This document shows, piece by piece, positions 1 through 64,000 of a DNA stretch of 64,000 bases. The DNA comes from Prescottella agglutinans (GTDB taxonomy: Bacteria > Actinomycetota > Actinomycetes > Mycobacteriales > Mycobacteriaceae): positions 248,001-312,000 of the forward strand of contig NZ_RKLP01000006.1 in NCBI RefSeq assembly GCF_004011865.1, in the 5' to 3' direction. The notes under the pieces are model-generated. The model was not told where the DNA came from. It saw nothing but the letters and a program-made list of their open reading frames with translations, and did not search any database. Each line of letters starts with the position of its first letter. The first letter of the stretch is position 1. Position numbers and translations under genes: made by a program.

Positions 1-1
1 G

Positions 2-544
2 CCCATCGCGGGCATCCTGCTCGCGCTGCTGCGGGACGGCGTTCCTGTGCTGGGGCTGACCTGGTTGCCGCTGACGGGGGAGCGGTTCGCCGCCGCCGAG
101 GGCGGGCCGATGTACCGCAACGGGGTCGCCCTGCCGCCGCTCGAACGCAGCGAACTGTCGTCGGCGATGATCGGCTTCGGAGCGTTCAACCTCGACAGCC
201 GCGGCCGCATCCCGGGCACCTACCGCTTCGACCTGCTCGGTCAGCTGAGCCGCGTCTCGTCCCGGATCCGGATGCACGGATCGACCGGGGCGGATCTCGC
301 CTACACCGCCGCCGGAATCCTCGGCGGCGCCGTGGTGTTCGGACATCACGTGTGGGACAACGCGGCCGGCGTCGCGCTGGTGCGGGCCGCCGGTGGTGTG
401 GTCACGGATCTTCGCGGCGACGACTGGCACGTCGGTTCGCGCTCGGTCCTCGCCGCCGCGCCCGGCGTGCACGGCGAACTGCTCGACATTCTCCACTCTC
501 TGGGCGACCCGGAGGGCAGGCCTGAAGGAGGGCCACCACAATGA
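2..544 (+). CDS. impA: Inositol monophosphatase family protein of the his operon (5' end outside window)
   Basis: A metal-dependent phosphatase of the inositol monophosphatase fold. The gene enters the window already in frame from base 2, so the N-terminus with the first metal motif is missing. The second signature [15 protein letters not shown] is present near the C-terminus, with the Asp that binds metal. Its stop overlaps the hisF start by 4 bases (ATGA), so it is translationally coupled. The position directly before hisF matches impA of mycobacteria. It may act as histidinol-phosphatase or as inositol monophosphatase; sequence alone does not decide this. Confidence 0.85.
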
Positions 545-1314
545 CTTTGGCTGTTCGCGTGATCCCGTGCCTCGACGTCGACGCGGGTCGCGTCGTCAAG
601 GGCGTCAATTTCGAGAACCTGCGGGATGCAGGTGACCCGGTCGAGCTCGCCGCGACGTACGACGCGCAGGGCGCAGACGAGCTGACCTTCCTGGACGTCA
701 CCGCCTCCAGCGGTGACCGCGGCACGATGCTCGACGTCGTCACCCGCACCGCCGAGCAGGTCTTCATCCCGCTCACCGTCGGTGGCGGCGTGCGGACCGT
801 CGAGGACGTCGACCGCCTGCTGCGCGCCGGCGCCGACAAGGTCAGCGTCAACACCGCCGCGATCGCCCGCCCGGAGGTGCTGCGGGAGATGTCGGAGCGG
901 TTCGGTTCGCAGTGCATCGTGCTGTCGGTCGACGCCCGCACCGTTCCGGAGGGGCAGGAGCCCACCCCGTCGGGCTGGGAGGTCACCACGCACGGTGGCA
1001 AGCGCGGCACCGGGATCGACGCCGTCGAGTGGGCGATCCGCGGCGCCGAGTTGGGCGTCGGCGAGATCCTGCTCAACTCGATGGACGCCGACGGCACCAA
1101 AGCCGGCTTCGACCTGAAGATGATCCGGGCCGTCCGTGCCGCGGTGCACGTGCCGGTCATCGCCAGCGGCGGCGCGGGCGCCGTCGAACACTTCGCGCCC
1201 GCCGTCGAGGCAGGCGCCGACGCCGTCCTGGCGGCCAGCGTGTTCCACTTCGGGGACATGACGATCGGGGACGTCAAGGCGTCCATGCGTGCAGAAGGGA
1301 TCACCGTCCGATGA
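541..1314 (+). CDS. hisF: Imidazole glycerol phosphate synthase cyclase subunit HisF
   Basis: Cyclase half of the HisF-HisH complex in histidine synthesis. It closes the imidazole ring from PRFAR and ammonia to give IGP and AICAR. The 257 residues form a full TIM barrel with the usual start [18 protein letters not shown]. Catalytic Asp12 is visible and the second catalytic Asp is at 131 in VLSVDAR. A strong ribosome site (AAGGAGG) lies 8-14 bases before the ATG, inside the end of impA. The stop overlaps the hisI start by 4 bases. Confidence 0.98.
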
Positions 1315-1658
1315 GCCTCGACCCGTCGATCGCCGCCCGTCTCAAGCGCAACGAGGCCGGGCTGTTCAGTGCCGTCGCGCAGGAGAAGTCCACCGGCGAC
1401 GTCCTGATGGTCGCGTGGATGGACGACGAGGCACTCGCGCGCACCCTCGAGACCCGCAAGGGCACCTACTACTCGCGCTCGCGTCAGCAGTACTGGGTCA
1501 AGGGCGAGACGTCCGGCCACACGCAGTACGTGCACGAGGTGCGCCTCGACTGCGACGGCGACACCGTGCTGCTGATCGTCGACCAGGAGGGTGCCGCGTG
1601 CCACACCGGCACGCACACCTGCTTCGACACGGACGTGCTGCTCGCCGCCGAGTCCTGA
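1311..1658 (+). CDS. hisI: Phosphoribosyl-AMP cyclohydrolase HisI
   Basis: Opens the adenine ring of phosphoribosyl-AMP, the third step of histidine synthesis. It is a 115-residue protein of the monofunctional type, without the HisE domain. The magnesium motif D80-C-D-G-D and zinc cysteines at 81, 97 and 104 ([10 protein letters not shown]) are all present. The ATG start is fixed by the ATGA overlap with hisF. It is the last his gene here. The next gene is convergent and only 17 bases away, and a perfect 12-bp palindrome (1659-1670) occupies most of the gap. Confidence 0.97.
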
Positions 1659-1675
1659 CGACGATCGTCGGAAGG

Positions 1676-3142
1676 TCATCGTTCGACGACGACGCGGAAG
1701 TGTTCGAGCGATCTGTCGGAGGCGTCCGGGATCTCCATGCCGGCGTCCACACCGCTGCGCAGATAGTCGATTACGGCCTGGCCGAGACGTTCACCCGGGA
1801 CCACCGCGGGAATACCCGGCGGATACGGGGTGATCTGTTCGGCCGCGATGCGTCCGGCGGCGTGGTCGGCGGCGATCATTTCCACGCTGCCGAAGAAGGC
1901 GTCGCGTGGCGATTGCACCGACTCGAGTTGCAACTCCTCGGGACTCGGCAGTGCAATCTGTGGCGGCGGATCGAAGGATGCTGCAGCCCGGGTCACGGAC
2001 CGGAGGGATTCCACGAGTCGGTCGACGGTGGTGTCGTCGTCGGCCGTCGACAACGTCGCCAGAACCCTTCGGTGATCGGTCATGCCGAGATCGACGTGGC
2101 AGTGGTCCCGGAGCCAATCTGTGCATTGGTACCCGGACACGCCGAGTGCACTGACGTCGACGAGTATCTGCAATCGGTCCAGATCATGGGAGGCCTGTTC
2201 ACCGAGCAAGCGGTCGTCGAGCACGGCGAGTCCGCCGATGCCGCCGATTCGCTCACGTTCTTCGCCCGCGAGAGAGAGTGCGCGGCCTAGCAACTCGGTG
2301 CCGCGTTCGACCATCTGTCTCCGCCACCCGTCCATCGCCGAGTACAACATCACGTTCGGGCTCGTGGTCATCAGCAGATCCGCACACTGCGACAGGTGCG
2401 CGCCGTCGACCAGATCGCCCTGCACGTGATAGACCGACCCCTGCTCGAAGCCGGCGCCCATCTTGTGGATGCTCACCACGCAGACGTCGGCGCCCGCGTC
2501 CATGGCCCACGTCGGCAAGTCGTCGTGGAAGGGGAGGTGCGCTCCCCACGCCTCGTCGACGATCAGCGGCTTGCCTCGTTCGTGGCACACGTCGGCGATG
2601 GCCCCGATGTCCGCGCAGGTGCCGTACGGGCTGGGGCTCACGATCAATGCGCCGGCCGCATCCGGGTTCTCGTCCCACGAGTCGCGTACCTGGCTCGGGG
2701 AGGGCGGATGTGAGAGGTGCTTGTCCTCGTCCCACCGTGGGGTGATCCACCGGGGAGTGACACCACTGAAGATCAACCCCGCGACGATCGACTTGTGCGA
2801 GTCGCGCGCCACGAGCAATCCGCCGGGATCGTTTCCCGCGACCGCCATCATCGCTGCCTTGACGGACAGCGAGCTACCGCAGGTGGAGAAGAATGCCTGG
2901 TCGGCGCGCACCGCCTCGGCCATCAGTTGCTCGGCGGCGGCCAGATAGCCGTTGGACGACTTCCGGTCGTCGAGACCGCCCGAGGCAAGTACGTCCGAAC
3001 GGAAAGGATCGGTGCCGAGGGCCTCGAGCACTCGGGCGTCCACACCACGGCCTTGGCGATGCCCGGGCGGCGAGAACCCGTAGCGGTTCAATCGGTGATA
3101 CTGCTCCAACGCCTCCAACAGGGGTGCCTGTGATTGATCCAT
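1676..3142 (-). CDS. Orn/Lys/Arg decarboxylase-family PLP enzyme
   Basis: A fold-type I PLP enzyme of the major Orn/Lys/Arg decarboxylase domain, 488 residues from the ATG. The cofactor lysine is K227 in SIHKMG, the partner Asp is in VDEAWGAH, and the substrate-side motif FSPPGHRQG is near the N-terminus. The substrate (ornithine, lysine or arginine) cannot be told. An in-frame TTG 33 bases upstream is a poorer start. A GATT-N16-GGGTAT element ends about 9 bases before the ATG, which suggests a nearly leaderless transcript. The gene is convergent with hisI and divergent from the membrane protein at 3315. Confidence 0.85.
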   Translation of the reverse strand: MDQSQAPLLEALEQYHRLNRYGFSPPGHRQGRGVDARVLEALGTDPFRSDVLASGGLDDRKSSNGYLAAAEQLMAEAVRADQAFFSTCGSSLSVKAAMMAVAGNDPGGLLVARDSHKSIVAGLIFSGVTPRWITPRWDEDKHLSHPPSPSQVRDSWDENPDAAGALIVSPSPYGTCADIGAIADVCHERGKPLIVDEAWGAHLPFHDDLPTWAMDAGADVCVVSIHKMGAGFEQGSVYHVQGDLVDGAHLSQCADLLMTTSPNVMLYSAMDGWRRQMVERGTELLGRALSLAGEERERIGGIGGLAVLDDRLLGEQASHDLDRLQILVDVSALGVSGYQCTDWLRDHCHVDLGMTDHRRVLATLSTADDDTTVDRLVESLRSVTRAAASFDPPPQIALPSPEELQLESVQSPRDAFFGSVEMIAADHAAGRIAAEQITPYPPGIPAVVPGERLGQAVIDYLRSGVDAGMEIPDASDRSLEHFRVVVER

Positions 3143-3151
3143 GACTTCCGC

Positions 3152-3177
3152 ATACCCCGCGCCGCTCCCGAACAATC
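3152..3177 (-). promoter_or_regulatory. Weak SigB/SigF-type promoter for the decarboxylase
   Basis: GATT (3174-3177) - 16 bases - GGGTAT (3152-3157), read on the minus strand. The -10 is ideal. The -35 fits only the looser GNNT form known from Streptomyces SigB. The start site would fall a few bases before the ATG at 3142. Confidence 0.4.
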
Positions 3178-3221
3178 TCTTCGTGACGGCAGGTCGGCTC
3201 GCGGTCGCCGGCCGTGGCGAG

Positions 3222-3246
3222 GTTTGTCCCGCCCCGGTTCGGGTAG
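3222..3246 (+). promoter_or_regulatory. SigB/SigF-type promoter for the 3315 gene
   Basis: GTTT (3222-3225) - 15 bases - GGGTAG (3241-3246). This matches the general-stress sigma consensus GTTT-N14-17-GGGTA(T/A). It lies 68 bases before the ATG at 3315. Confidence 0.65.
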
Positions 3247-3314
3247 GTCACTGTCATCACGGAATCCGCTTCGCATTCACGTAGCTGTGCCGGCGAATCG
3301 TCTCAGGAGTAGGC

Positions 3315-3719
3315 ATGTACATTCTCGGACTCGTCCTACTGATCGTGGCCGTTGCGATCGGTGTGGCGGGAGTTGTCACGAATACCGGAACCAGCCACAT
3401 GGTGGGCGGCGAATTCTCCGTCTTCGGAGTGCACATGACCGGCTCGACCGGAGCCTTGTTCCTTGTGGGAATCGTCGTGGGTGCGGCCGGAATGCTGGGA
3501 CTGAGCATGGTGCTGGCTGCGTCGCGACGCCGCGCGCGTCAGTCGCGCCAGACTCGACGGGAACTCGAACGGACTCAGGCGGCGCTCAACGTGGATCGAG
3601 GTGACGCTGCCGCACCGACCCGCGCACAATCTGCGCCCGACACGGCGCCCCGGATGTCGCGAAGCTGGAAACATCCGTTCGGTGGGGCTGCGCGGTCGAC
3701 ACTGTCCCCGTCCCATTGA
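3315..3719 (+). CDS. Small membrane protein of unknown function
   Basis: A 134-residue protein with two hydrophobic segments, about residues 2-24 and 44-66, then a basic Arg-rich stretch (71-83) and a polar tail that should be cytoplasmic. I do not recognise a named family. A CAGGAG-like ribosome site precedes the ATG, and a SigF-type promoter stands upstream. The F420-type oxidoreductase gene follows on the same strand after 74 bases with no promoter I can see, so the two may be cotranscribed. Confidence 0.75.
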   Translation: MYILGLVLLIVAVAIGVAGVVTNTGTSHMVGGEFSVFGVHMTGSTGALFLVGIVVGAAGMLGLSMVLAASRRRARQSRQTRRELERTQAALNVDRGDAAAPTRAQSAPDTAPRMSRSWKHPFGGAARSTLSPSH

Positions 3720-3793
3720 CGATCTTCTCGTACAGGCTTACCGGATCGGCGAAACCTTCTCCGGCGCAGCGCGATAACGGGAGCGGAAGCACC

Positions 3794-4762
3794 GTGAAGA
3801 TCGGATACAAGCTGTTCGCGGAGGCGTATTCGCCGACCGAGTTGGTTCGGCAGGCGGTACAGGCCGAAGCTGCAGGTTTCGACTTCGTCGAGATCAGCGA
3901 CCACTACCACCCGTGGCTGCACGACCAGAACCATTCGGGTTTCGCATGGTCGATTCTCGGTTCGATTGCGGCGAGGACGGCGACCCTGGGTCTCGCCACC
4001 GGGGTGACGTGTCCGTTCATCCGATACCACCCGGCGATCATCGCTCAGGCAGCCGCGACGACCGCACTCTTGTCCGGAGGAAGGTTCGTCCTCGGGGTCG
4101 GGAGCGGGGAGCGGCTCAACGAACACGTCGTTGCACGGGGGTGGCCGTCGGCATCGACGCGCTCCGAGATGCTGCGCGAATCGATCGAGGTGATCCGTCT
4201 GCTGTGGAGCGGCGGTTACCACAGCTACCACGGCAGGCACATCGACCTCGAAGATGCCCGGGTGTTCGATCTGCCCGACCCCCTGCCGCCGATCGTGGTC
4301 GCGGCATCGGGAGGACGCTCCGTCGTGATCGCCGCCGAGTCCGGAGATGGGCTCTTCGCGACGGAGGCGGATCCCGAACTGGTGGACGAGTACAGCCGAG
4401 CCGGCGGTGCGGGGCCACGTTATGCCGAGGTCTCGCTCGCGTGGGCGCCCACCGACAAGGAGGCGCTGGAATCGGCCCACCGGCTGTTTCGGTTCTCGGC
4501 TGCAGGTTGGAAGGTCCAGGCCGAACTGCCGAACCCGATCAACTTCGAGGCTGCGGCATCGGTGGTCCGTGAGTCCGACATCGCCGAGAGCTTCGGATAC
4601 GGGCCGAATGTCACACGCCACGCTGAACGGGTACGAAAGTACGCCAAGGCGGGATTCGACCATCTCGCGTTGGTCAACGCCGGCCCCGATGTCGACGGGT
4701 TTTTCCGCTTCTATGCCGATGAGCTCGCGCCGGCCTTGTCGTCCAGCGCTATCGGTGAGTGA
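3794..4762 (+). CDS. LLM-class F420-dependent oxidoreductase, G6PDH-like family (TIGR03557 type)
   Basis: A 322-residue TIM-barrel enzyme of the luciferase-like group, closest by eye to the F420-dependent glucose-6-phosphate dehydrogenase-like family. Typical blocks are KIGYKLFAEAYSP, EISDHYHPWLHDQ, TGVTCPFIRYHPAI and VGSGERLNEH. It should use coenzyme F420 for hydride transfer. The substrate is unknown, and glucose-6-phosphate should not be assumed. GTG at 3794 is chosen because the family motif begins right there; the upstream in-frame ATG at 3716 adds an unconserved leader. Confidence 0.88.
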   Translation: MKIGYKLFAEAYSPTELVRQAVQAEAAGFDFVEISDHYHPWLHDQNHSGFAWSILGSIAARTATLGLATGVTCPFIRYHPAIIAQAAATTALLSGGRFVLGVGSGERLNEHVVARGWPSASTRSEMLRESIEVIRLLWSGGYHSYHGRHIDLEDARVFDLPDPLPPIVVAASGGRSVVIAAESGDGLFATEADPELVDEYSRAGGAGPRYAEVSLAWAPTDKEALESAHRLFRFSAAGWKVQAELPNPINFEAAASVVRESDIAESFGYGPNVTRHAERVRKYAKAGFDHLALVNAGPDVDGFFRFYADELAPALSSSAIGE

Positions 4763-4844
4763 CAGCGCGAGACGCGGTTGGTTCGGACCCGGAACAAAGA
4801 GCGACAGAGCGTTTTTCGCCGCGGTGAGAAGGGAGAGGTTTCCG

Positions 4845-4968
4845 ATGCCGAAGACGAGTCGTCGTTCAGCGATTGCACATCGAGGGACGCTCCACAATGA
4901 GCAAAGACGAACTGGTCGAAGCGATCGAGAAGGAGAATCGACGTCGAAGCGCCGCGGATCGGGGTTGA
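4845..4968 (+). pseudogene. Remnant of a ChaB-like small protein (broken)
   Basis: The start at 4845 has a good ribosome site (GGGAGAGG) and begins MPKTSRRS, like actinobacterial ChaB-type proteins. A different frame, ending at TGA 4966-4968, encodes IEGRSTMSKDELVEAIEKEN, which looks like the C-terminal Rho-N-like helix region of the same family. The 100 or so residues between are gone and the frame is shifted. I read this as an internal deletion. It could instead be a 23-residue peptide starting at ATG 4897, which is less likely. Confidence 0.6.
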
Positions 4969-4987
4969 TGGATGCGGCGCCGGCTGA

Positions 4988-5033
4988 CGTCTCCGCCCGG
5001 CCCGATCATCCGTCTCCGCCCGGCCCGATCATC
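4988..5033. repeat. Perfect 23-bp tandem duplication
   Basis: The unit at 4988-5010 is repeated exactly at 5011-5033. The second copy covers the stop codon of the diiron-enzyme gene (5029-5031), so the duplication sits at its 3' end. Confidence 0.9.
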
Positions 5034-6078
5034 GCGTGCGAAGTGAGGTAACGCCGCGAGACCAGGCCCGACTCATGTGCGCGCCGAGATGCTCGTCGAA
5101 GACGAGACAGGTCGCGGCGCCGAAGAGAATGTCGTCGCGGTACGAGGGTTGCTGCATGGCGAGCCCACCGGCGAGATCCCGAACCGCGATCTGTTCGTGC
5201 ACCGAATCGGCCTCGACGTGTTCGTCGAAGAATTGCGTCGCCCCGACGCCGAACCCGAGTCGTCGCAGTCCGGCCGCCAGTCTCTTGCTCGGCAGCGCCG
5301 ACGTTGTTTCGACGGCACACAGGTGACCCACGAGTGCGCCGAGGCGGGCGCGATGGATGCCGAAATACGACAACGCATTCAGAGACGCCAGCGTGAGCGC
5401 GGGAACAGCGTCGACATAGTGGGCGTAGTGCGCCGACAGGCCGAGCGCACCCATGGTCCGGGCGAACAGTCGAGAGTGCATTCGATCGAACCGCCCGCCG
5501 CCGTACTCGTCGGACTGGATCTCGACCAGCGCCGCCTTCGGTGGTCCCTGGAGTCGCGGGATCCCACACGTATGGAGGTCGGCCTCCCGCAGTTGGTTGA
5601 GGGACCGGTGAACGACGAACTCGCGAAACTGTTCGATGTCTGCATCCGCCGCCATGAATCCCGCCAGGCCGGGGTCCGTCGTCGGCGCCGTCATCTCCCA
5701 CAGCGCCGACACCACGTCGTCTCCGAATTCGGATCGCGCAGCGAGCGTGATCGATTCGGCTTGGGCGCGTAGCGCGGCATCGAACGGAACCTCGAGACTT
5801 CGCCGCAGGCCGAGCAGCTGCGCGTTCCATTCCCACGAATCGTCGACGCCCGCGATGCCGGCAAGATGCAGTTCGTACAGCATCGTGAGCGCCAGTTGGG
5901 CGTCGTCGTCGAGCAGCATCTCCGCAGCCTCGCCCCGGTATCGATCATCGACGGAAGGGGGCGGCAGATCGTCGGGGGAGCGCTCGGCGCGCAGGACGTC
6001 GACGACGCCGGCGCTCAACGGACCCCGCGGCTCGGGCATGGGCATGGGTTCGAACTTGTGCTCGGCGACGACATCCAC
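5029..6078 (-). CDS. Iron-containing redox enzyme (heme-oxygenase-like diiron oxidase family)
   Basis: A 349-residue all-helical protein of the iron-containing redox enzyme family. Metal-ligand patterns typical of heme-oxygenase-like diiron oxidases are visible: EIQSDEYGGG followed by RFDRMHSRLF, and FFDEHVEADSVHEQIA in the last core helix. Known relatives do N-oxygenation or oxidative C-C cleavage, but the substrate here is unknown. GTG 6078 has GGGAG upstream and directly follows the CDGSH stop codon. It is the last gene of the csbD - methyltransferase - CDGSH - oxidase operon, so the CDGSH protein is a natural candidate electron donor. Confidence 0.85.
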   Translation of the reverse strand: MDVVAEHKFEPMPMPEPRGPLSAGVVDVLRAERSPDDLPPPSVDDRYRGEAAEMLLDDDAQLALTMLYELHLAGIAGVDDSWEWNAQLLGLRRSLEVPFDAALRAQAESITLAARSEFGDDVVSALWEMTAPTTDPGLAGFMAADADIEQFREFVVHRSLNQLREADLHTCGIPRLQGPPKAALVEIQSDEYGGGRFDRMHSRLFARTMGALGLSAHYAHYVDAVPALTLASLNALSYFGIHRARLGALVGHLCAVETTSALPSKRLAAGLRRLGFGVGATQFFDEHVEADSVHEQIAVRDLAGGLAMQQPSYRDDILFGAATCLVFDEHLGAHMSRAWSRGVTSLRTR

Positions 6079-6321
6079 CTAATCGCTCCCTTCGTTCTTC
6101 GGCGGTCCGATGTCAATCCGGCGATCGGTGCGCCTACGGCGTTTGTGCGTTCCGTCGCAGAACGGGGGGCGGGCTGTCCGTCCACACCGGCACAGTGCAC
6201 AGATCCTCGGTCGTGAGGAGATCTGCCGGCCTGCGCCATCGACTACGGCGACGGATCCCCGCACGAGCAGTGGTCCGTCGGGGCACACCGAGATCGTGAC
6301 ATCCTCATCGGCGCTGGTCAT
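6079..6321 (-). CDS. CDGSH iron-sulfur domain protein
   Basis: An 80-residue soluble protein with one CDGSH domain. The 2Fe-2S ligands lie in CRCGRTARPPFCDGTH: three Cys and the final His, with Thr in place of the common Ser. The N-terminal half, with DGPLLVRG, is the usual beta-rich part. The start overlaps the methyltransferase stop (ATGA), and its stop abuts the GTG of the diiron enzyme, so the three are tightly coupled. Such proteins carry electrons or clusters. Donation to the neighbouring oxidase is inference. Confidence 0.9.
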   Translation of the reverse strand: MTSADEDVTISVCPDGPLLVRGSVAVVDGAGRQISSRPRICALCRCGRTARPPFCDGTHKRRRRTDRRIDIGPPKNEGSD

Positions 6322-7031
6322 TTCACAGCCCTGAGGACCACGATGTCTTCGTGGTCCTCGTTTCCGAGTAGGCCCCGCTCGCGAAGCATGGCAGCTCTCG
6401 CGGTAAGTACCGGACCGAACGGGATACTGGCGGCGGCAACGACGTCGACGTCGAGACCTTGTTGTTCGAGAAGCGAGCGGGTGGCATCGATTCCGCAGAG
6501 TGTGGACTGGACGAGCAGCAGAACACCTCCGGATGCAAGGAGTTCCGGGACGTCCCTGCAGATCCGGTCGATGTATGCGCGGCCGTCTCGCCCGGCATCC
6601 CAGCATCTCGCCAAGCCCCTGGTCGGCAGGTGTTCTTCGGCAGTCGGCACGTACGGGGGATTGGTGACGACGACGTCGAATTGGCTTCCGTGCAGTGGTC
6701 GAACGAGATCTCCGTGCACCACCCGTACGCGGACACCGTTCAGCGCCGCGTTCAATCGTGTGTTCAGCAGGGAGCGGCGGTCGACGTCGACCGCGGTGAT
6801 CCGGGCCGTGCCCGCGAGTCCGGCGGACACGGACAGGAGACCGGTACCGGCACCCACGTCCAAGACGCGGGTCCGGTGCTCGATCGGTTCGCATACAAGT
6901 GTGCGCGCCAAGAGGAAACTGTCCGCTTGGGGCGGATAAACCCCAGGTAGCCGCACCAATCGATGCGGGCGCCGCGGACGTCCGGTGAGTTCACCGGATC
7001 GGCGCGTGGGCCGGGCCGTCGTCCACCGCAT
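6318..7031 (-). CDS. HemK/PrmC-like class I SAM methyltransferase
   Basis: A 237-residue Rossmann methyltransferase. The SAM-binding loop is LDVGAGTGLLSVSAG, the acidic strand is TAVDVD, and the substrate motif is NPPYVP, which is typical of enzymes that methylate amide or amino nitrogens in proteins (PrmC, HemK2/MTQ2 group). It is not the main prmC, which normally follows prfA. The ATG at 7031 has little ribosome site, so the true start may be a little further in, near the conserved LVRLPGVYPPQADS block. It lies 6 bases after csbD. Confidence 0.82.
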   Translation of the reverse strand: MRWTTARPTRRSGELTGRPRRPHRLVRLPGVYPPQADSFLLARTLVCEPIEHRTRVLDVGAGTGLLSVSAGLAGTARITAVDVDRRSLLNTRLNAALNGVRVRVVHGDLVRPLHGSQFDVVVTNPPYVPTAEEHLPTRGLARCWDAGRDGRAYIDRICRDVPELLASGGVLLLVQSTLCGIDATRSLLEQQGLDVDVVAAASIPFGPVLTARAAMLRERGLLGNEDHEDIVVLRAVK

Positions 7032-7037
7032 CGGATG

Positions 7038-7289
7038 CTACTTGTCCTGGTGGGCTCGCTGTCGTGCTTCCTGAGCCGACGCCTTGCCGCGTGCCTTCTC
7101 TGCCTCGGCCTCCTTCGCTGCCGCTTCGCGCTGTGCCGAACCCTTCGCCTGCTGGGCCTTCCCCTCGCGGACCATGTCGTCCTGACCGGTCACTGCGCCG
7201 GCAGCCTCTTTGGTCTTGCCTTTGACGCCTTCGACGACGCCCTTGACCGCCTCCGCGGGTCCTGACTTCTTCTTGTCTGTCATGATCAT
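7038..7289 (-). CDS. CsbD family stress protein
   Basis: An 83-residue, highly charged, Ala/Lys/Glu-rich protein without hydrophobic segments. The central AVKGVVEGVKGKTKEAAG block is the CsbD core. CsbD proteins are general-stress markers whose action is unknown. Two starts are possible, ATG 7289 or ATG 7283; AAGGGA lies about 5 or 11 bases before them. It is the first gene of the operon that ends with the diiron enzyme, and a SigF-type promoter lies just upstream. Confidence 0.85.
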   Translation of the reverse strand: MIMTDKKKSGPAEAVKGVVEGVKGKTKEAAGAVTGQDDMVREGKAQQAKGSAQREAAAKEAEAEKARGKASAQEARQRAHQDK

Positions 7290-7322
7290 CGATTCCCTTC
7301 GTCCGACAACGACTTCGTAGCG

Positions 7323-7348
7323 CTACCCGAATGGAGCATCCGGCAAAC
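7323..7348 (-). promoter_or_regulatory. SigB/SigF-type promoter of the csbD operon
   Basis: On the minus strand GTTT (7345-7348) - 16 bases - GGGTAG (7323-7328), about 33 bases before the csbD ATG. Both boxes are intact. Confidence 0.7.
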
Positions 7349-7450
7349 ATCGCCAATGCGCTCGACCCCTCAGTGGCCGACCTGGTCGGAAAGCGAGGCG
7401 TTGTCGTCAGACCCAGAGTGGCGACGGCGAGGCCAACGAGTGCGGACGAC

Positions 7451-7475
7451 GTTTGCTACCAGCCGTTCGGGGTAC
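7451..7475 (+). promoter_or_regulatory. SigB/SigF-type promoter of the alcohol dehydrogenase
   Basis: GTTT (7451-7454) - 15 bases - GGGTAC (7470-7475), 34 bases before the GTG at 7510. It points away from the csbD promoter about 100 bases upstream. Confidence 0.7.
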
Positions 7476-7509
7476 GCATTCGAGAGTAGTGCCGAGTGGA
7501 GGAGCTCCC

Positions 7510-8688
7510 GTGAAAGCTGTGACCTGGCAAGGAAGACGACACGTCAGTGTCGACACGGTCCCGGATCCTGCGATCAGAGAGTCGACCGATGCGATCGTAG
7601 AAGTGACGACCACGAATATCTGCGGCTCCGATCTCCACCTGTACGAGTTGCTCGGGCCGTTCATGAATCCCGGCGACATCCTCGGGCACGAGCCCCTCGG
7701 TGTCGTCAGAGAAGTCGGTCGCGAAGTCGGGGATCTCTCGGTGGGTGACCGGGTGGTCATACCGTTCCAGATCTCGTGTGGGCATTGTTTCATGTGCGAA
7801 AGTGGCCTTCAAACCCAGTGCGAGACAACGCAGGTGAGGTCCGAGGGAACGGGAGCAGCCCTGTTCGGCTACTCCAAACTCTACGGAAGCGTACCTGGCG
7901 GGCAGGCCCAGTACCTGCGGGTCCCTCAGGCACAGTACACCCACATCAAAGTTCCGGAGGGGCCCCCGGATGACCGCTTCGTCTACCTGTCCGATGTGCT
8001 GCCCACTGCCTGGCAGGCGGTAGCGTATGCGGGCGTTCACGGCGGTCAGTCGTTGACCGTGTTCGGCCTCGGTCCCATCGGCGACATGGCGGCTCGTATC
8101 GCCACGCAGCGAGGGGTGCGGGTCATCGGGGTCGACTTGGTTCCCGAACGCCTTGCGCGACTGCGGGATCGTGGTATCGAGGTACTCGACCTACGCGAAC
8201 ACGATGACATCGGTGCAACCGTCAGGGACCTGACCGACGGCCGGGGTTCCGATGCCGTGATCGACGCGGTGGGCATGGAAGCGCACGGGTCGGCCGGCGC
8301 GAAGCTTGTGCAACAGGCGGCTTCGTACATGCCCGATGTGGTTGCTGCGCCACTGTTCACCCATGCCGGTATCGACAGGCTCGCCGCATTGAACGCGGCG
8401 ATCGACGTCGTCCGCCGGGGCGGGACGATCTCGATCGTCGGCGTCTACGGGGGTGCCCTCGACCCGCTGCCGATGTTCGAGATCTTCGACAAGCAGATCC
8501 AGATTCGGATGGGGCAAGCGAATGTCAAGCGTTGGGTGGACGACATCCTCCCGCTCCTGATCGATGGCGATCCGCTCGGTGTCGAAACGTTCGCCACCCA
8601 TCGCCTTCCGTTGAGCGACGCTCCGCACGCGTACGAGATCTTCCAGAAGAAGGAAGACGGCGCAGTGAAGATCCTCCTGCAGCCCTGA
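7510..8688 (+). CDS. Zinc-dependent alcohol dehydrogenase family protein
   Basis: A 392-residue medium-chain dehydrogenase. The catalytic zinc site shows in NICGSDLHL and GHEPLG, the structural-zinc cysteines in SCGHCFMCESG, and the NAD(P) loop in VFGLGPIGDMAA. It resembles the formaldehyde-dehydrogenase-like or threonine-dehydrogenase-like branch with a long insert. The substrate is unknown. GTG 7510 is supported by GGAGGAG seven bases upstream; the ATG at 7453 lies inside the SigF-type promoter and is rejected. Confidence 0.9.
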   Translation: MKAVTWQGRRHVSVDTVPDPAIRESTDAIVEVTTTNICGSDLHLYELLGPFMNPGDILGHEPLGVVREVGREVGDLSVGDRVVIPFQISCGHCFMCESGLQTQCETTQVRSEGTGAALFGYSKLYGSVPGGQAQYLRVPQAQYTHIKVPEGPPDDRFVYLSDVLPTAWQAVAYAGVHGGQSLTVFGLGPIGDMAARIATQRGVRVIGVDLVPERLARLRDRGIEVLDLREHDDIGATVRDLTDGRGSDAVIDAVGMEAHGSAGAKLVQQAASYMPDVVAAPLFTHAGIDRLAALNAAIDVVRRGGTISIVGVYGGALDPLPMFEIFDKQIQIRMGQANVKRWVDDILPLLIDGDPLGVETFATHRLPLSDAPHAYEIFQKKEDGAVKILLQP

Positions 8689-8716
8689 CGTCCGCCACAG
8701 TGCCGTCCTCGATCGG

Positions 8717-9202
8717 TCATTCATCGGCGATGCAGTGCGCGAGCATGTCCAGCGCGTGTCCCGCGGTCGTCTCGACCACGTCGTCCGGGTGGCCGGCGAA
8801 TGTCTTCATCTGCGTGGTCACGGTGCCCCGGTCGTACAGACCGAACCACACTGTTCCGGGATCCTGGCCATCGTGCGCCCCCGGTCCGGCGGCGCCCGTC
8901 ACTGCGATCACCGTGTCGGCGCCCAACAGGCGGGCGGTGCTGGCGGCCATCGTCGCCGCGCTGTCCGCCGAGACGACGGGACCCGGCGGGACCTGTAACA
9001 ACTGATGTTTGACCTCGCGGGAATACGCGACGATGCTGCCGCGGAACCAAGCGGAGGAATTCGGCGCCGCTCCCAGTAGGCATGAGATGCGGCCGCCGGT
9101 CAGAGATTCTGCGGTGGCGACCTGTCGCCCGGACGAAGCAGCGAGGTCGGCCACTTTCTCGGCCAGCGAGGACGGCGTGTCATCGTCTGGGGCACTGGTC
9201 AT
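8717..9202 (-). CDS. CinA C-terminal domain protein (nicotinamide-nucleotide amidase type)
   Basis: 161 residues covering only the CinA C-terminal domain (PncC-like). The conserved ATAESLTGGRIS, AYSREVKHQLL and AVTGAAGPGAHDGQDPGTVW blocks are present. The domain deamidates NMN to NaMN in the pyridine nucleotide salvage cycle; the N-terminal MoCF-like domain of full CinA is absent. ATG 9202 has GGGGAGG about 12 bases upstream. An in-frame extension to 9352 is rejected because it is unconserved and covers this ribosome site. It converges on the alcohol dehydrogenase. Confidence 0.88.
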   Translation of the reverse strand: MTSAPDDDTPSSLAEKVADLAASSGRQVATAESLTGGRISCLLGAAPNSSAWFRGSIVAYSREVKHQLLQVPPGPVVSADSAATMAASTARLLGADTVIAVTGAAGPGAHDGQDPGTVWFGLYDRGTVTTQMKTFAGHPDDVVETTAGHALDMLAHCIADE

Positions 9203-9385
9203 TGTTCGGTTATACCTCCCCGGTGTCCGTCGGCTTCCGGCATCGTCCACGCCCGCATCGCTTCCTCCCTGGCTGCGGTGATCCTCTGGGATCATCACTG
9301 CAACAGCAGCTTTGGTGGTGATTGCTGCGGTGGCCCTGGCCGCGCTCGCCATATGACGGGTGCATCAGCCTGGTCGGCGGAACCG

Positions 9386-10120
9386 TCACTCCGATCCGCC
9401 GGTCACCTTGTCCAGGAGTTGGTGGGCGACGGCACGCAACTTGACGTTCGACTCTTGAGAGGTGCGGACCAATCGGTCGAACGCGTCCTGTGAGGAAACG
9501 CCGTGAAGCGCCATGACGACACCGATCGCGTGGTCGATGTCGGCCCGTGAGGTGAGCGCTGCCTGAAGGTTTCGAATGGAACGCACTGCCCGCCGGTGTC
9601 GCTCCGCCTGCAGCAATGCCGTCACCGCCGCTGTCGTGAAGACCTCGAGGATCGATTCGTCCAGCGACTGGAAGCCCTGGGGATCGTTGCTGTAGAGATT
9701 GAACGAACCATGGGTCTCGTCGGAGAGCACCAGCGGAAGTGCTATGAAGCTCTTGATGCCGATTCGGGCTGCGGGTTCCACCAGTTCCGGCCAGGCGGCG
9801 CGGACTTGTTCCATGTCCGCTATCACGGGCCGGCCCTCTCGGGCAGCGGCCAGGCACGGTCCTCGGTCGCCCGAGTACTGGACCGCATCGACATCCCGAA
9901 CGTGCGGATGGTTTGCCGCGACGGTTTCGGCGGTGCCGTCGGTCAGGAGCATGATGCCTGCCAGATCGGCATCCGGAACGATCCGCACAACGCTGTCGAC
10001 GAGGTGTTGGAGTACCACCACGAGGTCGTCGTACTCGTCCAGAACGTCGGACAACTCCTGCAGGGCGGCGTTGAGGTCGTCGAAGCGCTCATCCAACGAG
10101 TCGATCTCGTCGGTGTTCAT
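9386..10120 (-). CDS. GAF-ANTAR domain regulator
   Basis: A 244-residue soluble regulator. A GAF sensor domain occupies about residues 30-165 and an ANTAR RNA-binding domain about 178-238 (RADIDHAIGVVMALHGVS, then DAFDRLVRTSQESNVKLR). ANTAR proteins bind paired hairpins in nascent RNA and prevent termination; the GAF ligand is unknown. It begins 31 bases after the STAS gene with GTGAGG as ribosome site, so the two form an operon beside the sigF pair. Confidence 0.9.
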   Translation of the reverse strand: MNTDEIDSLDERFDDLNAALQELSDVLDEYDDLVVVLQHLVDSVVRIVPDADLAGIMLLTDGTAETVAANHPHVRDVDAVQYSGDRGPCLAAAREGRPVIADMEQVRAAWPELVEPAARIGIKSFIALPLVLSDETHGSFNLYSNDPQGFQSLDESILEVFTTAAVTALLQAERHRRAVRSIRNLQAALTSRADIDHAIGVVMALHGVSSQDAFDRLVRTSQESNVKLRAVAHQLLDKVTGGSE

Positions 10121-10151
10121 TCCAGCCTCACTTCAGAGCACGGCCGTGGGA

Positions 10152-10586
10152 TCAGGACATCTGGCCAATCGGATCGCAGCCCACTGCGGATTCGACCGTC
10201 GGATGGCACGCGATGAGTTGACCGGCCCCGGTAGCCGCGAGGGCACGGTCGACTCCCCTTGTGGCAGTGACGAGTTTGAATTCGAAGCCGTGGTCGCGAG
10301 CACGTTCCTTCGCTTCGACGAGTGCGGATGTGGCATCGATACTGACGAAGTCGATCCGCGACAGGTCGAGCACGATAAGGTCGCCGTCGGTGAAGCCGTC
10401 GGCGGTGACTTCCTCGAGCACCGCGTTGTAGGTGTGGCGGAAGCGGTCGATGGAGTTCATGTCCAAGCTGGCGCTGAACTCGATGACGGCCACGGCAGGG
10501 GGTGAAGTCCACGCTGGCCGCTCGCAATCGGTCCCTGGGGCGTCCGATCGAACTGAGGTGTTTGCGGGGATAGCAGAATCAGGCAC
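10152..10586 (-). CDS. STAS domain anti-sigma factor antagonist
   Basis: A 144-residue STAS protein. It has an unconserved 30-residue N-terminus and then the fold AVIEFSASLDMNSIDRF, LIVLDLSRIDFVSIDATSAL. The Ser in FVSIDAT is at the position phosphorylated in SpoIIAA/RsbV proteins. It probably frees SigF by binding the anti-sigma factor encoded 1.0 kb upstream. The GTG at 10586 has GGAGG four bases away. No clear promoter was found; the GTTT-N12-GGGTAC at 10720-10741 has too short a spacer. Confidence 0.85.
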   Translation of the reverse strand: MPDSAIPANTSVRSDAPGTDCERPAWTSPPAVAVIEFSASLDMNSIDRFRHTYNAVLEEVTADGFTDGDLIVLDLSRIDFVSIDATSALVEAKERARDHGFEFKLVTATRGVDRALAATGAGQLIACHPTVESAVGCDPIGQMS

Positions 10587-10750
10587 ACCGTGCCTCCGTC
10601 CCGTACGAACGAATGTCCCGGGGAACGCGCCGGCTCGATCCCGCGCCGGTGGCCAGAAGATTCGTCTCTGGTGTAACTCGAGGCTGTCTGCTCAACCCAC
10701 TTCGATCTCCTATTCGACCGTACCCCTTCTGCCGGTGAAACGGTGGACGG

Positions 10751-10775
10751 GTTTCCGGGAAGGAGGAATGGGTAG
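10751..10775 (+). promoter_or_regulatory. Orphan SigB/SigF-type promoter facing the 3' end of sigF
   Basis: GTTT (10751-10754) - 15 bases - GGGTAG (10770-10775) on the plus strand. No plus-strand gene follows. Transcription would enter the sigF gene antisense from about base 10782. GGAAGGAGG inside the spacer is probably chance. Confidence 0.45.
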
Positions 10776-10843
10776 TCCGTCGGCGGACGGTTCTTCTGCA
10801 GAGCCGTACCGCGGATCTGGCCGGGATCGTGGAGCGAAAGGAT

Positions 10844-11620
10844 CTATCTCTCCGCCTGCTCGCGAAGCTTGGCGAGTGTGCCCGACAGGATGCGTGAGAC
10901 ATGCATTTGGGAGATTCCGATCCGCTCGGCGATCTGCGACTGTGTCTGGTTACCGAAGAAGCGCAGCAAGAGCACGGTCCGTTCCCGGTCGGGCAGGTCT
11001 TCGAGCAGGACTCGCAGCACCTCGCTGTTCTCGACGTCGGCGAGATCGCTGTCGAGGTCTCCCAGTACGTCGGCGAGGGTCAGTCCGGTTTCGGTTCCCG
11101 CTGCCTCGGCGTCCACGGAGAGGGTTCGATAGCCGCTCGCGGCCTGCAGGCCCTGGACGACGTCCTCCTCGCTGACGCCCAGTTCGGCGGCCAATTCGCG
11201 TGTGGTCGGTGAGCGCCCCAGCCGCTGCGACAGGCTCGATGCGACCTTGGCGATGTCCAGGTGCAGTTCCTTCAACCGTCGCGGCACACGAACTGCCCAG
11301 CCGGCATCCCGGAAGTGGCGGCGCACTTCGCCCATGATCGTCGGTACCGCGAACGCGAGAAAGTCCGATCCGCGATGGACGTCGAAGCGATCCACCGCAT
11401 TGACGAGGCCGAGACTGGCTACCTGTAGGAGGTCGTCGAACGGCTCGCCGCGTCGGTCGAAGCGGCGCGCGATGTGCTCCGCGAGCGGTAGGCAGCGGGT
11501 GATGATGTCACGGCGCAGATCCAGGCGGATCGGATCGTCCGGGTCGAGTGAACTCAACGACACGAACATCGGTTTCACATCGCTGTACTCATCGGGCCGG
11601 TCGGCGACGTGTCGGCTCAC
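10844..11620 (-). CDS. sigF: RNA polymerase sigma factor of the SigB/SigF/SigG family
   Basis: A 258-residue group 3 sigma factor. Region 2 contains EPFDDLLQVASLGLVNAVDR, region 3 the VRVPRRLKELHLDI stretch, and region 4 the helix-turn-helix SQIAERIGISQMHVSRILS near the C-terminus. This is the general-stress class, which reads GTTT / GGGTA promoters. Its start overlaps the anti-sigma stop by 4 bases, the usual rsbW-sigF arrangement. Several promoters of that type lie within 10 kb on each side. The name sigF is by family, not by direct comparison. Confidence 0.92.
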   Translation of the reverse strand: MSRHVADRPDEYSDVKPMFVSLSSLDPDDPIRLDLRRDIITRCLPLAEHIARRFDRRGEPFDDLLQVASLGLVNAVDRFDVHRGSDFLAFAVPTIMGEVRRHFRDAGWAVRVPRRLKELHLDIAKVASSLSQRLGRSPTTRELAAELGVSEEDVVQGLQAASGYRTLSVDAEAAGTETGLTLADVLGDLDSDLADVENSEVLRVLLEDLPDRERTVLLLRFFGNQTQSQIAERIGISQMHVSRILSGTLAKLREQAER

Positions 11621-12057
11621 GTCATGTCACCGCCACGCAAGGAGAAGGAGATCGTCACCGTGGACGAGTTGCCGTCACCGTTGCCGAGGTGTCGGTGCAA
11701 CTCGAGTTCGTCGGTGAGCGTCCGCAGAACGTGCCACCCGAATCGACGCTCGTACGGCCAGTCGACGTCCGACCTCGTGGTCGAGACGCCGGCGGAGAAC
11801 CGGAACTCGTCGGGAGAAAGCCTAAAGCAGCAGACGATCTCGGTTCCCGAGAGTGCGATTCGCACGAGGGTACTGCAGGCCTCGTCCACGGCGAGGCGCA
11901 GATCGGCAATCTGATCGAGATTCATGTTGCACTGTCCGGCGAGGGCTGCAGACACCCCGCGGATCGGGCCCAGCTGTGAGGCTTCAGCTGGGGTACGCAG
12001 TTCGATTACCGGTCCAAAATTCTCGGACTCTCTCCTGCTCGCGCAACTCTGAGTCAT
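11617..12057 (-). CDS. Anti-sigma factor with HATPase domain (RsbW/UsfX type)
   Basis: A 146-residue serine-kinase-type anti-sigma factor. The N-box helix is DLRLAVDEACSTLVRIA, and a degenerate G2 region follows (GWHVLRTLTDEL). It should bind SigF and be countered by unphosphorylated STAS proteins such as that at 10152. ATG 12057 follows GAGGGATC. Extension of the frame to 12171 would run over the SigF-type promoter and is rejected. It is coupled to sigF by an ATGA overlap. Confidence 0.85.
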   Translation of the reverse strand: MTQSCASRRESENFGPVIELRTPAEASQLGPIRGVSAALAGQCNMNLDQIADLRLAVDEACSTLVRIALSGTEIVCCFRLSPDEFRFSAGVSTTRSDVDWPYERRFGWHVLRTLTDELELHRHLGNGDGNSSTVTISFSLRGGDMT

Positions 12058-12125
12058 GATCCCTCGCTCGAAAGCGATCCGGCCGCGGCCTTGATGGGTG
12101 GCTCGACGGCTCCGACCATTCAGAA

Positions 12126-12150
12126 GTTCCCGCGCCAGACGATTCCAAAC
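12126..12150 (-). promoter_or_regulatory. SigF-type promoter of the anti-sigma/sigF operon
   Basis: On the minus strand GTTT (12147-12150) - 15 bases - GGGAAC (12126-12131), about 69 bases before the anti-sigma ATG. The same GGGAAC -10 is found before DUF6131 at 20884. It implies autoregulation. Confidence 0.55.
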
Positions 12151-12174
12151 GTGTGTTCGGGGTTCTGTCACGGT

Positions 12175-13392
12175 TCATCGACCGACACTGCCCGCCGAGC
12201 GCGCGAGATGATGCCTCGTGACCGACTCGTAGATCCGTTCGGTTTCGTCGGCTATGCGATCCCACGAGTAGCGTTGCACGGCTCGATCTCGCCCGGCATG
12301 ACCGAACTCCTCACGCCGCACCGGTTCACCCAGGAGTCCGTGCAACGCCCGCGCGAGCGCGTCGGAATTGCGCGGCGGAACGTGGATTCCGGTGATGCTG
12401 TCGACGACCGTGTCGGTGAGCCCACCCACTGCGCTCGCCACGACCGGCTTCGAACAAGCCATCGCTTCGAGCGGAACGATCCCGAACGGCTCGTACCACG
12501 GTGAGCAGACGACCACATCGGTCGACCGCAGCAGTTCGGGCATGAGGGTTCTCGGTATCGGTCCCGGCATCGCCAGTCGGTCGGCCACGCCCAGATCGAC
12601 TGCCAGCGCGAGCAACCTCTGTCCCTCGACGTCGTCGGCGACGTCGCCGTCCGCGGGCCCCCCGGCGATCACGAGCTCGGCATACGGGAGCTTCGGCAGC
12701 GAGCGGATCGCAACGTCGAATCCTTTGCGGGGGACCAGCCGCCCGATGCTCGTGAGCCGCAGGCGATCGCTGCGCGGAGCACGGGGACCGTCCGGTCGGA
12801 ACTCCTCGACGTCGACGCCTGACGGCACGACGGTGATGTGCGAGCGCGGGACCCCCATGCGAACCAGTTCGAAGACCTCGTCCGAGCATGTCGCGGCTAC
12901 CGCGTCCACGCTCTGTCCCAGTTTGCACTCCAAGGGGATTCGCTCCGGTGGGCTCGTATCCGCAGCGCCCTGATAGCGCCTCTTGACGATGCCCAGCGCG
13001 TGGAAGGTGTGGACGACCGGGAGATTGCAGGTCCGGCTCGCGAGGCTGGCGGTCAGTCCGGACGTCCAGAAGTGCGAGTGGACGACGTCGAAGTCGTACC
13101 GGGAGAAATGGTCCCGCAGACCACACGCGAACTCCTGCATGTGAGGGAGAAGCTCGTCCTTCGGGACCTTTTCCGGTGGTCCGGCCGGCACGTGGACCAG
13201 GTCGTACCCGTCCGGCGCCCGGACCACGTCCGGTGCCGCCTCGCTGTCCCGACGCGTGAAGACGACGACTTCGTGGCCATGCCCGACCAGCGCGGCGGAC
13301 AGCGCCGCCACGTGGACGTTCTGTCCGCCGGAGTCCACCCCGCCCATGGCGGCGAGCGGATTGGCGTGACAGGAGACCATCGCGATCTTCAT
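12175..13392 (-). CDS. Glycosyltransferase family 4 protein
   Basis: A 405-residue GT-B retaining glycosyltransferase. The N-terminal domain has the acceptor-side GGVDSGGQNVHVA loop. The C-terminal domain has the donor-site SIGRLVPRKGFD and the E-x7-E motif in EPFGIVPLEAM. It resembles the MshA/sucrose-synthase-like GT4 enzymes; donor and acceptor are unknown. ATG 13392 has GGAGG nine bases upstream. The gene starts only 30 bases after gvpK on the same strand with no promoter seen, so it may be the last gene of the gas vesicle operon. Confidence 0.88.
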   Translation of the reverse strand: MKIAMVSCHANPLAAMGGVDSGGQNVHVAALSAALVGHGHEVVVFTRRDSEAAPDVVRAPDGYDLVHVPAGPPEKVPKDELLPHMQEFACGLRDHFSRYDFDVVHSHFWTSGLTASLASRTCNLPVVHTFHALGIVKRRYQGAADTSPPERIPLECKLGQSVDAVAATCSDEVFELVRMGVPRSHITVVPSGVDVEEFRPDGPRAPRSDRLRLTSIGRLVPRKGFDVAIRSLPKLPYAELVIAGGPADGDVADDVEGQRLLALAVDLGVADRLAMPGPIPRTLMPELLRSTDVVVCSPWYEPFGIVPLEAMACSKPVVASAVGGLTDTVVDSITGIHVPPRNSDALARALHGLLGEPVRREEFGHAGRDRAVQRYSWDRIADETERIYESVTRHHLARSAGSVGR

Positions 13393-13422
13393 CGGCTAGT
13401 ACCTCCGTCACGAGTCTTCCCG

Positions 13423-13761
13423 TCATTCATCGGCCAGGAGCGGACCGAGCGGACCGAGATCGATGTTCAGGTCCTCGGGGGTGAGTCCGAAGTGCTCGCG
13501 TAACTCCTCCATTTTCTCCTCGAGCCGCATCAGCGTGGTCCCGATCCGCTCGATCTGGGCATCGGACAGGTCGCCGACATCGACCCGGCGCAGGGCCTGT
13601 CGCTCCATCAGTTGACGCAGCAGCTCGACCAGCGTGAGCACCAATGCGACGAGACCACGTTCGACGGACTCGGGATCCGAATCGATTCGCTGCCGTAACG
13701 ACGGCGCCCGTCCCGGGGCCGGATCGACCTCCGGCGTGTCCCTGTCGTCGGGATCCTTCAC
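13423..13761 (-). CDS. gvpK: Gas vesicle protein GvpK
   Basis: 112 residues with the GvpK core: RIDSDPESVERGLVALVLTL, the LLRQLMERQALRRVD helix, and ERIGTTLMRLEEKMEELR. GvpK is an accessory factor needed for vesicle assembly. The GTG at 13761 is set by the GTGA overlap with the upstream GvpA-like gene. The C-terminus carries a short LGPLGPLL repeat. It is the last clear gvp gene of the cluster. Confidence 0.93.
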   Translation of the reverse strand: MKDPDDRDTPEVDPAPGRAPSLRQRIDSDPESVERGLVALVLTLVELLRQLMERQALRRVDVGDLSDAQIERIGTTLMRLEEKMEELREHFGLTPEDLNIDLGPLGPLLADE

Positions 13762-13961
13762 TGGCCTCGGTCCAGCGTCTGCTCGGGCGGCGGCATCAGC
13801 GCGCTGACCGACGACACCAGCGTTCGCAGCGATATGTGGACCATGTCCACGTCCGCGATGGACAGGGTGATCTCGCCGGCCACCACGACACCGCCGCCGA
13901 GGACACGATCGAGCAGGTCCACCAGCGCGATCCGGCGATCTGGATATGCAGCGACGCTCAT
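13758..13961 (-). CDS. gvpS: GvpA/GvpJ-like gas vesicle protein, short (GvpS position)
   Basis: A 67-residue GvpA-family protein. It has the core IALVDLLDRVLGGGVVVAG and the following strand-helix ITLSIADVDMVHISLRTLVS, with almost no tail. GvpA-fold proteins build or cap the vesicle shell. The order (after GvpL, before GvpK) equals gvpS in Streptomyces clusters. ATG 13961 overlaps the GvpL stop by 4 bases. Confidence 0.9.
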   Translation of the reverse strand: MSVAAYPDRRIALVDLLDRVLGGGVVVAGEITLSIADVDMVHISLRTLVSSVSALMPPPEQTLDRGQ

Positions 13962-14740
13962 TTCGTTCTCGATTCGTCGGCGGTGAACGAGTACGGCGGC
14001 CACGGACCGGTGATGACCGTCTCGGCACCCTCGATGCGGTCGTTGATCGCCTCGACGGCGGAGGTGAACTCGCGGGTGCGACGGTTGTCGACCAGATAGG
14101 ACGCGTTGAGAATCTCCCAGGACTGTTCGGGGGCCAGACCGGGGGCCGACGGGCGTTGTCGAACGGCGGCGACTGCGACGCGCTCCAGTTCCGAATAGAT
14201 TTCGTCGGCAATCGCCGCAGCGGCGGATTCCGCGTCCTCCCGAGCAGCGGCCTGCGCTCGTCTGCGCATGAGATACGCGGTCCCCGAGGTTGGTCCGCTC
14301 TCGTCCGAGGCGGGAACCTTCTCGGCGAGCCTGTCACGGTGTCCGTAGGATCGCACACCCCATTCCGTCCGGTCCGCGATTCTGTCCAGCGCCGCTTCGA
14401 GTTCATCCACCCTCTCGCGCAACATGGCTCGCACACGTTCGTCGTCGTAGTACACCGTGGCGAGACGAAGGGGTATGGTCGCGCCCCCTGCGCAGATGGC
14501 GGCAACGACCGCGTCGTGACGGCGTGCGGTATCCGAGAGCCAATCGAGATCCTCGAGGTTGCGGTGCAGCGCGGCCTCCCCGAATTCGTCGAGAGCGACC
14601 GACCCGACGACGGCCGCCAAACCCGAGTCGGCCACGGTGCGCAACGATTCGCCCGCTACACCCCGGATGCCGGAGATGCCGCCCGGGAAGGAACCGTCGG
14701 ACGTGACCGCATAGACCCACACGCCCTCATTCCCGGTCAC
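13958..14740 (-). CDS. gvpL: Gas vesicle protein GvpF/GvpL family (second copy)
   Basis: A 260-residue GvpF/L protein. It starts VWVYAV, has the conserved IPLRLATVYYDDERVRAML centre and ends with the typical ITGPWPPYSF. GvpF/L proteins bind GvpA monomers during assembly. The GTG at 14740 overlaps the previous gene by 14 bases and starts right before the conserved strand. It shares its fold but little sequence with the copy at 15713. Confidence 0.92.
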   Translation of the reverse strand: MTGNEGVWVYAVTSDGSFPGGISGIRGVAGESLRTVADSGLAAVVGSVALDEFGEAALHRNLEDLDWLSDTARRHDAVVAAICAGGATIPLRLATVYYDDERVRAMLRERVDELEAALDRIADRTEWGVRSYGHRDRLAEKVPASDESGPTSGTAYLMRRRAQAAAREDAESAAAAIADEIYSELERVAVAAVRQRPSAPGLAPEQSWEILNASYLVDNRRTREFTSAVEAINDRIEGAETVITGPWPPYSFTADESRTK

Positions 14741-15143
14741 GACGGTGCTCCTGGTCCTCCGGCTGGTCGGCCTCGACCGATTGCCGGCCGGGAGCGGCGA
14801 GATCCCCGGCGGTGCGGTTCCCCGCCTCCAGTGCGGCGATGCGGTCACGCAGGCGGCGGTTCTCCAGTTCGAGGTCGTTGCTACCTCCGGTGAGCCAGGG
14901 ATCGTGCTCCCACCAGTCGATTCCGACCTCGCGCGCGGTCTCCAACGAGGCGATGACCAAGCGGAGCTTGATGGTCAGAAGTTCGATATCGAGAAGGTTG
15001 ACGCGAATGTCGCCGGCGATGACGATGCCCTTGTCCAGGACGCGTTCGAGGATGTCCGCCAGATTCGCCGGTTCGTGTCCGGCGCCACCGAGACCCTGAC
15101 CGTACGGTTGCGGGTAGCCGGCTCCGCCTCCAGCCCGCGTCAC
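14727..15143 (-). CDS. gvpJ: GvpA/GvpJ-like gas vesicle protein with C-terminal tail
   Basis: A 138-residue protein. A Gly/Tyr-rich leader (to about 25) precedes the GvpA fold (LADILERVLDKGIVIAGD, then VNLLDIELLTIKLRLVIAS). It ends with a charged helical tail containing ENRRLRDRIAALEAG and a polar end. The long tail points to a GvpJ-like minor shell protein. The GTG 15143 overlaps the GvpO stop by 4 bases. Confidence 0.88.
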   Translation of the reverse strand: MTRAGGGAGYPQPYGQGLGGAGHEPANLADILERVLDKGIVIAGDIRVNLLDIELLTIKLRLVIASLETAREVGIDWWEHDPWLTGGSNDLELENRRLRDRIAALEAGNRTAGDLAAPGRQSVEADQPEDQEHRRDRE

Positions 15144-15460
15144 CGCTCCGCGCCCCTCGGCGACCGGCCACGCGTGTACTGCTGAATCCGCTTGTAGGAA
15201 AGCAGCATTCCGTCCAAGTCCATGTCCACGGCGTAGATCGCCAGGACGTCGGACGACGACGGAATCCTGCGATCCTCGACGACCTCTACCTCGACGGACC
15301 ATCCTTCGTCGCTGGGCGCGACGGATACGGCCCCGACGGGCGGACACCCGGTGAGCTCGGCGATCTGACGGGATGCTTCCGCGGCGGCCTGCGGTGCGGT
15401 CAGATCGGGACTCGCACCGGCGTCGTTCGGCATTTCATCTGGATCTCGTGGACCGGACAT
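15140..15460 (-). CDS. gvpO: Gas vesicle protein GvpO
   Basis: 106 residues with the GvpO signature VEVEVVEDRRIPSSSDVLA, then YAVDMDLDGMLLSYKRIQQY. GvpO is an accessory or regulatory protein of the vesicle gene set. ATG 15460 begins three bases after the GvpG stop, which itself lies within the ribosome-site region. In Streptomyces gvpO heads the cluster. Here it sits inside, between gvpG and gvpJ. Confidence 0.92.
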   Translation of the reverse strand: MSGPRDPDEMPNDAGASPDLTAPQAAAEASRQIAELTGCPPVGAVSVAPSDEGWSVEVEVVEDRRIPSSSDVLAIYAVDMDLDGMLLSYKRIQQYTRGRSPRGAER

Positions 15461-15463
15461 TCC

Positions 15464-15709
15464 TCACTCCGTTCCGCCGCTTGTCTCACGCCCCGTCATT
15501 CGGGCAACCACTTGCTCCTCGGCGCGCGCGGCCTCTTCCTCGGAGATCTGCCCCGACGCGCGAGCATTGTCGATGTCGTCGAGCTGGCGTCGCAGGGCGG
15601 CTGGGCTGTAGAGCTCCTCCTCCACCTGTCGGCGAACTATGTCTCCGAGCCACACCACGCCGCGCACAGGCGCCAGGGGGAGTCCGAGGACGGCAGAGAA
15701 GATTCCCAT
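15464..15709 (-). CDS. gvpG: Gas vesicle protein GvpG
   Basis: 81 residues. The hydrophobic N-terminal GLPLAPVRGVVWLGDIVRRQ and the charged helix YSPAALRRQLDDIDNARASG are the GvpG pattern. It acts with GvpF/L in assembly. It starts three bases after the gvpF stop. Confidence 0.92.
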   Translation of the reverse strand: MGIFSAVLGLPLAPVRGVVWLGDIVRRQVEEELYSPAALRRQLDDIDNARASGQISEEEAARAEEQVVARMTGRETSGGTE

Positions 15710-15712
15710 GGC

Positions 15713-16495
15713 TCAGCTACCGGGGGCTCGTGTCTTCGCGAAGTCGTATGCCGCGAGCGGGCCGAGAACGCTGAGATCGACTCGGCCCTCCCACTCCTGG
15801 TTCAGGCGCTCCACCGTCTTGTCCAGAGCATCGACGTTGTCCGCGGCAATCAGGACGGCCACCGAACCGGCATCCTCGTCATCGGTCACGTCACGGACCC
15901 TCACGTCCTCGGCCACCTGTTCGAGTGCCTCGAGAAGCTGCTGTGTGTCCTGCCCTCGTTTGGTTTCCAACTCCTGTGCGATGCGCTCGCCGAGCGCAAG
16001 TCGCGCGTCGCGCGTGACCTCCTCTGGCTGGTCCCGGATGATCTCCCGGAGCCGGTTGGCCTCATCGTCCCCCGACAGGATCTCGCGCAGGACGGCGTCT
16101 TCGACGTACTTGCCCTTCACCACGTACTCGACGAGCCCCTCGAGTTGGTCGAGCGCGTCGGTGAACTCGTCGCGATAAGGTTCCAGCAGTTCGGACACCA
16201 CCGCGTCGGCATCGGTCATCACCGCGCCGAACTGGAACGGCAGCACCGGTGCGACCGCGGCAGTGGTGTCGAGAATCCTGGCATGGGCACGTAGATCTTC
16301 CGGTGTCCCCACCGGGCCGTCCGGGTCGATCTCGCTGACGAGCGCCGCGATGTCGTCGAAGGTGACGGTGGACAGCGGGGCGGGAGGCGTGCCGATGCCG
16401 GTGGCGTCCGGCTTCACCTCGACATCCGCCGGCACCAGTCCGTAGACGTATACCGCCGTAGTGTGGTCGCCGCTCTCGGATTTCTGGTCGGTCAT
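15713..16495 (-). CDS. gvpF: Gas vesicle protein GvpF/GvpL family (first copy)
   Basis: A 260-residue GvpF/L protein: N-terminal [11 protein letters not shown], central [20 protein letters not shown]-terminal [12 protein letters not shown]. The middle region is rich in acidic helices. The start overlaps the GvpA-like gene by 4 bases (ATGA). As the first F/L gene behind gvpA it matches the gvpF slot of Streptomyces clusters. Confidence 0.93.
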
Positions 16496-16893
16496 TGCTC
16501 GCTGCCTCCGCGGGATCGTCCTCGTGGCTGCTTTTCGCGGGCCTCTTCGACACTGCCGAGGAAGTCGGCCACCTTCTCGCCGGCCGCCTCGATCGCGCCC
16601 TTGGACTTGGATCGTGCGGCACCCTGGGTCATGCCGTCCACCATGTCCGGTAGACCCTTGGGTTGGGTGCTGGAGATCTCCAATCGATTGACTGCCTCGG
16701 CGAAACGCAGATAGGTATCGACGCTGGCGACCACGACGCGCGCATCGACGGTGAGAATTTCGATGCCCACCAGGGACACGCGGACGTACGCGTCGATGAC
16801 GAGACCCTTGTCCAGGATCGTGTCGATCACGTCGGCGAGGCTACTGGAACTCGGGCCTCCGCCCGCACCTCCGCCGCCTTGCATGATGGTCAT
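16492..16893 (-). CDS. gvpA: Gas vesicle structural protein GvpA-like
   Basis: A 133-residue protein. After a Gly/Ser leader it has the shell-protein core [20 protein letters not shown], then [20 protein letters not shown] and [14 protein letters not shown]. The C-terminal third is Lys/Arg-rich. It is the best candidate for the main wall protein among three GvpA-fold genes. The ATG overlaps the SRPBCC gene's stop (ATGA). The C-terminal extension resembles actinobacterial GvpA. Confidence 0.92.
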
Positions 16894-17951
16894 CGGGCTG
16901 CCCCCTGCTTCCGGCGTCGCCCCGTTTGCGGCTCCGCCTCGTCTTCGTCCTCGTCTTCGTCGTCGGGTTCCCGATCGCCTTCCCGCTCGTCGTCAGGCGC
17001 CTCGTCCGAAGCGGCGCCTTCCATGTCCGCGCGGTCGCGACCCTCTTCTTCTTCTCCTTCCTCTTCTTCCTCTCCGTCCAGTTCTTCCGGTTCCTCGAGT
17101 TCCTCCTGCTCCCTCTGCTCTTCCAGTTCCTCGGGCGGCACGACCTCGCTGTCGTGGATTTCGCCGTGCCAGCCCTCCACGTCGTCCGGGTGCAGCACCG
17201 TCTGCATCATGACGTGGCGTTGAAAGTGCTTGAGCTCCAGTCTGATACGGCGACCTTGTGCCCGCCAGATATTGCCGGTCTTCTCGAAGAAGCCCTGTGG
17301 GTGGTACTCGATGATCACCTGAACACGCGTCAGTCCGGGTGCGAGTTCGTGGAAGGTGACGGCGCCGTCCAGATAGCCCTTGGCTCCCTTGGAACGCCAC
17401 ACGATGCGTTCGTCGGGGACCTGCTCGAGGATCGTCGACTCCCACGAACGATGCGACCAGAAGACCTGCGCCTTCCACTGCAGTTTCTCGTCCGAGACCT
17501 GCTCGACCTGTTCGAGTTTCTTCATGAATCCGGGGAAATCGGTGAACTGTGTCCACTGGTCGTACACAAGATCGATCGGAGCGCCGACGTCGATCTGTTC
17601 GACGATGTTGACGATCTTGCGGCCCTTGCCCTTCCCCTTGCCCTTGCCTCCGGTCAGGGTCTCCTTGAGGTCGCGGCCCTTCTCCTTGATCTTGCCGGTG
17701 AGGCTCGACCACCCCGCCTTCATCGCGGCTTTGGCTGGAGATTCGCCCTGCGCCAACCCTGTCACCGCGGTGGCGAGGCCTCCTTTTCCGCCGCCGGCAG
17801 TGAACTCGTCGAGGTGCCCGACCGTCGACGCCACGGTGTCCGTCAGTGACTTCACACCCTTCTCGGTGACTGCTCCGACGAGGTGCTGGAGTGAGTCCTT
17901 GAGTTGGTCCGTACCGCTTGTCGACTTCTTCGCTTCCTGGGTCGTGGCCAT
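16890..17951 (-). CDS. SRPBCC protein of the gas vesicle cluster (GvpZ-like position)
   Basis: 353 residues in three parts: a helical N-terminus (1-100), a Gly-Lys linker [12 protein letters not shown], and an SRPBCC/cyclase-dehydrase domain (about 114-250, with [19 protein letters not shown] and [11 protein letters not shown]). A very acidic Glu/Asp tail follows to the end. The same kind of gene is found in Streptomyces gvp clusters. Its role is unknown; a ligand- or lipid-binding chaperone is possible. ATG 17951 is preceded by GGGAGGTGA; GTG 17960 is possible but lacks a ribosome site. Confidence 0.85.
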
Positions 17952-17956
17952 GCCGT

Positions 17957-18592
17957 TCACCTCCCGGTGCGCCGCACCGGCGCGTCGTCCGAGGAGGCGG
18001 ATCGCGAAGTTGTCCGGGTCTTCGGTTGGGCAGCTTTGCGGGTTCGGGGACTGCTACTCCGAGTCGACCTTGCCCGAGTCGATGTGGATCGGCGCCGTGG
18101 TGCTTCGGTGTGCCCGTCGCCGTCGTGGTGTTCGCCCGCTCGATCCTCGTCGTCGCGATCGGCGGCCGTCGACTTCTTCGGTCGTTCCTCGGACGCGGTT
18201 CCCTTGTCGCGGGCCGAGTCGTCTTCAGCCTCGGATGCTTCGGTGTCCTCGTGTTCCTCCTCGGGCGCCAGCACGCCGGTCACGCCCTTGGTGACACCCT
18301 CGGTCACCCCTTCGATCCGATCCGTCAGGGCGTCGATCCGGTTGCTCGCCGCTGCGACCGCGGCGTGCTTGGCGGCGTCGACCAACTCGCCACGCAAGCT
18401 TTCTGCGAGCTTCGATACCTCGGCGGAGTTGCCCAGTCGTTTCACGCCCTCACGTACCAGCCCCTGTGAACTGCTCGGAAGCCGACCGGTCGCTCCCGCG
18501 CCGGCGAGCATAAGCGCGGCCTTCATCTTGCGTGTGCGGCCGAGGAAGTATCCGGCCGCCACGGCGAGGGCGACACGCATGCCACCTTTCAT
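17957..18592 (-). CDS. Gas vesicle cluster protein with N-terminal hydrophobic helix (GvpY-like position)
   Basis: A 211-residue protein that I cannot place in a named family. Residues 6-18 and 25-36 are hydrophobic and could associate with membrane. Residues 45-110 are amphipathic helix (ASNRIDALTDRIEGVTEGV). The C-terminal half is Arg/Ser/Glu low complexity. It is the first gene of the gvp operon, with GAGGAG nine bases before the ATG; its stop lies in the ribosome site of the SRPBCC gene. Confidence 0.75.
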   Translation of the reverse strand: MKGGMRVALAVAAGYFLGRTRKMKAALMLAGAGATGRLPSSSQGLVREGVKRLGNSAEVSKLAESLRGELVDAAKHAAVAAASNRIDALTDRIEGVTEGVTKGVTGVLAPEEEHEDTEASEAEDDSARDKGTASEERPKKSTAADRDDEDRAGEHHDGDGHTEAPRRRSTSTRARSTRSSSPRTRKAAQPKTRTTSRSASSDDAPVRRTGR

Positions 18593-18630
18593 GACCGTGG
18601 TCTCCTCTGTGGATTCAAATCGGGTCTCCG

Positions 18631-18655
18631 GTACCCCGACGGTCCGGATCGACGC
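18631..18655 (-). promoter_or_regulatory. Possible SigB/SigF-type promoter of the gas vesicle operon
   Basis: On the minus strand GCGT (18652-18655) - 15 bases - GGGTAC (18631-18636), about 38 bases before the first gvp ATG. The -10 is exact. The -35 fits only the GNNT form. Confidence 0.4.
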
Positions 18656-18742
18656 CGACTCACGGGAGGGTTAACCAACGTGGTGGGCCCGCAAACACGA
18701 AACGGCGGAAAAGTCGCGGAGAGGCCGTAGGGCGCGGACGGC

Positions 18743-18768
18743 GAATGAAACGGCTCGAGAACGGGTAT
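18743..18768 (+). promoter_or_regulatory. Possible SigB/SigF-type promoter of DUF6480
   Basis: GAAT (18743-18746) - 16 bases - GGGTAT (18763-18768), 27 bases before the ATG at 18796. The -10 is perfect and the -35 is GNNT only. Confidence 0.4.
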
Positions 18769-18795
18769 GCGCGAGGCGTTGGTGAGGAGGCCGTC

Positions 18796-19053
18796 ATGAC
18801 CGAACCGAGCGCATCGCGCGGACCGGACCCTGATCCGCGCAACACCCCCGACCTCGAGCCGGGCGGGGGAGTTCCTACCGGATCCACACCGCCGGCATCG
18901 GGAGGAACCCACAGGGTGTCCGAGCACGAGCCGGACACCCGTGATCACTTCCCCGCGACGGGTGTGGCGACGATCGTGGTCGTCGCCGCCATCGTGGTGG
19001 TGTTCCTCGTCGTGGTGGTGGGGCTCATCCTGATGGCGACCGGGGTCTGGTGA
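18796..19053 (+). CDS. DUF6480-like small membrane protein
   Basis: An 85-residue protein. The polar Pro/Gly-rich N-terminus (SRGPDPDPRNTPDLEPGGGV) with the EHEPDTRDHFPATG motif is followed by one strong membrane helix (about 58-82). The pattern fits the DUF6480 family; its function is unknown. ATG 18796 has GAGGAGG upstream. A frame open from 18745 would overlap the GGGTAT element and is not used. It is divergent from the gvp operon. Confidence 0.75.
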   Translation: MTEPSASRGPDPDPRNTPDLEPGGGVPTGSTPPASGGTHRVSEHEPDTRDHFPATGVATIVVVAAIVVVFLVVVVGLILMATGVW

Positions 19054-19065
19054 CGGGCCACGTCT

Positions 19066-19917
19066 TCAGGATGCCGCTCGTTCTTCGACCGAAGCGATCA
19101 GGTCGACGACCTCTTGGTCCAACACTGCCCGCCGCTCCGCCCTCACATTGATCTCGGGCCAGCTGTCGATCGGTCGGATGGTCCGGCCCGCTTCGAAGGC
19201 CGTCACGACTCGTGGGTCCACATACGAAGCCCGCGCTACTGCTGCGGTGTTGCCGAGTTCGGTCGCGACCGTCCGCATCACTGCGAGTTCGGTTCGGCGC
19301 AGTGCTCGGCGGGACCTCGGGATCTCCGTGTCGGCGAGGGTCGCCGCCGCGAATACCGTTGCGTTCCAGGTGCGCAGATCCTTGGGGGTGAACTCATCAC
19401 TGAGTAGCTCATGGAACCGTTCGCCGATCTCGTCAGCTCGATCGTGCCAGCCTTCGGGCGTCCGATAGGCCAGAAATCTGGCGTCCGGAGGACGCCCTCG
19501 ACGTTGCCGATACGAAAGGCGCCGAGATCGAGGAGCCGCAGCGCGACGTGAACGACCCTGCTCCGCGTCGCACCGCGGTCGGCGAGACGGTCGACCACCT
19601 CCTGCCGGAACGTCGGAAGGTTCGGCTGCAGCCTCAGGACCCTGTCGTACTTCTCCCGGTCCCGCTGCTCGCGCCACCGCGGGTGGTAGACGTACTGGCG
19701 CCGTCCGGCGTCGTCCGTGCAGATGCCCCGACGGATCCGCGCAGATCCACACATCGCGCCAGGCAGGGGGGACCGCCAGAGATCGAATTCTCTCCAGAGT
19801 CGCGTCGTGCAGTCGAGCGCCGGAGGCGTCACGGTACTCGAACCCGCTCCCGCGCCGGCGGCGCGAGATTCCGGGTTCGTCGACGTTGCTGCGACGCAGT
19901 CCGTCGAAATCGGTCAT
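19066..19917 (-). pseudogene. DNA topoisomerase IB, frameshifted and internally deleted
   Basis: Poxvirus-like topoisomerase IB. From ATG 19917 one frame gives a normal N-terminus (SGFEYRDASGARL to DPSGHL, about base 19720). A second frame continues TDDAGRRQYVYHPRWREQRD to FRIGN (about 19500). The first frame then resumes at FLAYRTPEGWHD and runs to the stop, including the ASYVDPRVV block around the catalytic Tyr. About 60 residues between RIGN and FLAYR are missing compared with the family, which should remove catalytic side chains. Two shifts plus a deletion make it a pseudogene unless there are sequencing errors. Confidence 0.8.
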
Positions 19918-19969
19918 GCTCGGCGGATACCCGCGCGACGTCAGAGTCGGATCTCTCGACGTCCAGCGA

Positions 19970-20548
19970 TCAGCGTTCGGTACCCCGTCGGCTGACTGCG
20001 TCCCGCATGCGGTCGAGAATGCCGGTGATGGGGCCGAGGAGCAGGTCGCCGGGAGGTTCGTCCGGTGCAGACGGGTGAGGACGGGTCGGCGCCAGCTTCT
20101 TCACGGACTCGACTTTGCGGCCGAGATCGACGAGTTCGTCCGGAGTGAAGATGGTCCGCATGTGCGGGAAGATCTCGGACTCCTCCTCCTGGACGTGTTC
20201 GCGGATCTCGTGCATCAAGAGAGCCAGTTCCGCATCGAACTGCGGATCGTCCGGGTCGAGGCTTTCCAAGCGTTTCATCGTCTGCTCGGCCTCGGCATGT
20301 TCGTGCTTCGCCCGTTCTGCCTCGGAGGCGCTGACCTTCCGCTTGACGGCCGGGTACACCTCCGCTTCCTCCGCGACCGAGTGCTTCACCAATTCGATCA
20401 CCGTCTGGTCGACCAGATCTTTGCGGCGCGCTCTCGCCGCATCGCCGCCGGAGTCGTCGAGCCCTTCGAGTTCGGCGAACATGCGCTCGACTTTGCGGTG
20501 GTCCTCGGTGAGAAGCTCGATCACGTCTGGTTCTCCTCGTGGAGCCAT
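19970..20548 (-). CDS. Hemerythrin domain-containing protein
   Basis: A 192-residue four-helix protein. The diiron ligands of the hemerythrin (HHE) fold are visible: DVIELLTEDHRKVERMF, VELVKHSVAEEAEVYP-like IELVKHSVAEE, KHEHAEAEQ, and EIREHVQEEESEIFPHM. Such proteins bind oxygen or sense redox and iron. ATG 20548 has GAGAGGAGA upstream. It lies 111 bases behind DUF6131 and 52 before the topoisomerase remnant, so all three may share the DUF6131 promoter. Confidence 0.9.
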   Translation of the reverse strand: MAPRGEPDVIELLTEDHRKVERMFAELEGLDDSGGDAARARRKDLVDQTVIELVKHSVAEEAEVYPAVKRKVSASEAERAKHEHAEAEQTMKRLESLDPDDPQFDAELALLMHEIREHVQEEESEIFPHMRTIFTPDELVDLGRKVESVKKLAPTRPHPSAPDEPPGDLLLGPITGILDRMRDAVSRRGTER

Positions 20549-20659
20549 CAGGGTCTCCTCTCGCTGGTTCTGATTGTGGGTGTCGTGCTTCGGGGGACGG
20601 TCGGCCGGAACCCGGATCGGCAACCCGACCCGAGTTGGGACTGTGTGGTCACTGTGTGG

Positions 20660-20815
20660 TCAGTACCAGTAGCGGCGGCCTCCGACCGCGCGTCCGGTGG
20701 CTCCCAGCAGCGCGAGAATGGCGCCGACAACGACCAGTACGATGCCGATGATCCAGATGATCTGGATCCCGGTCAGGAAGCCGATGAGAAGCAAGATCAA
20801 ACCCAGGATGATCAT
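20660..20815 (-). CDS. DUF6131-like small membrane protein
   Basis: 51 residues, nearly all hydrophobic: two helices (about 2-16 and 18-40, GLILLLIGFLTGIQIIWIIG) and a Gly/Arg/Tyr tail RAVGGRRYWY. This is the DUF6131 pattern; the function is unknown. ATG 20815 has GAGGTG five bases upstream. A SigF-type promoter with GGGAAC lies about 70 bases before it. Confidence 0.8.
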   Translation of the reverse strand: MIILGLILLLIGFLTGIQIIWIIGIVLVVVGAILALLGATGRAVGGRRYWY

Positions 20816-20883
20816 CACCGCACCTCGATTCACGTCAGGGCGCGTCTCTCGGTTCGCACTTCGACGACACCCTTTGGCGGAGA

Positions 20884-20908
20884 GTTCCCGGCTGCCGGCC
20901 GGTGAAAC
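20884..20908 (-). promoter_or_regulatory. SigF-type promoter of DUF6131
   Basis: On the minus strand GTTT (20905-20908) - 15 bases - GGGAAC (20884-20889). It has the same spacing and -10 as the anti-sigma/sigF promoter at 12126. Confidence 0.55.
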
Positions 20909-20950
20909 ATAGCAGCGGAGAGTCGGGTCGAAGCAGACATGATTGTGAGC

Positions 20951-20966
20951 GCACCCTCGTGGGTGC
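20951..20966. repeat. Short perfect inverted repeat
   Basis: GCACCC-TCGT-GGGTGC, between the DUF6131 promoter and the DUF6098 gene. It could be an operator or a small hairpin; no T-run follows. Confidence 0.5.
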
Positions 20967-21044
20967 AGCATCCCGGTGCACGCATCGTCGTAGTTTCAGT
21001 CTCACGGCGACGTCCGGCGAGGAAAGGATGCTCGAGGTGAGGAC

Positions 21045-21512
21045 GTGACCGGATACCTCACGGATCATGAACTCCAGAATGGTCGCCTTGTCACGATCAC
21101 GACATTGGGTGAACTGGTGGCCCTGACAGTATCGACGCACGGAATCTTCCTTCGCTATTCGGCCGGTCCCGGCGCGGATGCGGCCGACTGCAGAAGCTTC
21201 GATCGCGAATCGGGTATCGACATGCCGGGTCTCACGGTTACGCCGCTGTCGCCCGAGAAGTGGTGGTCGCGATCACCGGAGGAATGGATTGCCCGGCGCC
21301 TGCACCGCTGCTGTGATCTGGGCGACGATGCGGATCGCTTCCCCTGGCTCCTCACCGGCACCGTGATCGGTCACAGCCTGGACTTCGAACCACTGGTCGC
21401 GCAGTTCCGGCCGCTGGCCCGCATCGAGCAATCGGTTCTCGACGAGGCGGCGTGTCTGTACGAGCAACGGTTCGGACCGTTTCGTTCCGGATACCCAGGG
21501 ACGAACCGGTGA
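21045..21512 (+). CDS. DUF6098-like protein
   Basis: A 155-residue soluble protein. Blocks that suggest DUF6098 are LRYSAGPGADA, the GLTVTPLSPEKWW motif, WIARRLHRCCDL, FPWLLTGTVIG and FEPLVAQFRPLARIE. The function is unknown. The GTG at 21045 has GAGGTGAGG just upstream. I saw no SigF-type promoter before it, although its neighbours have them. Confidence 0.75.
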   Translation: MTGYLTDHELQNGRLVTITTLGELVALTVSTHGIFLRYSAGPGADAADCRSFDRESGIDMPGLTVTPLSPEKWWSRSPEEWIARRLHRCCDLGDDADRFPWLLTGTVIGHSLDFEPLVAQFRPLARIEQSVLDEAACLYEQRFGPFRSGYPGTNR

Positions 21513-21567
21513 CGAGGTCTGAGGCAGCGCACGCCGGAGGCCTTCCGAAACACAAGGGAGAGTTCGC

Positions 21568-21624
21568 ATGAAGAAGCTCATTGTTGCCGCGATCTACGAC
21601 ATGGTCACTCCCGCCTGCCCCTGA
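21568..21624 (+). CDS. 18-residue reading frame with a strong ribosome site
   Basis: MKKLIVAAIYDMVTPACP then TGA. AAGGGAGAG stands eight bases before the ATG. The start (Lys-Lys then hydrophobic) resembles the beginning of a signal peptide, so this is either a truncated secreted-protein gene or a small peptide. Nothing else codes in 21513-21714. Confidence 0.3.
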   Translation: MKKLIVAAIYDMVTPACP

Positions 21625-21714
21625 CCGTTCGATTCTCGACCCCGCAGGAAGCATGCACGATCGCCGACCCGGCACCGACTTCGACGCCAACCGGATTTGG
21701 CACAATCTTCCGTC

Positions 21715-21894
21715 ATGCCGATGATTCAGATCAGCCAGACGCCCGGCCTCACGAACGAACAGAAGCGTGCCGTGATCGCCGCGGTGACCACGGCGTACGC
21801 GGAGGCCGCCGGGAAGGATCCGTCGAAGGTGTGGGTCACCATCACCGAGGTGCCGCGCGAGAACTGGGGCGTGGGCGGCGAACCGCTCGGATGA
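21715..21894 (+). CDS. 4-oxalocrotonate tautomerase-like protein
   Basis: A 59-residue tautomerase-fold protein. It starts Met-Pro, so removal of Met would expose the catalytic Pro1, and the body (TPGLTNEQKRAVIAAVTTAY and KVWVTITEVPRENWGVGG) fits the family. The substrate is unknown. ATG 21715 is preferred to 21697 because it places Pro correctly. Confidence 0.85.
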   Translation: MPMIQISQTPGLTNEQKRAVIAAVTTAYAEAAGKDPSKVWVTITEVPRENWGVGGEPLG

Positions 21895-21910
21895 CGGACG
21901 GCCGGACCGT

Positions 21911-22405
21911 CTAGGCCTTGCCGGTTCCGGCGGCGATGCCCTTGTCGAGTTGGGCGACCATCGCGGTGCCCAGCTCGGACAGCTGGGCCACCTGGCCGTC
22001 GTCGAGTCCCTCGAACACGAGCGCCTGCACGGTCCGGACGTGTCCGGGTGCGGCCTCGACCACCTTGTCGTACCCATCGTCGGTGAGGACCGCGAATGCT
22101 CCCCGCGTGCCGGGTACGGCCTCCCGCCGGGCCCACCCGCGCTTCTCGAGTCGCGTGACGACGTGCGACAGGCGGGACAGCGACGCGTTGGCCTGGCATG
22201 CCAGTTCCGACAGGCGAAGTCGGCGGTCCGGCGCCTCGGACAGGACCGCCAGGACGAAGTATTCGAAATGCGTGAGGTCGGAGTCGCGCTGCAACTGGGT
22301 GTCGAGCGCGGCGGGCAGGCGCGTGACCAGTGAGACCAGCGTCCGCCACGCCTCCTGCTGGGCTTCGGTGAGCCACTTGGTGCCGGTGCTGTCCTGCGCG
22401 CCCAT
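21911..22405 (-). CDS. MarR family transcriptional regulator
   Basis: A 164-residue winged-helix repressor. The DNA-binding part is RLRLSELACQANASLSRLSH, with the wing RREAVPGTRGAFAVLTDDG, flanked by dimerisation helices. It is divergent from the extradiol dioxygenase at 22546. The palindrome TTGAAGCTTCAA in front of that gene is its likely target. Its own promoter seems to be TTGACA-N17-GACATT. Confidence 0.92.
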   Translation of the reverse strand: MGAQDSTGTKWLTEAQQEAWRTLVSLVTRLPAALDTQLQRDSDLTHFEYFVLAVLSEAPDRRLRLSELACQANASLSRLSHVVTRLEKRGWARREAVPGTRGAFAVLTDDGYDKVVEAAPGHVRTVQALVFEGLDDGQVAQLSELGTAMVAQLDKGIAAGTGKA

Positions 22406-22426
22406 CGGGTCGGTCTCCGATCAGTG

Positions 22427-22455
22427 AATGTCAGTGATTGCCTACAGCGTGTCAA
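22427..22455 (-). promoter_or_regulatory. Promoter of the MarR gene
   Basis: On the minus strand TTGACA (22450-22455) - 17 bases - GACATT (22427-22432), 21 bases before the ATG. A direct repeat TCAGTGA (22421-22427 and 22431-22437) overlaps the -10 and could be an operator. Confidence 0.55.
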
Positions 22456-22515
22456 ACAGGTGCCGCCGCGTGCGCGCCGGGGAATAGGCGGCGTCCGGGT
22501 GCGTTGACTCCCATG

Positions 22516-22532
22516 TTAACTTGAAGCTTCAA
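22516..22532 (+). promoter_or_regulatory. Dioxygenase promoter element with 12-bp palindromic operator
   Basis: TTAACT (22516-22521) may be the -10. The perfect palindrome TTGAAGCTTCAA (22521-22532) covers the expected start site and ends two bases before AAAGGAG. This is a plausible MarR binding site. Confidence 0.55.
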
Positions 22533-22545
22533 TAAAGGAGTTCAC

Positions 22546-23322
22546 GTGAGCGACATGCCGGCCATCTTCCTCAGCCACGGCGCACCGCCGCTGGTCGACA
22601 GCGAGCGGTGGGTCGCCGAGCTGTCCGGCTGGTCCGCGGACCTGCCCCGCCCGACGGCGATCCTCGTCGTCTCCGCGCACTGGGAGTCGGCGCCGCTCAC
22701 GATCGGTGCCACCGAGACCGGGACGCCGCTCGTGTACGACTTCGGGGGTTTCCCGCGGCGGTTCTACGAGGTGACGTACCGTTCGCCCGGAGCGCCCGAC
22801 CTGGCCCGTCAGGTCGCCGCGCTCATGCCCGACAACGAACCGGTGTACCACCAGCCGAACCGCGGGCTCGACCACGGCGCGTACGTGCCGCTCACCGTCA
22901 TGTACCCCGACGCGGACGTCCCGGTGCTGCAGATGTCGATGCCGACCCTCGATCCCGAGCGTCTGCTCGAACTCGGGCGGCGCCTGCGGCCGCTGCGCGA
23001 GCAGGGCGTGCTGATCGTCGGATCGGGCTTCACGACGCACGGGCTGCCGTTCCTGCGCGACCCGTCGCCCGACGCGGCCGCGCCCGGCTGGTCGGCGGAG
23101 TTCGACGCGTGGGCGGCGGAGCGACTGGCGGCCGGTGACGTCGACGCGCTGATCGACTTCCGTGCGCAGGCGCCCGGCATGCCCTATGCGCACCCGACGA
23201 TCGAGCACTTCGCGCCGTTGTTCGTCACGCTCGGTGCGTCGAGCGATCCGGAGCAGATCGCCCAGCAGGTGATCGACGGCTTCTGGATGGGGCTCGCCAA
23301 GCGGTCCATCCAGGTGGCCTGA
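22546..23322 (+). CDS. DODA/LigB-type extradiol ring-cleavage dioxygenase
   Basis: A 258-residue class III extradiol dioxygenase of the 4,5-DOPA dioxygenase (YgiD-like) family. Metal ligands are seen in FLSHGAPP, SAHWESAPL, the GLDHGAYVPL block, and SGFTTHGL. It uses Fe(II) or Zn(II) on a catechol; the natural substrate is unknown. GTG 22546 has AAAGGAG five bases upstream. The divergent MarR gene probably represses it, perhaps sensing quinones or phenols. Confidence 0.92.
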   Translation: MSDMPAIFLSHGAPPLVDSERWVAELSGWSADLPRPTAILVVSAHWESAPLTIGATETGTPLVYDFGGFPRRFYEVTYRSPGAPDLARQVAALMPDNEPVYHQPNRGLDHGAYVPLTVMYPDADVPVLQMSMPTLDPERLLELGRRLRPLREQGVLIVGSGFTTHGLPFLRDPSPDAAAPGWSAEFDAWAAERLAAGDVDALIDFRAQAPGMPYAHPTIEHFAPLFVTLGASSDPEQIAQQVIDGFWMGLAKRSIQVA

Positions 23323-23329
23323 GCCCGGA

Positions 23330-23788
23330 TCAGGCGCGGCTGCGGACGAACTCGAGTGCCCGGTCGGCGTGCAGATTCGCGCGCAGTTCGCTGGAGATCA
23401 CCTCGAGTACCGTGCGATCGGTGTCGATGACGAACGTGCTCCGCTTGACCGGGGTGATCCGGCCGAGCAGGCCGCGCTTGACGCCGAACTGTGCGGCGAC
23501 GGTGCCGTCGACGTCGGCCAGTAGCGGATAGTCGAACGACTGGGCTCGCGCGAAGCCGGACTGCTTCTCGACGCTGTCGCGGCTGATGCCGGCGACGGAG
23601 GCCCCGGCCGCGGCGAACTCGCGCGCCAGGTCCCGGAAGTGGCAGGCCTCCGCCGTGCACACCGGCGTGGAGGCTGCCGGGTAGAAGAACAGCACGAGCG
23701 GTCCGTCCGCGAGCAGTGACGTCAGCGTGCGGCGGGTGCCGTCCTGGTCGGGAAGATCGAATTCGGGCGCGCGATCACCGGGCTTCAT
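23330..23788 (-). CDS. bcp: Peroxiredoxin, BCP/PrxQ type
   Basis: A 152-residue thiol peroxidase. The peroxidatic Cys44 and resolving Cys49 lie in [14 protein letters not shown], the PrxQ-type spacing. It reduces peroxides with electrons from thioredoxin or similar. ATG 23788 begins with [17 protein letters not shown], the usual start; longer frames are unconserved. It ends 7 bases from the convergent dioxygenase and is divergent from trpE, the same place as bcpB (Rv1608c) before trpE in mycobacteria. Confidence 0.92.
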
Positions 23789-23846
23789 GAGCGCCGAGGC
23801 TACCCGCGACCGCGGCCGTGATCGGTCCCCCTGGGATGATGGGTGC

Positions 23847-25448
23847 ATGCGCGGCGAGTCCACCACCATCCCAGCAGCACCCTCGGCGTCCCCCGGCGGG
23901 CCGGCACCACACGATTCGACGACCACCCGCGAGCAGTTCCGCGCGCTGGCGGCCGAGCATCGGGTGGTCCCCGTCATTCGAAAGGTGCTGGCGGACGCCG
24001 AGACCCCGCTGTCGGCCTACACCAAGCTGGCCGGCAGCCGACCGGGCACGTTCCTGCTGGAATCGGCCGAGAACGGGCGGTCGTGGTCGCGGTGGTCGTT
24101 CATCGGCGCGGGCAGTCCGGCCGCGCTGACCGTTCAGGACGGCGAGGCCGCCTGGTTCGGCAGCGTCCCGGCGGGTGCGCCGTCCGGTGGCGATCCGCTG
24201 CTCGCGCTCGGGCGCACGCTCGAGCTGCTGCGCACCGAGCGCCTCCCGGACCTGCCGCCGCTGACCGGCGGCATGGTCGGTTTCCTCGGTTACGACGCCG
24301 TCCGCCGGATCGAGCGACTGCCCAGTCACGCCGCCGACGACCTGCAGATCCCCGAGATGGTGATGCTGCTCGCGACGGATCTCGCCGCCGTCGACCACCA
24401 CGAGGGCGCGATCACGCTCATCGCCAACGCGGTCAACTGGGACGGCTCCGACGAACGGGTCGACGCCGCCTACGACGACGCCGTCGTCCGCCTCGACCGG
24501 ATGACCGATGCGCTCGCCGCGCCCGCGCCGTCGACCGTGTCGACGTTCGCCCGGACCCAGCCCGAGTACCGGCGCCAGCGCACCACCGAGAGCTTCGGAA
24601 TGGATGTGCGCCGGCTCATCGGCGAGATCGAGGCCGGCGAGGCGTTCCAGGTCGTGCTGTCGCAGCGCTTCGAAATGGACTGTGCTGCAGAACCGATCGA
24701 CGTCTACCGGATGCTGCGGGCCTCGAACCCGAGCCCGTACATGTACCTGGTGCAGGTCCCCGGCGCCGACGGGCAGACGGCCTTCTCGATCGTCGGGTCG
24801 AGCCCGGAGTCGCTCGTCACGGTGAAGGAGGGTGTCGCGACCACGCATCCCATCGCGGGGACGCGGTGGCGCGGCGCCACCGAGGAGGACGACATCCTGC
24901 TCGAGAAGGATCTGCTCGCCGACGAGAAGGAGAACTCCGAGCACCTGATGCTGGTGGATCTCGGGCGCAACGACCTGGGGCGGGTGTGTGAGCCGGGTAC
25001 CGTGAAGGTGCACGACTACCGGCACATCGAGCGCTACAGCCACGTGATGCACCTGGTCTCGACGGTGACCGGACGCCTCGCCGAGGGCAGGCACGCCCTC
25101 GACGCCGTGAAGGCGTGTTTCCCGGCCGGCACGCTGTCGGGCGCCCCCAAGGTGCGCGCGATGGAGTTGATCGACGAACTCGAACCGACCCGGCGCGGGA
25201 TCTACGGCGGCATCGTCGGCTACCTGGACTTCGCGGGAGACGCCGACACGGCGATCGCGATCCGCACGGCGCTGATCAAGGACGGCACCGCGTACGTGCA
25301 GGCCGGTGCGGGTGTGGTGGCGGACTCGGATCCGGTCTACGAGGACACCGAGGCGAAGAACAAGGCGATGGCCGTGCTCAGTGCCATCGCGGCAGCGCAG
25401 ACGTTGCGGCCCTTCGGGGGCCGACCGGAGGTGAGCAGCGGTGAGTGA
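23847..25448 (+). CDS. trpE: Anthranilate synthase component I
   Basis: A 533-residue chorismate-using subunit that makes anthranilate with the TrpG glutaminase. The tryptophan feedback site [16 protein letters not shown] is near the N-terminus. The C-terminal catalytic domain shows [22 protein letters not shown]-type [19 protein letters not shown], and [23 protein letters not shown] 23847 is chosen just before the start of similarity. The stop overlaps the next start by 8 bases. No trpG is in this window. Confidence 0.96.
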
Positions 25449-26163
25449 GAACAGGACCGGCGGTCGTCGAGCCGTTGGGATCGCGGCGCTGTTGCTCGCG
25501 GTGGCGGCGGTGTGCCTGTGGGGCTCGTCGCGCATGACGTGGGTGACGGTCACGTCGTCGGACGGACTGGGTGAGGACCGGGTCACGAGCCTCGACGGCG
25601 GCACGTGGGCGGCGGCGACCACTCCGCTGGCGCTCGTCCTGGTCGCCGCGATCGCTGCCGCATTCGCGGTGCGCGGCTGGATGGTCCGGGTGCTCGGAGT
25701 CCTGGTCGCGGTCGTCGCGGTCGTCGCAGCGATTCCCGCCGTCGGTCTGCTGACCGGTGGTGCGTCGAACGAGCGTGCCGCGGACATCGCCGGCTTCGAA
25801 CGTGTCGGCACGGAGGTGACGGCGACGGACGTGTCGACCGCACCGGCGCTGCTGGTGCTGCTGGGCTCGGTCGCGGCGCTCGCCGCGGCCGTGGTGCTGA
25901 TCCGCAAACCGGCTGCGACCGGGGGGCTCTCGTCGAAGTACGACAGCCCGGCCGCGCGCCGGGAGGCGGCCGCGAAGCGGGAGTCCGACGGCGGGAAGCC
26001 GGACGAGCAGACGCAGCGCATGCTGTGGGACGCGCTGGACGCGGGGGAGGACCCCACCGTCGACGGCGCCGACGAGGACCCGACCAGCGGTGGATCGACC
26101 CCGCGGGCGGGCGATGTGAGCAAGGACACCGGCCCTGCGGGTACCCGCCCGGAGGGTGAATAA
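25441..26163 (+). CDS. Trp biosynthesis-associated membrane protein (TIGR02234 type)
   Basis: A 240-residue membrane protein with four hydrophobic helices (about 10-29, 58-77, 82-104, 134-157), a WGSSRMTWV motif after helix 1, and a long charged cytoplasmic tail with [15 protein letters not shown]. This family sits between trpE and trpC in many actinobacteria; its job is unknown. The GTG start lies inside trpE, so translation is coupled. Confidence 0.92.
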
Positions 26164-26173
26164 CCGCGACCTC

Positions 26174-26179
26174 TAGGCT
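26174..26179 (+). promoter_or_regulatory. Possible -10 box before trpC
   Basis: TAGGCT in the 79-base gap before trpC, a common actinobacterial -10 form. A weak hairpin (GATGAGG / CCTCACATC) follows. No convincing -35 was seen. Confidence 0.3.
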
Positions 26180-26242
26180 GAGTCAAGATCCGATGAGGTT
26201 CCTCACATCGGTATTGACATGCCGGAAAGGACTCGAGCCACG

Positions 26243-27052
26243 ATGACCGTTCTCGACTCGATTCTCGACGGGGTGCGCGCCGATGTCGCCGCCCGCGAAG
26301 CCGTTCTCGACCTCGCCGCGGTGAAGGCCGCCGCCGCTGCTGCGCCGCCCGCGATCGATGCCGCGGCCGCGCTGCGCGCGCCGGGCATCGGCGTCATCGC
26401 CGAGGTGAAGCGGGCGAGCCCGTCGAAGGGCGCGCTCGCCGACATCCCCGATCCGGCGGTGCTCGCGGCCGCCTACGAGGCCGGGGGCGCCCGGGTGATC
26501 AGCGTGCTCACCGAGGAGCGCCGGTTCCAGGGTTCGCTCGCCGATCTCGATGCGGTCCGCCGCGCGGTGAACATCCCGATCCTGCGCAAGGACTTCATCG
26601 TCGGGCCCTACCAGATTCACGAGGCACGCGCCCACGGTGCGGACGTCATCCTGCTCATCGTCGCGGCGCTCGAGCAGAGCGTGCTCACCTCGCTGCTCGA
26701 TCGCACCGAATCGCTGGGCATGACGGCGCTCGTCGAGGTCCACACCGAGGAGGAAGCGGACCGCGCCCTCGAAGCCGGCGCCAGCGTCATCGGCGTCAAC
26801 GCTCGCAACCTCAAGACCCTCGAGGTCGACATGGACACCTTCGGCCGCATCGCGCCGGGGCTGCCGACGGACATCGTCAAGATCGCCGAGTCCGGGGTGC
26901 GCGGCACCGCGGATCTGCTCGCGTACGCGGGTGCCGGGGCGGACGCGGTTCTCGTCGGCGAGGGGCTGGTGACCAGCGGTGACCCGCGGGCGGCCGTGGC
27001 GGAACTGGTGACCGCGGGTGCGCATCCGTCGTGCCCCAAGCCGGCACGCTGA
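26243..27052 (+). CDS. trpC: Indole-3-glycerol phosphate synthase
   Basis: A 269-residue TIM barrel that closes the indole ring from CdRP. The signature [12 protein letters not shown] with its catalytic Lys and Glu, the [12 protein letters not shown] block, [13 protein letters not shown] and AESGVRG are all intact. AAAGGA precedes ATG 26243. It is the monofunctional type without TrpF. It begins 79 bases after the membrane protein gene. Confidence 0.97.
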
Positions 27053-27113
27053 TACGTCGCGCCGACAGGGACCCGACCACTCGTTCTCGTGGGCGTTGGG
27101 GCAGACTGGAGGG

Positions 27114-28429
<1,316 letters not shown>

Positions 28430-28433
<4 letters not shown>

Positions 28434-29233
28434 GCCAACGAGAGTCACGCCTCGCGCCGACGTTCGCGCAGTGCCGGGAGGAGAAGCGGGCGGCCCTCGT
28501 CGGCTACCTGCCCGCCGGTTACCCGGACGTGCCGACGTCGATCGACGTGTTCAAGGCGATGGTCGATTCCGGCTGCGACATCATCGAGGTCGGCGTCGCG
28601 TACTCGGATCCGGTGATGGACGGGCCGACCATCCAGACGGCCGCCGAGACCGCGCTGCGCAACGGTGTGCGTCTGCGTGACGTGTTCACCGTCGTCGAGC
28701 AGATCGCCTCGGTCGGCGGCAAGCCCGTCGTGATGACGTACTGGAACCCGGTGCTCAAGTACGGCGTCGACGCCTTCTCCCGCGACCTCGCGTCCGCCGG
28801 TGGTCTGGGCATGATCACGCCGAATCTGATCCCGGAGGAGGCCGGCGAGTGGATGGAGGCGTCCGAGCAGCACCACCTCGACCGCATCTTCCTCGTCGCG
28901 CCGTCGTCCACCGAGGAGCGGTTGGCGATGACGCTCGAGGCCAGCAGCGGCTTCATCTATGCCGCGTCGACGATGGGTGTGACCGGTGCGCGTGACAGCG
29001 TCTCGTCGATGGCCCCCGAACTGACGGCACGCATCCGGGCGCACTCGGACATCCCGGTCGGTGTCGGCCTGGGCGTTCGTTCCGGTGCGCAGGCAGCGGA
29101 GATCGCGTCGTACGCGGACGCCGTGATCGTCGGTTCGGCGATCGTCTCGGCGGTGGAGCAGGGCCTCGATGCAGTGCGCGCGATCACTGCCGAACTCGCG
29201 GAGGGTGTGCGCTCGGCTACCGTGGCCCGGTGA
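28430..29233 (+). CDS. trpA: Tryptophan synthase alpha chain
   Basis: A 267-residue TIM barrel that releases indole from IGP. Catalytic Glu53 and Asp64 are visible in [20 protein letters not shown], and the phosphate site is in [12 protein letters not shown]. The GTG is fixed by the GTGA overlap with trpB. The stop in turn overlaps the lgt start by 4 bases, so lipoprotein maturation is translationally linked to the trp operon. Confidence 0.98.
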
Positions 29234-30219
29234 CTCCGATGGCGACCTCGACGCAAATCCTCGCTTACATCCCGAGCCCACCGCAGGGCGTGTGGTACGT
29301 GGGGCCGCTGGCCCTGCGCGCCTACGCGCTGTGCATCATCGCCGGCATCATCGTCGCGATCGTGTGGGGCGATCGGCGTTGGGTCGCCCGTGGTGGTGAG
29401 AAGGGCACCGTCCTGGACATCGCGGTCTGGGCGGTGCCGTTCGGCCTGATCGGTGGCCGCCTGTATCACGTGATGACGGACTGGCCGACGTACTTCGGCC
29501 CCGGCGGCAACCCGGTCGACGCGCTCAAGATCTGGCAGGGCGGCCTGGGGATCTGGGGTGCGGTGGCACTCGGCGCCGTCGGCGCCTGGATCGGCTGCCG
29601 GCGCCGCGGCATTCCGTTGCCCGCGTTCGGCGACGCGATCGCGCCGGGCATCATCCTCGCGCAGGCGATCGGGCGTCTCGGCAACTGGTTCAACCAGGAG
29701 TTGTACGGGCGCGAGACGACGGTGCCGTGGGGCCTCGAGATCTACGAGCGCACCGATGCGTCGGGTCGCATCAACACCCTCGACGGTGTGTCGAACGGCG
29801 TCGTGCAGCAGGTGGTCCACCCCACCTTCCTGTACGAGCTGGTGTGGAACCTGCTCATCGTCGTGCTGCTCGTCGTGGTCGACCGCCGGTTCAAGATCGG
29901 CCACGGCCGACTGTTCGCGCTGTACGTGGCCGGATACTGCGCGGGCCGGTTCTGGATCGAGCTGATGCGTTCGGACCACGCGAGCCACATCCTGGGCATC
30001 CGGGTGAACTCGTTCACGTCGGCGATCGTCTTCGCGTGCGCCGTGGCCTACTTCGTCCTGGCCACCAAGGGACGCGAGGATCCGGCAGAGTTGAAGCCAC
30101 ACTCCCGGGACGACCGTGTGGCCGTCGCACCGGCGGACTCGACGCCCGGCGACGACTCGTCGGCCGATACCGAGCGCGTCGACGGCGACCAGCCCGAAGT
30201 GAAGGGGGAGAAGAAATGA
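29230..30219 (+). CDS. lgt: Prolipoprotein diacylglyceryl transferase Lgt
   Basis: A 329-residue integral membrane enzyme that attaches diacylglycerol to lipobox cysteines. Around seven hydrophobic segments are present. Key blocks are GGRLYHVMTDW, IWQGGLGIWGA, the Lgt signature GRLGNWFNQELYG, and HPTFLYE. A charged tail of about 55 residues follows the last helix. The GTG overlaps trpA by 4 bases and its stop overlaps the next small gene by 4. Confidence 0.97.
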   Translation: MTPMATSTQILAYIPSPPQGVWYVGPLALRAYALCIIAGIIVAIVWGDRRWVARGGEKGTVLDIAVWAVPFGLIGGRLYHVMTDWPTYFGPGGNPVDALKIWQGGLGIWGAVALGAVGAWIGCRRRGIPLPAFGDAIAPGIILAQAIGRLGNWFNQELYGRETTVPWGLEIYERTDASGRINTLDGVSNGVVQQVVHPTFLYELVWNLLIVVLLVVVDRRFKIGHGRLFALYVAGYCAGRFWIELMRSDHASHILGIRVNSFTSAIVFACAVAYFVLATKGREDPAELKPHSRDDRVAVAPADSTPGDDSSADTERVDGDQPEVKGEKK

Positions 30220-30452
30220 CCGAACCGTTCGACTACGACGCGACCGCGGACGCGTCACTGACCGAGTCGACGTCGGGCACCTCCGCGGTGCCCCCCTCCG
30301 GTGGGAACACCGCAGGACCGGGCTGGGACACCTACTCGGGCGTCGGTAACGGCCCCGGCTGGGGCAGTGGGCCCACCTACCCGCCGCCCGCGGACAACCC
30401 ACCGCAGCCCGCCTCCGATCCGGCGGAGAAGGCCGACGAATCGGGGGAGTGA
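30216..30452 (+). CDS. Small Pro/Gly-rich protein of unknown function
   Basis: A 78-residue low-complexity protein rich in Gly, Pro, Ser and Thr with acidic ends and no hydrophobic segment. I recognise no family. It is translationally coupled to lgt (ATGA) with GGGGGAG as ribosome site, and a strong terminator begins four bases after its stop, so it is the last gene of the trp-lgt unit. Confidence 0.65.
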   Translation: MTEPFDYDATADASLTESTSGTSAVPPSGGNTAGPGWDTYSGVGNGPGWGSGPTYPPPADNPPQPASDPAEKADESGE

Positions 30453-30455
30453 ACA

Positions 30456-30488
30456 CACCGCCCGCGCCGTTCTCCGGCGCGGGCGGTG
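30456..30488 (+). terminator. Terminator of the trp-lgt unit
   Basis: A perfect 13-bp stem (30456-30468 with 30476-30488) around a 7-base loop, followed by ATTTTC. Confidence 0.85.
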
Positions 30489-30715
30489 CGCATTTTCGCC
30501 ATCGCTTCGGGTGGCCTCGGCGCGGTAAACTGGCCCGGCCGGGTATGGAACTCGGCAACCTTCACGGGTCGACAGCAGTGCCGGTGGACCCCGATCGATG
30601 CAGTCAGCACCCGTAGCTGGTGACCCCGCCAGGGGCCGCCAGAGAAGTGCGCGACGCGCGATGGTCCGCAGCGAGGCTCTCCGGAGCTTCCCGCGGGCCG
30701 GTGTGGAGGTGTTCG

Positions 30716-36800
<6,085 letters not shown>

Positions 36801-36860
36801 TGCTCACTCGGCCGTCACCCGGCGTTGGTCCGCCGAATAGAGTTCGTTCCTGAAGTTGAC

Positions 36861-36866
36861 TAGGCT
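36861..36866 (+). promoter_or_regulatory. Likely -10 of a leaderless pyk transcript
   Basis: TAGGCT ends six bases before the GTG start of pyk, so the transcript should begin at or next to the start codon. Confidence 0.35.
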
Positions 36867-36872
36867 TTCCTC

Positions 36873-38291
36873 GTGACCCGACGCACGAAGATTGTCTGCA
36901 CTCTTGGCCCTGCAACCGCCTCCGGCGACCGCGTTCGCGAGCTCGTCGAGAGCGGGATGGACGTAGCACGACTCAACTTCAGCCACGGTGAACACGCTGA
37001 TCACGAGGAGAACTACCGGCGCGTGCGCAAGGCGTCGGAGGTGACCGGCCGCGCGGTCGGTATTCTCGCCGACCTGCAGGGGCCGAAGATCCGCCTCGGC
37101 CGGTTCGTCGAGGGCAAGACGGTCTGGGAGACCGGTGAGCAGATCCGCATCACCGTCGCCGACTGTGACGGCACCCACGACCGGGTCTCGACCACCTACA
37201 AGCAGCTTGCCGAGGACGCCAAGCCCGGTGACCGGTTACTCGTCGACGACGGAAAGGTCGGCCTGGTCGTCGACTCCGTCGACGGCGACGACGTGGTCTG
37301 CCGGGTCACCGAGGGCGGACCGGTCTCCAACAACAAGGGCGTCTCGCTGCCGGGCATGAACGTCTCGGTGCCGGCGCTCTCGGAGAAGGACATCGAGGAC
37401 CTCGAGTTCGCGCTGCGCCTCGGCGTCGACTTCATCGCGTTGTCGTTCGTGCGCTCGCCCGCCGACGTCGAACTGGTGCACGACGTGATGGACCGGGTCG
37501 GTCGCCGCGTCCCGGTGATCGCGAAGCTCGAGAAGCCCGAGGCCATCGAGAACCTCGAGGCCGTGGTGCTGGCGTTCGACGCGGTCATGGTCGCCCGCGG
37601 CGACCTGGGCGTCGAGCTGCCGCTCGAGCAGGTTCCGCTGGTGCAGAAGCGGGCGATCCAGATCGCCCGCGAGAACGCGAAGCCGGTGATCGTCGCCACC
37701 CAGATGCTCGAGTCGATGATCGAGAACTCGCGTCCGACGCGCGCCGAGGCGTCCGACGTCGCGAACGCGGTGCTCGACGGCGCGGACGCGGTGATGCTGT
37801 CCGGCGAGACCTCGGTCGGCAAGTACGTCATGGAGACGGTCCAGACCATGGCCCGGATCCTCGAGGCCGTCGAGACGGATCCTGCGCGCGTGCCGCCGCT
37901 GACGCACGTCCCGCGCACCAAGCGGGGTGTCATCTCGTACGGCGCCCGCGACATCGGCGAGCGCCTCGACGCCAAGGCCCTGGTCGCGTTCACCCAGTCC
38001 GGTGACACCGTCCGCCGGCTCGCGCGGCTGCACTCGCCGCTCCCGCTGCTGGCGTTCACGCCGCTGGAGGCGGTGCGCAGCCAGCTGGCGCTGTCGTGGG
38101 GCACCGAGACGTTCATCGTCGACCCCGTCAAGTCGACCGACCAGATGTTCTTCCAGGTCGACCACGCGTTGCTGTCCCTCGGCCGGTACAACCGCGGCGA
38201 TCTCGTCGTGATCGTCGCAGGATCGCCGCCCGGCACAGTAGGCTCGACCAACCTGATCCACGTCCACCGGATCGGGGAGGAAGACCACTAA
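36873..38291 (+). CDS. pyk: Pyruvate kinase
   Basis: A 472-residue glycolytic enzyme: PEP plus ADP gives pyruvate and ATP. The N-terminus RRTKIVCTLGPAT, the metal and active-site block VARGDLGVELP, the IAKLEKPEAIENL strand with the catalytic Lys, and the TQMLESMIENSRPTRAEASD signature are present. A C-terminal effector domain follows. GTG 36873 has no ribosome site; TAGGCT six bases upstream suggests a leaderless transcript. Confidence 0.97.
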   Translation: MTRRTKIVCTLGPATASGDRVRELVESGMDVARLNFSHGEHADHEENYRRVRKASEVTGRAVGILADLQGPKIRLGRFVEGKTVWETGEQIRITVADCDGTHDRVSTTYKQLAEDAKPGDRLLVDDGKVGLVVDSVDGDDVVCRVTEGGPVSNNKGVSLPGMNVSVPALSEKDIEDLEFALRLGVDFIALSFVRSPADVELVHDVMDRVGRRVPVIAKLEKPEAIENLEAVVLAFDAVMVARGDLGVELPLEQVPLVQKRAIQIARENAKPVIVATQMLESMIENSRPTRAEASDVANAVLDGADAVMLSGETSVGKYVMETVQTMARILEAVETDPARVPPLTHVPRTKRGVISYGARDIGERLDAKALVAFTQSGDTVRRLARLHSPLPLLAFTPLEAVRSQLALSWGTETFIVDPVKSTDQMFFQVDHALLSLGRYNRGDLVVIVAGSPPGTVGSTNLIHVHRIGEEDH

Positions 38292-38305
38292 GAGGGGGTA
38301 CCCGG

Positions 38306-39202
38306 GTGAGTGACGTCGAGGCGGGCGTGCGTCCGGCACGATCGGCCGACCTGGAGACGCTGCTGGCGCTCCTGGATCTCGAGCAGATCGGTGAGGACAC
38401 CTACCTCGGCCGACACCCGGAGCAGGTGGGTAGTCGGACGTTCGGCGGCCAGTTGGTGTCGCAGGCGTTGGTGGCGGCGGGTCGGACGGTCGACGGTGAC
38501 CGTCCGGTCCACGCGATCAACGCGCACTTCATCCGGGGCGGCGACGTCAAGGCGCCGATCGAGTACCGCGTCGAGCGGCACCGGGACGGGCGCGCGTTCG
38601 CCAACCGCCAGGTGACGGCCTACCAGGACGGGAACGTGGTGTTCTCCATGCTCGCGGCGTTCCAGGACTGGGGTAGCGGACTCGAGCACAGCTTCGACAT
38701 CCCCGACGTCGCGGGCCCGGAGGATCTGCCGTCCTTCGACGACCACATCCTCGGGTACGAGGATCGTCTCCGCATGTTCGTCGACGCGCTCAAGCCGATG
38801 CAGATGCGGTACGCGAACGATCCGGCGTGGGTGCTCAAGGGCACCGGCGAACGGCTGACCCACAACCGCGTGTGGATCCGGACGGACGGGGCCCTGCCGG
38901 ACGACGCACTGGTCCACAGCGCCGCACTGGCGTACTCGTCCGACACCACCGTGCTGGACTCGATCCTCACCACCCACGGCCTGTCGTGGGGTCTCGATCG
39001 GATCGTGGCGGCGACCGTGAATCACTCCATCTGGTTCCACCGACCGTTCCGTTTCGACGAATGGGCGTTGTACGCAACGGAATCGCCGGTTGCATCCGGT
39101 TCGCGCGGATTGGCGACCGGGCGGTTCTTCACCCGCGACGGCCAGTTGATCGCAACCGTGGTGCAGGAGGGCGTGATCCGGCACTTTCCGGCCCGCCGGT
39201 GA
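38306..39202 (+). CDS. tesB: Acyl-CoA thioesterase II (TesB)
   Basis: A 298-residue double-hotdog thioesterase that hydrolyses medium and long acyl-CoAs. GRTFGGQLVSQAL-type SRTFGGQLVSQALVAAG, HAINAHFIRGGD, RDGRAFANRQVTAYQ, and WFHRPFRFDEWALY are family blocks. GTG 38306 lies 14 bases after pyk with GAGGGGG as ribosome site, so the two are likely one operon, as pykA-tesB1 in mycobacteria. Confidence 0.95.
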   Translation: MSDVEAGVRPARSADLETLLALLDLEQIGEDTYLGRHPEQVGSRTFGGQLVSQALVAAGRTVDGDRPVHAINAHFIRGGDVKAPIEYRVERHRDGRAFANRQVTAYQDGNVVFSMLAAFQDWGSGLEHSFDIPDVAGPEDLPSFDDHILGYEDRLRMFVDALKPMQMRYANDPAWVLKGTGERLTHNRVWIRTDGALPDDALVHSAALAYSSDTTVLDSILTTHGLSWGLDRIVAATVNHSIWFHRPFRFDEWALYATESPVASGSRGLATGRFFTRDGQLIATVVQEGVIRHFPARR

Positions 39203-39296
39203 CCGCGATTCCGCGATGATGCTCCGCCCCGATGTGCCCGCTCGCTAGAATTCTGGTTCTCCAGACACGGCACGCCATCGTCGATGGGGGAGCCTC

Positions 39297-41150
39297 ATGC
39301 AGAACGAACCGATCGACTGGAACAACGAGGTAGTCGCCAGTCTGATGTGGACGGCGCGGGCATTCGGGATCGCGTGCGTCTGCCTGGTGATCGTCGGATA
39401 CCTCCTCGTCCGCCACACGCAGTGGGGCAGGCAGTTCTGGACGATCACCGGCGCGTACTTCACCGGCCGCGACAGTTGGCGTCAGTGGGCGACAGTGGCC
39501 GCGATGCTCTTCCTCACGGTGCTGGGTGTGCGGTTGACGATCCTTCTGTCGTATCAGGGCAACGAGATGTACACCGCCCTGCAGTACGCCGCGCAGGCCT
39601 TCTCGGGCGGTGACGCCACCGCATTGGGCGAGGCGAAGTCGACGTTCTGGCGTTCGATCGTCGTGTTCACGGTGCTGGCGACGGTCCACGTGCTCCGGTC
39701 GCTCCTCGACTACTACGTGGGGCAGGCGTTCGTGATCCAGTGGCGGGTCTGGCTGACCGACCGGGTCGCGACCGACTGGCTCGACGGCCGCGCCTACTAC
39801 CGTGGCCGATTTATCGACAAGGGGATCGACAATCCGGATCAGCGCATCGAGACCGACATCACGAACATGACCACGGTGTCGCAATCGCTGTCGATGGGAC
39901 TGGTGACCGCGGTGACGTCGGTTGTCGCGTTCACCAAGATCCTCTGGGATCTGTCCGGCCCCATGACGCTCTTCGGCGTGGAGGTTCCGCGCGCGATGGT
40001 GGTGCTGGTCTACGTGTACATCCTGACCGCAACCGCGATCGCGTTCTGGATCGGGCATCCGTTGATCCAACTGAACTTCCTCAAGGAGCGATTCACCGCG
40101 AACTTCCGTTATGCGCTGGTGCGGCTCCGGGACCGGGCCGAGAGTGTCGCCTTCTACCACGGCGAATCGGTCGAACGCGGAGGGCTGCTCGGACGGTTCG
40201 GAGCGGTCATATCCAACGCATGGCGAATCGTCTTCCGTACCTTGAAGTTCGATGGTTTCAACCTGGGCGTGAGCCAGGTGGCGGTGGTGTTTCCGATCGT
40301 CATCCAGGCGCCGCGCTTCTTCGCCGGGACGATCACGCTCGGCGACATCACCCAGAGCGCGGCCGCCTTCGGGCAGGTCTCGGACTCGCTGTCGTTCTTC
40401 CGGCAGTCGTACGACGCGTTCGCCGGCTACCGGGCGAGCCTGATCCGATTGAACGGACTGATCAGTGCGGACGAGCGGTCGCGGGCGCTGCCCGAGCTGC
40501 GCACCGAACGTTCGGACGGAGTCCTGGAGTTGTCCGCGGTCAGCGTCAACCTGCCCGACGGGCGCCCCCTCGTCGACGGACTGGATCTGCGTCTGACGTC
40601 GGGCGAGGCGCTGCTGGTGTGCGGCGCATCGGGAAGTGGTAAGACGACGCTGCTCCGGACGCTCGCGCAGATGTGGCCGTACGCGACCGGGACGGTGCGC
40701 CGGCCGACGGGTGCCGAGGCGATCTTCCTGTCGCAGTTCCCGTACCTGCCGCTCGGTGATCTGCGCGACGCGGTCGCGTACCCGGCGCACGCCGCCGATC
40801 TGGGCGACGACACCATCCGGGAGGCGCTGCAGAAGGTCGCGCTCGGTCACCTGGTGCATCGCCTGGGCGAGCAGGAGGACTGGGCGGCGATCCTCTCGCC
40901 GGGTGAACAGCAGCGGGTGGCCTTCGCACGGATCCTGCTGATCCGACCCCAGGTGGCCTTCCTGGACGAGGCCACGTCCGCGGTGGACGAGGGGCTCGAG
41001 TACCAGTTGTACCGACTCGTCCGCGAGGAGGTGCCCGAGTGCATGCTGTTCAGCGTCAGTCATCGCAGCACCGTCGACCAGCATCACACCCGCCGACTGG
41101 AACTGCTCGGCGACGGGCCGTGGCGGATGTCCGAGGTGGCGGTCAACTGA
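39297..41150 (+). CDS. SbmA/BacA-like ABC transporter (fused membrane and ATPase domains)
   Basis: A 617-residue half-transporter. Six membrane helices spread over residues 1-340, with the family blocks DYYVGQAFVIQWRVWLTD, DNPDQRIETDI and ESVAFYHGE. The ATPase domain has Walker A GASGSGKTT, signature LSPGEQQRV and Walker B VAFLDEATS. Relatives include mycobacterial BacA (Rv1819c), which takes up cobalamin and peptides, so B12 import is a reasonable but unproven role. ATG 39297 follows GGGGGAG. A strong bidirectional terminator follows the gene. Confidence 0.92.
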   Translation: MQNEPIDWNNEVVASLMWTARAFGIACVCLVIVGYLLVRHTQWGRQFWTITGAYFTGRDSWRQWATVAAMLFLTVLGVRLTILLSYQGNEMYTALQYAAQAFSGGDATALGEAKSTFWRSIVVFTVLATVHVLRSLLDYYVGQAFVIQWRVWLTDRVATDWLDGRAYYRGRFIDKGIDNPDQRIETDITNMTTVSQSLSMGLVTAVTSVVAFTKILWDLSGPMTLFGVEVPRAMVVLVYVYILTATAIAFWIGHPLIQLNFLKERFTANFRYALVRLRDRAESVAFYHGESVERGGLLGRFGAVISNAWRIVFRTLKFDGFNLGVSQVAVVFPIVIQAPRFFAGTITLGDITQSAAAFGQVSDSLSFFRQSYDAFAGYRASLIRLNGLISADERSRALPELRTERSDGVLELSAVSVNLPDGRPLVDGLDLRLTSGEALLVCGASGSGKTTLLRTLAQMWPYATGTVRRPTGAEAIFLSQFPYLPLGDLRDAVAYPAHAADLGDDTIREALQKVALGHLVHRLGEQEDWAAILSPGEQQRVAFARILLIRPQVAFLDEATSAVDEGLEYQLYRLVREEVPECMLFSVSHRSTVDQHHTRRLELLGDGPWRMSEVAVN

Positions 41151-41173
41151 TGTCCAGGCCGGAAGGCGCACGG

Positions 41174-41217
41174 CCGCAGGGGCCTTCGCGCGAAGACCGG
41201 CGCGAAGGCCCCTGCGG
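41174..41217. terminator. Bidirectional terminator between ABC transporter and Rpf-like gene
   Basis: A perfect 18-bp stem (41174-41191 with 41200-41217) with an 8-base loop. It serves the convergent genes on both sides. Confidence 0.85.
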
Positions 41218-41222
41218 TGACG

Positions 41223-41552
41223 TCAGAGGTACTGGCTGCACGACGGCCAGGCGCCGGCACCCTGGCCCGCCAGGATCGACTCGGCCACCTGGATCTGCTC
41301 CTCGCGGGAGTTGTTGTGTGGCAGTCCGGTTCCGCCGTGCGCGTTCCATGTTCCGGGGCTGATCTGCAGGCCGCCGTAGTAGCCGTTGCCGGTGTCGGCG
41401 CCCCAGTCGCCGCCGCTCTCGCATTGCGCGACGGCATCCCAGTCGCCGCCGGCGGCGTTGGCGGGAGCCGCGGACAGTGCGAGCGGTGCGGTCACGAGTG
41501 CCGTCGAGGCGGCGACGGTGCCGATGGTGCGCGTGATGGTGAACTTCGACAT
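41223..41552 (-). CDS. Secreted Rpf-like transglycosylase
   Basis: A 109-residue resuscitation-promoting-factor domain protein. A signal peptide occupies residues 1-33, cleaved after APANA. The mature part is just the lysozyme-like domain: [13 protein letters not shown] with catalytic Glu45, then [15 protein letters not shown]. It has no LysM, G5 or other wall-binding domain, like short RpfC-type proteins. It cleaves peptidoglycan and supports resuscitation. A hairpin-forming leader lies upstream. Confidence 0.93.
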
Positions 41553-41577
41553 GGATGATGTCCTCTCCGTGGTTGAT

Positions 41578-41642
41578 GGCGGGGACTCCGGTGCTGCCGA
41601 CGTCGAACGGTCGCCGGATCGGCCGGAGCTGGTTCCCTCGCC
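41578..41642 (-). promoter_or_regulatory. Structured 5' leader of the Rpf-like gene
   Basis: On the minus strand an outer stem GGCGAGGGA / TCCCCGCC and an inner stem CTCCGG / CCGGAG fold the 65 bases that end 25 bases before the ATG. The segment GAGGGAACCAG recalls part of the c-di-AMP riboswitch, but the second conserved block is missing. Confidence 0.35.
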
Positions 41643-41997
41643 GTGCCCCTGAAAGGTCTTCGATTCCGGTCCCGCTGGGGCAGAACAGTTGTGAAGCGGG
41701 ACGGTGTGCTCGGTCGACTCGAGCTGGCCACGACGCTAGGACGGATCGACCGACGCGTCACCAGTGGATTTTCTGGCACGTCGGTGCAGCAATAGTGGTC
41801 AGCGGGCGGCGTGTCCGCAGGTCGAGCGGTGATCTTGAGCCGTCCGGAGGAGTGAACGGGTGTTCATTCTGTGGTCAGGGTCACGTTTGGGGTGTGATGC
41901 ACGACACTCTCGAGCCCTCTCGAGTGGCGCATTCGTCCCGGTTGCGCTCAACTGTCGCCAAACGTGCATCGGTGTCCAAGCGGCACAGAATGATTCG
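41643..41997. other. Gene-free stretch upstream of the Rpf-like gene
   Basis: No coding sequence. It holds a 9-bp inverted repeat CACGTTTGG (41882-41890) / CCAAACGTG (41958-41966), with GATGCAC / GTGCATC next to it inside the same pair, and CTCGAG twice near 41910-41922. The Rpf promoter should lie here; I cannot place it firmly. Confidence 0.6.
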
Positions 41998-42657
41998 TCA
42001 GTCGGTGCCGACGACGGCCGCGATCTCGGCCACCGTGAGCGGCACAACTCCGATGGACCGGGCATCGGCAAGGCGGTCCGGCGTGATGCGGGACGTGGCG
42101 TCGGTCGCGAGCACCAGGCGATAGTCGCGGCAGGATGCATCGAAGAGCGTCGAGCGAGGGCAGTTCGGGAAGTTGCAGCCCGCGACGACGACGGTGTCGA
42201 TCGCCGCGCGCTGGAGGTGCGCGTCCAGGTCGGTGCGGTGGAAGGCGCTCCATCGTGGCTTCCACATCACGGTCTCGTGCGGCCCGGCCGCCTGGAAGGT
42301 CCCCGCTGTCAGCAGCGTCGGGTCGAGTGCCGGTGCGCCCGGCGGCAGCAGGCCGGAGAGGATCCGGGATCCGGTCGTGCCGGGCCGTGCGATCGGCGCG
42401 TCGTCGCGGGTGATCGCGGTCCTGCGCACCCGATCGACGTCATCGCCGTCGTAGAGACGTACGACGTGCACGATCGGGCGGCCGGCGTGGCGATATGCGT
42501 CGAGAAGCGTCCGCAGGCGCGGCACCAGCCCGGCAGTGCCCGGAACCGGACACGGGCCGTCGTCCGCGAAGTCGTTCTGCATGTCGATGACCAGCAGCGC
42601 GGACGAATTCAGATGGGGGAGAACGTGGTCGTCGAGATCGGCCGTCGAGTCGGTCAT
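41998..42657 (-). CDS. Isochorismatase-like cysteine hydrolase
   Basis: A 219-residue hydrolase of the isochorismatase/nicotinamidase fold. The catalytic triad can be read as Asp25 (VIDMQNDF), Lys133 (VMWKPRWSAF) and Cys166 (AGCNFPNCPRST). The substrate is unknown; amide hydrolysis is typical. It lies on the minus strand behind the thiolase gene but after a strong terminator, so it probably has its own promoter. Confidence 0.88.
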   Translation of the reverse strand: MTDSTADLDDHVLPHLNSSALLVIDMQNDFADDGPCPVPGTAGLVPRLRTLLDAYRHAGRPIVHVVRLYDGDDVDRVRRTAITRDDAPIARPGTTGSRILSGLLPPGAPALDPTLLTAGTFQAAGPHETVMWKPRWSAFHRTDLDAHLQRAAIDTVVVAGCNFPNCPRSTLFDASCRDYRLVLATDATSRITPDRLADARSIGVVPLTVAEIAAVVGTD

Positions 42658-42692
42658 GCGTCGAACCTAGCGGTCGATGGACGCCGGAGACG

Positions 42693-42730
42693 CGAAACGC
42701 TCCCCACTCCGAGGGGTGGGGAGCGTTTCG
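42693..42730 (-). terminator. Terminator of the DUF35-thiolase operon
   Basis: A perfect 15-bp stem (42693-42707 with 42716-42730) and an 8-base loop, starting 26 bases past the thiolase stop. Confidence 0.85.
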
Positions 42731-42755
42731 ACGGTGAGAATCCGTGCGGCCCGGC

Positions 42756-43949
42756 CTAGACCGAGACGATCACCGACGAGCCGTGGCCGAACAGGCCCTG
42801 GTTCGCGGTGATGCCGACGCGGGCGCCCTCGACCTGACGGCCCTCGGCCTGCCCGCGCAGCTGCCAGGTGAGCTCGCAGACCTGCGCGAGCGCCTGTGCG
42901 GGGACGGCTTCGCCGAAGCAGGCCAGACCGCCGGACGGGTTGACCGGGATGCGGCCGCCGATGGTGGTGTCACCGGCGCGCAGCAGGTGCTCGGCCTCGC
43001 CGCGCTTGCACAGGCCCAGGTCCTCGATCCAGTCGAGCTCGACCGAGGTCGCGAGGTCGTACACCTCCGCGACGTCGACGTCCTCGGGCGAGATACCGGC
43101 CTCCTCGTAGGCGGCGTCGCCGATCGACTCCTTGAACGTGCGCTCCGGGGCGGGGACCGCGGACGCCGACTCGGTCGAGAAGTTCGGCATGTCCATGATG
43201 GTCTGCGGGAACGTCGGCGTGACCGTCGAGATCGCCTTGATCCGAACGGGATCCACGATGCCCTTCTTGCGGGCGTACTCCATCGACGTCAGGATGATCG
43301 CCGCGCCGCCGTCGGAGGTGGCGCAGATGTCGAGCAGGTGCAGCGGATCGGCGACCATCGGCGAGGCGAGGACGTCCGCGGCCGCCACCTCCTTGCGGTA
43401 GCGCGCGTACGGGTTGTTCAGGCCGTGCTTGGCGTTCTTCACCTTGACCGCAGCGAAGTCCTCCACCGTGGCGCCGTACAGGTCGATGCGACGGCGGGCG
43501 TTGAGCGCGAAGTAGCCGGGATTGGTCATACCCATCAGCCGGAAGCGCAGCCAGTCCGGGTCGTCCCAGCGCTCACCGGCGTTCGGGGCGAGGAAGCCCT
43601 TCGGGGTGGTGTCCGCGCCGACCACCAGTGCCACGTCGGACAGGCCGGCCAGGATGCGGGCACGGGCGGTGTCGAGGGCCTGCGCGCCGGTGGCGCACGC
43701 CGCGTACGACGTCGCGACGCGGGCGCCGTTCCAGCCGAGGGCCTGTGCGAAGGTGGCGCCGGCGACGTATCCGCCGTAGCCGTTGCGGACCGTCTCGCCG
43801 CCGACGATCAGGTCGACGTCCTTCCAGTCGACGCCGGAATCCGCGAGCGCGGCGCGGGCGGCGGCCACGCCGTACTTGACGAACGAGTGGCCCCACTTGC
43901 CCCACGCGTGCATGCCGACACCGAGGACGGCCACATCGTTGTTGCTCAT
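42756..43949 (-). CDS. Thiolase-like lipid-transfer protein (SCP-x/Ltp family)
   Basis: A 397-residue thiolase-fold protein. The nucleophile Cys85 sits in SYAACATGAQAL, and GHGSSVIV closes the chain. The usual His motif reads NPSGGLACFGEAVPAQ, with no His at the classical position, as in Ltp-type retro-aldolases and lipid-transfer thiolases. It is coupled by ATGA to a DUF35 protein, and such pairs act on acyl-CoA thioesters, for example in sterol side-chain cleavage. It corresponds in place to Rv1627c. Confidence 0.88.
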   Translation of the reverse strand: MSNNDVAVLGVGMHAWGKWGHSFVKYGVAAARAALADSGVDWKDVDLIVGGETVRNGYGGYVAGATFAQALGWNGARVATSYAACATGAQALDTARARILAGLSDVALVVGADTTPKGFLAPNAGERWDDPDWLRFRLMGMTNPGYFALNARRRIDLYGATVEDFAAVKVKNAKHGLNNPYARYRKEVAAADVLASPMVADPLHLLDICATSDGGAAIILTSMEYARKKGIVDPVRIKAISTVTPTFPQTIMDMPNFSTESASAVPAPERTFKESIGDAAYEEAGISPEDVDVAEVYDLATSVELDWIEDLGLCKRGEAEHLLRAGDTTIGGRIPVNPSGGLACFGEAVPAQALAQVCELTWQLRGQAEGRQVEGARVGITANQGLFGHGSSVIVSV

Positions 43950-44398
43950 GCCTGTGCCCCGTTCTCTGCTGCCGCGATCGGCTTCCAACGCCAGATGCTG
44001 CGGTCGCCCGTCTCGTCCGTGTAGAGGGTCTCGACGACCAGCTCGACCGGGTTACCCACCTTGAGGTCCGCCACGCCGAAGCCGTCGGCCACCTGGCCGA
44101 GCACGACGAGGCCCTCGGGCAGTTCCACGGCCGCGAGTGCGAACGGCACGTACGGATCCGTCGTCGGGATGTACGGCGCCGGCGGCTTGTACTGCGCGTC
44201 GGTGTACGACCACACCGTGCCGAAGCGGGACAGCTCGACGTCGTCGAACTCCTCGCCGGAGCAGGCCGGGTTCTTGCAGAAGGTGGTCTCCCGCGGGAAC
44301 GAAATCGTGCCGCAGGACCGGCACTTGGTGCCGATCAGGGCCGGCTCCGGCCCGGTGGTGAACCAGCCTTCGACGGCCGGTGTGGCGGTGTCGCTCAT
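43946..44398 (-). CDS. DUF35 OB-fold/zinc-ribbon acyl-CoA-binding protein
   Basis: A 150-residue partner of the thiolase. A rubredoxin-like zinc site (Cys26, Cys29, Cys41, Cys46) is followed by an OB-fold of about 80 residues (GTVWSYTDAQYKPPAPY, FALAAVELPEGLVVLGQV). DUF35 proteins bind acyl-CoA and stabilise thiolase-like enzymes. It is the first gene of the two-gene operon and is equivalent in position to Rv1628c. Confidence 0.9.
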   Translation of the reverse strand: MSDTATPAVEGWFTTGPEPALIGTKCRSCGTISFPRETTFCKNPACSGEEFDDVELSRFGTVWSYTDAQYKPPAPYIPTTDPYVPFALAAVELPEGLVVLGQVADGFGVADLKVGNPVELVVETLYTDETGDRSIWRWKPIAAAENGAQA

Positions 44399-44762
44399 GC
44401 AAACCTCATCTGCTTGTCGAGCCTGATCGGCCGGTCGTCACAGGTGACCGGCAATGGAACGGGTTGCAGTATGGCATGAGTTAACTGATTCCCGATGTGC
44501 GATCCCATCCACCGGACGGCCGACCGGTTGGAGCATGTCGTCACCGGTCCCGTCGTCCGCGTCGGTCCGCCCAGTGGGACTCGTCCGGGTCGGGAGCGGG
44601 CGGCCCTCGAATCCGAACAAACGACCATAGGCGACACGGGCGCTCGGGATCGGCCGCGCGGCGCGCTGTACTGGGGCGAAACACGCCGACATCGAACGGT
44701 GGAACTCCGCCGATGTCGGGCGACCGACCGTTAGGGTGGGTGCGACTCGTCGGAGGTGCGTA
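44399..44762. other. Gene-free divergent promoter region
   Basis: 364 bases between the DUF35 gene (minus) and the alpha/beta hydrolase (plus). CATACT on the minus strand near 44470 could be a -10 for DUF35. No convincing coding frame, repeat or RNA was seen. Confidence 0.55.
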
Positions 44763-45638
44763 GTGCCCAGAGTGACTGTCAGGCCGGAGGATCGGGTGAT
44801 CAGTCTGCGAGACGGTCGGTCGATGGGATTCGCCGACTACGGACCCGCGGACGGATTCGTCGTGGTCAACGCCCACGGCGAATTGTCGTGCCGACTGGAC
44901 GTCCGGGCCGCTACGCCCATCGCCGAGGCCGCCGGCGTCCGCCTGATCTCGCCGGATCGACCCGGGATCGGGCTCTCCGATCCCAGCCCGGGACGCACCG
45001 TGCTGGACTGGGCTGCCGACGTCGAACAACTACTCGACCGACTCGAAGTCGAACGCGCGGGTGTTCTCGGGTGGTCGATGGGAGGCCAATACGCCGCCGG
45101 ACTCGGCTATGCGCTCTCGGAGAGGATCAGTCGCGTCGCCATCGTCGCGGGTGCCCTGCCGCTGAGCGAGGACGGCGCGATCGCCCGGTTGGGGTCGATG
45201 GACCGTTGGTGCACCCGGATCTCCAGGCGATGTCCCGGCCTGGCCACCGGATGGTTTCGGGGCATGTCGCTCCTCGCCCGCTCGATGCCGAGGCCGTTCA
45301 CGCGCATGTTGGCGCGGTCGGTCGGGACGACCGACGCCGAGGTGCTCGAGAACGTCCTCGACGAGTTGGTCGAAATGACCGGCGAGGGACTGCGCATCCC
45401 GTCCGGTGTGGTCGAGGACTACCGCGCGTGGTCGCGGCCCTGGGGCTTCGCACCGGAGGATCTGGAGGTGCCCGTCGACGTCTGGTGGGGCGCCGCGGAC
45501 CGAATCGTCCCCAAGGAATGGGTGACGGAGCTGGCGAGCCGAATCCCCAAGTCCACCTTGAACATCGGCATGGGTGGACACTTCTTCGCCCAGCTGCACT
45601 ACCGGGAGATCCTGGACTCGCTCGCCGAAGTGCGGTGA
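44763..45638 (+). CDS. Alpha/beta hydrolase
   Basis: A 291-residue serine hydrolase fold. The nucleophile elbow is GWSMGGQ with Ser105. The acid is probably in WWGAADRIVPKEW and the His in GMGGHFFA. An HGELSCR turn may form the oxyanion hole. The substrate is unknown. GTG 44763 has GGAGGTG seven bases upstream. It is monocistronic and convergent with the SRPBCC gene. Confidence 0.87.
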   Translation: MPRVTVRPEDRVISLRDGRSMGFADYGPADGFVVVNAHGELSCRLDVRAATPIAEAAGVRLISPDRPGIGLSDPSPGRTVLDWAADVEQLLDRLEVERAGVLGWSMGGQYAAGLGYALSERISRVAIVAGALPLSEDGAIARLGSMDRWCTRISRRCPGLATGWFRGMSLLARSMPRPFTRMLARSVGTTDAEVLENVLDELVEMTGEGLRIPSGVVEDYRAWSRPWGFAPEDLEVPVDVWWGAADRIVPKEWVTELASRIPKSTLNIGMGGHFFAQLHYREILDSLAEVR

Positions 45639-45656
45639 CTCCCGGGGCTCGTCGCC

Positions 45657-46010
45657 CTATCGCGCTGCTTCGGCCCGCGCCGCGATGTCGGCGAGGTCCT
45701 GCATCATGACCTTCGCGGTGACCCGCATGCCCAGGCGCCCGAACACCGCCATCATGATCTGCTCGAACCCGGACGGCGCCGATTGGCTGGGGCTGAACGT
45801 CATGGCGAGATCGGTGCTCCCGCCGAGATCCGTCATGCGGCGCGTCTCTCGCCACCTGGTGCCGACCTCGTACCCGCTTCCCGCGACACGCTCGACGCGT
45901 GACACACCGCTGAGCGTCTCCGCGTCCCGGTCGATCTCCGTCAGGACGGTCCACACGGCGGCCGGCGTTGCGTCGACGACATGGTGCAGGCGGATCTCGT
46001 TGCTCGACAC
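45657..46010 (-). CDS. SRPBCC family protein, shorter than usual
   Basis: A 117-residue START-like protein (polyketide cyclase/dehydrase group): VDATPAAVWTVLTEIDRDAE at the start and GRLGMRVTAKVMMQDLADIA in the last helix. About 30 residues expected between WRETRRM and STDLAMTF are missing in frame, so one or two strands of the sheet are lost. It may be a compact variant or a decayed gene. GTG 46010 has GGAGGT upstream. Confidence 0.7.
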   Translation of the reverse strand: MSSNEIRLHHVVDATPAAVWTVLTEIDRDAETLSGVSRVERVAGSGYEVGTRWRETRRMTDLGGSTDLAMTFSPSQSAPSGFEQIMMAVFGRLGMRVTAKVMMQDLADIAARAEAAR

Positions 46011-46232
46011 CGACGACCTCCACGCTCCGGGTTGGTTCGGGCCAGCATAGGAGCCGGTGCCGACACGAGCGGGTCTCGCGCGAGGCCCGGTCGGCCCCAT
46101 GGCTGTTCGGTGTTCGCCTTCCGGCACGGCTCGGCGCACGGATCGTGACCCGGATATGGAAGGAGACCCGGAGGTCGGTGGTCCATCTCGACTGGATGGT
46201 GGTGGACGGACCGGCATTCGGCTGGTCCTTCG

Positions 46233-46309
46233 TGGTGCCCTCGGTGAGACTCGAACTCACACTGCACGGGTTTTGAATCCGTTTCCTCTGCCAATTGGGA
46301 TACGAGGGC
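46233..46309 (-). tRNA. tRNA-Leu (CAA), atypical, with encoded CCA
   Basis: Read on the minus strand: perfect 7-bp acceptor stem (GCCCUCG/CGAGGGC), perfect T stem GUGAG/CUCAC with loop UUCGAGU, discriminator A and CCA at 46235-46233. The anticodon loop UUCAAAA gives CAA (Leu). Oddities: the variable loop is only five bases, whereas leucine tRNAs normally have a long arm. There is an A-C mismatch closing the anticodon stem, a C-A mismatch in the D stem and one extra base before the anticodon stem. Confidence 0.75.
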
Positions 46310-46378
46310 GTGCGGGTTCCCACTCTAGAAGATCACGGCCCACAGTCAAACCACCGGTACCCTCGAAGCGTTCGCGCC

Positions 46379-46400
46379 CTGATCGGCGGGCGCCGATCAG
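46379..46400 (+). repeat. Perfect 10-bp inverted repeat before pdtaR
   Basis: CTGATCGGCG-GG-CGCCGATCAG, ending directly next to the AGGAG ribosome site of pdtaR. It may be an operator or an RNA hairpin that limits translation. Confidence 0.7.
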
Positions 46401-46414
46401 AGGAGAATGTCACC

Positions 46415-47035
46415 ATGAACGCTTCCGCTCCGCAGGGCACGGAACGACAGTCGCGGCGCGTGGTGGTGGCGGAAGACGAGGCGTTGATCAGGCTCGACCT
46501 CGTCGAGATGCTCCGCGAGGAGGGCTACGACGTCGTCGGTGAGGCCGGCGACGGGCAGCGTGCCGTCGAGTTGGCGGAGGAGTTGCGCCCGGACCTGGTG
46601 ATCATGGACGTGAAGATGCCGCGCCGCGACGGGATCGATGCGGCGTCGGAGATCGCCGCGAAAAGGATTGCGCCCGTGGTGATCCTGACCGCCTTCAGTC
46701 AGCGTGAGCTGGTCGAGCGCGCGCGGGACGCCGGTGCGATGGCGTACCTCGTGAAGCCGTTCTCCAAGGCCGATCTCGTGCCGGCGGTGGAACTGGCGGC
46801 GAGTCGGTTCACCGAGATCGCGCTGCTCGAGCGGGAGGTCTCGACGCTGTCCGAGCGGCTCGAGACCCGCAAGGTCATCGAGCGCGCCAAGGGCATGCTG
46901 ATGCAGTCTCAGGGGCTGAGCGAGCCGGAGGCGTTCAAGTGGATCCAGCGCGCCGCGATGGATCGTCGGACGACGATGAAGGTGGTCGCCGAGGTCGTTC
47001 TCGACACGCTCGGGGGTGCCGCCGCGGGCGAGTGA
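46415..47035 (+). CDS. pdtaR: ANTAR response regulator PdtaR
   Basis: A 206-residue two-component regulator that acts by RNA antitermination. The receiver domain (residues 14-130) has the acid pair AEDE, phosphoacceptor Asp65 in VIMDVKMPR, Thr in ILTAFS and Lys in LVKPFS. The ANTAR domain (about 140-200) carries RKVIERAKGMLMQSQGLSE. Length and Asp65 agree with M. tuberculosis Rv1626. The partner kinase PdtaS is encoded elsewhere. The start at ATG 46415 follows AGAGGAG. Confidence 0.95.
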   Translation: MNASAPQGTERQSRRVVVAEDEALIRLDLVEMLREEGYDVVGEAGDGQRAVELAEELRPDLVIMDVKMPRRDGIDAASEIAAKRIAPVVILTAFSQRELVERARDAGAMAYLVKPFSKADLVPAVELAASRFTEIALLEREVSTLSERLETRKVIERAKGMLMQSQGLSEPEAFKWIQRAAMDRRTTMKVVAEVVLDTLGGAAAGE

Positions 47036-47074
47036 GTCGGCCCGACACCCGACGCGCGGGGAGGAAGGGCGTGC

Positions 47075-47097
47075 CTGTCGGCGCGGCTCCCTAGACT
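47075..47097 (+). promoter_or_regulatory. RecA-independent DNA-damage (PafBC-type) promoter of polA
   Basis: cTGTCGG (47075-47081), CG, eight bases, TAGACT (47092-47097). It fits tTGTCRGtg-N8-TAnnnT except for the first T and the TG. It lies eight bases before the GTG, so the transcript is almost leaderless. Confidence 0.5.
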
Positions 47098-47105
47098 GGT
47101 CAACC

Positions 47106-49844
47106 GTGAGCCCCGCAACCACCTCCTCGTCCACTGCTTCCGCGACCGCTGACGCGTCCGGTTCCGATCGGCCGACGCTGCTGCTCCTCGACGGGCACTC
47201 GCTCGCCTACCGTGCGTTCTTCGCGCTGCCGGCCGAGAACTTCAAGACGCACAGTGGTCAGTCGACGAACGCGGTGTACGGGTTCACGTCGATGCTGATC
47301 AACCTGCTGCGCGACGAGCAACCGACGCACGTCGCGGCCGCGTTCGACGTCTCACGGCAGACCTTCCGCGCCGAGGCGTTCCCCGAGTACAAGGCGAATC
47401 GCAGCAAGACCCCGGACGAGTTCAAGGGGCAGGTCGAGATCACCAAGGACGTCCTGGGCGCCATGGGCATCCCGGTGATGGCGATCGAGGGCTACGAGGC
47501 CGACGACATCATCGCTACGCTCACCACGCAGGCCACCGCGCTGGGCTACCGCGTGCTCGTCGTGACCGGCGACCGGGACTCGCTGCAGTTGGTCACCGAC
47601 GACGTCACCGTGCTCTACCCGCGCAAGGGTGTCTCCGACCTCACCCGCTTCACGCCGGCGGCGGTCGAGGAGAAGTACGGCCTCACTCCGCAGCAGTATC
47701 CGGACTACGCGGCGCTGCGTGGCGACCCGAGCGACAACCTCCCCGGCATCCCTGGCGTCGGCGAGAAGACCGCGGCCAAGTGGATCCGCGAGTACGGCTC
47801 GTTCGAGAACCTGGTGAACGAGGTCGACAAGGTGAAGGGCAAGGTGGGCGAGTCGCTGCGGGCGAACCTGCCCGCCGTGGTCCTCAACCGCCAGCTCACC
47901 GAGATGGTGCGCGACGTCGCGCTGCCGTACACCCCGGACCAGTTGGCGCTGGCGCCGTGGGACCGCGAACGCATCCACGCGCTGTTCGACGACCTCGAGT
48001 TCAAGGTGCTGCGGGACCGGCTGTTCGCGACGCTCAGCTCCGCCGAGCCGGAAGCCGAGGAGGGCTTCGAGGTGCGCGGCCGGGCGCTGGCGCCGGGCGA
48101 GGTCGCGGCGTGGATCGCCGAGCACGCGTCGACGGGGGAGCGGCACGGGCTGTCCGTGGTCGGCGCCGGCACGCCGTACGGCGGCGACGTCACGGCCGTC
48201 GCGATCGCAGCCTCCGACGGGGAGGGTGCCTACATCTCGACCACCGCCGCGACGCCCGAGGACGAGGCCGCGCTGGTGGCCTGGCTCGCCGATCCGCAGC
48301 AGCCGAAGGCGCTGCACGAAGCCAAGCGCGCCATGCACGCGCTGTGGGGACGCGGGTGGACCCTCGCCGGCCTGACCAGCGACACGGCGCTCGCGGCGTA
48401 CCTCGTGCGTCCGGGACAGCGCAGCTTCAACCTCGACGACCTGTCGCTGCGCTACCTCAAGCGTGAGCTGCGTGTGGAAGAGTCGGGGCAGCAACAGCTT
48501 TCGCTGTTGGACGACGAAGAGGCGGCGGACGCCGAAGCGGCCGAGGGCGAGATCCTGCGCGCGCGTGCGGTCGTCGACCTGGCCGCCGCGCTGGACACCG
48601 AGCTGGCCGACATCGAGGCGACCGGGCTGCTGGCCGACATGGAGCTGCCGCTGCTGACGGTGCTCGCTGAGCTCGAAGCCACGGGCATCGCTGTCGACAG
48701 CGGGCACCTGCACGATCTGCAGTCGACGTTCGCGGCGCGGGTCGCGGAGGCCGCGGACGCCGCCTACGAGGTGATCGGCAAGCAGATCAACCTCGGTTCG
48801 CCGAAGCAGCTGCAGGTGGTGCTCTTCGACGAGCTCGACATGCCCAAGACCAAGAAGACGAAGACCGGGTACACCACCGACGCCGACGCGTTGCAGTCGC
48901 TGTTCGAGAAGACCCAGCACCCGTTCCTCGAGCACCTGCTGGCGCACCGCGACGCGACGCGGCTGAAGGTGACGGTCGACGGCCTGCTCAAGACAGTCGC
49001 CGAGGACGGCCGGATCCACACCACGTTCAACCAGACCGTGGCGGCCACGGGTCGGCTGTCGTCGACCGAGCCGAACCTGCAGAACATTCCGGTCCGCACC
49101 GACGCCGGCCGGCAGATCCGCGACGGCTTCGTCGTCGGCGAGGGTTTCGAGACGCTCCTCACCGCGGACTACAGCCAGATCGAGATGCGCATCATGGCGC
49201 ACCTCTCGCGCGACGAGGGGCTGATCGAGGCGTTCAACACCGGCGAGGACCTGCACAGCTTCGTCGGCTCGCGGGCGTTCGGGGTGCCGATCGAGGAGGT
49301 CACGCCGGAGCTGCGGCGGCGCGTGAAGGCGATGTCGTACGGCCTGGCGTACGGGTTGAGCGCGTTCGGGCTCGCCGCGCAGCTCAAGATCTCTACCGAG
49401 GAGGCCCGGCAGCAGATGGAAGCGTACTTCGCGCGCTTCGGCGGCGTCCGCGACTACCTGCACGAGGTCGTCGAGCAGGCCCGCAAGGTCGGCTACACCG
49501 AGACGCTGTTCGGTCGGCGCCGCTACCTGCCCGACCTCAACAGCGACAACCGGCAGCGCCGCGAGGTCGCCGAGCGGGCCGCGCTCAACGCGCCCATCCA
49601 GGGCACGGCCGCCGACATCATCAAGGTTGCGATGATCGACGTGCAGCGGGCGCTGCAGGGGGCCGGGCTGAAGTCGCGGATGCTGCTGCAGGTCCACGAC
49701 GAACTGGTGCTCGAGGTCGCGACCGGCGAACGCGACGCGGTGGAGGCGTTGGTGCGCGACAAGATGGCGTCCGCGATCGAACTGTCGGTCCCGCTCGAGG
49801 TGTCGGTCGGCACCGGACGCAGCTGGGACGCCGCCGCGCACTGA
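47106..49844 (+). CDS. polA: DNA polymerase I
   Basis: A 912-residue repair and Okazaki-fragment polymerase. A 5' nuclease domain (LLLLDGHSLAYRAFFALP to about 310) is followed by a 3'-5' exonuclease-like domain in which the usual metal carboxylates are not evident, as in mycobacteria. The polymerase domain has motif A TADYSQIEMR (Asp688), the O-helix RRRVKAMSYGLAYGLS and motif C VHDELVLE (Asp865). GTG 47106 is used; the longer frame from 47016 would run through the promoter. Confidence 0.97.
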   Translation: MSPATTSSSTASATADASGSDRPTLLLLDGHSLAYRAFFALPAENFKTHSGQSTNAVYGFTSMLINLLRDEQPTHVAAAFDVSRQTFRAEAFPEYKANRSKTPDEFKGQVEITKDVLGAMGIPVMAIEGYEADDIIATLTTQATALGYRVLVVTGDRDSLQLVTDDVTVLYPRKGVSDLTRFTPAAVEEKYGLTPQQYPDYAALRGDPSDNLPGIPGVGEKTAAKWIREYGSFENLVNEVDKVKGKVGESLRANLPAVVLNRQLTEMVRDVALPYTPDQLALAPWDRERIHALFDDLEFKVLRDRLFATLSSAEPEAEEGFEVRGRALAPGEVAAWIAEHASTGERHGLSVVGAGTPYGGDVTAVAIAASDGEGAYISTTAATPEDEAALVAWLADPQQPKALHEAKRAMHALWGRGWTLAGLTSDTALAAYLVRPGQRSFNLDDLSLRYLKRELRVEESGQQQLSLLDDEEAADAEAAEGEILRARAVVDLAAALDTELADIEATGLLADMELPLLTVLAELEATGIAVDSGHLHDLQSTFAARVAEAADAAYEVIGKQINLGSPKQLQVVLFDELDMPKTKKTKTGYTTDADALQSLFEKTQHPFLEHLLAHRDATRLKVTVDGLLKTVAEDGRIHTTFNQTVAATGRLSSTEPNLQNIPVRTDAGRQIRDGFVVGEGFETLLTADYSQIEMRIMAHLSRDEGLIEAFNTGEDLHSFVGSRAFGVPIEEVTPELRRRVKAMSYGLAYGLSAFGLAAQLKISTEEARQQMEAYFARFGGVRDYLHEVVEQARKVGYTETLFGRRRYLPDLNSDNRQRREVAERAALNAPIQGTAADIIKVAMIDVQRALQGAGLKSRMLLQVHDELVLEVATGERDAVEALVRDKMASAIELSVPLEVSVGTGRSWDAAAH

Positions 49845-49891
49845 CTCGTGCGCGGGACGGCGTCCCAGTGGATGCTGCGATCAGTCGTCGC

Positions 49892-50263
49892 TCAGTTGCC
49901 GGCCGGTGACTGGGCGGCGATCTCCTCGCGGACCGCGTCCATGTCGAGGGCCTTCACCTGAGTGATCAGATCCTCGAGTGCGGCGGGCGGCAGCGCACCG
50001 GCCTGGTTGAACACGAGGATGCCGTCACGGAAGGCCATGATGGTCGGGATCGATCGGATCCCGGCGCCAGCAGCGAACTCCTGCTCGGCCTCGGTGTCCA
50101 TCTTGCCGTGGACGATGTCGGCGTGCTTCTCCGACGAGGCCTCGAAGGTGGGTGCGAAGGAGCGGCACGGGCCGCACCACGACGCCCAGAAGTCGACGAG
50201 GACGATGTCGTTGTCCTCGATGGTCTGCTTGAAGTTCTGCTGGGTCAGGGTCTGGGTAGCCAC
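49892..50263 (-). CDS. Thioredoxin
   Basis: A 123-residue thioredoxin with the redox motif WCGPC (Cys30, Cys33) in DFWASWCGPCRSF and the cis-Pro in RSIPTIMAF. A short helical C-terminal extension of about 15 residues is present. The GTG at 50263 starts MATQTLTQQNF-like sequence; the frame continues open upstream but without similarity. It is convergent with polA, and no thioredoxin reductase is nearby. Confidence 0.93.
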   Translation of the reverse strand: MATQTLTQQNFKQTIEDNDIVLVDFWASWCGPCRSFAPTFEASSEKHADIVHGKMDTEAEQEFAAGAGIRSIPTIMAFRDGILVFNQAGALPPAALEDLITQVKALDMDAVREEIAAQSPAGN

Positions 50264-50373
50264 GAAGGGTCCTTTCCGGGGAGTTGGTCGGATGTCTGGT
50301 CCGTTGGCCAGTGCAACGCTCCCGCCTCGGGAATTCTTCCGCATGCCCGATTCGAGCGGTTCCGCGGTTCCTG

Positions 50374-50901
50374 TCACGGACGGCGGGTGATCCGCCACTC
50401 CCGCTTGGCGACCGAATCCCAGCGTCGGACGCCGTCGGACGTGCCGACCACGTCGCGATTTCCGGCGCGTGTGACCACGACGGCAGTGCCGAGGTCGGTC
50501 GCCTGGATCCGTCGGGACAGCGTCACGTGCGGCGTCCACTCGCCGGGCACGATGTGCGGGGGCACGCCCTCGCAGTCCATCATCAGTTCGTAGACGATGC
50601 GCTGCAGCGTCAGGAGTTCGGTGGTCGGCACGACCAGCCGGGCCAACGTGAGACGGCGGCCCCCGAACACCACCACCCCGCCCAGGCGCAGTGGCAGCGG
50701 CGCCGACGGCAGTTCCCGCACGAGGGCGGCGTCGACGTCGGGCGGTATCCGGCTCGCCACCCCCAGCGTGACGTGCGGCCGATTCGATTCGGCGGTGATG
50801 CGGTCCTGGCTGGGCAGGCGCGCGGCGGAGAGGCGGCGCCACTCGGCTCGTACGGTCGCGTCGACGTCACTGTCGAGAAGCAACTCCACGGACTGGACCA
50901 T
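50374..50901 (-). CDS. 2'-5' RNA ligase / 2H phosphoesterase family protein
   Basis: A 175-residue 2H-phosphoesterase fold protein. Both HxTx motifs are seen: HVTL at His43 and HVTL at His125, spaced as in LigT-like enzymes. Such proteins act on 2',5' or cyclic phosphodiester bonds in RNA or nucleotides; the true substrate is unknown. It is divergent from the dehydrogenase at 50922 with only 20 bases between the starts. Confidence 0.88.
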   Translation of the reverse strand: MVQSVELLLDSDVDATVRAEWRRLSAARLPSQDRITAESNRPHVTLGVASRIPPDVDAALVRELPSAPLPLRLGGVVVFGGRRLTLARLVVPTTELLTLQRIVYELMMDCEGVPPHIVPGEWTPHVTLSRRIQATDLGTAVVVTRAGNRDVVGTSDGVRRWDSVAKREWRITRRP

Positions 50902-50921
50902 CGTGAGTAAATAATGGACCG

Positions 50922-52019
50922 ATGGGGAGCCCTAGTACAGACGACGTGCGGAATCCACGGATCGGTTTGTTGCAGGGCGACGGCATCGGGCGGGAGATCG
51001 TCCCCGCGACCAGAGACGTCGTCGACGCGGCGATGGCCGCGGTGGGACTGCCGGAGGTCGACTGGGTCCCGCTGCCGATCGGATTCGACGCCATCCCCAC
51101 CTACGGCACCCCCACCCCGGAGCACACGCTCGTCGAACTGGCCGAACTCGACTCGTGGATCCTCGGCCCCCACGACAGCGCGTCCTACCCCGAGCCGTTC
51201 CAGATGCAACTGACCCCGGGCGGCGCGATCCGCAAGCGGTTCGACCTCTACGCGAACATCCGGCCCGCGCGCACCCTGCCCGGGGTGCGCGCGGTGTCGC
51301 CGCGCATGGACCTGGTGATCGTCCGGGAGAACACCGAGGGCTTCTACGCCGATCGGAACATGTTCGCCGGCAGCGGCGAGTTCATGCCCACCCCGGACGT
51401 CGCGATGGCCGTGGGCGTCGTCACCCGGCAGGCGTGTGAACGCATCGCCCACACCGCCTTCGAGCTGGCCCGACGCCGCCGCCAGCGGGTCACGGTGGTG
51501 CACAAGGCCAATGTCCTCTCGACCACGACCGGGCTGTTCCGGGACGTCTGCCGGGAGGTCGGGCAGCACTATCCCGACGTCGTGCTCGACGACGAGCACG
51601 TCGACGCGATGGCCGCGCACCTGGTGCGCCGCGGCGAGGAGTACGACGTCATCGTCACCGAGAACATGTTCGGCGACATCCTGTCCGACCTCGCGGGGGA
51701 GCTGTCCGGCTCGCTCGGGACCGCGGCGTCCATCAACGCGTCCGAGGTGAAGGCGATGGCGCAGGCCGCGCACGGGGCGGCCCCGGACATCTCCGGCCGC
51801 AACCGCGCCAACCCGACCGCGCTCATCCTGTCGGCGGCGATGCTCCTCGAGTGGCTCGGTTCCACACGGCACGAGGCGGGGTTGGCCGCCGCGGCGGTGC
51901 GGATCCGCAGCGCTGTCGAACGGACCGTCGAGGCAGGTGTCGCCACCGCCGACCTCGGCGGACTGGCGTCGACGAGCGAGTTCACCGAATCGGTGATCGC
52001 GCGGGTGTTTCGACGATGA
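50922..52019 (+). CDS. Isocitrate/isopropylmalate dehydrogenase family protein
   Basis: A 365-residue beta-decarboxylating dehydrogenase. Blocks GLLQGDGIGREIVPAT, VIVRENTEGFYADRN, VVHKANVLSTTTGLFRDVC and the metal-site signature NMFGDILSDLAGELSGSLG are complete. It is not clearly leuB or icd. A tartrate or homoisocitrate-like dehydrogenase, or another 2-hydroxyacid enzyme, is possible. ATG 50922 follows closely after the divergent start. Confidence 0.88.
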   Translation: MGSPSTDDVRNPRIGLLQGDGIGREIVPATRDVVDAAMAAVGLPEVDWVPLPIGFDAIPTYGTPTPEHTLVELAELDSWILGPHDSASYPEPFQMQLTPGGAIRKRFDLYANIRPARTLPGVRAVSPRMDLVIVRENTEGFYADRNMFAGSGEFMPTPDVAMAVGVVTRQACERIAHTAFELARRRRQRVTVVHKANVLSTTTGLFRDVCREVGQHYPDVVLDDEHVDAMAAHLVRRGEEYDVIVTENMFGDILSDLAGELSGSLGTAASINASEVKAMAQAAHGAAPDISGRNRANPTALILSAAMLLEWLGSTRHEAGLAAAAVRIRSAVERTVEAGVATADLGGLASTSEFTESVIARVFRR

Positions 52020-52118
52020 CCAAGATCGATTTTCGCGGACCATGATCGACTTCTTCACCGGTGGGTCGAACCAGTAGGGTTTCGGGGTCCAAAAGGCCGG
52101 AGATGGGAGGAGTGACCG

Positions 52119-53045
52119 ATGTTCGGACGAGTGGCCGCCGCCACCGGCGGTCGGCGAACACGGTCGGTCCGAACGGTCGTCGGTGCCTTGCTGGCGCTGA
52201 TCGCGTTGACGGCGACCGGGTGCGTCAGGAACAACGAGGGCCTCGTTCCGGTGCTGCCGCCGATCGACGTCCACCCCGTCGACGCGATCGCCGCTCAACT
52301 GCCGCCCGAGATCGCCGCGGCCGGTCGCCTGCGCGTCGGTACCAACCCGCCGTACGCGCCCAACGAGTTCAAGGACGAGGACGGGACGATCGTCGGATTC
52401 GACGTCGACCTCCTGACTGCCGCGGCGGCGGTCCTCGGCCTGACGCTCGACGTCAAGGAAACCGACTTCGACAAGATCATTCCCGCTGTGCAGGCGGGAA
52501 CCCTGGACGTCGGCATGTCGTCGTTCACCGACACGCTCGAACGCGAGAAGTCCGTGGACTTCGTCACCTACTTCAGCTCCGGCGTGCAGTGGGCGCAACG
52601 GGCGGGGGACGACGTCGACCCCGACAACGCCTGTGGGCTGCGCGTCGGCGTGCAGACGACCACCATCGAGGACATCGACGAGGTGCCGGCCAAGAGCGCG
52701 GCCTGCGAAGCCGCCGGTAGACCGCCGATCCGGAAGGTCAAGTACGACAGCCAGGACGATGCCGCGAACGCGCTGATCCTGGGCCGCGTCGACGCGCTGT
52801 CGGCCGATTCGCCGGTCACCGCGTACGCGATCAAGCGCAGCAACGGGCGCCTCGTGCCGGCGGGCGGAGTGTACGACGCAAGCCCCTACGGGTGGGTGAT
52901 CGCGAAGGACTCGCCCCTCGGCCCGGTCCTGCAGCAGGCCCTGCAGTACCTCATCGACGGAGGCCAGTATCGCGCGATTGCCGAGGCGTGGGGCGTCGAA
53001 GCGGGAATCATCGAAACGTCGGTCGTCAACGGCGCCACGCAGTGA
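52119..53045 (+). CDS. Amino acid ABC transporter substrate-binding lipoprotein
   Basis: A 308-residue periplasmic-type binding protein (family 3). Signal peptide with lipobox TATGC, lipidated Cys35. The ligand fold begins GRLRVGTNPPYAPNEFKDED and contains DIIP-type DKIIPAVQAGTLDVGMSSF and AYDASPYGW-like VYDASPYGWVI. The ligand is a polar amino acid or related compound. It is the first gene of a complete importer with the permease and ATPase that follow. Confidence 0.92.
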   Translation: MFGRVAAATGGRRTRSVRTVVGALLALIALTATGCVRNNEGLVPVLPPIDVHPVDAIAAQLPPEIAAAGRLRVGTNPPYAPNEFKDEDGTIVGFDVDLLTAAAAVLGLTLDVKETDFDKIIPAVQAGTLDVGMSSFTDTLEREKSVDFVTYFSSGVQWAQRAGDDVDPDNACGLRVGVQTTTIEDIDEVPAKSAACEAAGRPPIRKVKYDSQDDAANALILGRVDALSADSPVTAYAIKRSNGRLVPAGGVYDASPYGWVIAKDSPLGPVLQQALQYLIDGGQYRAIAEAWGVEAGIIETSVVNGATQ

Positions 53046-53065
53046 GCACGGGAGAGGGAACGGTC

Positions 53066-54004
53066 ATGCCAGCCAACGAGAGTCGGCCACCGGACATGGC
53101 GGCCGAGCCGGAGCCGATCAAGGCGGTCCCGCTGCGGCACCCCGGGCGGTGGATCGCGGCGGTGATCGTGGTCGGGCTGTTGGGGCTGTTCGTCTACGGG
53201 GCCGCCACCAACGAAGCCTTCCACTGGGACGTGTACCGCCAGTACCTGTTCGACGCGCGGATCACCGAGGCCGCCTGGAAGACGATCCAGCTCACGGTGC
53301 TGGCGATGACGATCGCGATCGTGCTCGGCGTACTGCTCGCCGTCATGCGATTGTCGCCCAATCCCGTGCTCCGATCCGCCGCCTGGGTCTACCTGTGGGT
53401 GTTCCGCGGTACGCCGGTCTACGTCCAGTTGGTGCTGTGGGGGTTGTTCCCGGTCATCTACCAGACGATCACCCTGGGCATCCCGTTCGGACCCCAGTTC
53501 GTGCACCTCGACATCAAGACCCTCGAGGCGGCTTTCCTGTTCGCGGTGATCGGACTGGCCCTCAACGAGGCCGCGTACATGGCCGAGATCGTCCGGGCCG
53601 GCGTCGGCTCGGTGAACGAGGGCCAGATCGAGGCATCGACCGCGCTCGGGATGTCGTGGTCGCAGACCATGCGCCGTACCGTGCTGCCGCAGGCGATGCG
53701 GGTGATCATCCCGCCGACGGGCAACGAACTGATCAGCATGCTCAAGACCACGTCGCTGGTCGTGGCCGTGCCGTACAGCGGTGAACTGTACGGACGGGCC
53801 CGCGACATCTCCGGCGCCAACTTCTACCCGGTGCCGCTCCTGCTGGTCGCGTCCACGTGGTACCTGGCCATCACCAGCATCCTGATGATCGGTCAGTACT
53901 ACATCGAGCGGCACTACTCGAAGGGCGTCTCGCGAACCCTCACCGCCGGGCAGCTGCAGGCCCTCGCGGAGGCGCAGCGCAGCGACGAAGGCGGTGCGCA
54001 GTGA
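53066..54004 (+). CDS. Amino acid ABC transporter permease
   Basis: A 312-residue HisM/GlnP-type permease. An N-terminal helix (about 29-50) is followed by the transporter domain with some five helices. The coupling motif [20 protein letters not shown] is intact and is followed by the family stretch [20 protein letters not shown]. The cytoplasmic tail is short and charged. ATG 53066 lies 20 bases after the binding-protein gene (GGAGAGGG), and its stop overlaps the ATPase GTG by 4 bases. Confidence 0.93.
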
Positions 54005-54765
54005 CGACGCCGATGGTCCGCGCCGAGCGGGTCTGCAAGAACTACGGCGCCCTGAAGGTGCTGCGGGGGATCTCCCTCGAGATCGATCGCGGACAGGTGC
54101 TGTGCCTCATCGGACCGTCCGGTTCGGGCAAGTCGACGTTCCTGCGCTGCATCAATCATCTCGAGCAGGTCAACGCCGGCCGTCTGTACGTCGACGGCGA
54201 ACTGGTGGGCTACGCGGAACGTGGCGGCAAGCTGTACGAGCTGAGCCCCCGTGCGGCGGCCCGACAACGGCGCGACATCGGGATGGTGTTCCAACACTTC
54301 AACCTGTTCCCGCATCGAACCGCGCTGGAGAACATCATCGAAGCGCCCATGCAGGTGAAGAAGGTGCCGCGGGCCAAGGCGATCGAGCGCGCCCGGGACC
54401 TGCTCGATCGGGTGGGGCTCGTGGAGAAGGCCGATGCCTACCCGGCGCAACTGTCGGGCGGGCAGCAGCAGCGGGTCGCCATCGCCCGGGCGCTGGCGAT
54501 GGATCCCAAGCTCATGCTGTTCGACGAACCCACCTCGGCGCTCGACCCCGAACTGGTCGGTGAGGTGCTGGGCGTGATGAAGCAACTCGCGAAGGACGGC
54601 ATGACGATGGTCGTCGTCACCCACGAGATGGGTTTCGCGCGCGAGGTCGCCGACCAGTTGGTCTTCATGGACGGAGGCGTCGTCGTGGAGGCCGGTGTAC
54701 CCCAGGAACTGCTGGCGAACCCGCAGCAGGAGAGGACGAAGGCGTTCCTGTCGAAACTGCTGTGA
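54001..54765 (+). CDS. Amino acid ABC transporter ATP-binding protein
   Basis: A 254-residue ATPase of the GlnQ/HisP type. Walker [11 protein letters not shown]-loop [11 protein letters not shown], signature [16 protein letters not shown], Walker [15 protein letters not shown] and the switch His in VVTHEMGFA are all present. GTG 54001 is coupled to the permease. It completes the three-gene importer. Confidence 0.96.
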
Positions 54766-54784
54766 CGGCTGTGACCGCCGTGCG

Positions 54785-55633
54785 TCAGGCCGGTTTGCGG
54801 GTGACGAAGATCGCGGTGCCCGGGAACAGCTGACCGCGCAGCGGGCTCCACTGCCCCCACTCGCGGTCGAGCCATTCGGGCCACTCGGGCTCGATGATGT
54901 CGCGCACCTCGAGGCCCGCGCCGACAGCCTCGCGGACTCGATCGCCGATGGTGCGGTGGTGCTCGACGTACGTCGGTACCCCGTCGTTGTCGACCTCGAC
55001 GTACGGCGTCCGGTCGAAGTACGGGAGCGTCGCGGTCAGTCCGCCGGGGCCCGGGTCGTCCGGGAAGATCCATCGGATCGGGTGGTTGACGGCGAACACC
55101 CACAGGCCGCCCGGGCGCAGCACTCGTGCCACCTCCCGCATCACCTGAGCGGAATCCGCGACGAACGGAACCGCACCGAAAGCCGAACATGCGTGGTCGA
55201 AGCTCTCGTCGGCGAAGGGCAGCGCTTCCGCGCCGGCCTGGACGAGGGGGACACGCGGGCCCCCGCGTTCCATCGCCTCGACCCCGCGCCGGAGCATGCC
55301 CATCGAGATGTCGAGTCCGACGACCTCGGTGCCCTGGCCGGCGAGCCAGCGCGCACACGGGGCCGAACCGCAGCCGACCTCGAGGATCCGCTTGCCGGCG
55401 ACGTCGCCGAGCAGCTGGACATCGCCCTCGTGGAGGCCTTCCGGGCACCACACGAACTCGCCGTCGGCCGAATCGACGCCGAGGAACTCGCCGTGCGTGC
55501 GGTGGTAGTCGTCGGCGTCGGCGTCCCACCATGCGCGGCTGGCGCGCTCGCTCGCCTCTGTTCCGATGCGAGTGCGGGTCACCCCGCTTGTGCCGAGGAC
55601 GGAGATGGCGGCGGCGTGACGATCGTCGGACAT
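54785..55633 (-). CDS. Class I SAM-dependent methyltransferase
   Basis: A 282-residue methyltransferase. The SAM loop is ILEVGCGSAPCARWLAGQG, the acidic strand VVGLDIS, and motif III LRPGGLWVFAVNHP. An N-terminal ASRAWWDADADDYH stretch is typical of small-molecule methyltransferases in actinobacteria. The substrate is unknown. It is convergent with the ABC transporter and divergent from rpsA. Confidence 0.9.
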   Translation of the reverse strand: MSDDRHAAAISVLGTSGVTRTRIGTEASERASRAWWDADADDYHRTHGEFLGVDSADGEFVWCPEGLHEGDVQLLGDVAGKRILEVGCGSAPCARWLAGQGTEVVGLDISMGMLRRGVEAMERGGPRVPLVQAGAEALPFADESFDHACSAFGAVPFVADSAQVMREVARVLRPGGLWVFAVNHPIRWIFPDDPGPGGLTATLPYFDRTPYVEVDNDGVPTYVEHHRTIGDRVREAVGAGLEVRDIIEPEWPEWLDREWGQWSPLRGQLFPGTAIFVTRKPA

Positions 55634-55953
55634 GCTGTCAGCGTAGAGTCCGCCGGGGCGCGCGGAACCGCGAGACCCCCAGATGCATCGGTGGTGGAAC
55701 CGCCAGGTGAACCGATCGCCTGTCGGCAGGGTTTGCCCAGCTAGCCGAAGGTCGCGTACCCTGTTGCTCGCGAGTGTCTTCGGTGCAGTTCCTCGCCGGT
55801 CGGAGTTTCGATCGACAGGGTCGCGCCGGAGCCTCGTGGTGGTCTGGAAGACCGGGCGATTCCGGCGTCGAGTCGGAATCTAACGCATTCCGGTCTGCCT
55901 GTCTGACAGAACGCCATCAACCGACTAACAACCCGTCCGGAGCAACTCAACAC
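55634..55953 (+). promoter_or_regulatory. Promoter and long leader of rpsA
   Basis: 320 gene-free bases. A possible promoter is TTGCCC (55733-55738) - 18 bases - TACCCT (55757-55762), giving a leader of about 185 bases. Such a leader would suit autoregulation by S1, as in other bacteria, but no clear structure was identified. Confidence 0.4.
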
Positions 55954-57426
55954 ATGCCCTCCAACACCGTGACCTCGCCGCAGGTAGCCGTCAACGACAT
56001 CGGCTCCGCCGAGGACTTCCTCGCCGCCATCGACGCCACGATCAAGTACTTCAACGATGGCGACATCGTCGAAGGCACGATCGTCAAGGTCGATCGTGAC
56101 GAGGTCCTTCTCGACATCGGTTACAAGACCGAAGGCGTCATCCCTTCCCGTGAGCTCTCCATCAAGCACGACGTCGACCCCAACGAGGTCGTCTCCGTGG
56201 GCGATGAGGTCGAAGCCCTGGTCCTCACCAAGGAGGACAAGGAAGGCCGTCTGATCCTGTCGAAGAAGCGCGCTCAGTACGAGCGTGCCTGGGGCACCAT
56301 CGAGGAGCTCAAGGAGAAGGACGAGGCCGTCAAGGGCACCGTCATCGAGGTCGTCAAGGGTGGCCTCATCCTCGACATCGGCCTGCGTGGCTTCCTCCCC
56401 GCTTCGCTCGTCGAGATGCGTCGCGTCCGCGACCTCCAGCCGTACGTCGGCAAGGAGATCGAGGCCAAGATCATCGAGCTCGACAAGAACCGCAACAACG
56501 TGGTCCTGTCGCGTCGCGCATGGCTCGAGCAGACCCAGTCCGAGGTCCGCAGCGAGTTCCTGCACCAGCTGCAGAAGGGCCAGGTCCGCAAGGGCGTCGT
56601 GTCCTCGATCGTCAACTTCGGTGCGTTCGTCGATCTCGGCGGCGTCGACGGTCTGGTTCACGTCTCCGAGCTGTCCTGGAAGCACATCGACCACCCGTCC
56701 GAGGTTGTCGAGGTCGGCAACGAGGTCACCGTCGAGGTTCTCGACGTCGACCTGGACCGCGAGCGTGTCTCCCTGTCGCTGAAGGCGACGCAGGAGGACC
56801 CGTGGCGTCAGTTCGCCCGCACCCACGCCATCGGCCAGATCGTGCCGGGCAAGGTCACCAAGCTGGTTCCGTTCGGCGCGTTCGTCCGCGTCGAGGAGGG
56901 CATCGAGGGCCTGGTGCACATCTCCGAGCTGGCCGAGCGCCACGTGGAGGTTCCGGACCAGGTTGTGGGCGTCGGCGACGATGCGCTCGTCAAGGTCATC
57001 GACATCGACCTGGAGCGTCGCCGCATCTCGCTGTCGCTGAAGCAGGCGAACGAGGACTACAACGCCGAGTTCGATCCGTCGAAGTACGGCATGGCCGACT
57101 CGTACGACGAGCAGGGCAACTACATCTTCCCCGAGGGCTTCGATCCCGAGACCAACGAATGGCTCGAGGGCTTCGACAAGCAGCGTGAGGAGTGGGAGTC
57201 CCGCTACGCCGAGGCTGAGCGTCGCCACAAGATGCACACCGCTCAGATGGAGAAGATGGCTGCCGACGAGGCTGCCGAGGCTGCTGCCGGCGCGTCCGGC
57301 ACCAACTACTCCTCCGAGTCGGGCTCCGACGAGGGCGTCTCCTCGTCGTCCGAGTCGGCTGGCGGCTCGCTGGCGAGCGATGCCCAGCTCGCGGCTCTGC
57401 GCGAGAAGCTGTCGGGCAACGCCTGA
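55954..57426 (+). CDS. rpsA: 30S ribosomal protein S1
   Basis: A 490-residue S1 with four S1/OB repeats (about 36-105, 123-189, 210-278, 295-364), for example GDIVEGTIVKVDRDEVLLDI and GQIVPGKVTKLVPFGAFVRV. It binds mRNA during translation start. The C-terminus (about 365-490) is polar and ends in a Ser/Ala/Glu-rich stretch. ATG 55954 has CGGAG upstream; the frame open from 55774 lies in the leader. A strong terminator follows. Confidence 0.97.
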   Translation: MPSNTVTSPQVAVNDIGSAEDFLAAIDATIKYFNDGDIVEGTIVKVDRDEVLLDIGYKTEGVIPSRELSIKHDVDPNEVVSVGDEVEALVLTKEDKEGRLILSKKRAQYERAWGTIEELKEKDEAVKGTVIEVVKGGLILDIGLRGFLPASLVEMRRVRDLQPYVGKEIEAKIIELDKNRNNVVLSRRAWLEQTQSEVRSEFLHQLQKGQVRKGVVSSIVNFGAFVDLGGVDGLVHVSELSWKHIDHPSEVVEVGNEVTVEVLDVDLDRERVSLSLKATQEDPWRQFARTHAIGQIVPGKVTKLVPFGAFVRVEEGIEGLVHISELAERHVEVPDQVVGVGDDALVKVIDIDLERRRISLSLKQANEDYNAEFDPSKYGMADSYDEQGNYIFPEGFDPETNEWLEGFDKQREEWESRYAEAERRHKMHTAQMEKMAADEAAEAAAGASGTNYSSESGSDEGVSSSSESAGGSLASDAQLAALREKLSGNA

Positions 57427-57464
57427 TAGCGGCAGCCTGAGCATGCCTCAGGCCTGATCGACCG

Positions 57465-57502
57465 GAAGACCCCGGCCCCGGGATACCAGGGCCGGGGTCT
57501 TC
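57465..57502 (+). terminator. Terminator of rpsA
   Basis: A perfect 14-bp GC-rich stem (57465-57478 with 57489-57502), 10-base loop, followed by TGCATTTCC. Confidence 0.85.
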
Positions 57503-57543
57503 TGCATTTCCTGCCACACGTTCCCAGGGAAAAGGCAGGAACG

Positions 57544-57579
57544 ACAGTGGCCCGATCCCTACCGGGATCGGGCCACTGT
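57544..57579 (-). terminator. Terminator of the 70-residue unknown gene
   Basis: A perfect 16-bp stem (57544-57559 with 57564-57579) and 4-base loop, 15 bases past the stop of the minus-strand gene at 57595. It is separate from the rpsA terminator. Confidence 0.8.
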
Positions 57580-57594
57580 GTGCGTGTGTGCGGG

Positions 57595-57807
57595 TCAGTT
57601 TGCCGCGGCTGGCACCCATCGGGTGGGCATGGTTGCCGTTCGCTTACGGATCGCCGTGAAGCTGTGGCGGGCAGGGGTCAGCACGCTGGTGAACCAATTG
57701 CGGCGGTGCTCCGCGAGCGCGGTTGCAACCTCCGGGATGAGGATCGCGTGAATGCCGTTCTCCATGCCGAGACGGTGCCGACCGGGACGGGTGGGATTGC
57801 TGCGCAT
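57595..57807 (-). CDS. 70-residue basic protein of unknown function
   Basis: A small, basic protein (Arg, Thr, Pro-rich ends) with one moderately hydrophobic stretch GIHAILIPEVATALAEHRRN and no membrane helix. I recognise no family. A textbook ribosome site AGGAGG stands five bases before ATG 57807, and a dedicated 16-bp terminator follows the stop, which is why I call it a gene. It lies between rpsA and coaE, divergent from coaE. Confidence 0.65.
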   Translation of the reverse strand: MRSNPTRPGRHRLGMENGIHAILIPEVATALAEHRRNWFTSVLTPARHSFTAIRKRTATMPTRWVPAAAN

Positions 57808-57935
57808 GAGCGCCTCCTACTCGCATGTGAATCGGCTGGTCGGACGGTCGAAGCAAGGGTATCGGACCAGGTGGTCCAACGCATCATATTGGTCCGTTGA
57901 TGATCTTCGGCGTGTTTGGTGCGACACTGGTCGGC

Positions 57936-59159
57936 GTGTTGAGAGTGGGCCTCACGGGAGGCATCGGAGCCGGCAAGTCGACCGTGTCGAAGGTCCTCGC
58001 GGAGTTGGGTGCGGTCATCGTCGACGCGGACCTCATCGCACGGGAGGTCGTCGAGCCGGGGACCCCCGGTCTCGCAGCGCTCGTGGAGGCGTTCGGCGAC
58101 GGCATCCTGCATCCCGACGGCACGCTGAATCGACCTGCCTTGGCCGAGAGGGCGTTCGGCAGTGACGAATCGCGGCTGCTGTTGAACTCGATCCTGCATC
58201 CGCGCATCGGTCAGCGCACCGCAGAACTCGTCGACGGCGCGCCCTCCGACGCGATCGTCGTGCAGGACATCCCGCTCCTGGTCGAGGGGCGGATGGCGCC
58301 GGTGTTCAACCTCGTAGTCGTCGTGTACGTCCACGAGGCCGAGCGCGTCCGCCGACTCGTCGAGTTGCGGGGTATGCCGGAGGCGGACGCGCGTGCACGG
58401 ATCGCGGCCCAGGCAACCGATGACCAGCGGCGGGCAGCGGCGGACGTGTGGCTCGACAACAGCGGCGCCCCGGAACTGATCGACGCGCAGGTTCGCGCGC
58501 TGTACACGGACCGGTTGCTGCCGTTCGAGCGGAACCTGCGCACGCGCACGGCGGTGTCGGTGCCGCCGATCGTGCGGCCGGCCGACCCGGAGTGGGCGGC
58601 TCAGGGCGAGCGTCTGGTCGAGCGACTGCGCCTGGTGTGTGGAGACCGGGCGGTGCGGGTCGACCACGTCGGGTCCACCGCCGTGCCAGGCCTCGACGCA
58701 CGCGATCTGATCGACGTGCAGATCACGGTCCCCGATCTCGCGACGGCGGACGCTCTGACCGAACCGCTCGCGGCAGCCGGCTTCCCACCGATCGTCGACG
58801 CCACCCTCGACGAGCCGAGGCCGGCGTACGGTGTCGGCGGCGAGGCGGATCCGGCGCTGTGGGACAAGCGCACGCACGGCGGTGCCGATCCGGGCAGACC
58901 TGTGGAGATCAGCCTGCGTGTCGACGGCTGGCCGGGTCAGCGGTTCGCGCTGCTGCTTCGCGACTGGCTGCGCGCCGACGCCACCGCCCGGGCCGAGTTC
59001 CTCGAGGTCAAACAGACCGCGATGCGCTGGGCGGCCGCCGACACGCGCGAACCGGACGCCACGGTCACCTACGCCGCGGCGCTCGACCCGTGGTTCGATC
59101 TCGGCTACCAGCGTGCCTGGGAGTGGGCCGAACAGAACGGCTGGTCGGCGCAGGGCTGA
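57936..59159 (+). CDS. coaE: Dephospho-CoA kinase fused to a GrpB/UPF0157 domain
   Basis: 407 residues. The N-terminal kinase (1-195) performs the last CoA step, with P-loop GLTGGIGAGKST, lid region and LNSILHPRI. The C-terminal GrpB-like domain (about 215-395) has VRVDHVGSTAVPGLDARDLI; its role may be to aid folding or regulate the kinase. The same fusion and length occur in M. tuberculosis CoaE. GTG 57936 is chosen for the usual N-terminus; in-frame ATGs at 57897 and 57900 add 12-13 residues. Confidence 0.95.
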   Translation: MLRVGLTGGIGAGKSTVSKVLAELGAVIVDADLIAREVVEPGTPGLAALVEAFGDGILHPDGTLNRPALAERAFGSDESRLLLNSILHPRIGQRTAELVDGAPSDAIVVQDIPLLVEGRMAPVFNLVVVVYVHEAERVRRLVELRGMPEADARARIAAQATDDQRRAAADVWLDNSGAPELIDAQVRALYTDRLLPFERNLRTRTAVSVPPIVRPADPEWAAQGERLVERLRLVCGDRAVRVDHVGSTAVPGLDARDLIDVQITVPDLATADALTEPLAAAGFPPIVDATLDEPRPAYGVGGEADPALWDKRTHGGADPGRPVEISLRVDGWPGQRFALLLRDWLRADATARAEFLEVKQTAMRWAAADTREPDATVTYAAALDPWFDLGYQRAWEWAEQNGWSAQG

Positions 59160-59169
59160 CCGGGCGGCG

Positions 59170-59754
59170 TCAGCGCCACGAGACCGGCATGCCCTTCGAG
59201 GCCAGCCATGCGTCCATGTCGTGGCCGTGGGCGGCGATCCCGTCCACGGCCGACACCGCACGCTGGATCGCGCGGTCGGCGGTGCGCGGAGAGATGTAGC
59301 CGTGCGCCGTCGCCGAGATCAGTTCGTCGACGTCGAGCAGTTCGGTCTCGCGTCCGGTCCGGACCACGAGATCGAGATAGTGGTCCTCCGACTTCCAGAC
59401 ATCCGGGCTCCGCGTGAAGTCGCCGATGTCGATGTAGTGGTCCTGGTCCCGCTGGTGGTACGGGTGGAAGTGGAAGATCGACGCGCGAATGCCGAGGTCC
59501 GGGATCAGCCAGGACTCGAGGTAGTGGAACGAGGGGTGGTCGGCCGTGCGGGCCATGTACAGCCCCCACGGTTCGAGCCGGTAGTGGTCGACCGGACGCA
59601 CGTAACCCTTCGGGTCGGTGTTGGTGCGTTCGGTGATGTTGAAGTACTCGACCTTCGGTCGGTGCGCCGGAACCAGGTCGATCGTCGGCACGTAGATCGA
59701 CGCAGGGGGATCGGTCGGCGTGGCTGCGGCGGTGACTGGTTCGACGTTCTCCAT
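59170..59754 (-). CDS. DUF402 family protein
   Basis: A 194-residue protein of the DUF402 fold. Conserved features are the [20 protein letters not shown] strand, [32 protein letters not shown] and [12 protein letters not shown], with the acidic and His residues expected for a metal and nucleotide phosphatase site. Some relatives hydrolyse nucleoside diphosphates; the substrate here is unknown. ATG 59754 has no ribosome site, so a leaderless start is likely. It is convergent with coaE and divergent from uvrB. Confidence 0.88.
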
Positions 59755-59828
59755 ACAGCAAGAAAGTACCGGTAATCGCGGGGCCGGGCACCAACGATCG
59801 GAGCCGTCCCGCACAGCGTTATCAGAAC

Positions 59829-59851
59829 TTGTCGGAAGCGGCGCATACCCT
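59829..59851 (+). promoter_or_regulatory. RecA-independent DNA-damage (PafBC-type) promoter of uvrB
   Basis: TTGTCGG (59829-59835), AA, eight bases, TACCCT (59846-59851): the consensus tTGTCRGtg-N8-TAnnnT with only the TG replaced. The ATG begins six bases later, so the message is leaderless. Confidence 0.65.
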
Positions 59852-59857
59852 GGTCTC

Positions 59858-62014
<2,157 letters not shown>

Positions 62015-62035
62015 CGCCCGCTAACGTCTTGGGTC

Positions 62036-62905
62036 ATGGACGCTCATCTCGCCGGTCGGACCGCACGCTCTCTGGAACTGCTCCACTCGCTCAGCTACTT
62101 CGCACCCGAGGTGGAGACCGAACTGGTCGGGGTCGGTTTGGAGCCGGGTCGGATGACGTACTTCGCGGGGCGTGCGGCCCCGATGGGTGCGGTCGGTGCC
62201 GGCGTTGTGGCCGCGACCTTCTACAACTTCGATCCCGCGTTGATCGGCGACGCGATCCCGCGCGCGTGGAATCTGGCCGACCCCGACGAGATCGTCCGGG
62301 CGCGGTACCGCGGCGTCGATGCCGCCTATCGGGCGTTGTTCGGGGACGCCGTCACGTCGGCCGACATGTCGGAGGCGGCACAGCTGGCGGCGATCGCGGC
62401 GCAGGGGATTCCCGGTGTCAACGGTCGACCGCTGTATGCGGGCTACGCCGCCCTCGACTGGCCGGACGAACCGCACCTCGTGCTGTGGCACGCCCTGACC
62501 CTGCTGCGGGAGTACCGCGGAGACGGGCATGTCGCGGCGTTGCAGACCGCCGGGCTCAGCGGCCTCGAGGCGCTGATCACCCACACCGCGGCCGGGATCG
62601 GATTCCAGAAGAAGTTCGCGCAGACCCGGCGAGGATGGTCGCAGGCTGCATGGGACGCCGCCGTCTCCGGGCTCCGCGACCGCGAACTCCTCGACGGGCG
62701 AGGCGAATTGACCACCGACGGCCGCGAGTTGCGTGACGTGGTCGAGGATCTCACCGACGAACTGGCGGCGGCGCCGTGGACCGAACTGGGCGAGGACGGC
62801 GCCGCGCGCCTCGCGGAACTTACCGAGCCGTGGCGGAAGTCGGTGCGCGAGTCGGGACTGTTCCCGGCAGCGCTGTTCGGCCCTCGGTACGGCGAATCGC
62901 GCTGA
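62036..62905 (+). CDS. SCO6745-like protein (winged-helix-type, unknown function)
   Basis: A 289-residue soluble protein of the actinobacterial SCO6745-like group. Visible blocks are YFAGRAAPMGAVGAGVVAAT with FYNFDPALI, the HALTLLREYRGDGHVAAL helix, and a region with winged-helix character (TRRGWSQAAWDAAVSGLRDR then GELTTDGRELRD). Such proteins may be regulators; nothing is proven. TAACGT about nine bases before the ATG points to a leaderless message. Confidence 0.82.
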   Translation: MDAHLAGRTARSLELLHSLSYFAPEVETELVGVGLEPGRMTYFAGRAAPMGAVGAGVVAATFYNFDPALIGDAIPRAWNLADPDEIVRARYRGVDAAYRALFGDAVTSADMSEAAQLAAIAAQGIPGVNGRPLYAGYAALDWPDEPHLVLWHALTLLREYRGDGHVAALQTAGLSGLEALITHTAAGIGFQKKFAQTRRGWSQAAWDAAVSGLRDRELLDGRGELTTDGRELRDVVEDLTDELAAAPWTELGEDGAARLAELTEPWRKSVRESGLFPAALFGPRYGESR

Positions 62906-62949
62906 CGACTCCGGCTCCACCCTGTCGCCGTGGTGAAATGGTGCGTCAG

Positions 62950-62992
62950 GGGTGGAGCCATCCACCGCGACACAGGGTGGAGCCATCCACCG
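62950..62992. repeat. Two direct copies of an 18-bp palindromic repeat
   Basis: GGGTGGAGCCATCCACCG at 62950-62967 and again at 62975-62992, seven bases apart. Each copy is an inverted repeat (GGTGGA / TCCACC). A partly complementary GGCTCCACCCTGTCG lies just upstream near 62912. They stand about 140 bases before the universal stress protein gene and look like operators. Confidence 0.8.
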
Positions 62993-63128
62993 GGGGATGA
63001 AGCATGTTGTGCCGCAATTCCACCAGGCTGTGCGCCGATGAGGCTAATGTCAGCGCAGCAGTTGGGGATCTCGGTCGACCAGGGCACCACGGCCACCGTC
63101 CTCGATCAACGCACATATGGAGGAATGA

Positions 63129-63581
63129 ATGAGCGCCTACCGGACCGTCGTCGTCGGAACCGATGGATCGGACTCGTCGTATCGCGCGGTGGAAAAGGCC
63201 GCTGCGCTGGCCGGGGACGCCGAGGCCAAGCTCGTGATCGCGTGCGCGTACTACCCGGCCGATCCCAAGGACACCGAAGTGGCGCAGGACACCCTCGGTG
63301 AGGACGCCTACCAGGTCACCGGGTCGGCCCCCACTTTCGAGATCCTGCGGACAGCGCGCGAGCGGGCCACCGCGGCCGGCGCCAAGAACATCGTCGAGCG
63401 CGCGATCGTGGGCGCGCCCGTCGACTCGCTGCTCGCCCTCGTCGACGAGGTCGAAGCCGACCTTCTGGTGGTCGGTAACCGGGGGCTCAACACGATCACC
63501 GGGCGTCTCCTCGGGTCGGTTCCGTCGGATGCGGCGCGCAAGTCCACGTCGGACGTTCTGATCGTGCACACCGTCCGCTGA
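63129..63581 (+). CDS. Universal stress protein
   Basis: A 150-residue UspA-fold protein. Nucleotide-binding residues are in VVVGTDGSDSSYRA and the G-2x-G-9x-G-S/T motif VGNRGLNTITGRLLGSVPS. It resembles Rv1636 of M. tuberculosis, which binds cAMP and ATP; binding here is by similarity. ATG 63129 has GGAGGAA six bases before. Two palindromic repeats lie upstream. Confidence 0.93.
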   Translation: MSAYRTVVVGTDGSDSSYRAVEKAAALAGDAEAKLVIACAYYPADPKDTEVAQDTLGEDAYQVTGSAPTFEILRTARERATAAGAKNIVERAIVGAPVDSLLALVDEVEADLLVVGNRGLNTITGRLLGSVPSDAARKSTSDVLIVHTVR

Positions 63582-63590
63582 GTTCGGCTG

Positions 63591-64000
63591 TCAGCAGAAG
63601 TCCGCGCGGGCTCCGTCGAGCAGCAGTTGCGTGGCCGCGTCGGGGGTGAGCGTGCCACCCGAGAGGCTCGCACCGTAGGCGCCCACGGACCGTAGATTGT
63701 CGAGGATCGTCGAGTCGGGTGTGCCGGCGGCAGATTGCCGGCACACCCCGTCGGCCAGCGCGAACAGCGTCGAGCGCGGTACCGCGTCGGGAAACCCACC
63801 CGCAGTGAGGGCGTCCGCATAGCGCGTGACGCGGGCATCGGCGACCGCTGTCGCGGACACGGTTTCGGCCGCGACCGGTGTGGCGGGATGCGGCGCGTCG
63901 TCGGTGGCGGTCGCCGACGTACACCCGACCACCACGATCGAGGTGACCACTCCGACCACACTCACCGTCGCCGAGCGCAGCGCACGGCGGGAAACGGTCG
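63591..64000 (-). CDS. DUF732 lipoprotein (5' end at or beyond the window edge)
   Basis: At least 124 residues from GTG 63965. A hydrophobic signal region with lipobox VVVGC is followed by a Thr/Ala-rich linker and a DUF732 domain (RYADALTAGGFP to ARADFC) with its two conserved Cys. The frame stays open to the window edge and reads SRRALRSAT before the hydrophobic stretch, like a signal-peptide n-region, so the true start may lie outside. Secreted DUF732 proteins have no known function. Confidence 0.75.
   Translation of the reverse strand, partial: TVSRRALRSATVSVVGVVTSIVVVGCTSATATDDAPHPATPVAAETVSATAVADARVTRYADALTAGGFPDAVPRSTLFALADGVCRQSAAGTPDSTILDNLRSVGAYGASLSGGTLTPDAATQLLLDGARADFC

Follow-up and report, generated by a model that had tools for sequence, protein, structure and literature searches.

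The window examined here is a 64,000-nucleotide stretch of contig NZ_RKLP01000006.1 (positions 248,001 to 312,000) from Prescottella agglutinans, a soil actinobacterium. Its 1.7-20.9 kb block contains sigF (10844-11620, minus strand), whose 258-aa product, SigF1, is a SigF/SigB-type sigma factor according to NCBIfam, Pfam and a tree. SigF1 scores above the cut-offs of the NCBIfam SigF model NF005514 (379.6 bits, cut-off 372) and of TIGR02980 SigBFG (296.9 bits, cut-off 234.35), matches Pfam Sigma70 r2, r3 and r4, and falls in a clade of 12 rows of its own (support 100/99) in a sigma tree built from 42 loci plus the window, which takes in 6 of the 63 loci L106-L168. The original prediction had put a sigma factor of the matching class in the middle of the block, and both family cut-offs bear this out.

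sigF adjoins and overlaps the gene of a HATPase-type, RsbW-like anti-sigma factor of 146 aa (11617-12057, minus strand), and a cognate-type promoter lies upstream of the pair. The RsbW-like protein was matched by Pfam HATPase_c_2, in a scan run on a longer start than the 146-aa form, and by phmmer to the solved 'Anti-sigma-F factor RsbW' (8ih8/8jzt, E ~1e-10); it misses the NCBIfam RsbW cut-offs (28.8 vs 145 bits). A 113-aa STAS-domain protein, a candidate anti-sigma antagonist, is encoded 350 bp 3' of sigF (10152-10493, minus strand), and its gene lies 3' of sigF in 9/9 relatives as well; it scores 42.4 bits against Pfam STAS (cut-off 22.6) and, at 37.0 bits, lies under the TIGR00377 cut-off of 53.45. 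A GAF-ANTAR regulator (9386-10120, minus strand; Pfam GAF_2 and ANTAR) is also encoded there.

The remaining genes are varied. To the left of the regulators are an Orn/Lys/Arg decarboxylase gene (1676-3142, minus strand; Pfam OKR_DC_1), a gene without Pfam match whose product we take, by eye, to be a small membrane protein (3315-3719, plus strand), a TIGR03557-family F420 LLM oxidoreductase gene (3794-4762, plus strand; NCBIfam and Pfam) and a zinc-dependent alcohol/formaldehyde-type dehydrogenase (ADH) gene (7510-8688, plus strand; Pfam ADH_N and ADH_zinc_N). Between the last two lie genes for an 81-aa protein of the microaggregate-binding protein 1 family (MBP1-like; 7038-7283, above the NCBIfam NF050175 cut-off) and, by Pfam, a methyltransferase (6318-7031), a CDGSH protein (6079-6321) and a haem-oxygenase-like protein (5029-6078); these four perhaps form one unit, since they share the minus strand and are almost gapless. 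On the other side, a gas vesicle operon (13423-18592, minus strand) is followed, just 3' of gvpK, by a GT4 glycosyltransferase gene (12175-13392, minus strand; Pfam) that is perhaps in the same unit. Beyond it are a DUF6480 gene (18797-19053, plus strand; Pfam PF20088, start chosen by eye) and genes for topoisomerase IB (19066-19917, with frame changes inside), a hemerythrin HHE protein (19970-20548) and a DUF6131 membrane protein (20660-20818), all assigned by Pfam and on the minus strand; their layout suggests a possible operon of the last three.

Candidate SigF-type promoters and their conservation

Five sites of the strict pattern GTTT-N15/16-GGG(T/A)A had been predicted directly before genes, and all five are present, ~35-70 bp upstream of a start codon. 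They are the putative promoters of the small membrane protein gene and probably the LLM gene after it (3222-3246, plus strand; -10 box ~69 bp from the start codon), of the MBP1-like gene and perhaps the genes after it (7323-7348, minus strand; GTTT-N16-GGGTAG, ~40 bp), of the ADH gene (7451-7475, plus strand; GTTT-N15-GGGTAC, ~35 bp), of rsbW-sigF (12126-12150, minus strand; GTTT-N15-GGGAAC, ~69 bp) and of the DUF6131 gene (20884-20908, minus strand; GTTT-N15-GGGAAC, ~66-69 bp). The window thus has six strict matches within tens of kb of sigF, the sixth (10751-10775, plus strand) being absent from the prediction. Shuffled windows held 0.44 on average and at most 2 (100 shuffles), and GTTT-Nk-GGG(A/T)A occurs 6 times in the window at k=15/16 vs 3 times at the other spacers within 8-24. 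No close upstream site of their own was found for the CinA, GAF-ANTAR, STAS and DUF6098 genes.

The same arrangement recurs in relatives. Nine orthologous sigF loci hold 31 matches at k=15-16 vs 11 over the remaining 19 spacers from 6 to 26; each 20-kb locus has between two and five strict matches. The motif lies within 150 bp upstream of 26/30 orthologues of six genes of the block: rsbW (9/9), ADH (4/4 full-length orthologues, a 28-residue fragment in L076 being excluded), DUF6131 (3/3), MBP1-like (5/6), LLM (3/5) and the small membrane protein (2/3). The four exceptions are the MBP1 gene of L071, the LLM genes of L073 and L078 and the membrane gene of L070. Upstream of rsbW, GTTTGG-N-GGGAA is found in 9/9 relatives, and a conserved site in 10/10 loci with the window counted, which suggests positive autoregulation. 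Promoters of the SigF/SigB form GTTT-N14-17-GGG(T/A)A precede putative target genes above chance. For loci L089-L168, gene tables covered 20 of the 80 and spacer counts all of them.

We trained a promoter matrix on 26 promoters from the relatives alone, with the window excluded; it stays close to the strict pattern because the training sites were picked by that pattern. Eight hits of at least 11 bits fall in the block and none in the other 43.7 kb of the window, and the eight best matches are all in the block, led by the MBP1-like promoter (19.0 bits) and including those of rsbW-sigF (15.8 bits) and DUF6131 (14.4 bits). The matrix also separates three looser matches that had been proposed, two of which stand, so that seven of eight named sites are retained. 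GATT-N16-GGGTAT at 3152-3177 (minus strand; 12.9 bits, seventh best in the window) is the probable decarboxylase promoter, 10 bp before the ATG; the nine relatives' loci have no orthologue of this gene. GAAT-N16-GGGTAT at 18743-18768 (plus strand, 8.8 bits) is a probable divergent promoter of DUF6480, and by eye GAAT/GCAT-N16-GGGTA precedes this gene in 5/7 loci having it, the window counted. The third, at 18631, assigned to the gas vesicle operon, scores 0.0 bits and is ruled out.

The additional strict site at 10751-10775 (13.4 bits) lies in the gap between sigF and the STAS gene, antisense to sigF and directed into its 3' end. Orthologous gaps score at least 11 bits on this strand in 4/10 cases and on the other in 0/10. 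Tentatively, SigF could drive transcription antisense to the 3' end of its own gene and so supply negative feedback. Terminator-like hairpins near the site are uninformative, their count (2) being close to the 1.5 expected from shuffles. Among the titles and abstract openings listed from openly licensed literature, none concerned such an antisense arrangement at sigF in Mycobacterium or a sigF-gas vesicle arrangement in Rhodococcus.

The gas vesicle operon

Recognized from its genes alone, the operon encodes three Gas_vesicle-family shell proteins (GvpA-type), two GvpF/L, GvpG, GvpO, GvpK and an SRPBCC protein (Pfam Gas_vesicle, GvpL_GvpF, GvpG, GvpO, GvpK and Polyketide_cyc). Its first gene, matched by no family, we presume to be GvpH-like. 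The conserved candidate promoter is GTTT-N16-GGTTAA at 18671-18696 (minus strand; 11.6 bits, eighth best in the window), and GTTT-N16-GG[CT]TA precedes the operon in 7/7 genus members that have it. GvpF/L occurs in 7/14 genus genomes, all seven with SigF1 and within ~13 kb of it. The operon and sigF are linked in 7/7 genus genomes having it vs 1/25 others. The leader at 18593-18664 folds with nothing special (z -0.9), and an Rfam scan of window positions 1-24000 gave no match.

The operon might nevertheless lie outside the regulon, leaving only an inner core of rsbW-sigF, MBP1, ADH, LLM and DUF6131. We consider this unlikely, though the likeliest of the alternatives considered. The gas vesicle -10 element reads GG(C/T)TA, unlike GGGTA, and a second conserved block at ~18605-18640 may bind another regulator. 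Moreover, among gas vesicle operons from elsewhere in the family (one operon each from 20 of 25 gvp-bearing genomes outside the genus), the strict form within 150 bp is present upstream of 7/20 and missing from 13/20. Against this, GTTT and the N16 spacing are identical in all seven gas vesicle promoters of the genus, the SigF-dependent M. smegmatis gene MSMEG_5342 is listed with GTTT-N16-GGCTA (PMC4694148), and SigB has been reported to regulate gvp in S. coelicolor (PMC5733086).

A paralogous sigma factor and the genomic background

The P. agglutinans genome encodes a paralogue, SigF2 (G000:C20:87599-88354), that is 62% identical to SigF1 and of the same family. The sites could be real SigB/F-type promoters read by SigF2, or by both sigma factors, with the SigF1 neighbourhood incidental. 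Ten SigF2 loci (199 kb) hold six strict matches at k=14-16, four of them in a single locus (L083, genome G007), where several motif-bearing cargo genes have moved beside SigF2; since this cargo adjoins SigF2, SigF2 or both sigma factors may read the motif. Homologues of SigB in S. coelicolor also share promoters, cross-recognition among the SigB-type sigma factors of that species being documented (PMC8346170). However, none of the other nine SigF2 loci holds more than one strict match in 20 kb, the one in the P. agglutinans genome (L081) has none, and motif clusters track SigF1 rather than SigF2 in 9/10 SigF2 loci; the best conserved site is, in addition, the promoter of SigF1's own operon. 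Across the genus, ten genomes with SigF1 have 349 matches at k=15-16 vs 236 at k=19-20 and 178 at k=23-24, whereas the four that carry SigF2 and lack SigF1 have 120 vs 126 and 98, with no spacer-specific excess. The excess is tied to SigF1 genomes (Fisher p 0.0006; per-genome Mann-Whitney p 0.014), in a sample where same-genus genomes are not independent and one of the four, G002, is 79% complete. The k=15-16 counts include one repeated sequence, presumably 16S rRNA (22 of 349 and 10 of 120), and another repeated match, probably rRNA, was left in. On balance we regard a SigF2-based reading as improbable, a little more so than that of a separate gas vesicle operon.

The bare pattern is mostly background genome-wide: 40 matches at k=14-16 compare with ~28.5 expected from other spacers (~1.4-fold), and wrong-spacer controls give ~9.5 matches per spacer vs 13.3 for motif spacers. 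A reversed-pattern control (10 vs 40 matches) was set aside as too easy. A genome-wide count had been proposed as a check on the prediction, and it answers in part the objection that the pattern might be equally common in the backbone. Proximity to gene starts shows no clear excess over 20 of the 21 wrong-spacer places, either within 250 bp before a same-strand start (18/40 vs 8/20) or in intergenic position (29/40 vs 12/20); intergenic sites within 80 bp number 13/40 vs 2/20, a limit set post hoc after the table was seen. Gene starts came from a rough home-made codon-score gene finder that is weak either way, because it overlooked both the 3315-3719 gene and the correct start of rsbW. Density, on the other side, is 338 strict matches per Mb in the block and ~6 elsewhere in the genome, and when the genome's 40 matches were placed at random 200,000 times, six in 17.8 kb was never reached (maximum 5). 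That the block is merely an inherited neighbourhood with a chance or compositional pattern, as the genomic background might suggest, is barely credible given the spacer specificity in the window and relatives, the motif's conservation upstream of diverged genes and the confinement of matrix hits of at least 11 bits to the block.

A probable SigF-type regulon around its regulator

We therefore consider it very probable that the genes at 1.7-20.9 kb make up the core of a SigF-type regulon clustered about its own regulator. The prediction of a 1.7-22 kb regulon with its own regulator inside is supported by the conserved motifs (26/30) and the SigF1-linked clusters; SigF dependence and a stress role of its genes we infer from sequence. 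Partner switching is the general SigB/F mechanism, and the protein families suggest it here. The RsbW-like anti-sigma factor encoded with sigF would hold SigF until stress, the presumed signal, led the STAS antagonist, possibly together with the GAF-ANTAR regulator, to release it. RNA polymerase with SigF would then read GTTT-N15/16-GG(G/C/T)(T/A)A promoters, those of rsbW-sigF itself, the gas vesicle operon, DUF6131-HHE, the MBP1-like unit, ADH and the membrane protein-LLM unit, with scattered genes elsewhere; the decarboxylase and DUF6480 genes are probable targets.

This block resembles the M. smegmatis SigF regulon (Singh 2015, PMC4694148), where 27 listed genes in the interval from MSMEG_1766 to MSMEG_1804 (sigF) are expressed less when sigF is deleted; a GTTT -35 precedes 19 of these. 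Both have a SigF-class sigma factor and GTTT-N15/16-GGG(T/A)A promoters, and just as many dependent genes lie beside sigF there, motif-bearing genes lie beside it here. The kinds of genes are also similar, by name and not by alignment: that cluster has a type I topoisomerase, a methylase and dehydrogenases, and other parts of the M. smegmatis regulon include an arginine decarboxylase and hemerythrins. The cargo differs, 'gas vesicle' is absent from the main text of PMC4694148, and SigF dependence was measured in M. smegmatis but is predicted here. The osmotic-stress regulon of S. coelicolor SigB, likewise a SigB/F-type sigma factor, is reported to include the gvp operon SCO6496-6508 (as cited in PMC5733086); in Prescottella, GvpF/L lies within ~13 kb of sigF in 7/7 genomes having it. 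The logic of sigma factor, anti-sigma factor and antagonist is that of the B. subtilis SigB general stress response, whose consensus GTTTAA-N12-14-GGG(A/T)A (quoted in PMC8346170) resembles the motif here; as a difference, the RsbW-like protein here is far under the NCBIfam RsbW cut-offs.

Nothing is overturned by these findings: a local SigF cluster had been described before, as had a gas vesicle operon under SigB control. As a tentative idea that we hold at rather less than even chances, the sigF locus could be an accretion site where cargo already bearing SigF-type promoters gathers and is exchanged beside the sigma gene, with gas vesicles the clearest case: of the seven operons from elsewhere in the family with a strict SigF-type promoter, six had no SigF-type gene found within 20 kb, and linkage to sigF is the rule in this genus (7/7) but not outside it (1/25). 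Taken together, the analysis supplies a conserved SigF promoter model for the Rhodococcus equi group (Prescottella) and ties gas vesicles of an R. equi-group actinomycete to a putative general stress sigma factor. Genus members with and without SigF1, and with gvp linked or unlinked, offer natural comparisons that may tell why the genes of a regulon come to cluster beside that of their regulator.

A cluster of SigF-type promoter sites around sigF

The window (G000:C19:248001-312000) comes from a 5.43 Mb genome of the Rhodococcus equi group (Prescottella) and carries a block of genes between hisI, which ends at 1658, and a tautomerase-MarR-LigB-type dioxygenase set (21715-23322). From the hisI side, the block encodes a decarboxylase, a membrane protein with an LLM oxidoreductase, haem-oxygenase-like and CDGSH proteins and a methyltransferase, then MBP1-like, ADH, CinA, GAF-ANTAR and STAS proteins, sigF-rsbW (sigF at 10844-11620, -) and a GT4 enzyme, and finally a gas vesicle operon, DUF6480, topoisomerase IB, HHE-DUF6131 and DUF6098. 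Judging by strand and spacing, these genes would form about eight transcription units with a SigF-type site ahead of each first gene; CinA, GAF-ANTAR, STAS and DUF6098 have no such site of their own close upstream. The topoisomerase IB gene (19066-19917, -) shifts reading frame mid-gene and then returns, suggesting a broken gene or an assembly error. In M. smegmatis, the type I topoisomerase MSMEG_1784 is SigF-dependent (PMC4694148).

The 64 kb contain six matches to GTTT-N14-16-GGG(A/T)A, each of them within 3222-20908 and with a spacer of 15 or 16; the remaining spacers from 8 to 24 give three matches in total. Shuffled windows (n = 100) contained 0.44 matches on average and two at most. Genome-wide, spacers 14-16 give 40 matches; of the control spacers, the 14 from 0 to 13 give 122 and the 14 from 17 to 30 give 144. 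This amounts to about 13.3 per spacer against 9.5 for the controls, so that many matches beyond the block are background. The clustering in the block is not background: in 200,000 trials with 40 points placed at random, six never fell within 17.8 kb.

A scoring matrix built from 26 sites of relatives, window sites excluded, ranks 7323, 3222, 12126, 20884, 7451, 10751, 3152 and 18671, best first. All lie in the block and reach at least 11 bits, a score found nowhere in the window's other 43.7 kb. Among them are the five strict sites (GTTT-N15/16-GGG(T/A)A) originally predicted before genes, at 3222, 7323, 7451, 12126 and 20884, and the looser match at 3152, a probable promoter. At the same threshold, the flanks L038 and L039 hold two matches in their 28 kb.

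Elsewhere in the genome, a tandem pair of strict sites lies about 290 bp apart (L032; G000:C20:48458 and 48752), the nearer one 10 bp ahead of a small ORF of 112 aa. Among the matches listed for three other genomes (G001, G003 and G004) are pairs spaced 257-282 bp, possible counterparts of the L032 pair.

Conservation of the SigF1 locus

Orthologues of the window's sigma factor (SigF1) are present in nine of 13 other genomes of the genus, with 75-83% identity. In the tree, SigF1 forms a clade of 12 rows (support 100/99), two of which duplicate others, next to a clade of ten rows of the paralogue SigF2 (100/97); the two clades join at 89/86. The nine orthologous 20 kb loci contain 31 motif matches at spacers 15-16 versus 11 at the other 19 spacers (6-26), and the motif lies at most 150 bp upstream in 26 of 30 relatives' orthologues of six genes: rsbW (9/9), DUF6131 (3/3), ADH (4/4), MBP1 (5/6), LLM (3/5) and the membrane protein (2/3). 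Both LLM orthologues lacking it are preceded by a membrane protein gene that carries it. The ten SigF2 loci (199 kb) hold nine matches of at least 11 bits, five of them in L083, and six strict matches at spacers 14-16, four of them in L083. At this SigF2 locus of G007, LLM, MBP1, DUF6098 and DUF6131 homologues with strict sites lie about 3.7-9 kb from SigF2 and away from SigF1.

In the ten genomes of the genus with SigF1, spacers 15-16 yield 349 matches and two pairs of control spacers 236 and 178; the corresponding counts for the four genomes without it are 120, 126 and 98. After subtraction of one repeated match, presumably 16S rRNA sequence (22 and 10 copies, respectively), the odds ratio was 1.6 (Fisher p 0.0006; per-genome Mann-Whitney p 0.014). 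The genomes, all of one genus, are not independent of one another, and the group without SigF1 includes one that is 79% complete. Local clustering is not confined to Prescottella, since 13 SigF-homologue loci from other Rhodococcus and relatives (L091-L103) show 39 matches at spacers 15-17 versus 19 at the other 18. A further set, mostly Geodermatophilaceae SigF loci (L106-L168), is dominated by spacer 17 (36 matches, with eight at 16 and two at 15), which looks like a shift of the preferred spacing in this group.

A strict site at 10751-10775 (+) is directed at the sigF 3' end, antisense. Sigma-STAS gaps reach 11 bits on this strand in four of ten loci (the window, L070, L074 and L076) and on the opposite strand in none, compared with at most two of ten in shuffled gap sets (n = 300). 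Three of nine relatives thus have counterparts, two strict and one, in L070, of the GGGTC form. Its absence from six gaps makes a function doubtful.

Both block flanks are seen in three of the nine relatives' 20 kb loci (L070, L072, L073), one in three (L075, L076, L077) and neither in three (L071, L074, L078), and the cargo varies. This pattern would suit cargo being gained and lost around a fixed sigma gene, without proving it.

The gas vesicle promoter

The match at 18631, proposed as the gas vesicle promoter, scores 0.0 bits with the relatives' matrix and is replaced by a candidate at 18671-18696, about 79 bp ahead of the first gene. GvpF/L was found in seven genomes of the genus, and all seven carry GTTT-N16-GG(C/T)TA at the equivalent position. 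The -10 variant GGCTA is given for the SigF-dependent MSMEG_5342 of M. smegmatis (PMC4694148). Another stretch, around GATCCGG-CCG--GGGGTACCGG, is conserved between promoter and start codon in the seven genomes (about 18605-18640, -; GATCCGGnCCGnnGGGGTACCGG, with variants), with no Rfam match and no unusual fold.

Of 201 genomes drawn from the family, 32 encode GvpF/L. Outside the genus there are 25 such genomes, and in one of these (G074) a SigF-type gene (E <= 1e-40) lies within 20 kb of GvpF/L on the same contig, possibly an undercount as several assemblies are fragmented. Strict GTTT-N15/16-GG(G/C/T)(T/A)A sites occur at most 150 bp upstream of seven of 20 non-genus operons, against at most two in 2,000 mononucleotide shuffles; four further operons have GGTT-N15/16-GGGTA at about 150 bp, and nine have neither site. 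This suggests that the promoter type predates its linkage to sigF. One genome of the family (G035) has several GvpF/L copies on a single contig (C25), at 249, 463, 465 and 644 kb.

A putative partner switch

The protein families imply partner switching, the general mechanism of SigB/F control. The RsbW-like protein, whose closest solved relatives are the anti-sigma-F factors 8ih8 and 8jzt, would keep SigF bound, with the STAS protein as competitor; the GAF-ANTAR protein may bring in the signal, and SigF, once released, would activate its own operon as well as the cargo genes. In vitro, RsfB of M. smegmatis is phosphorylated by RsbW2 only and not by the sigF-linked RsbW1 (PMC7693655).

M. smegmatis likewise has a SigF-dependent cluster adjoining sigF, with 27 genes listed across MSMEG_1766-1804 (PMC4694148). 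In S. coelicolor, the gvp operon is reported to be under SigB (PMC5733086). Both arrangements are separately on record; the putative joining here of a sigF-adjacent SigF cluster with SigB-type gvp control is unusual.
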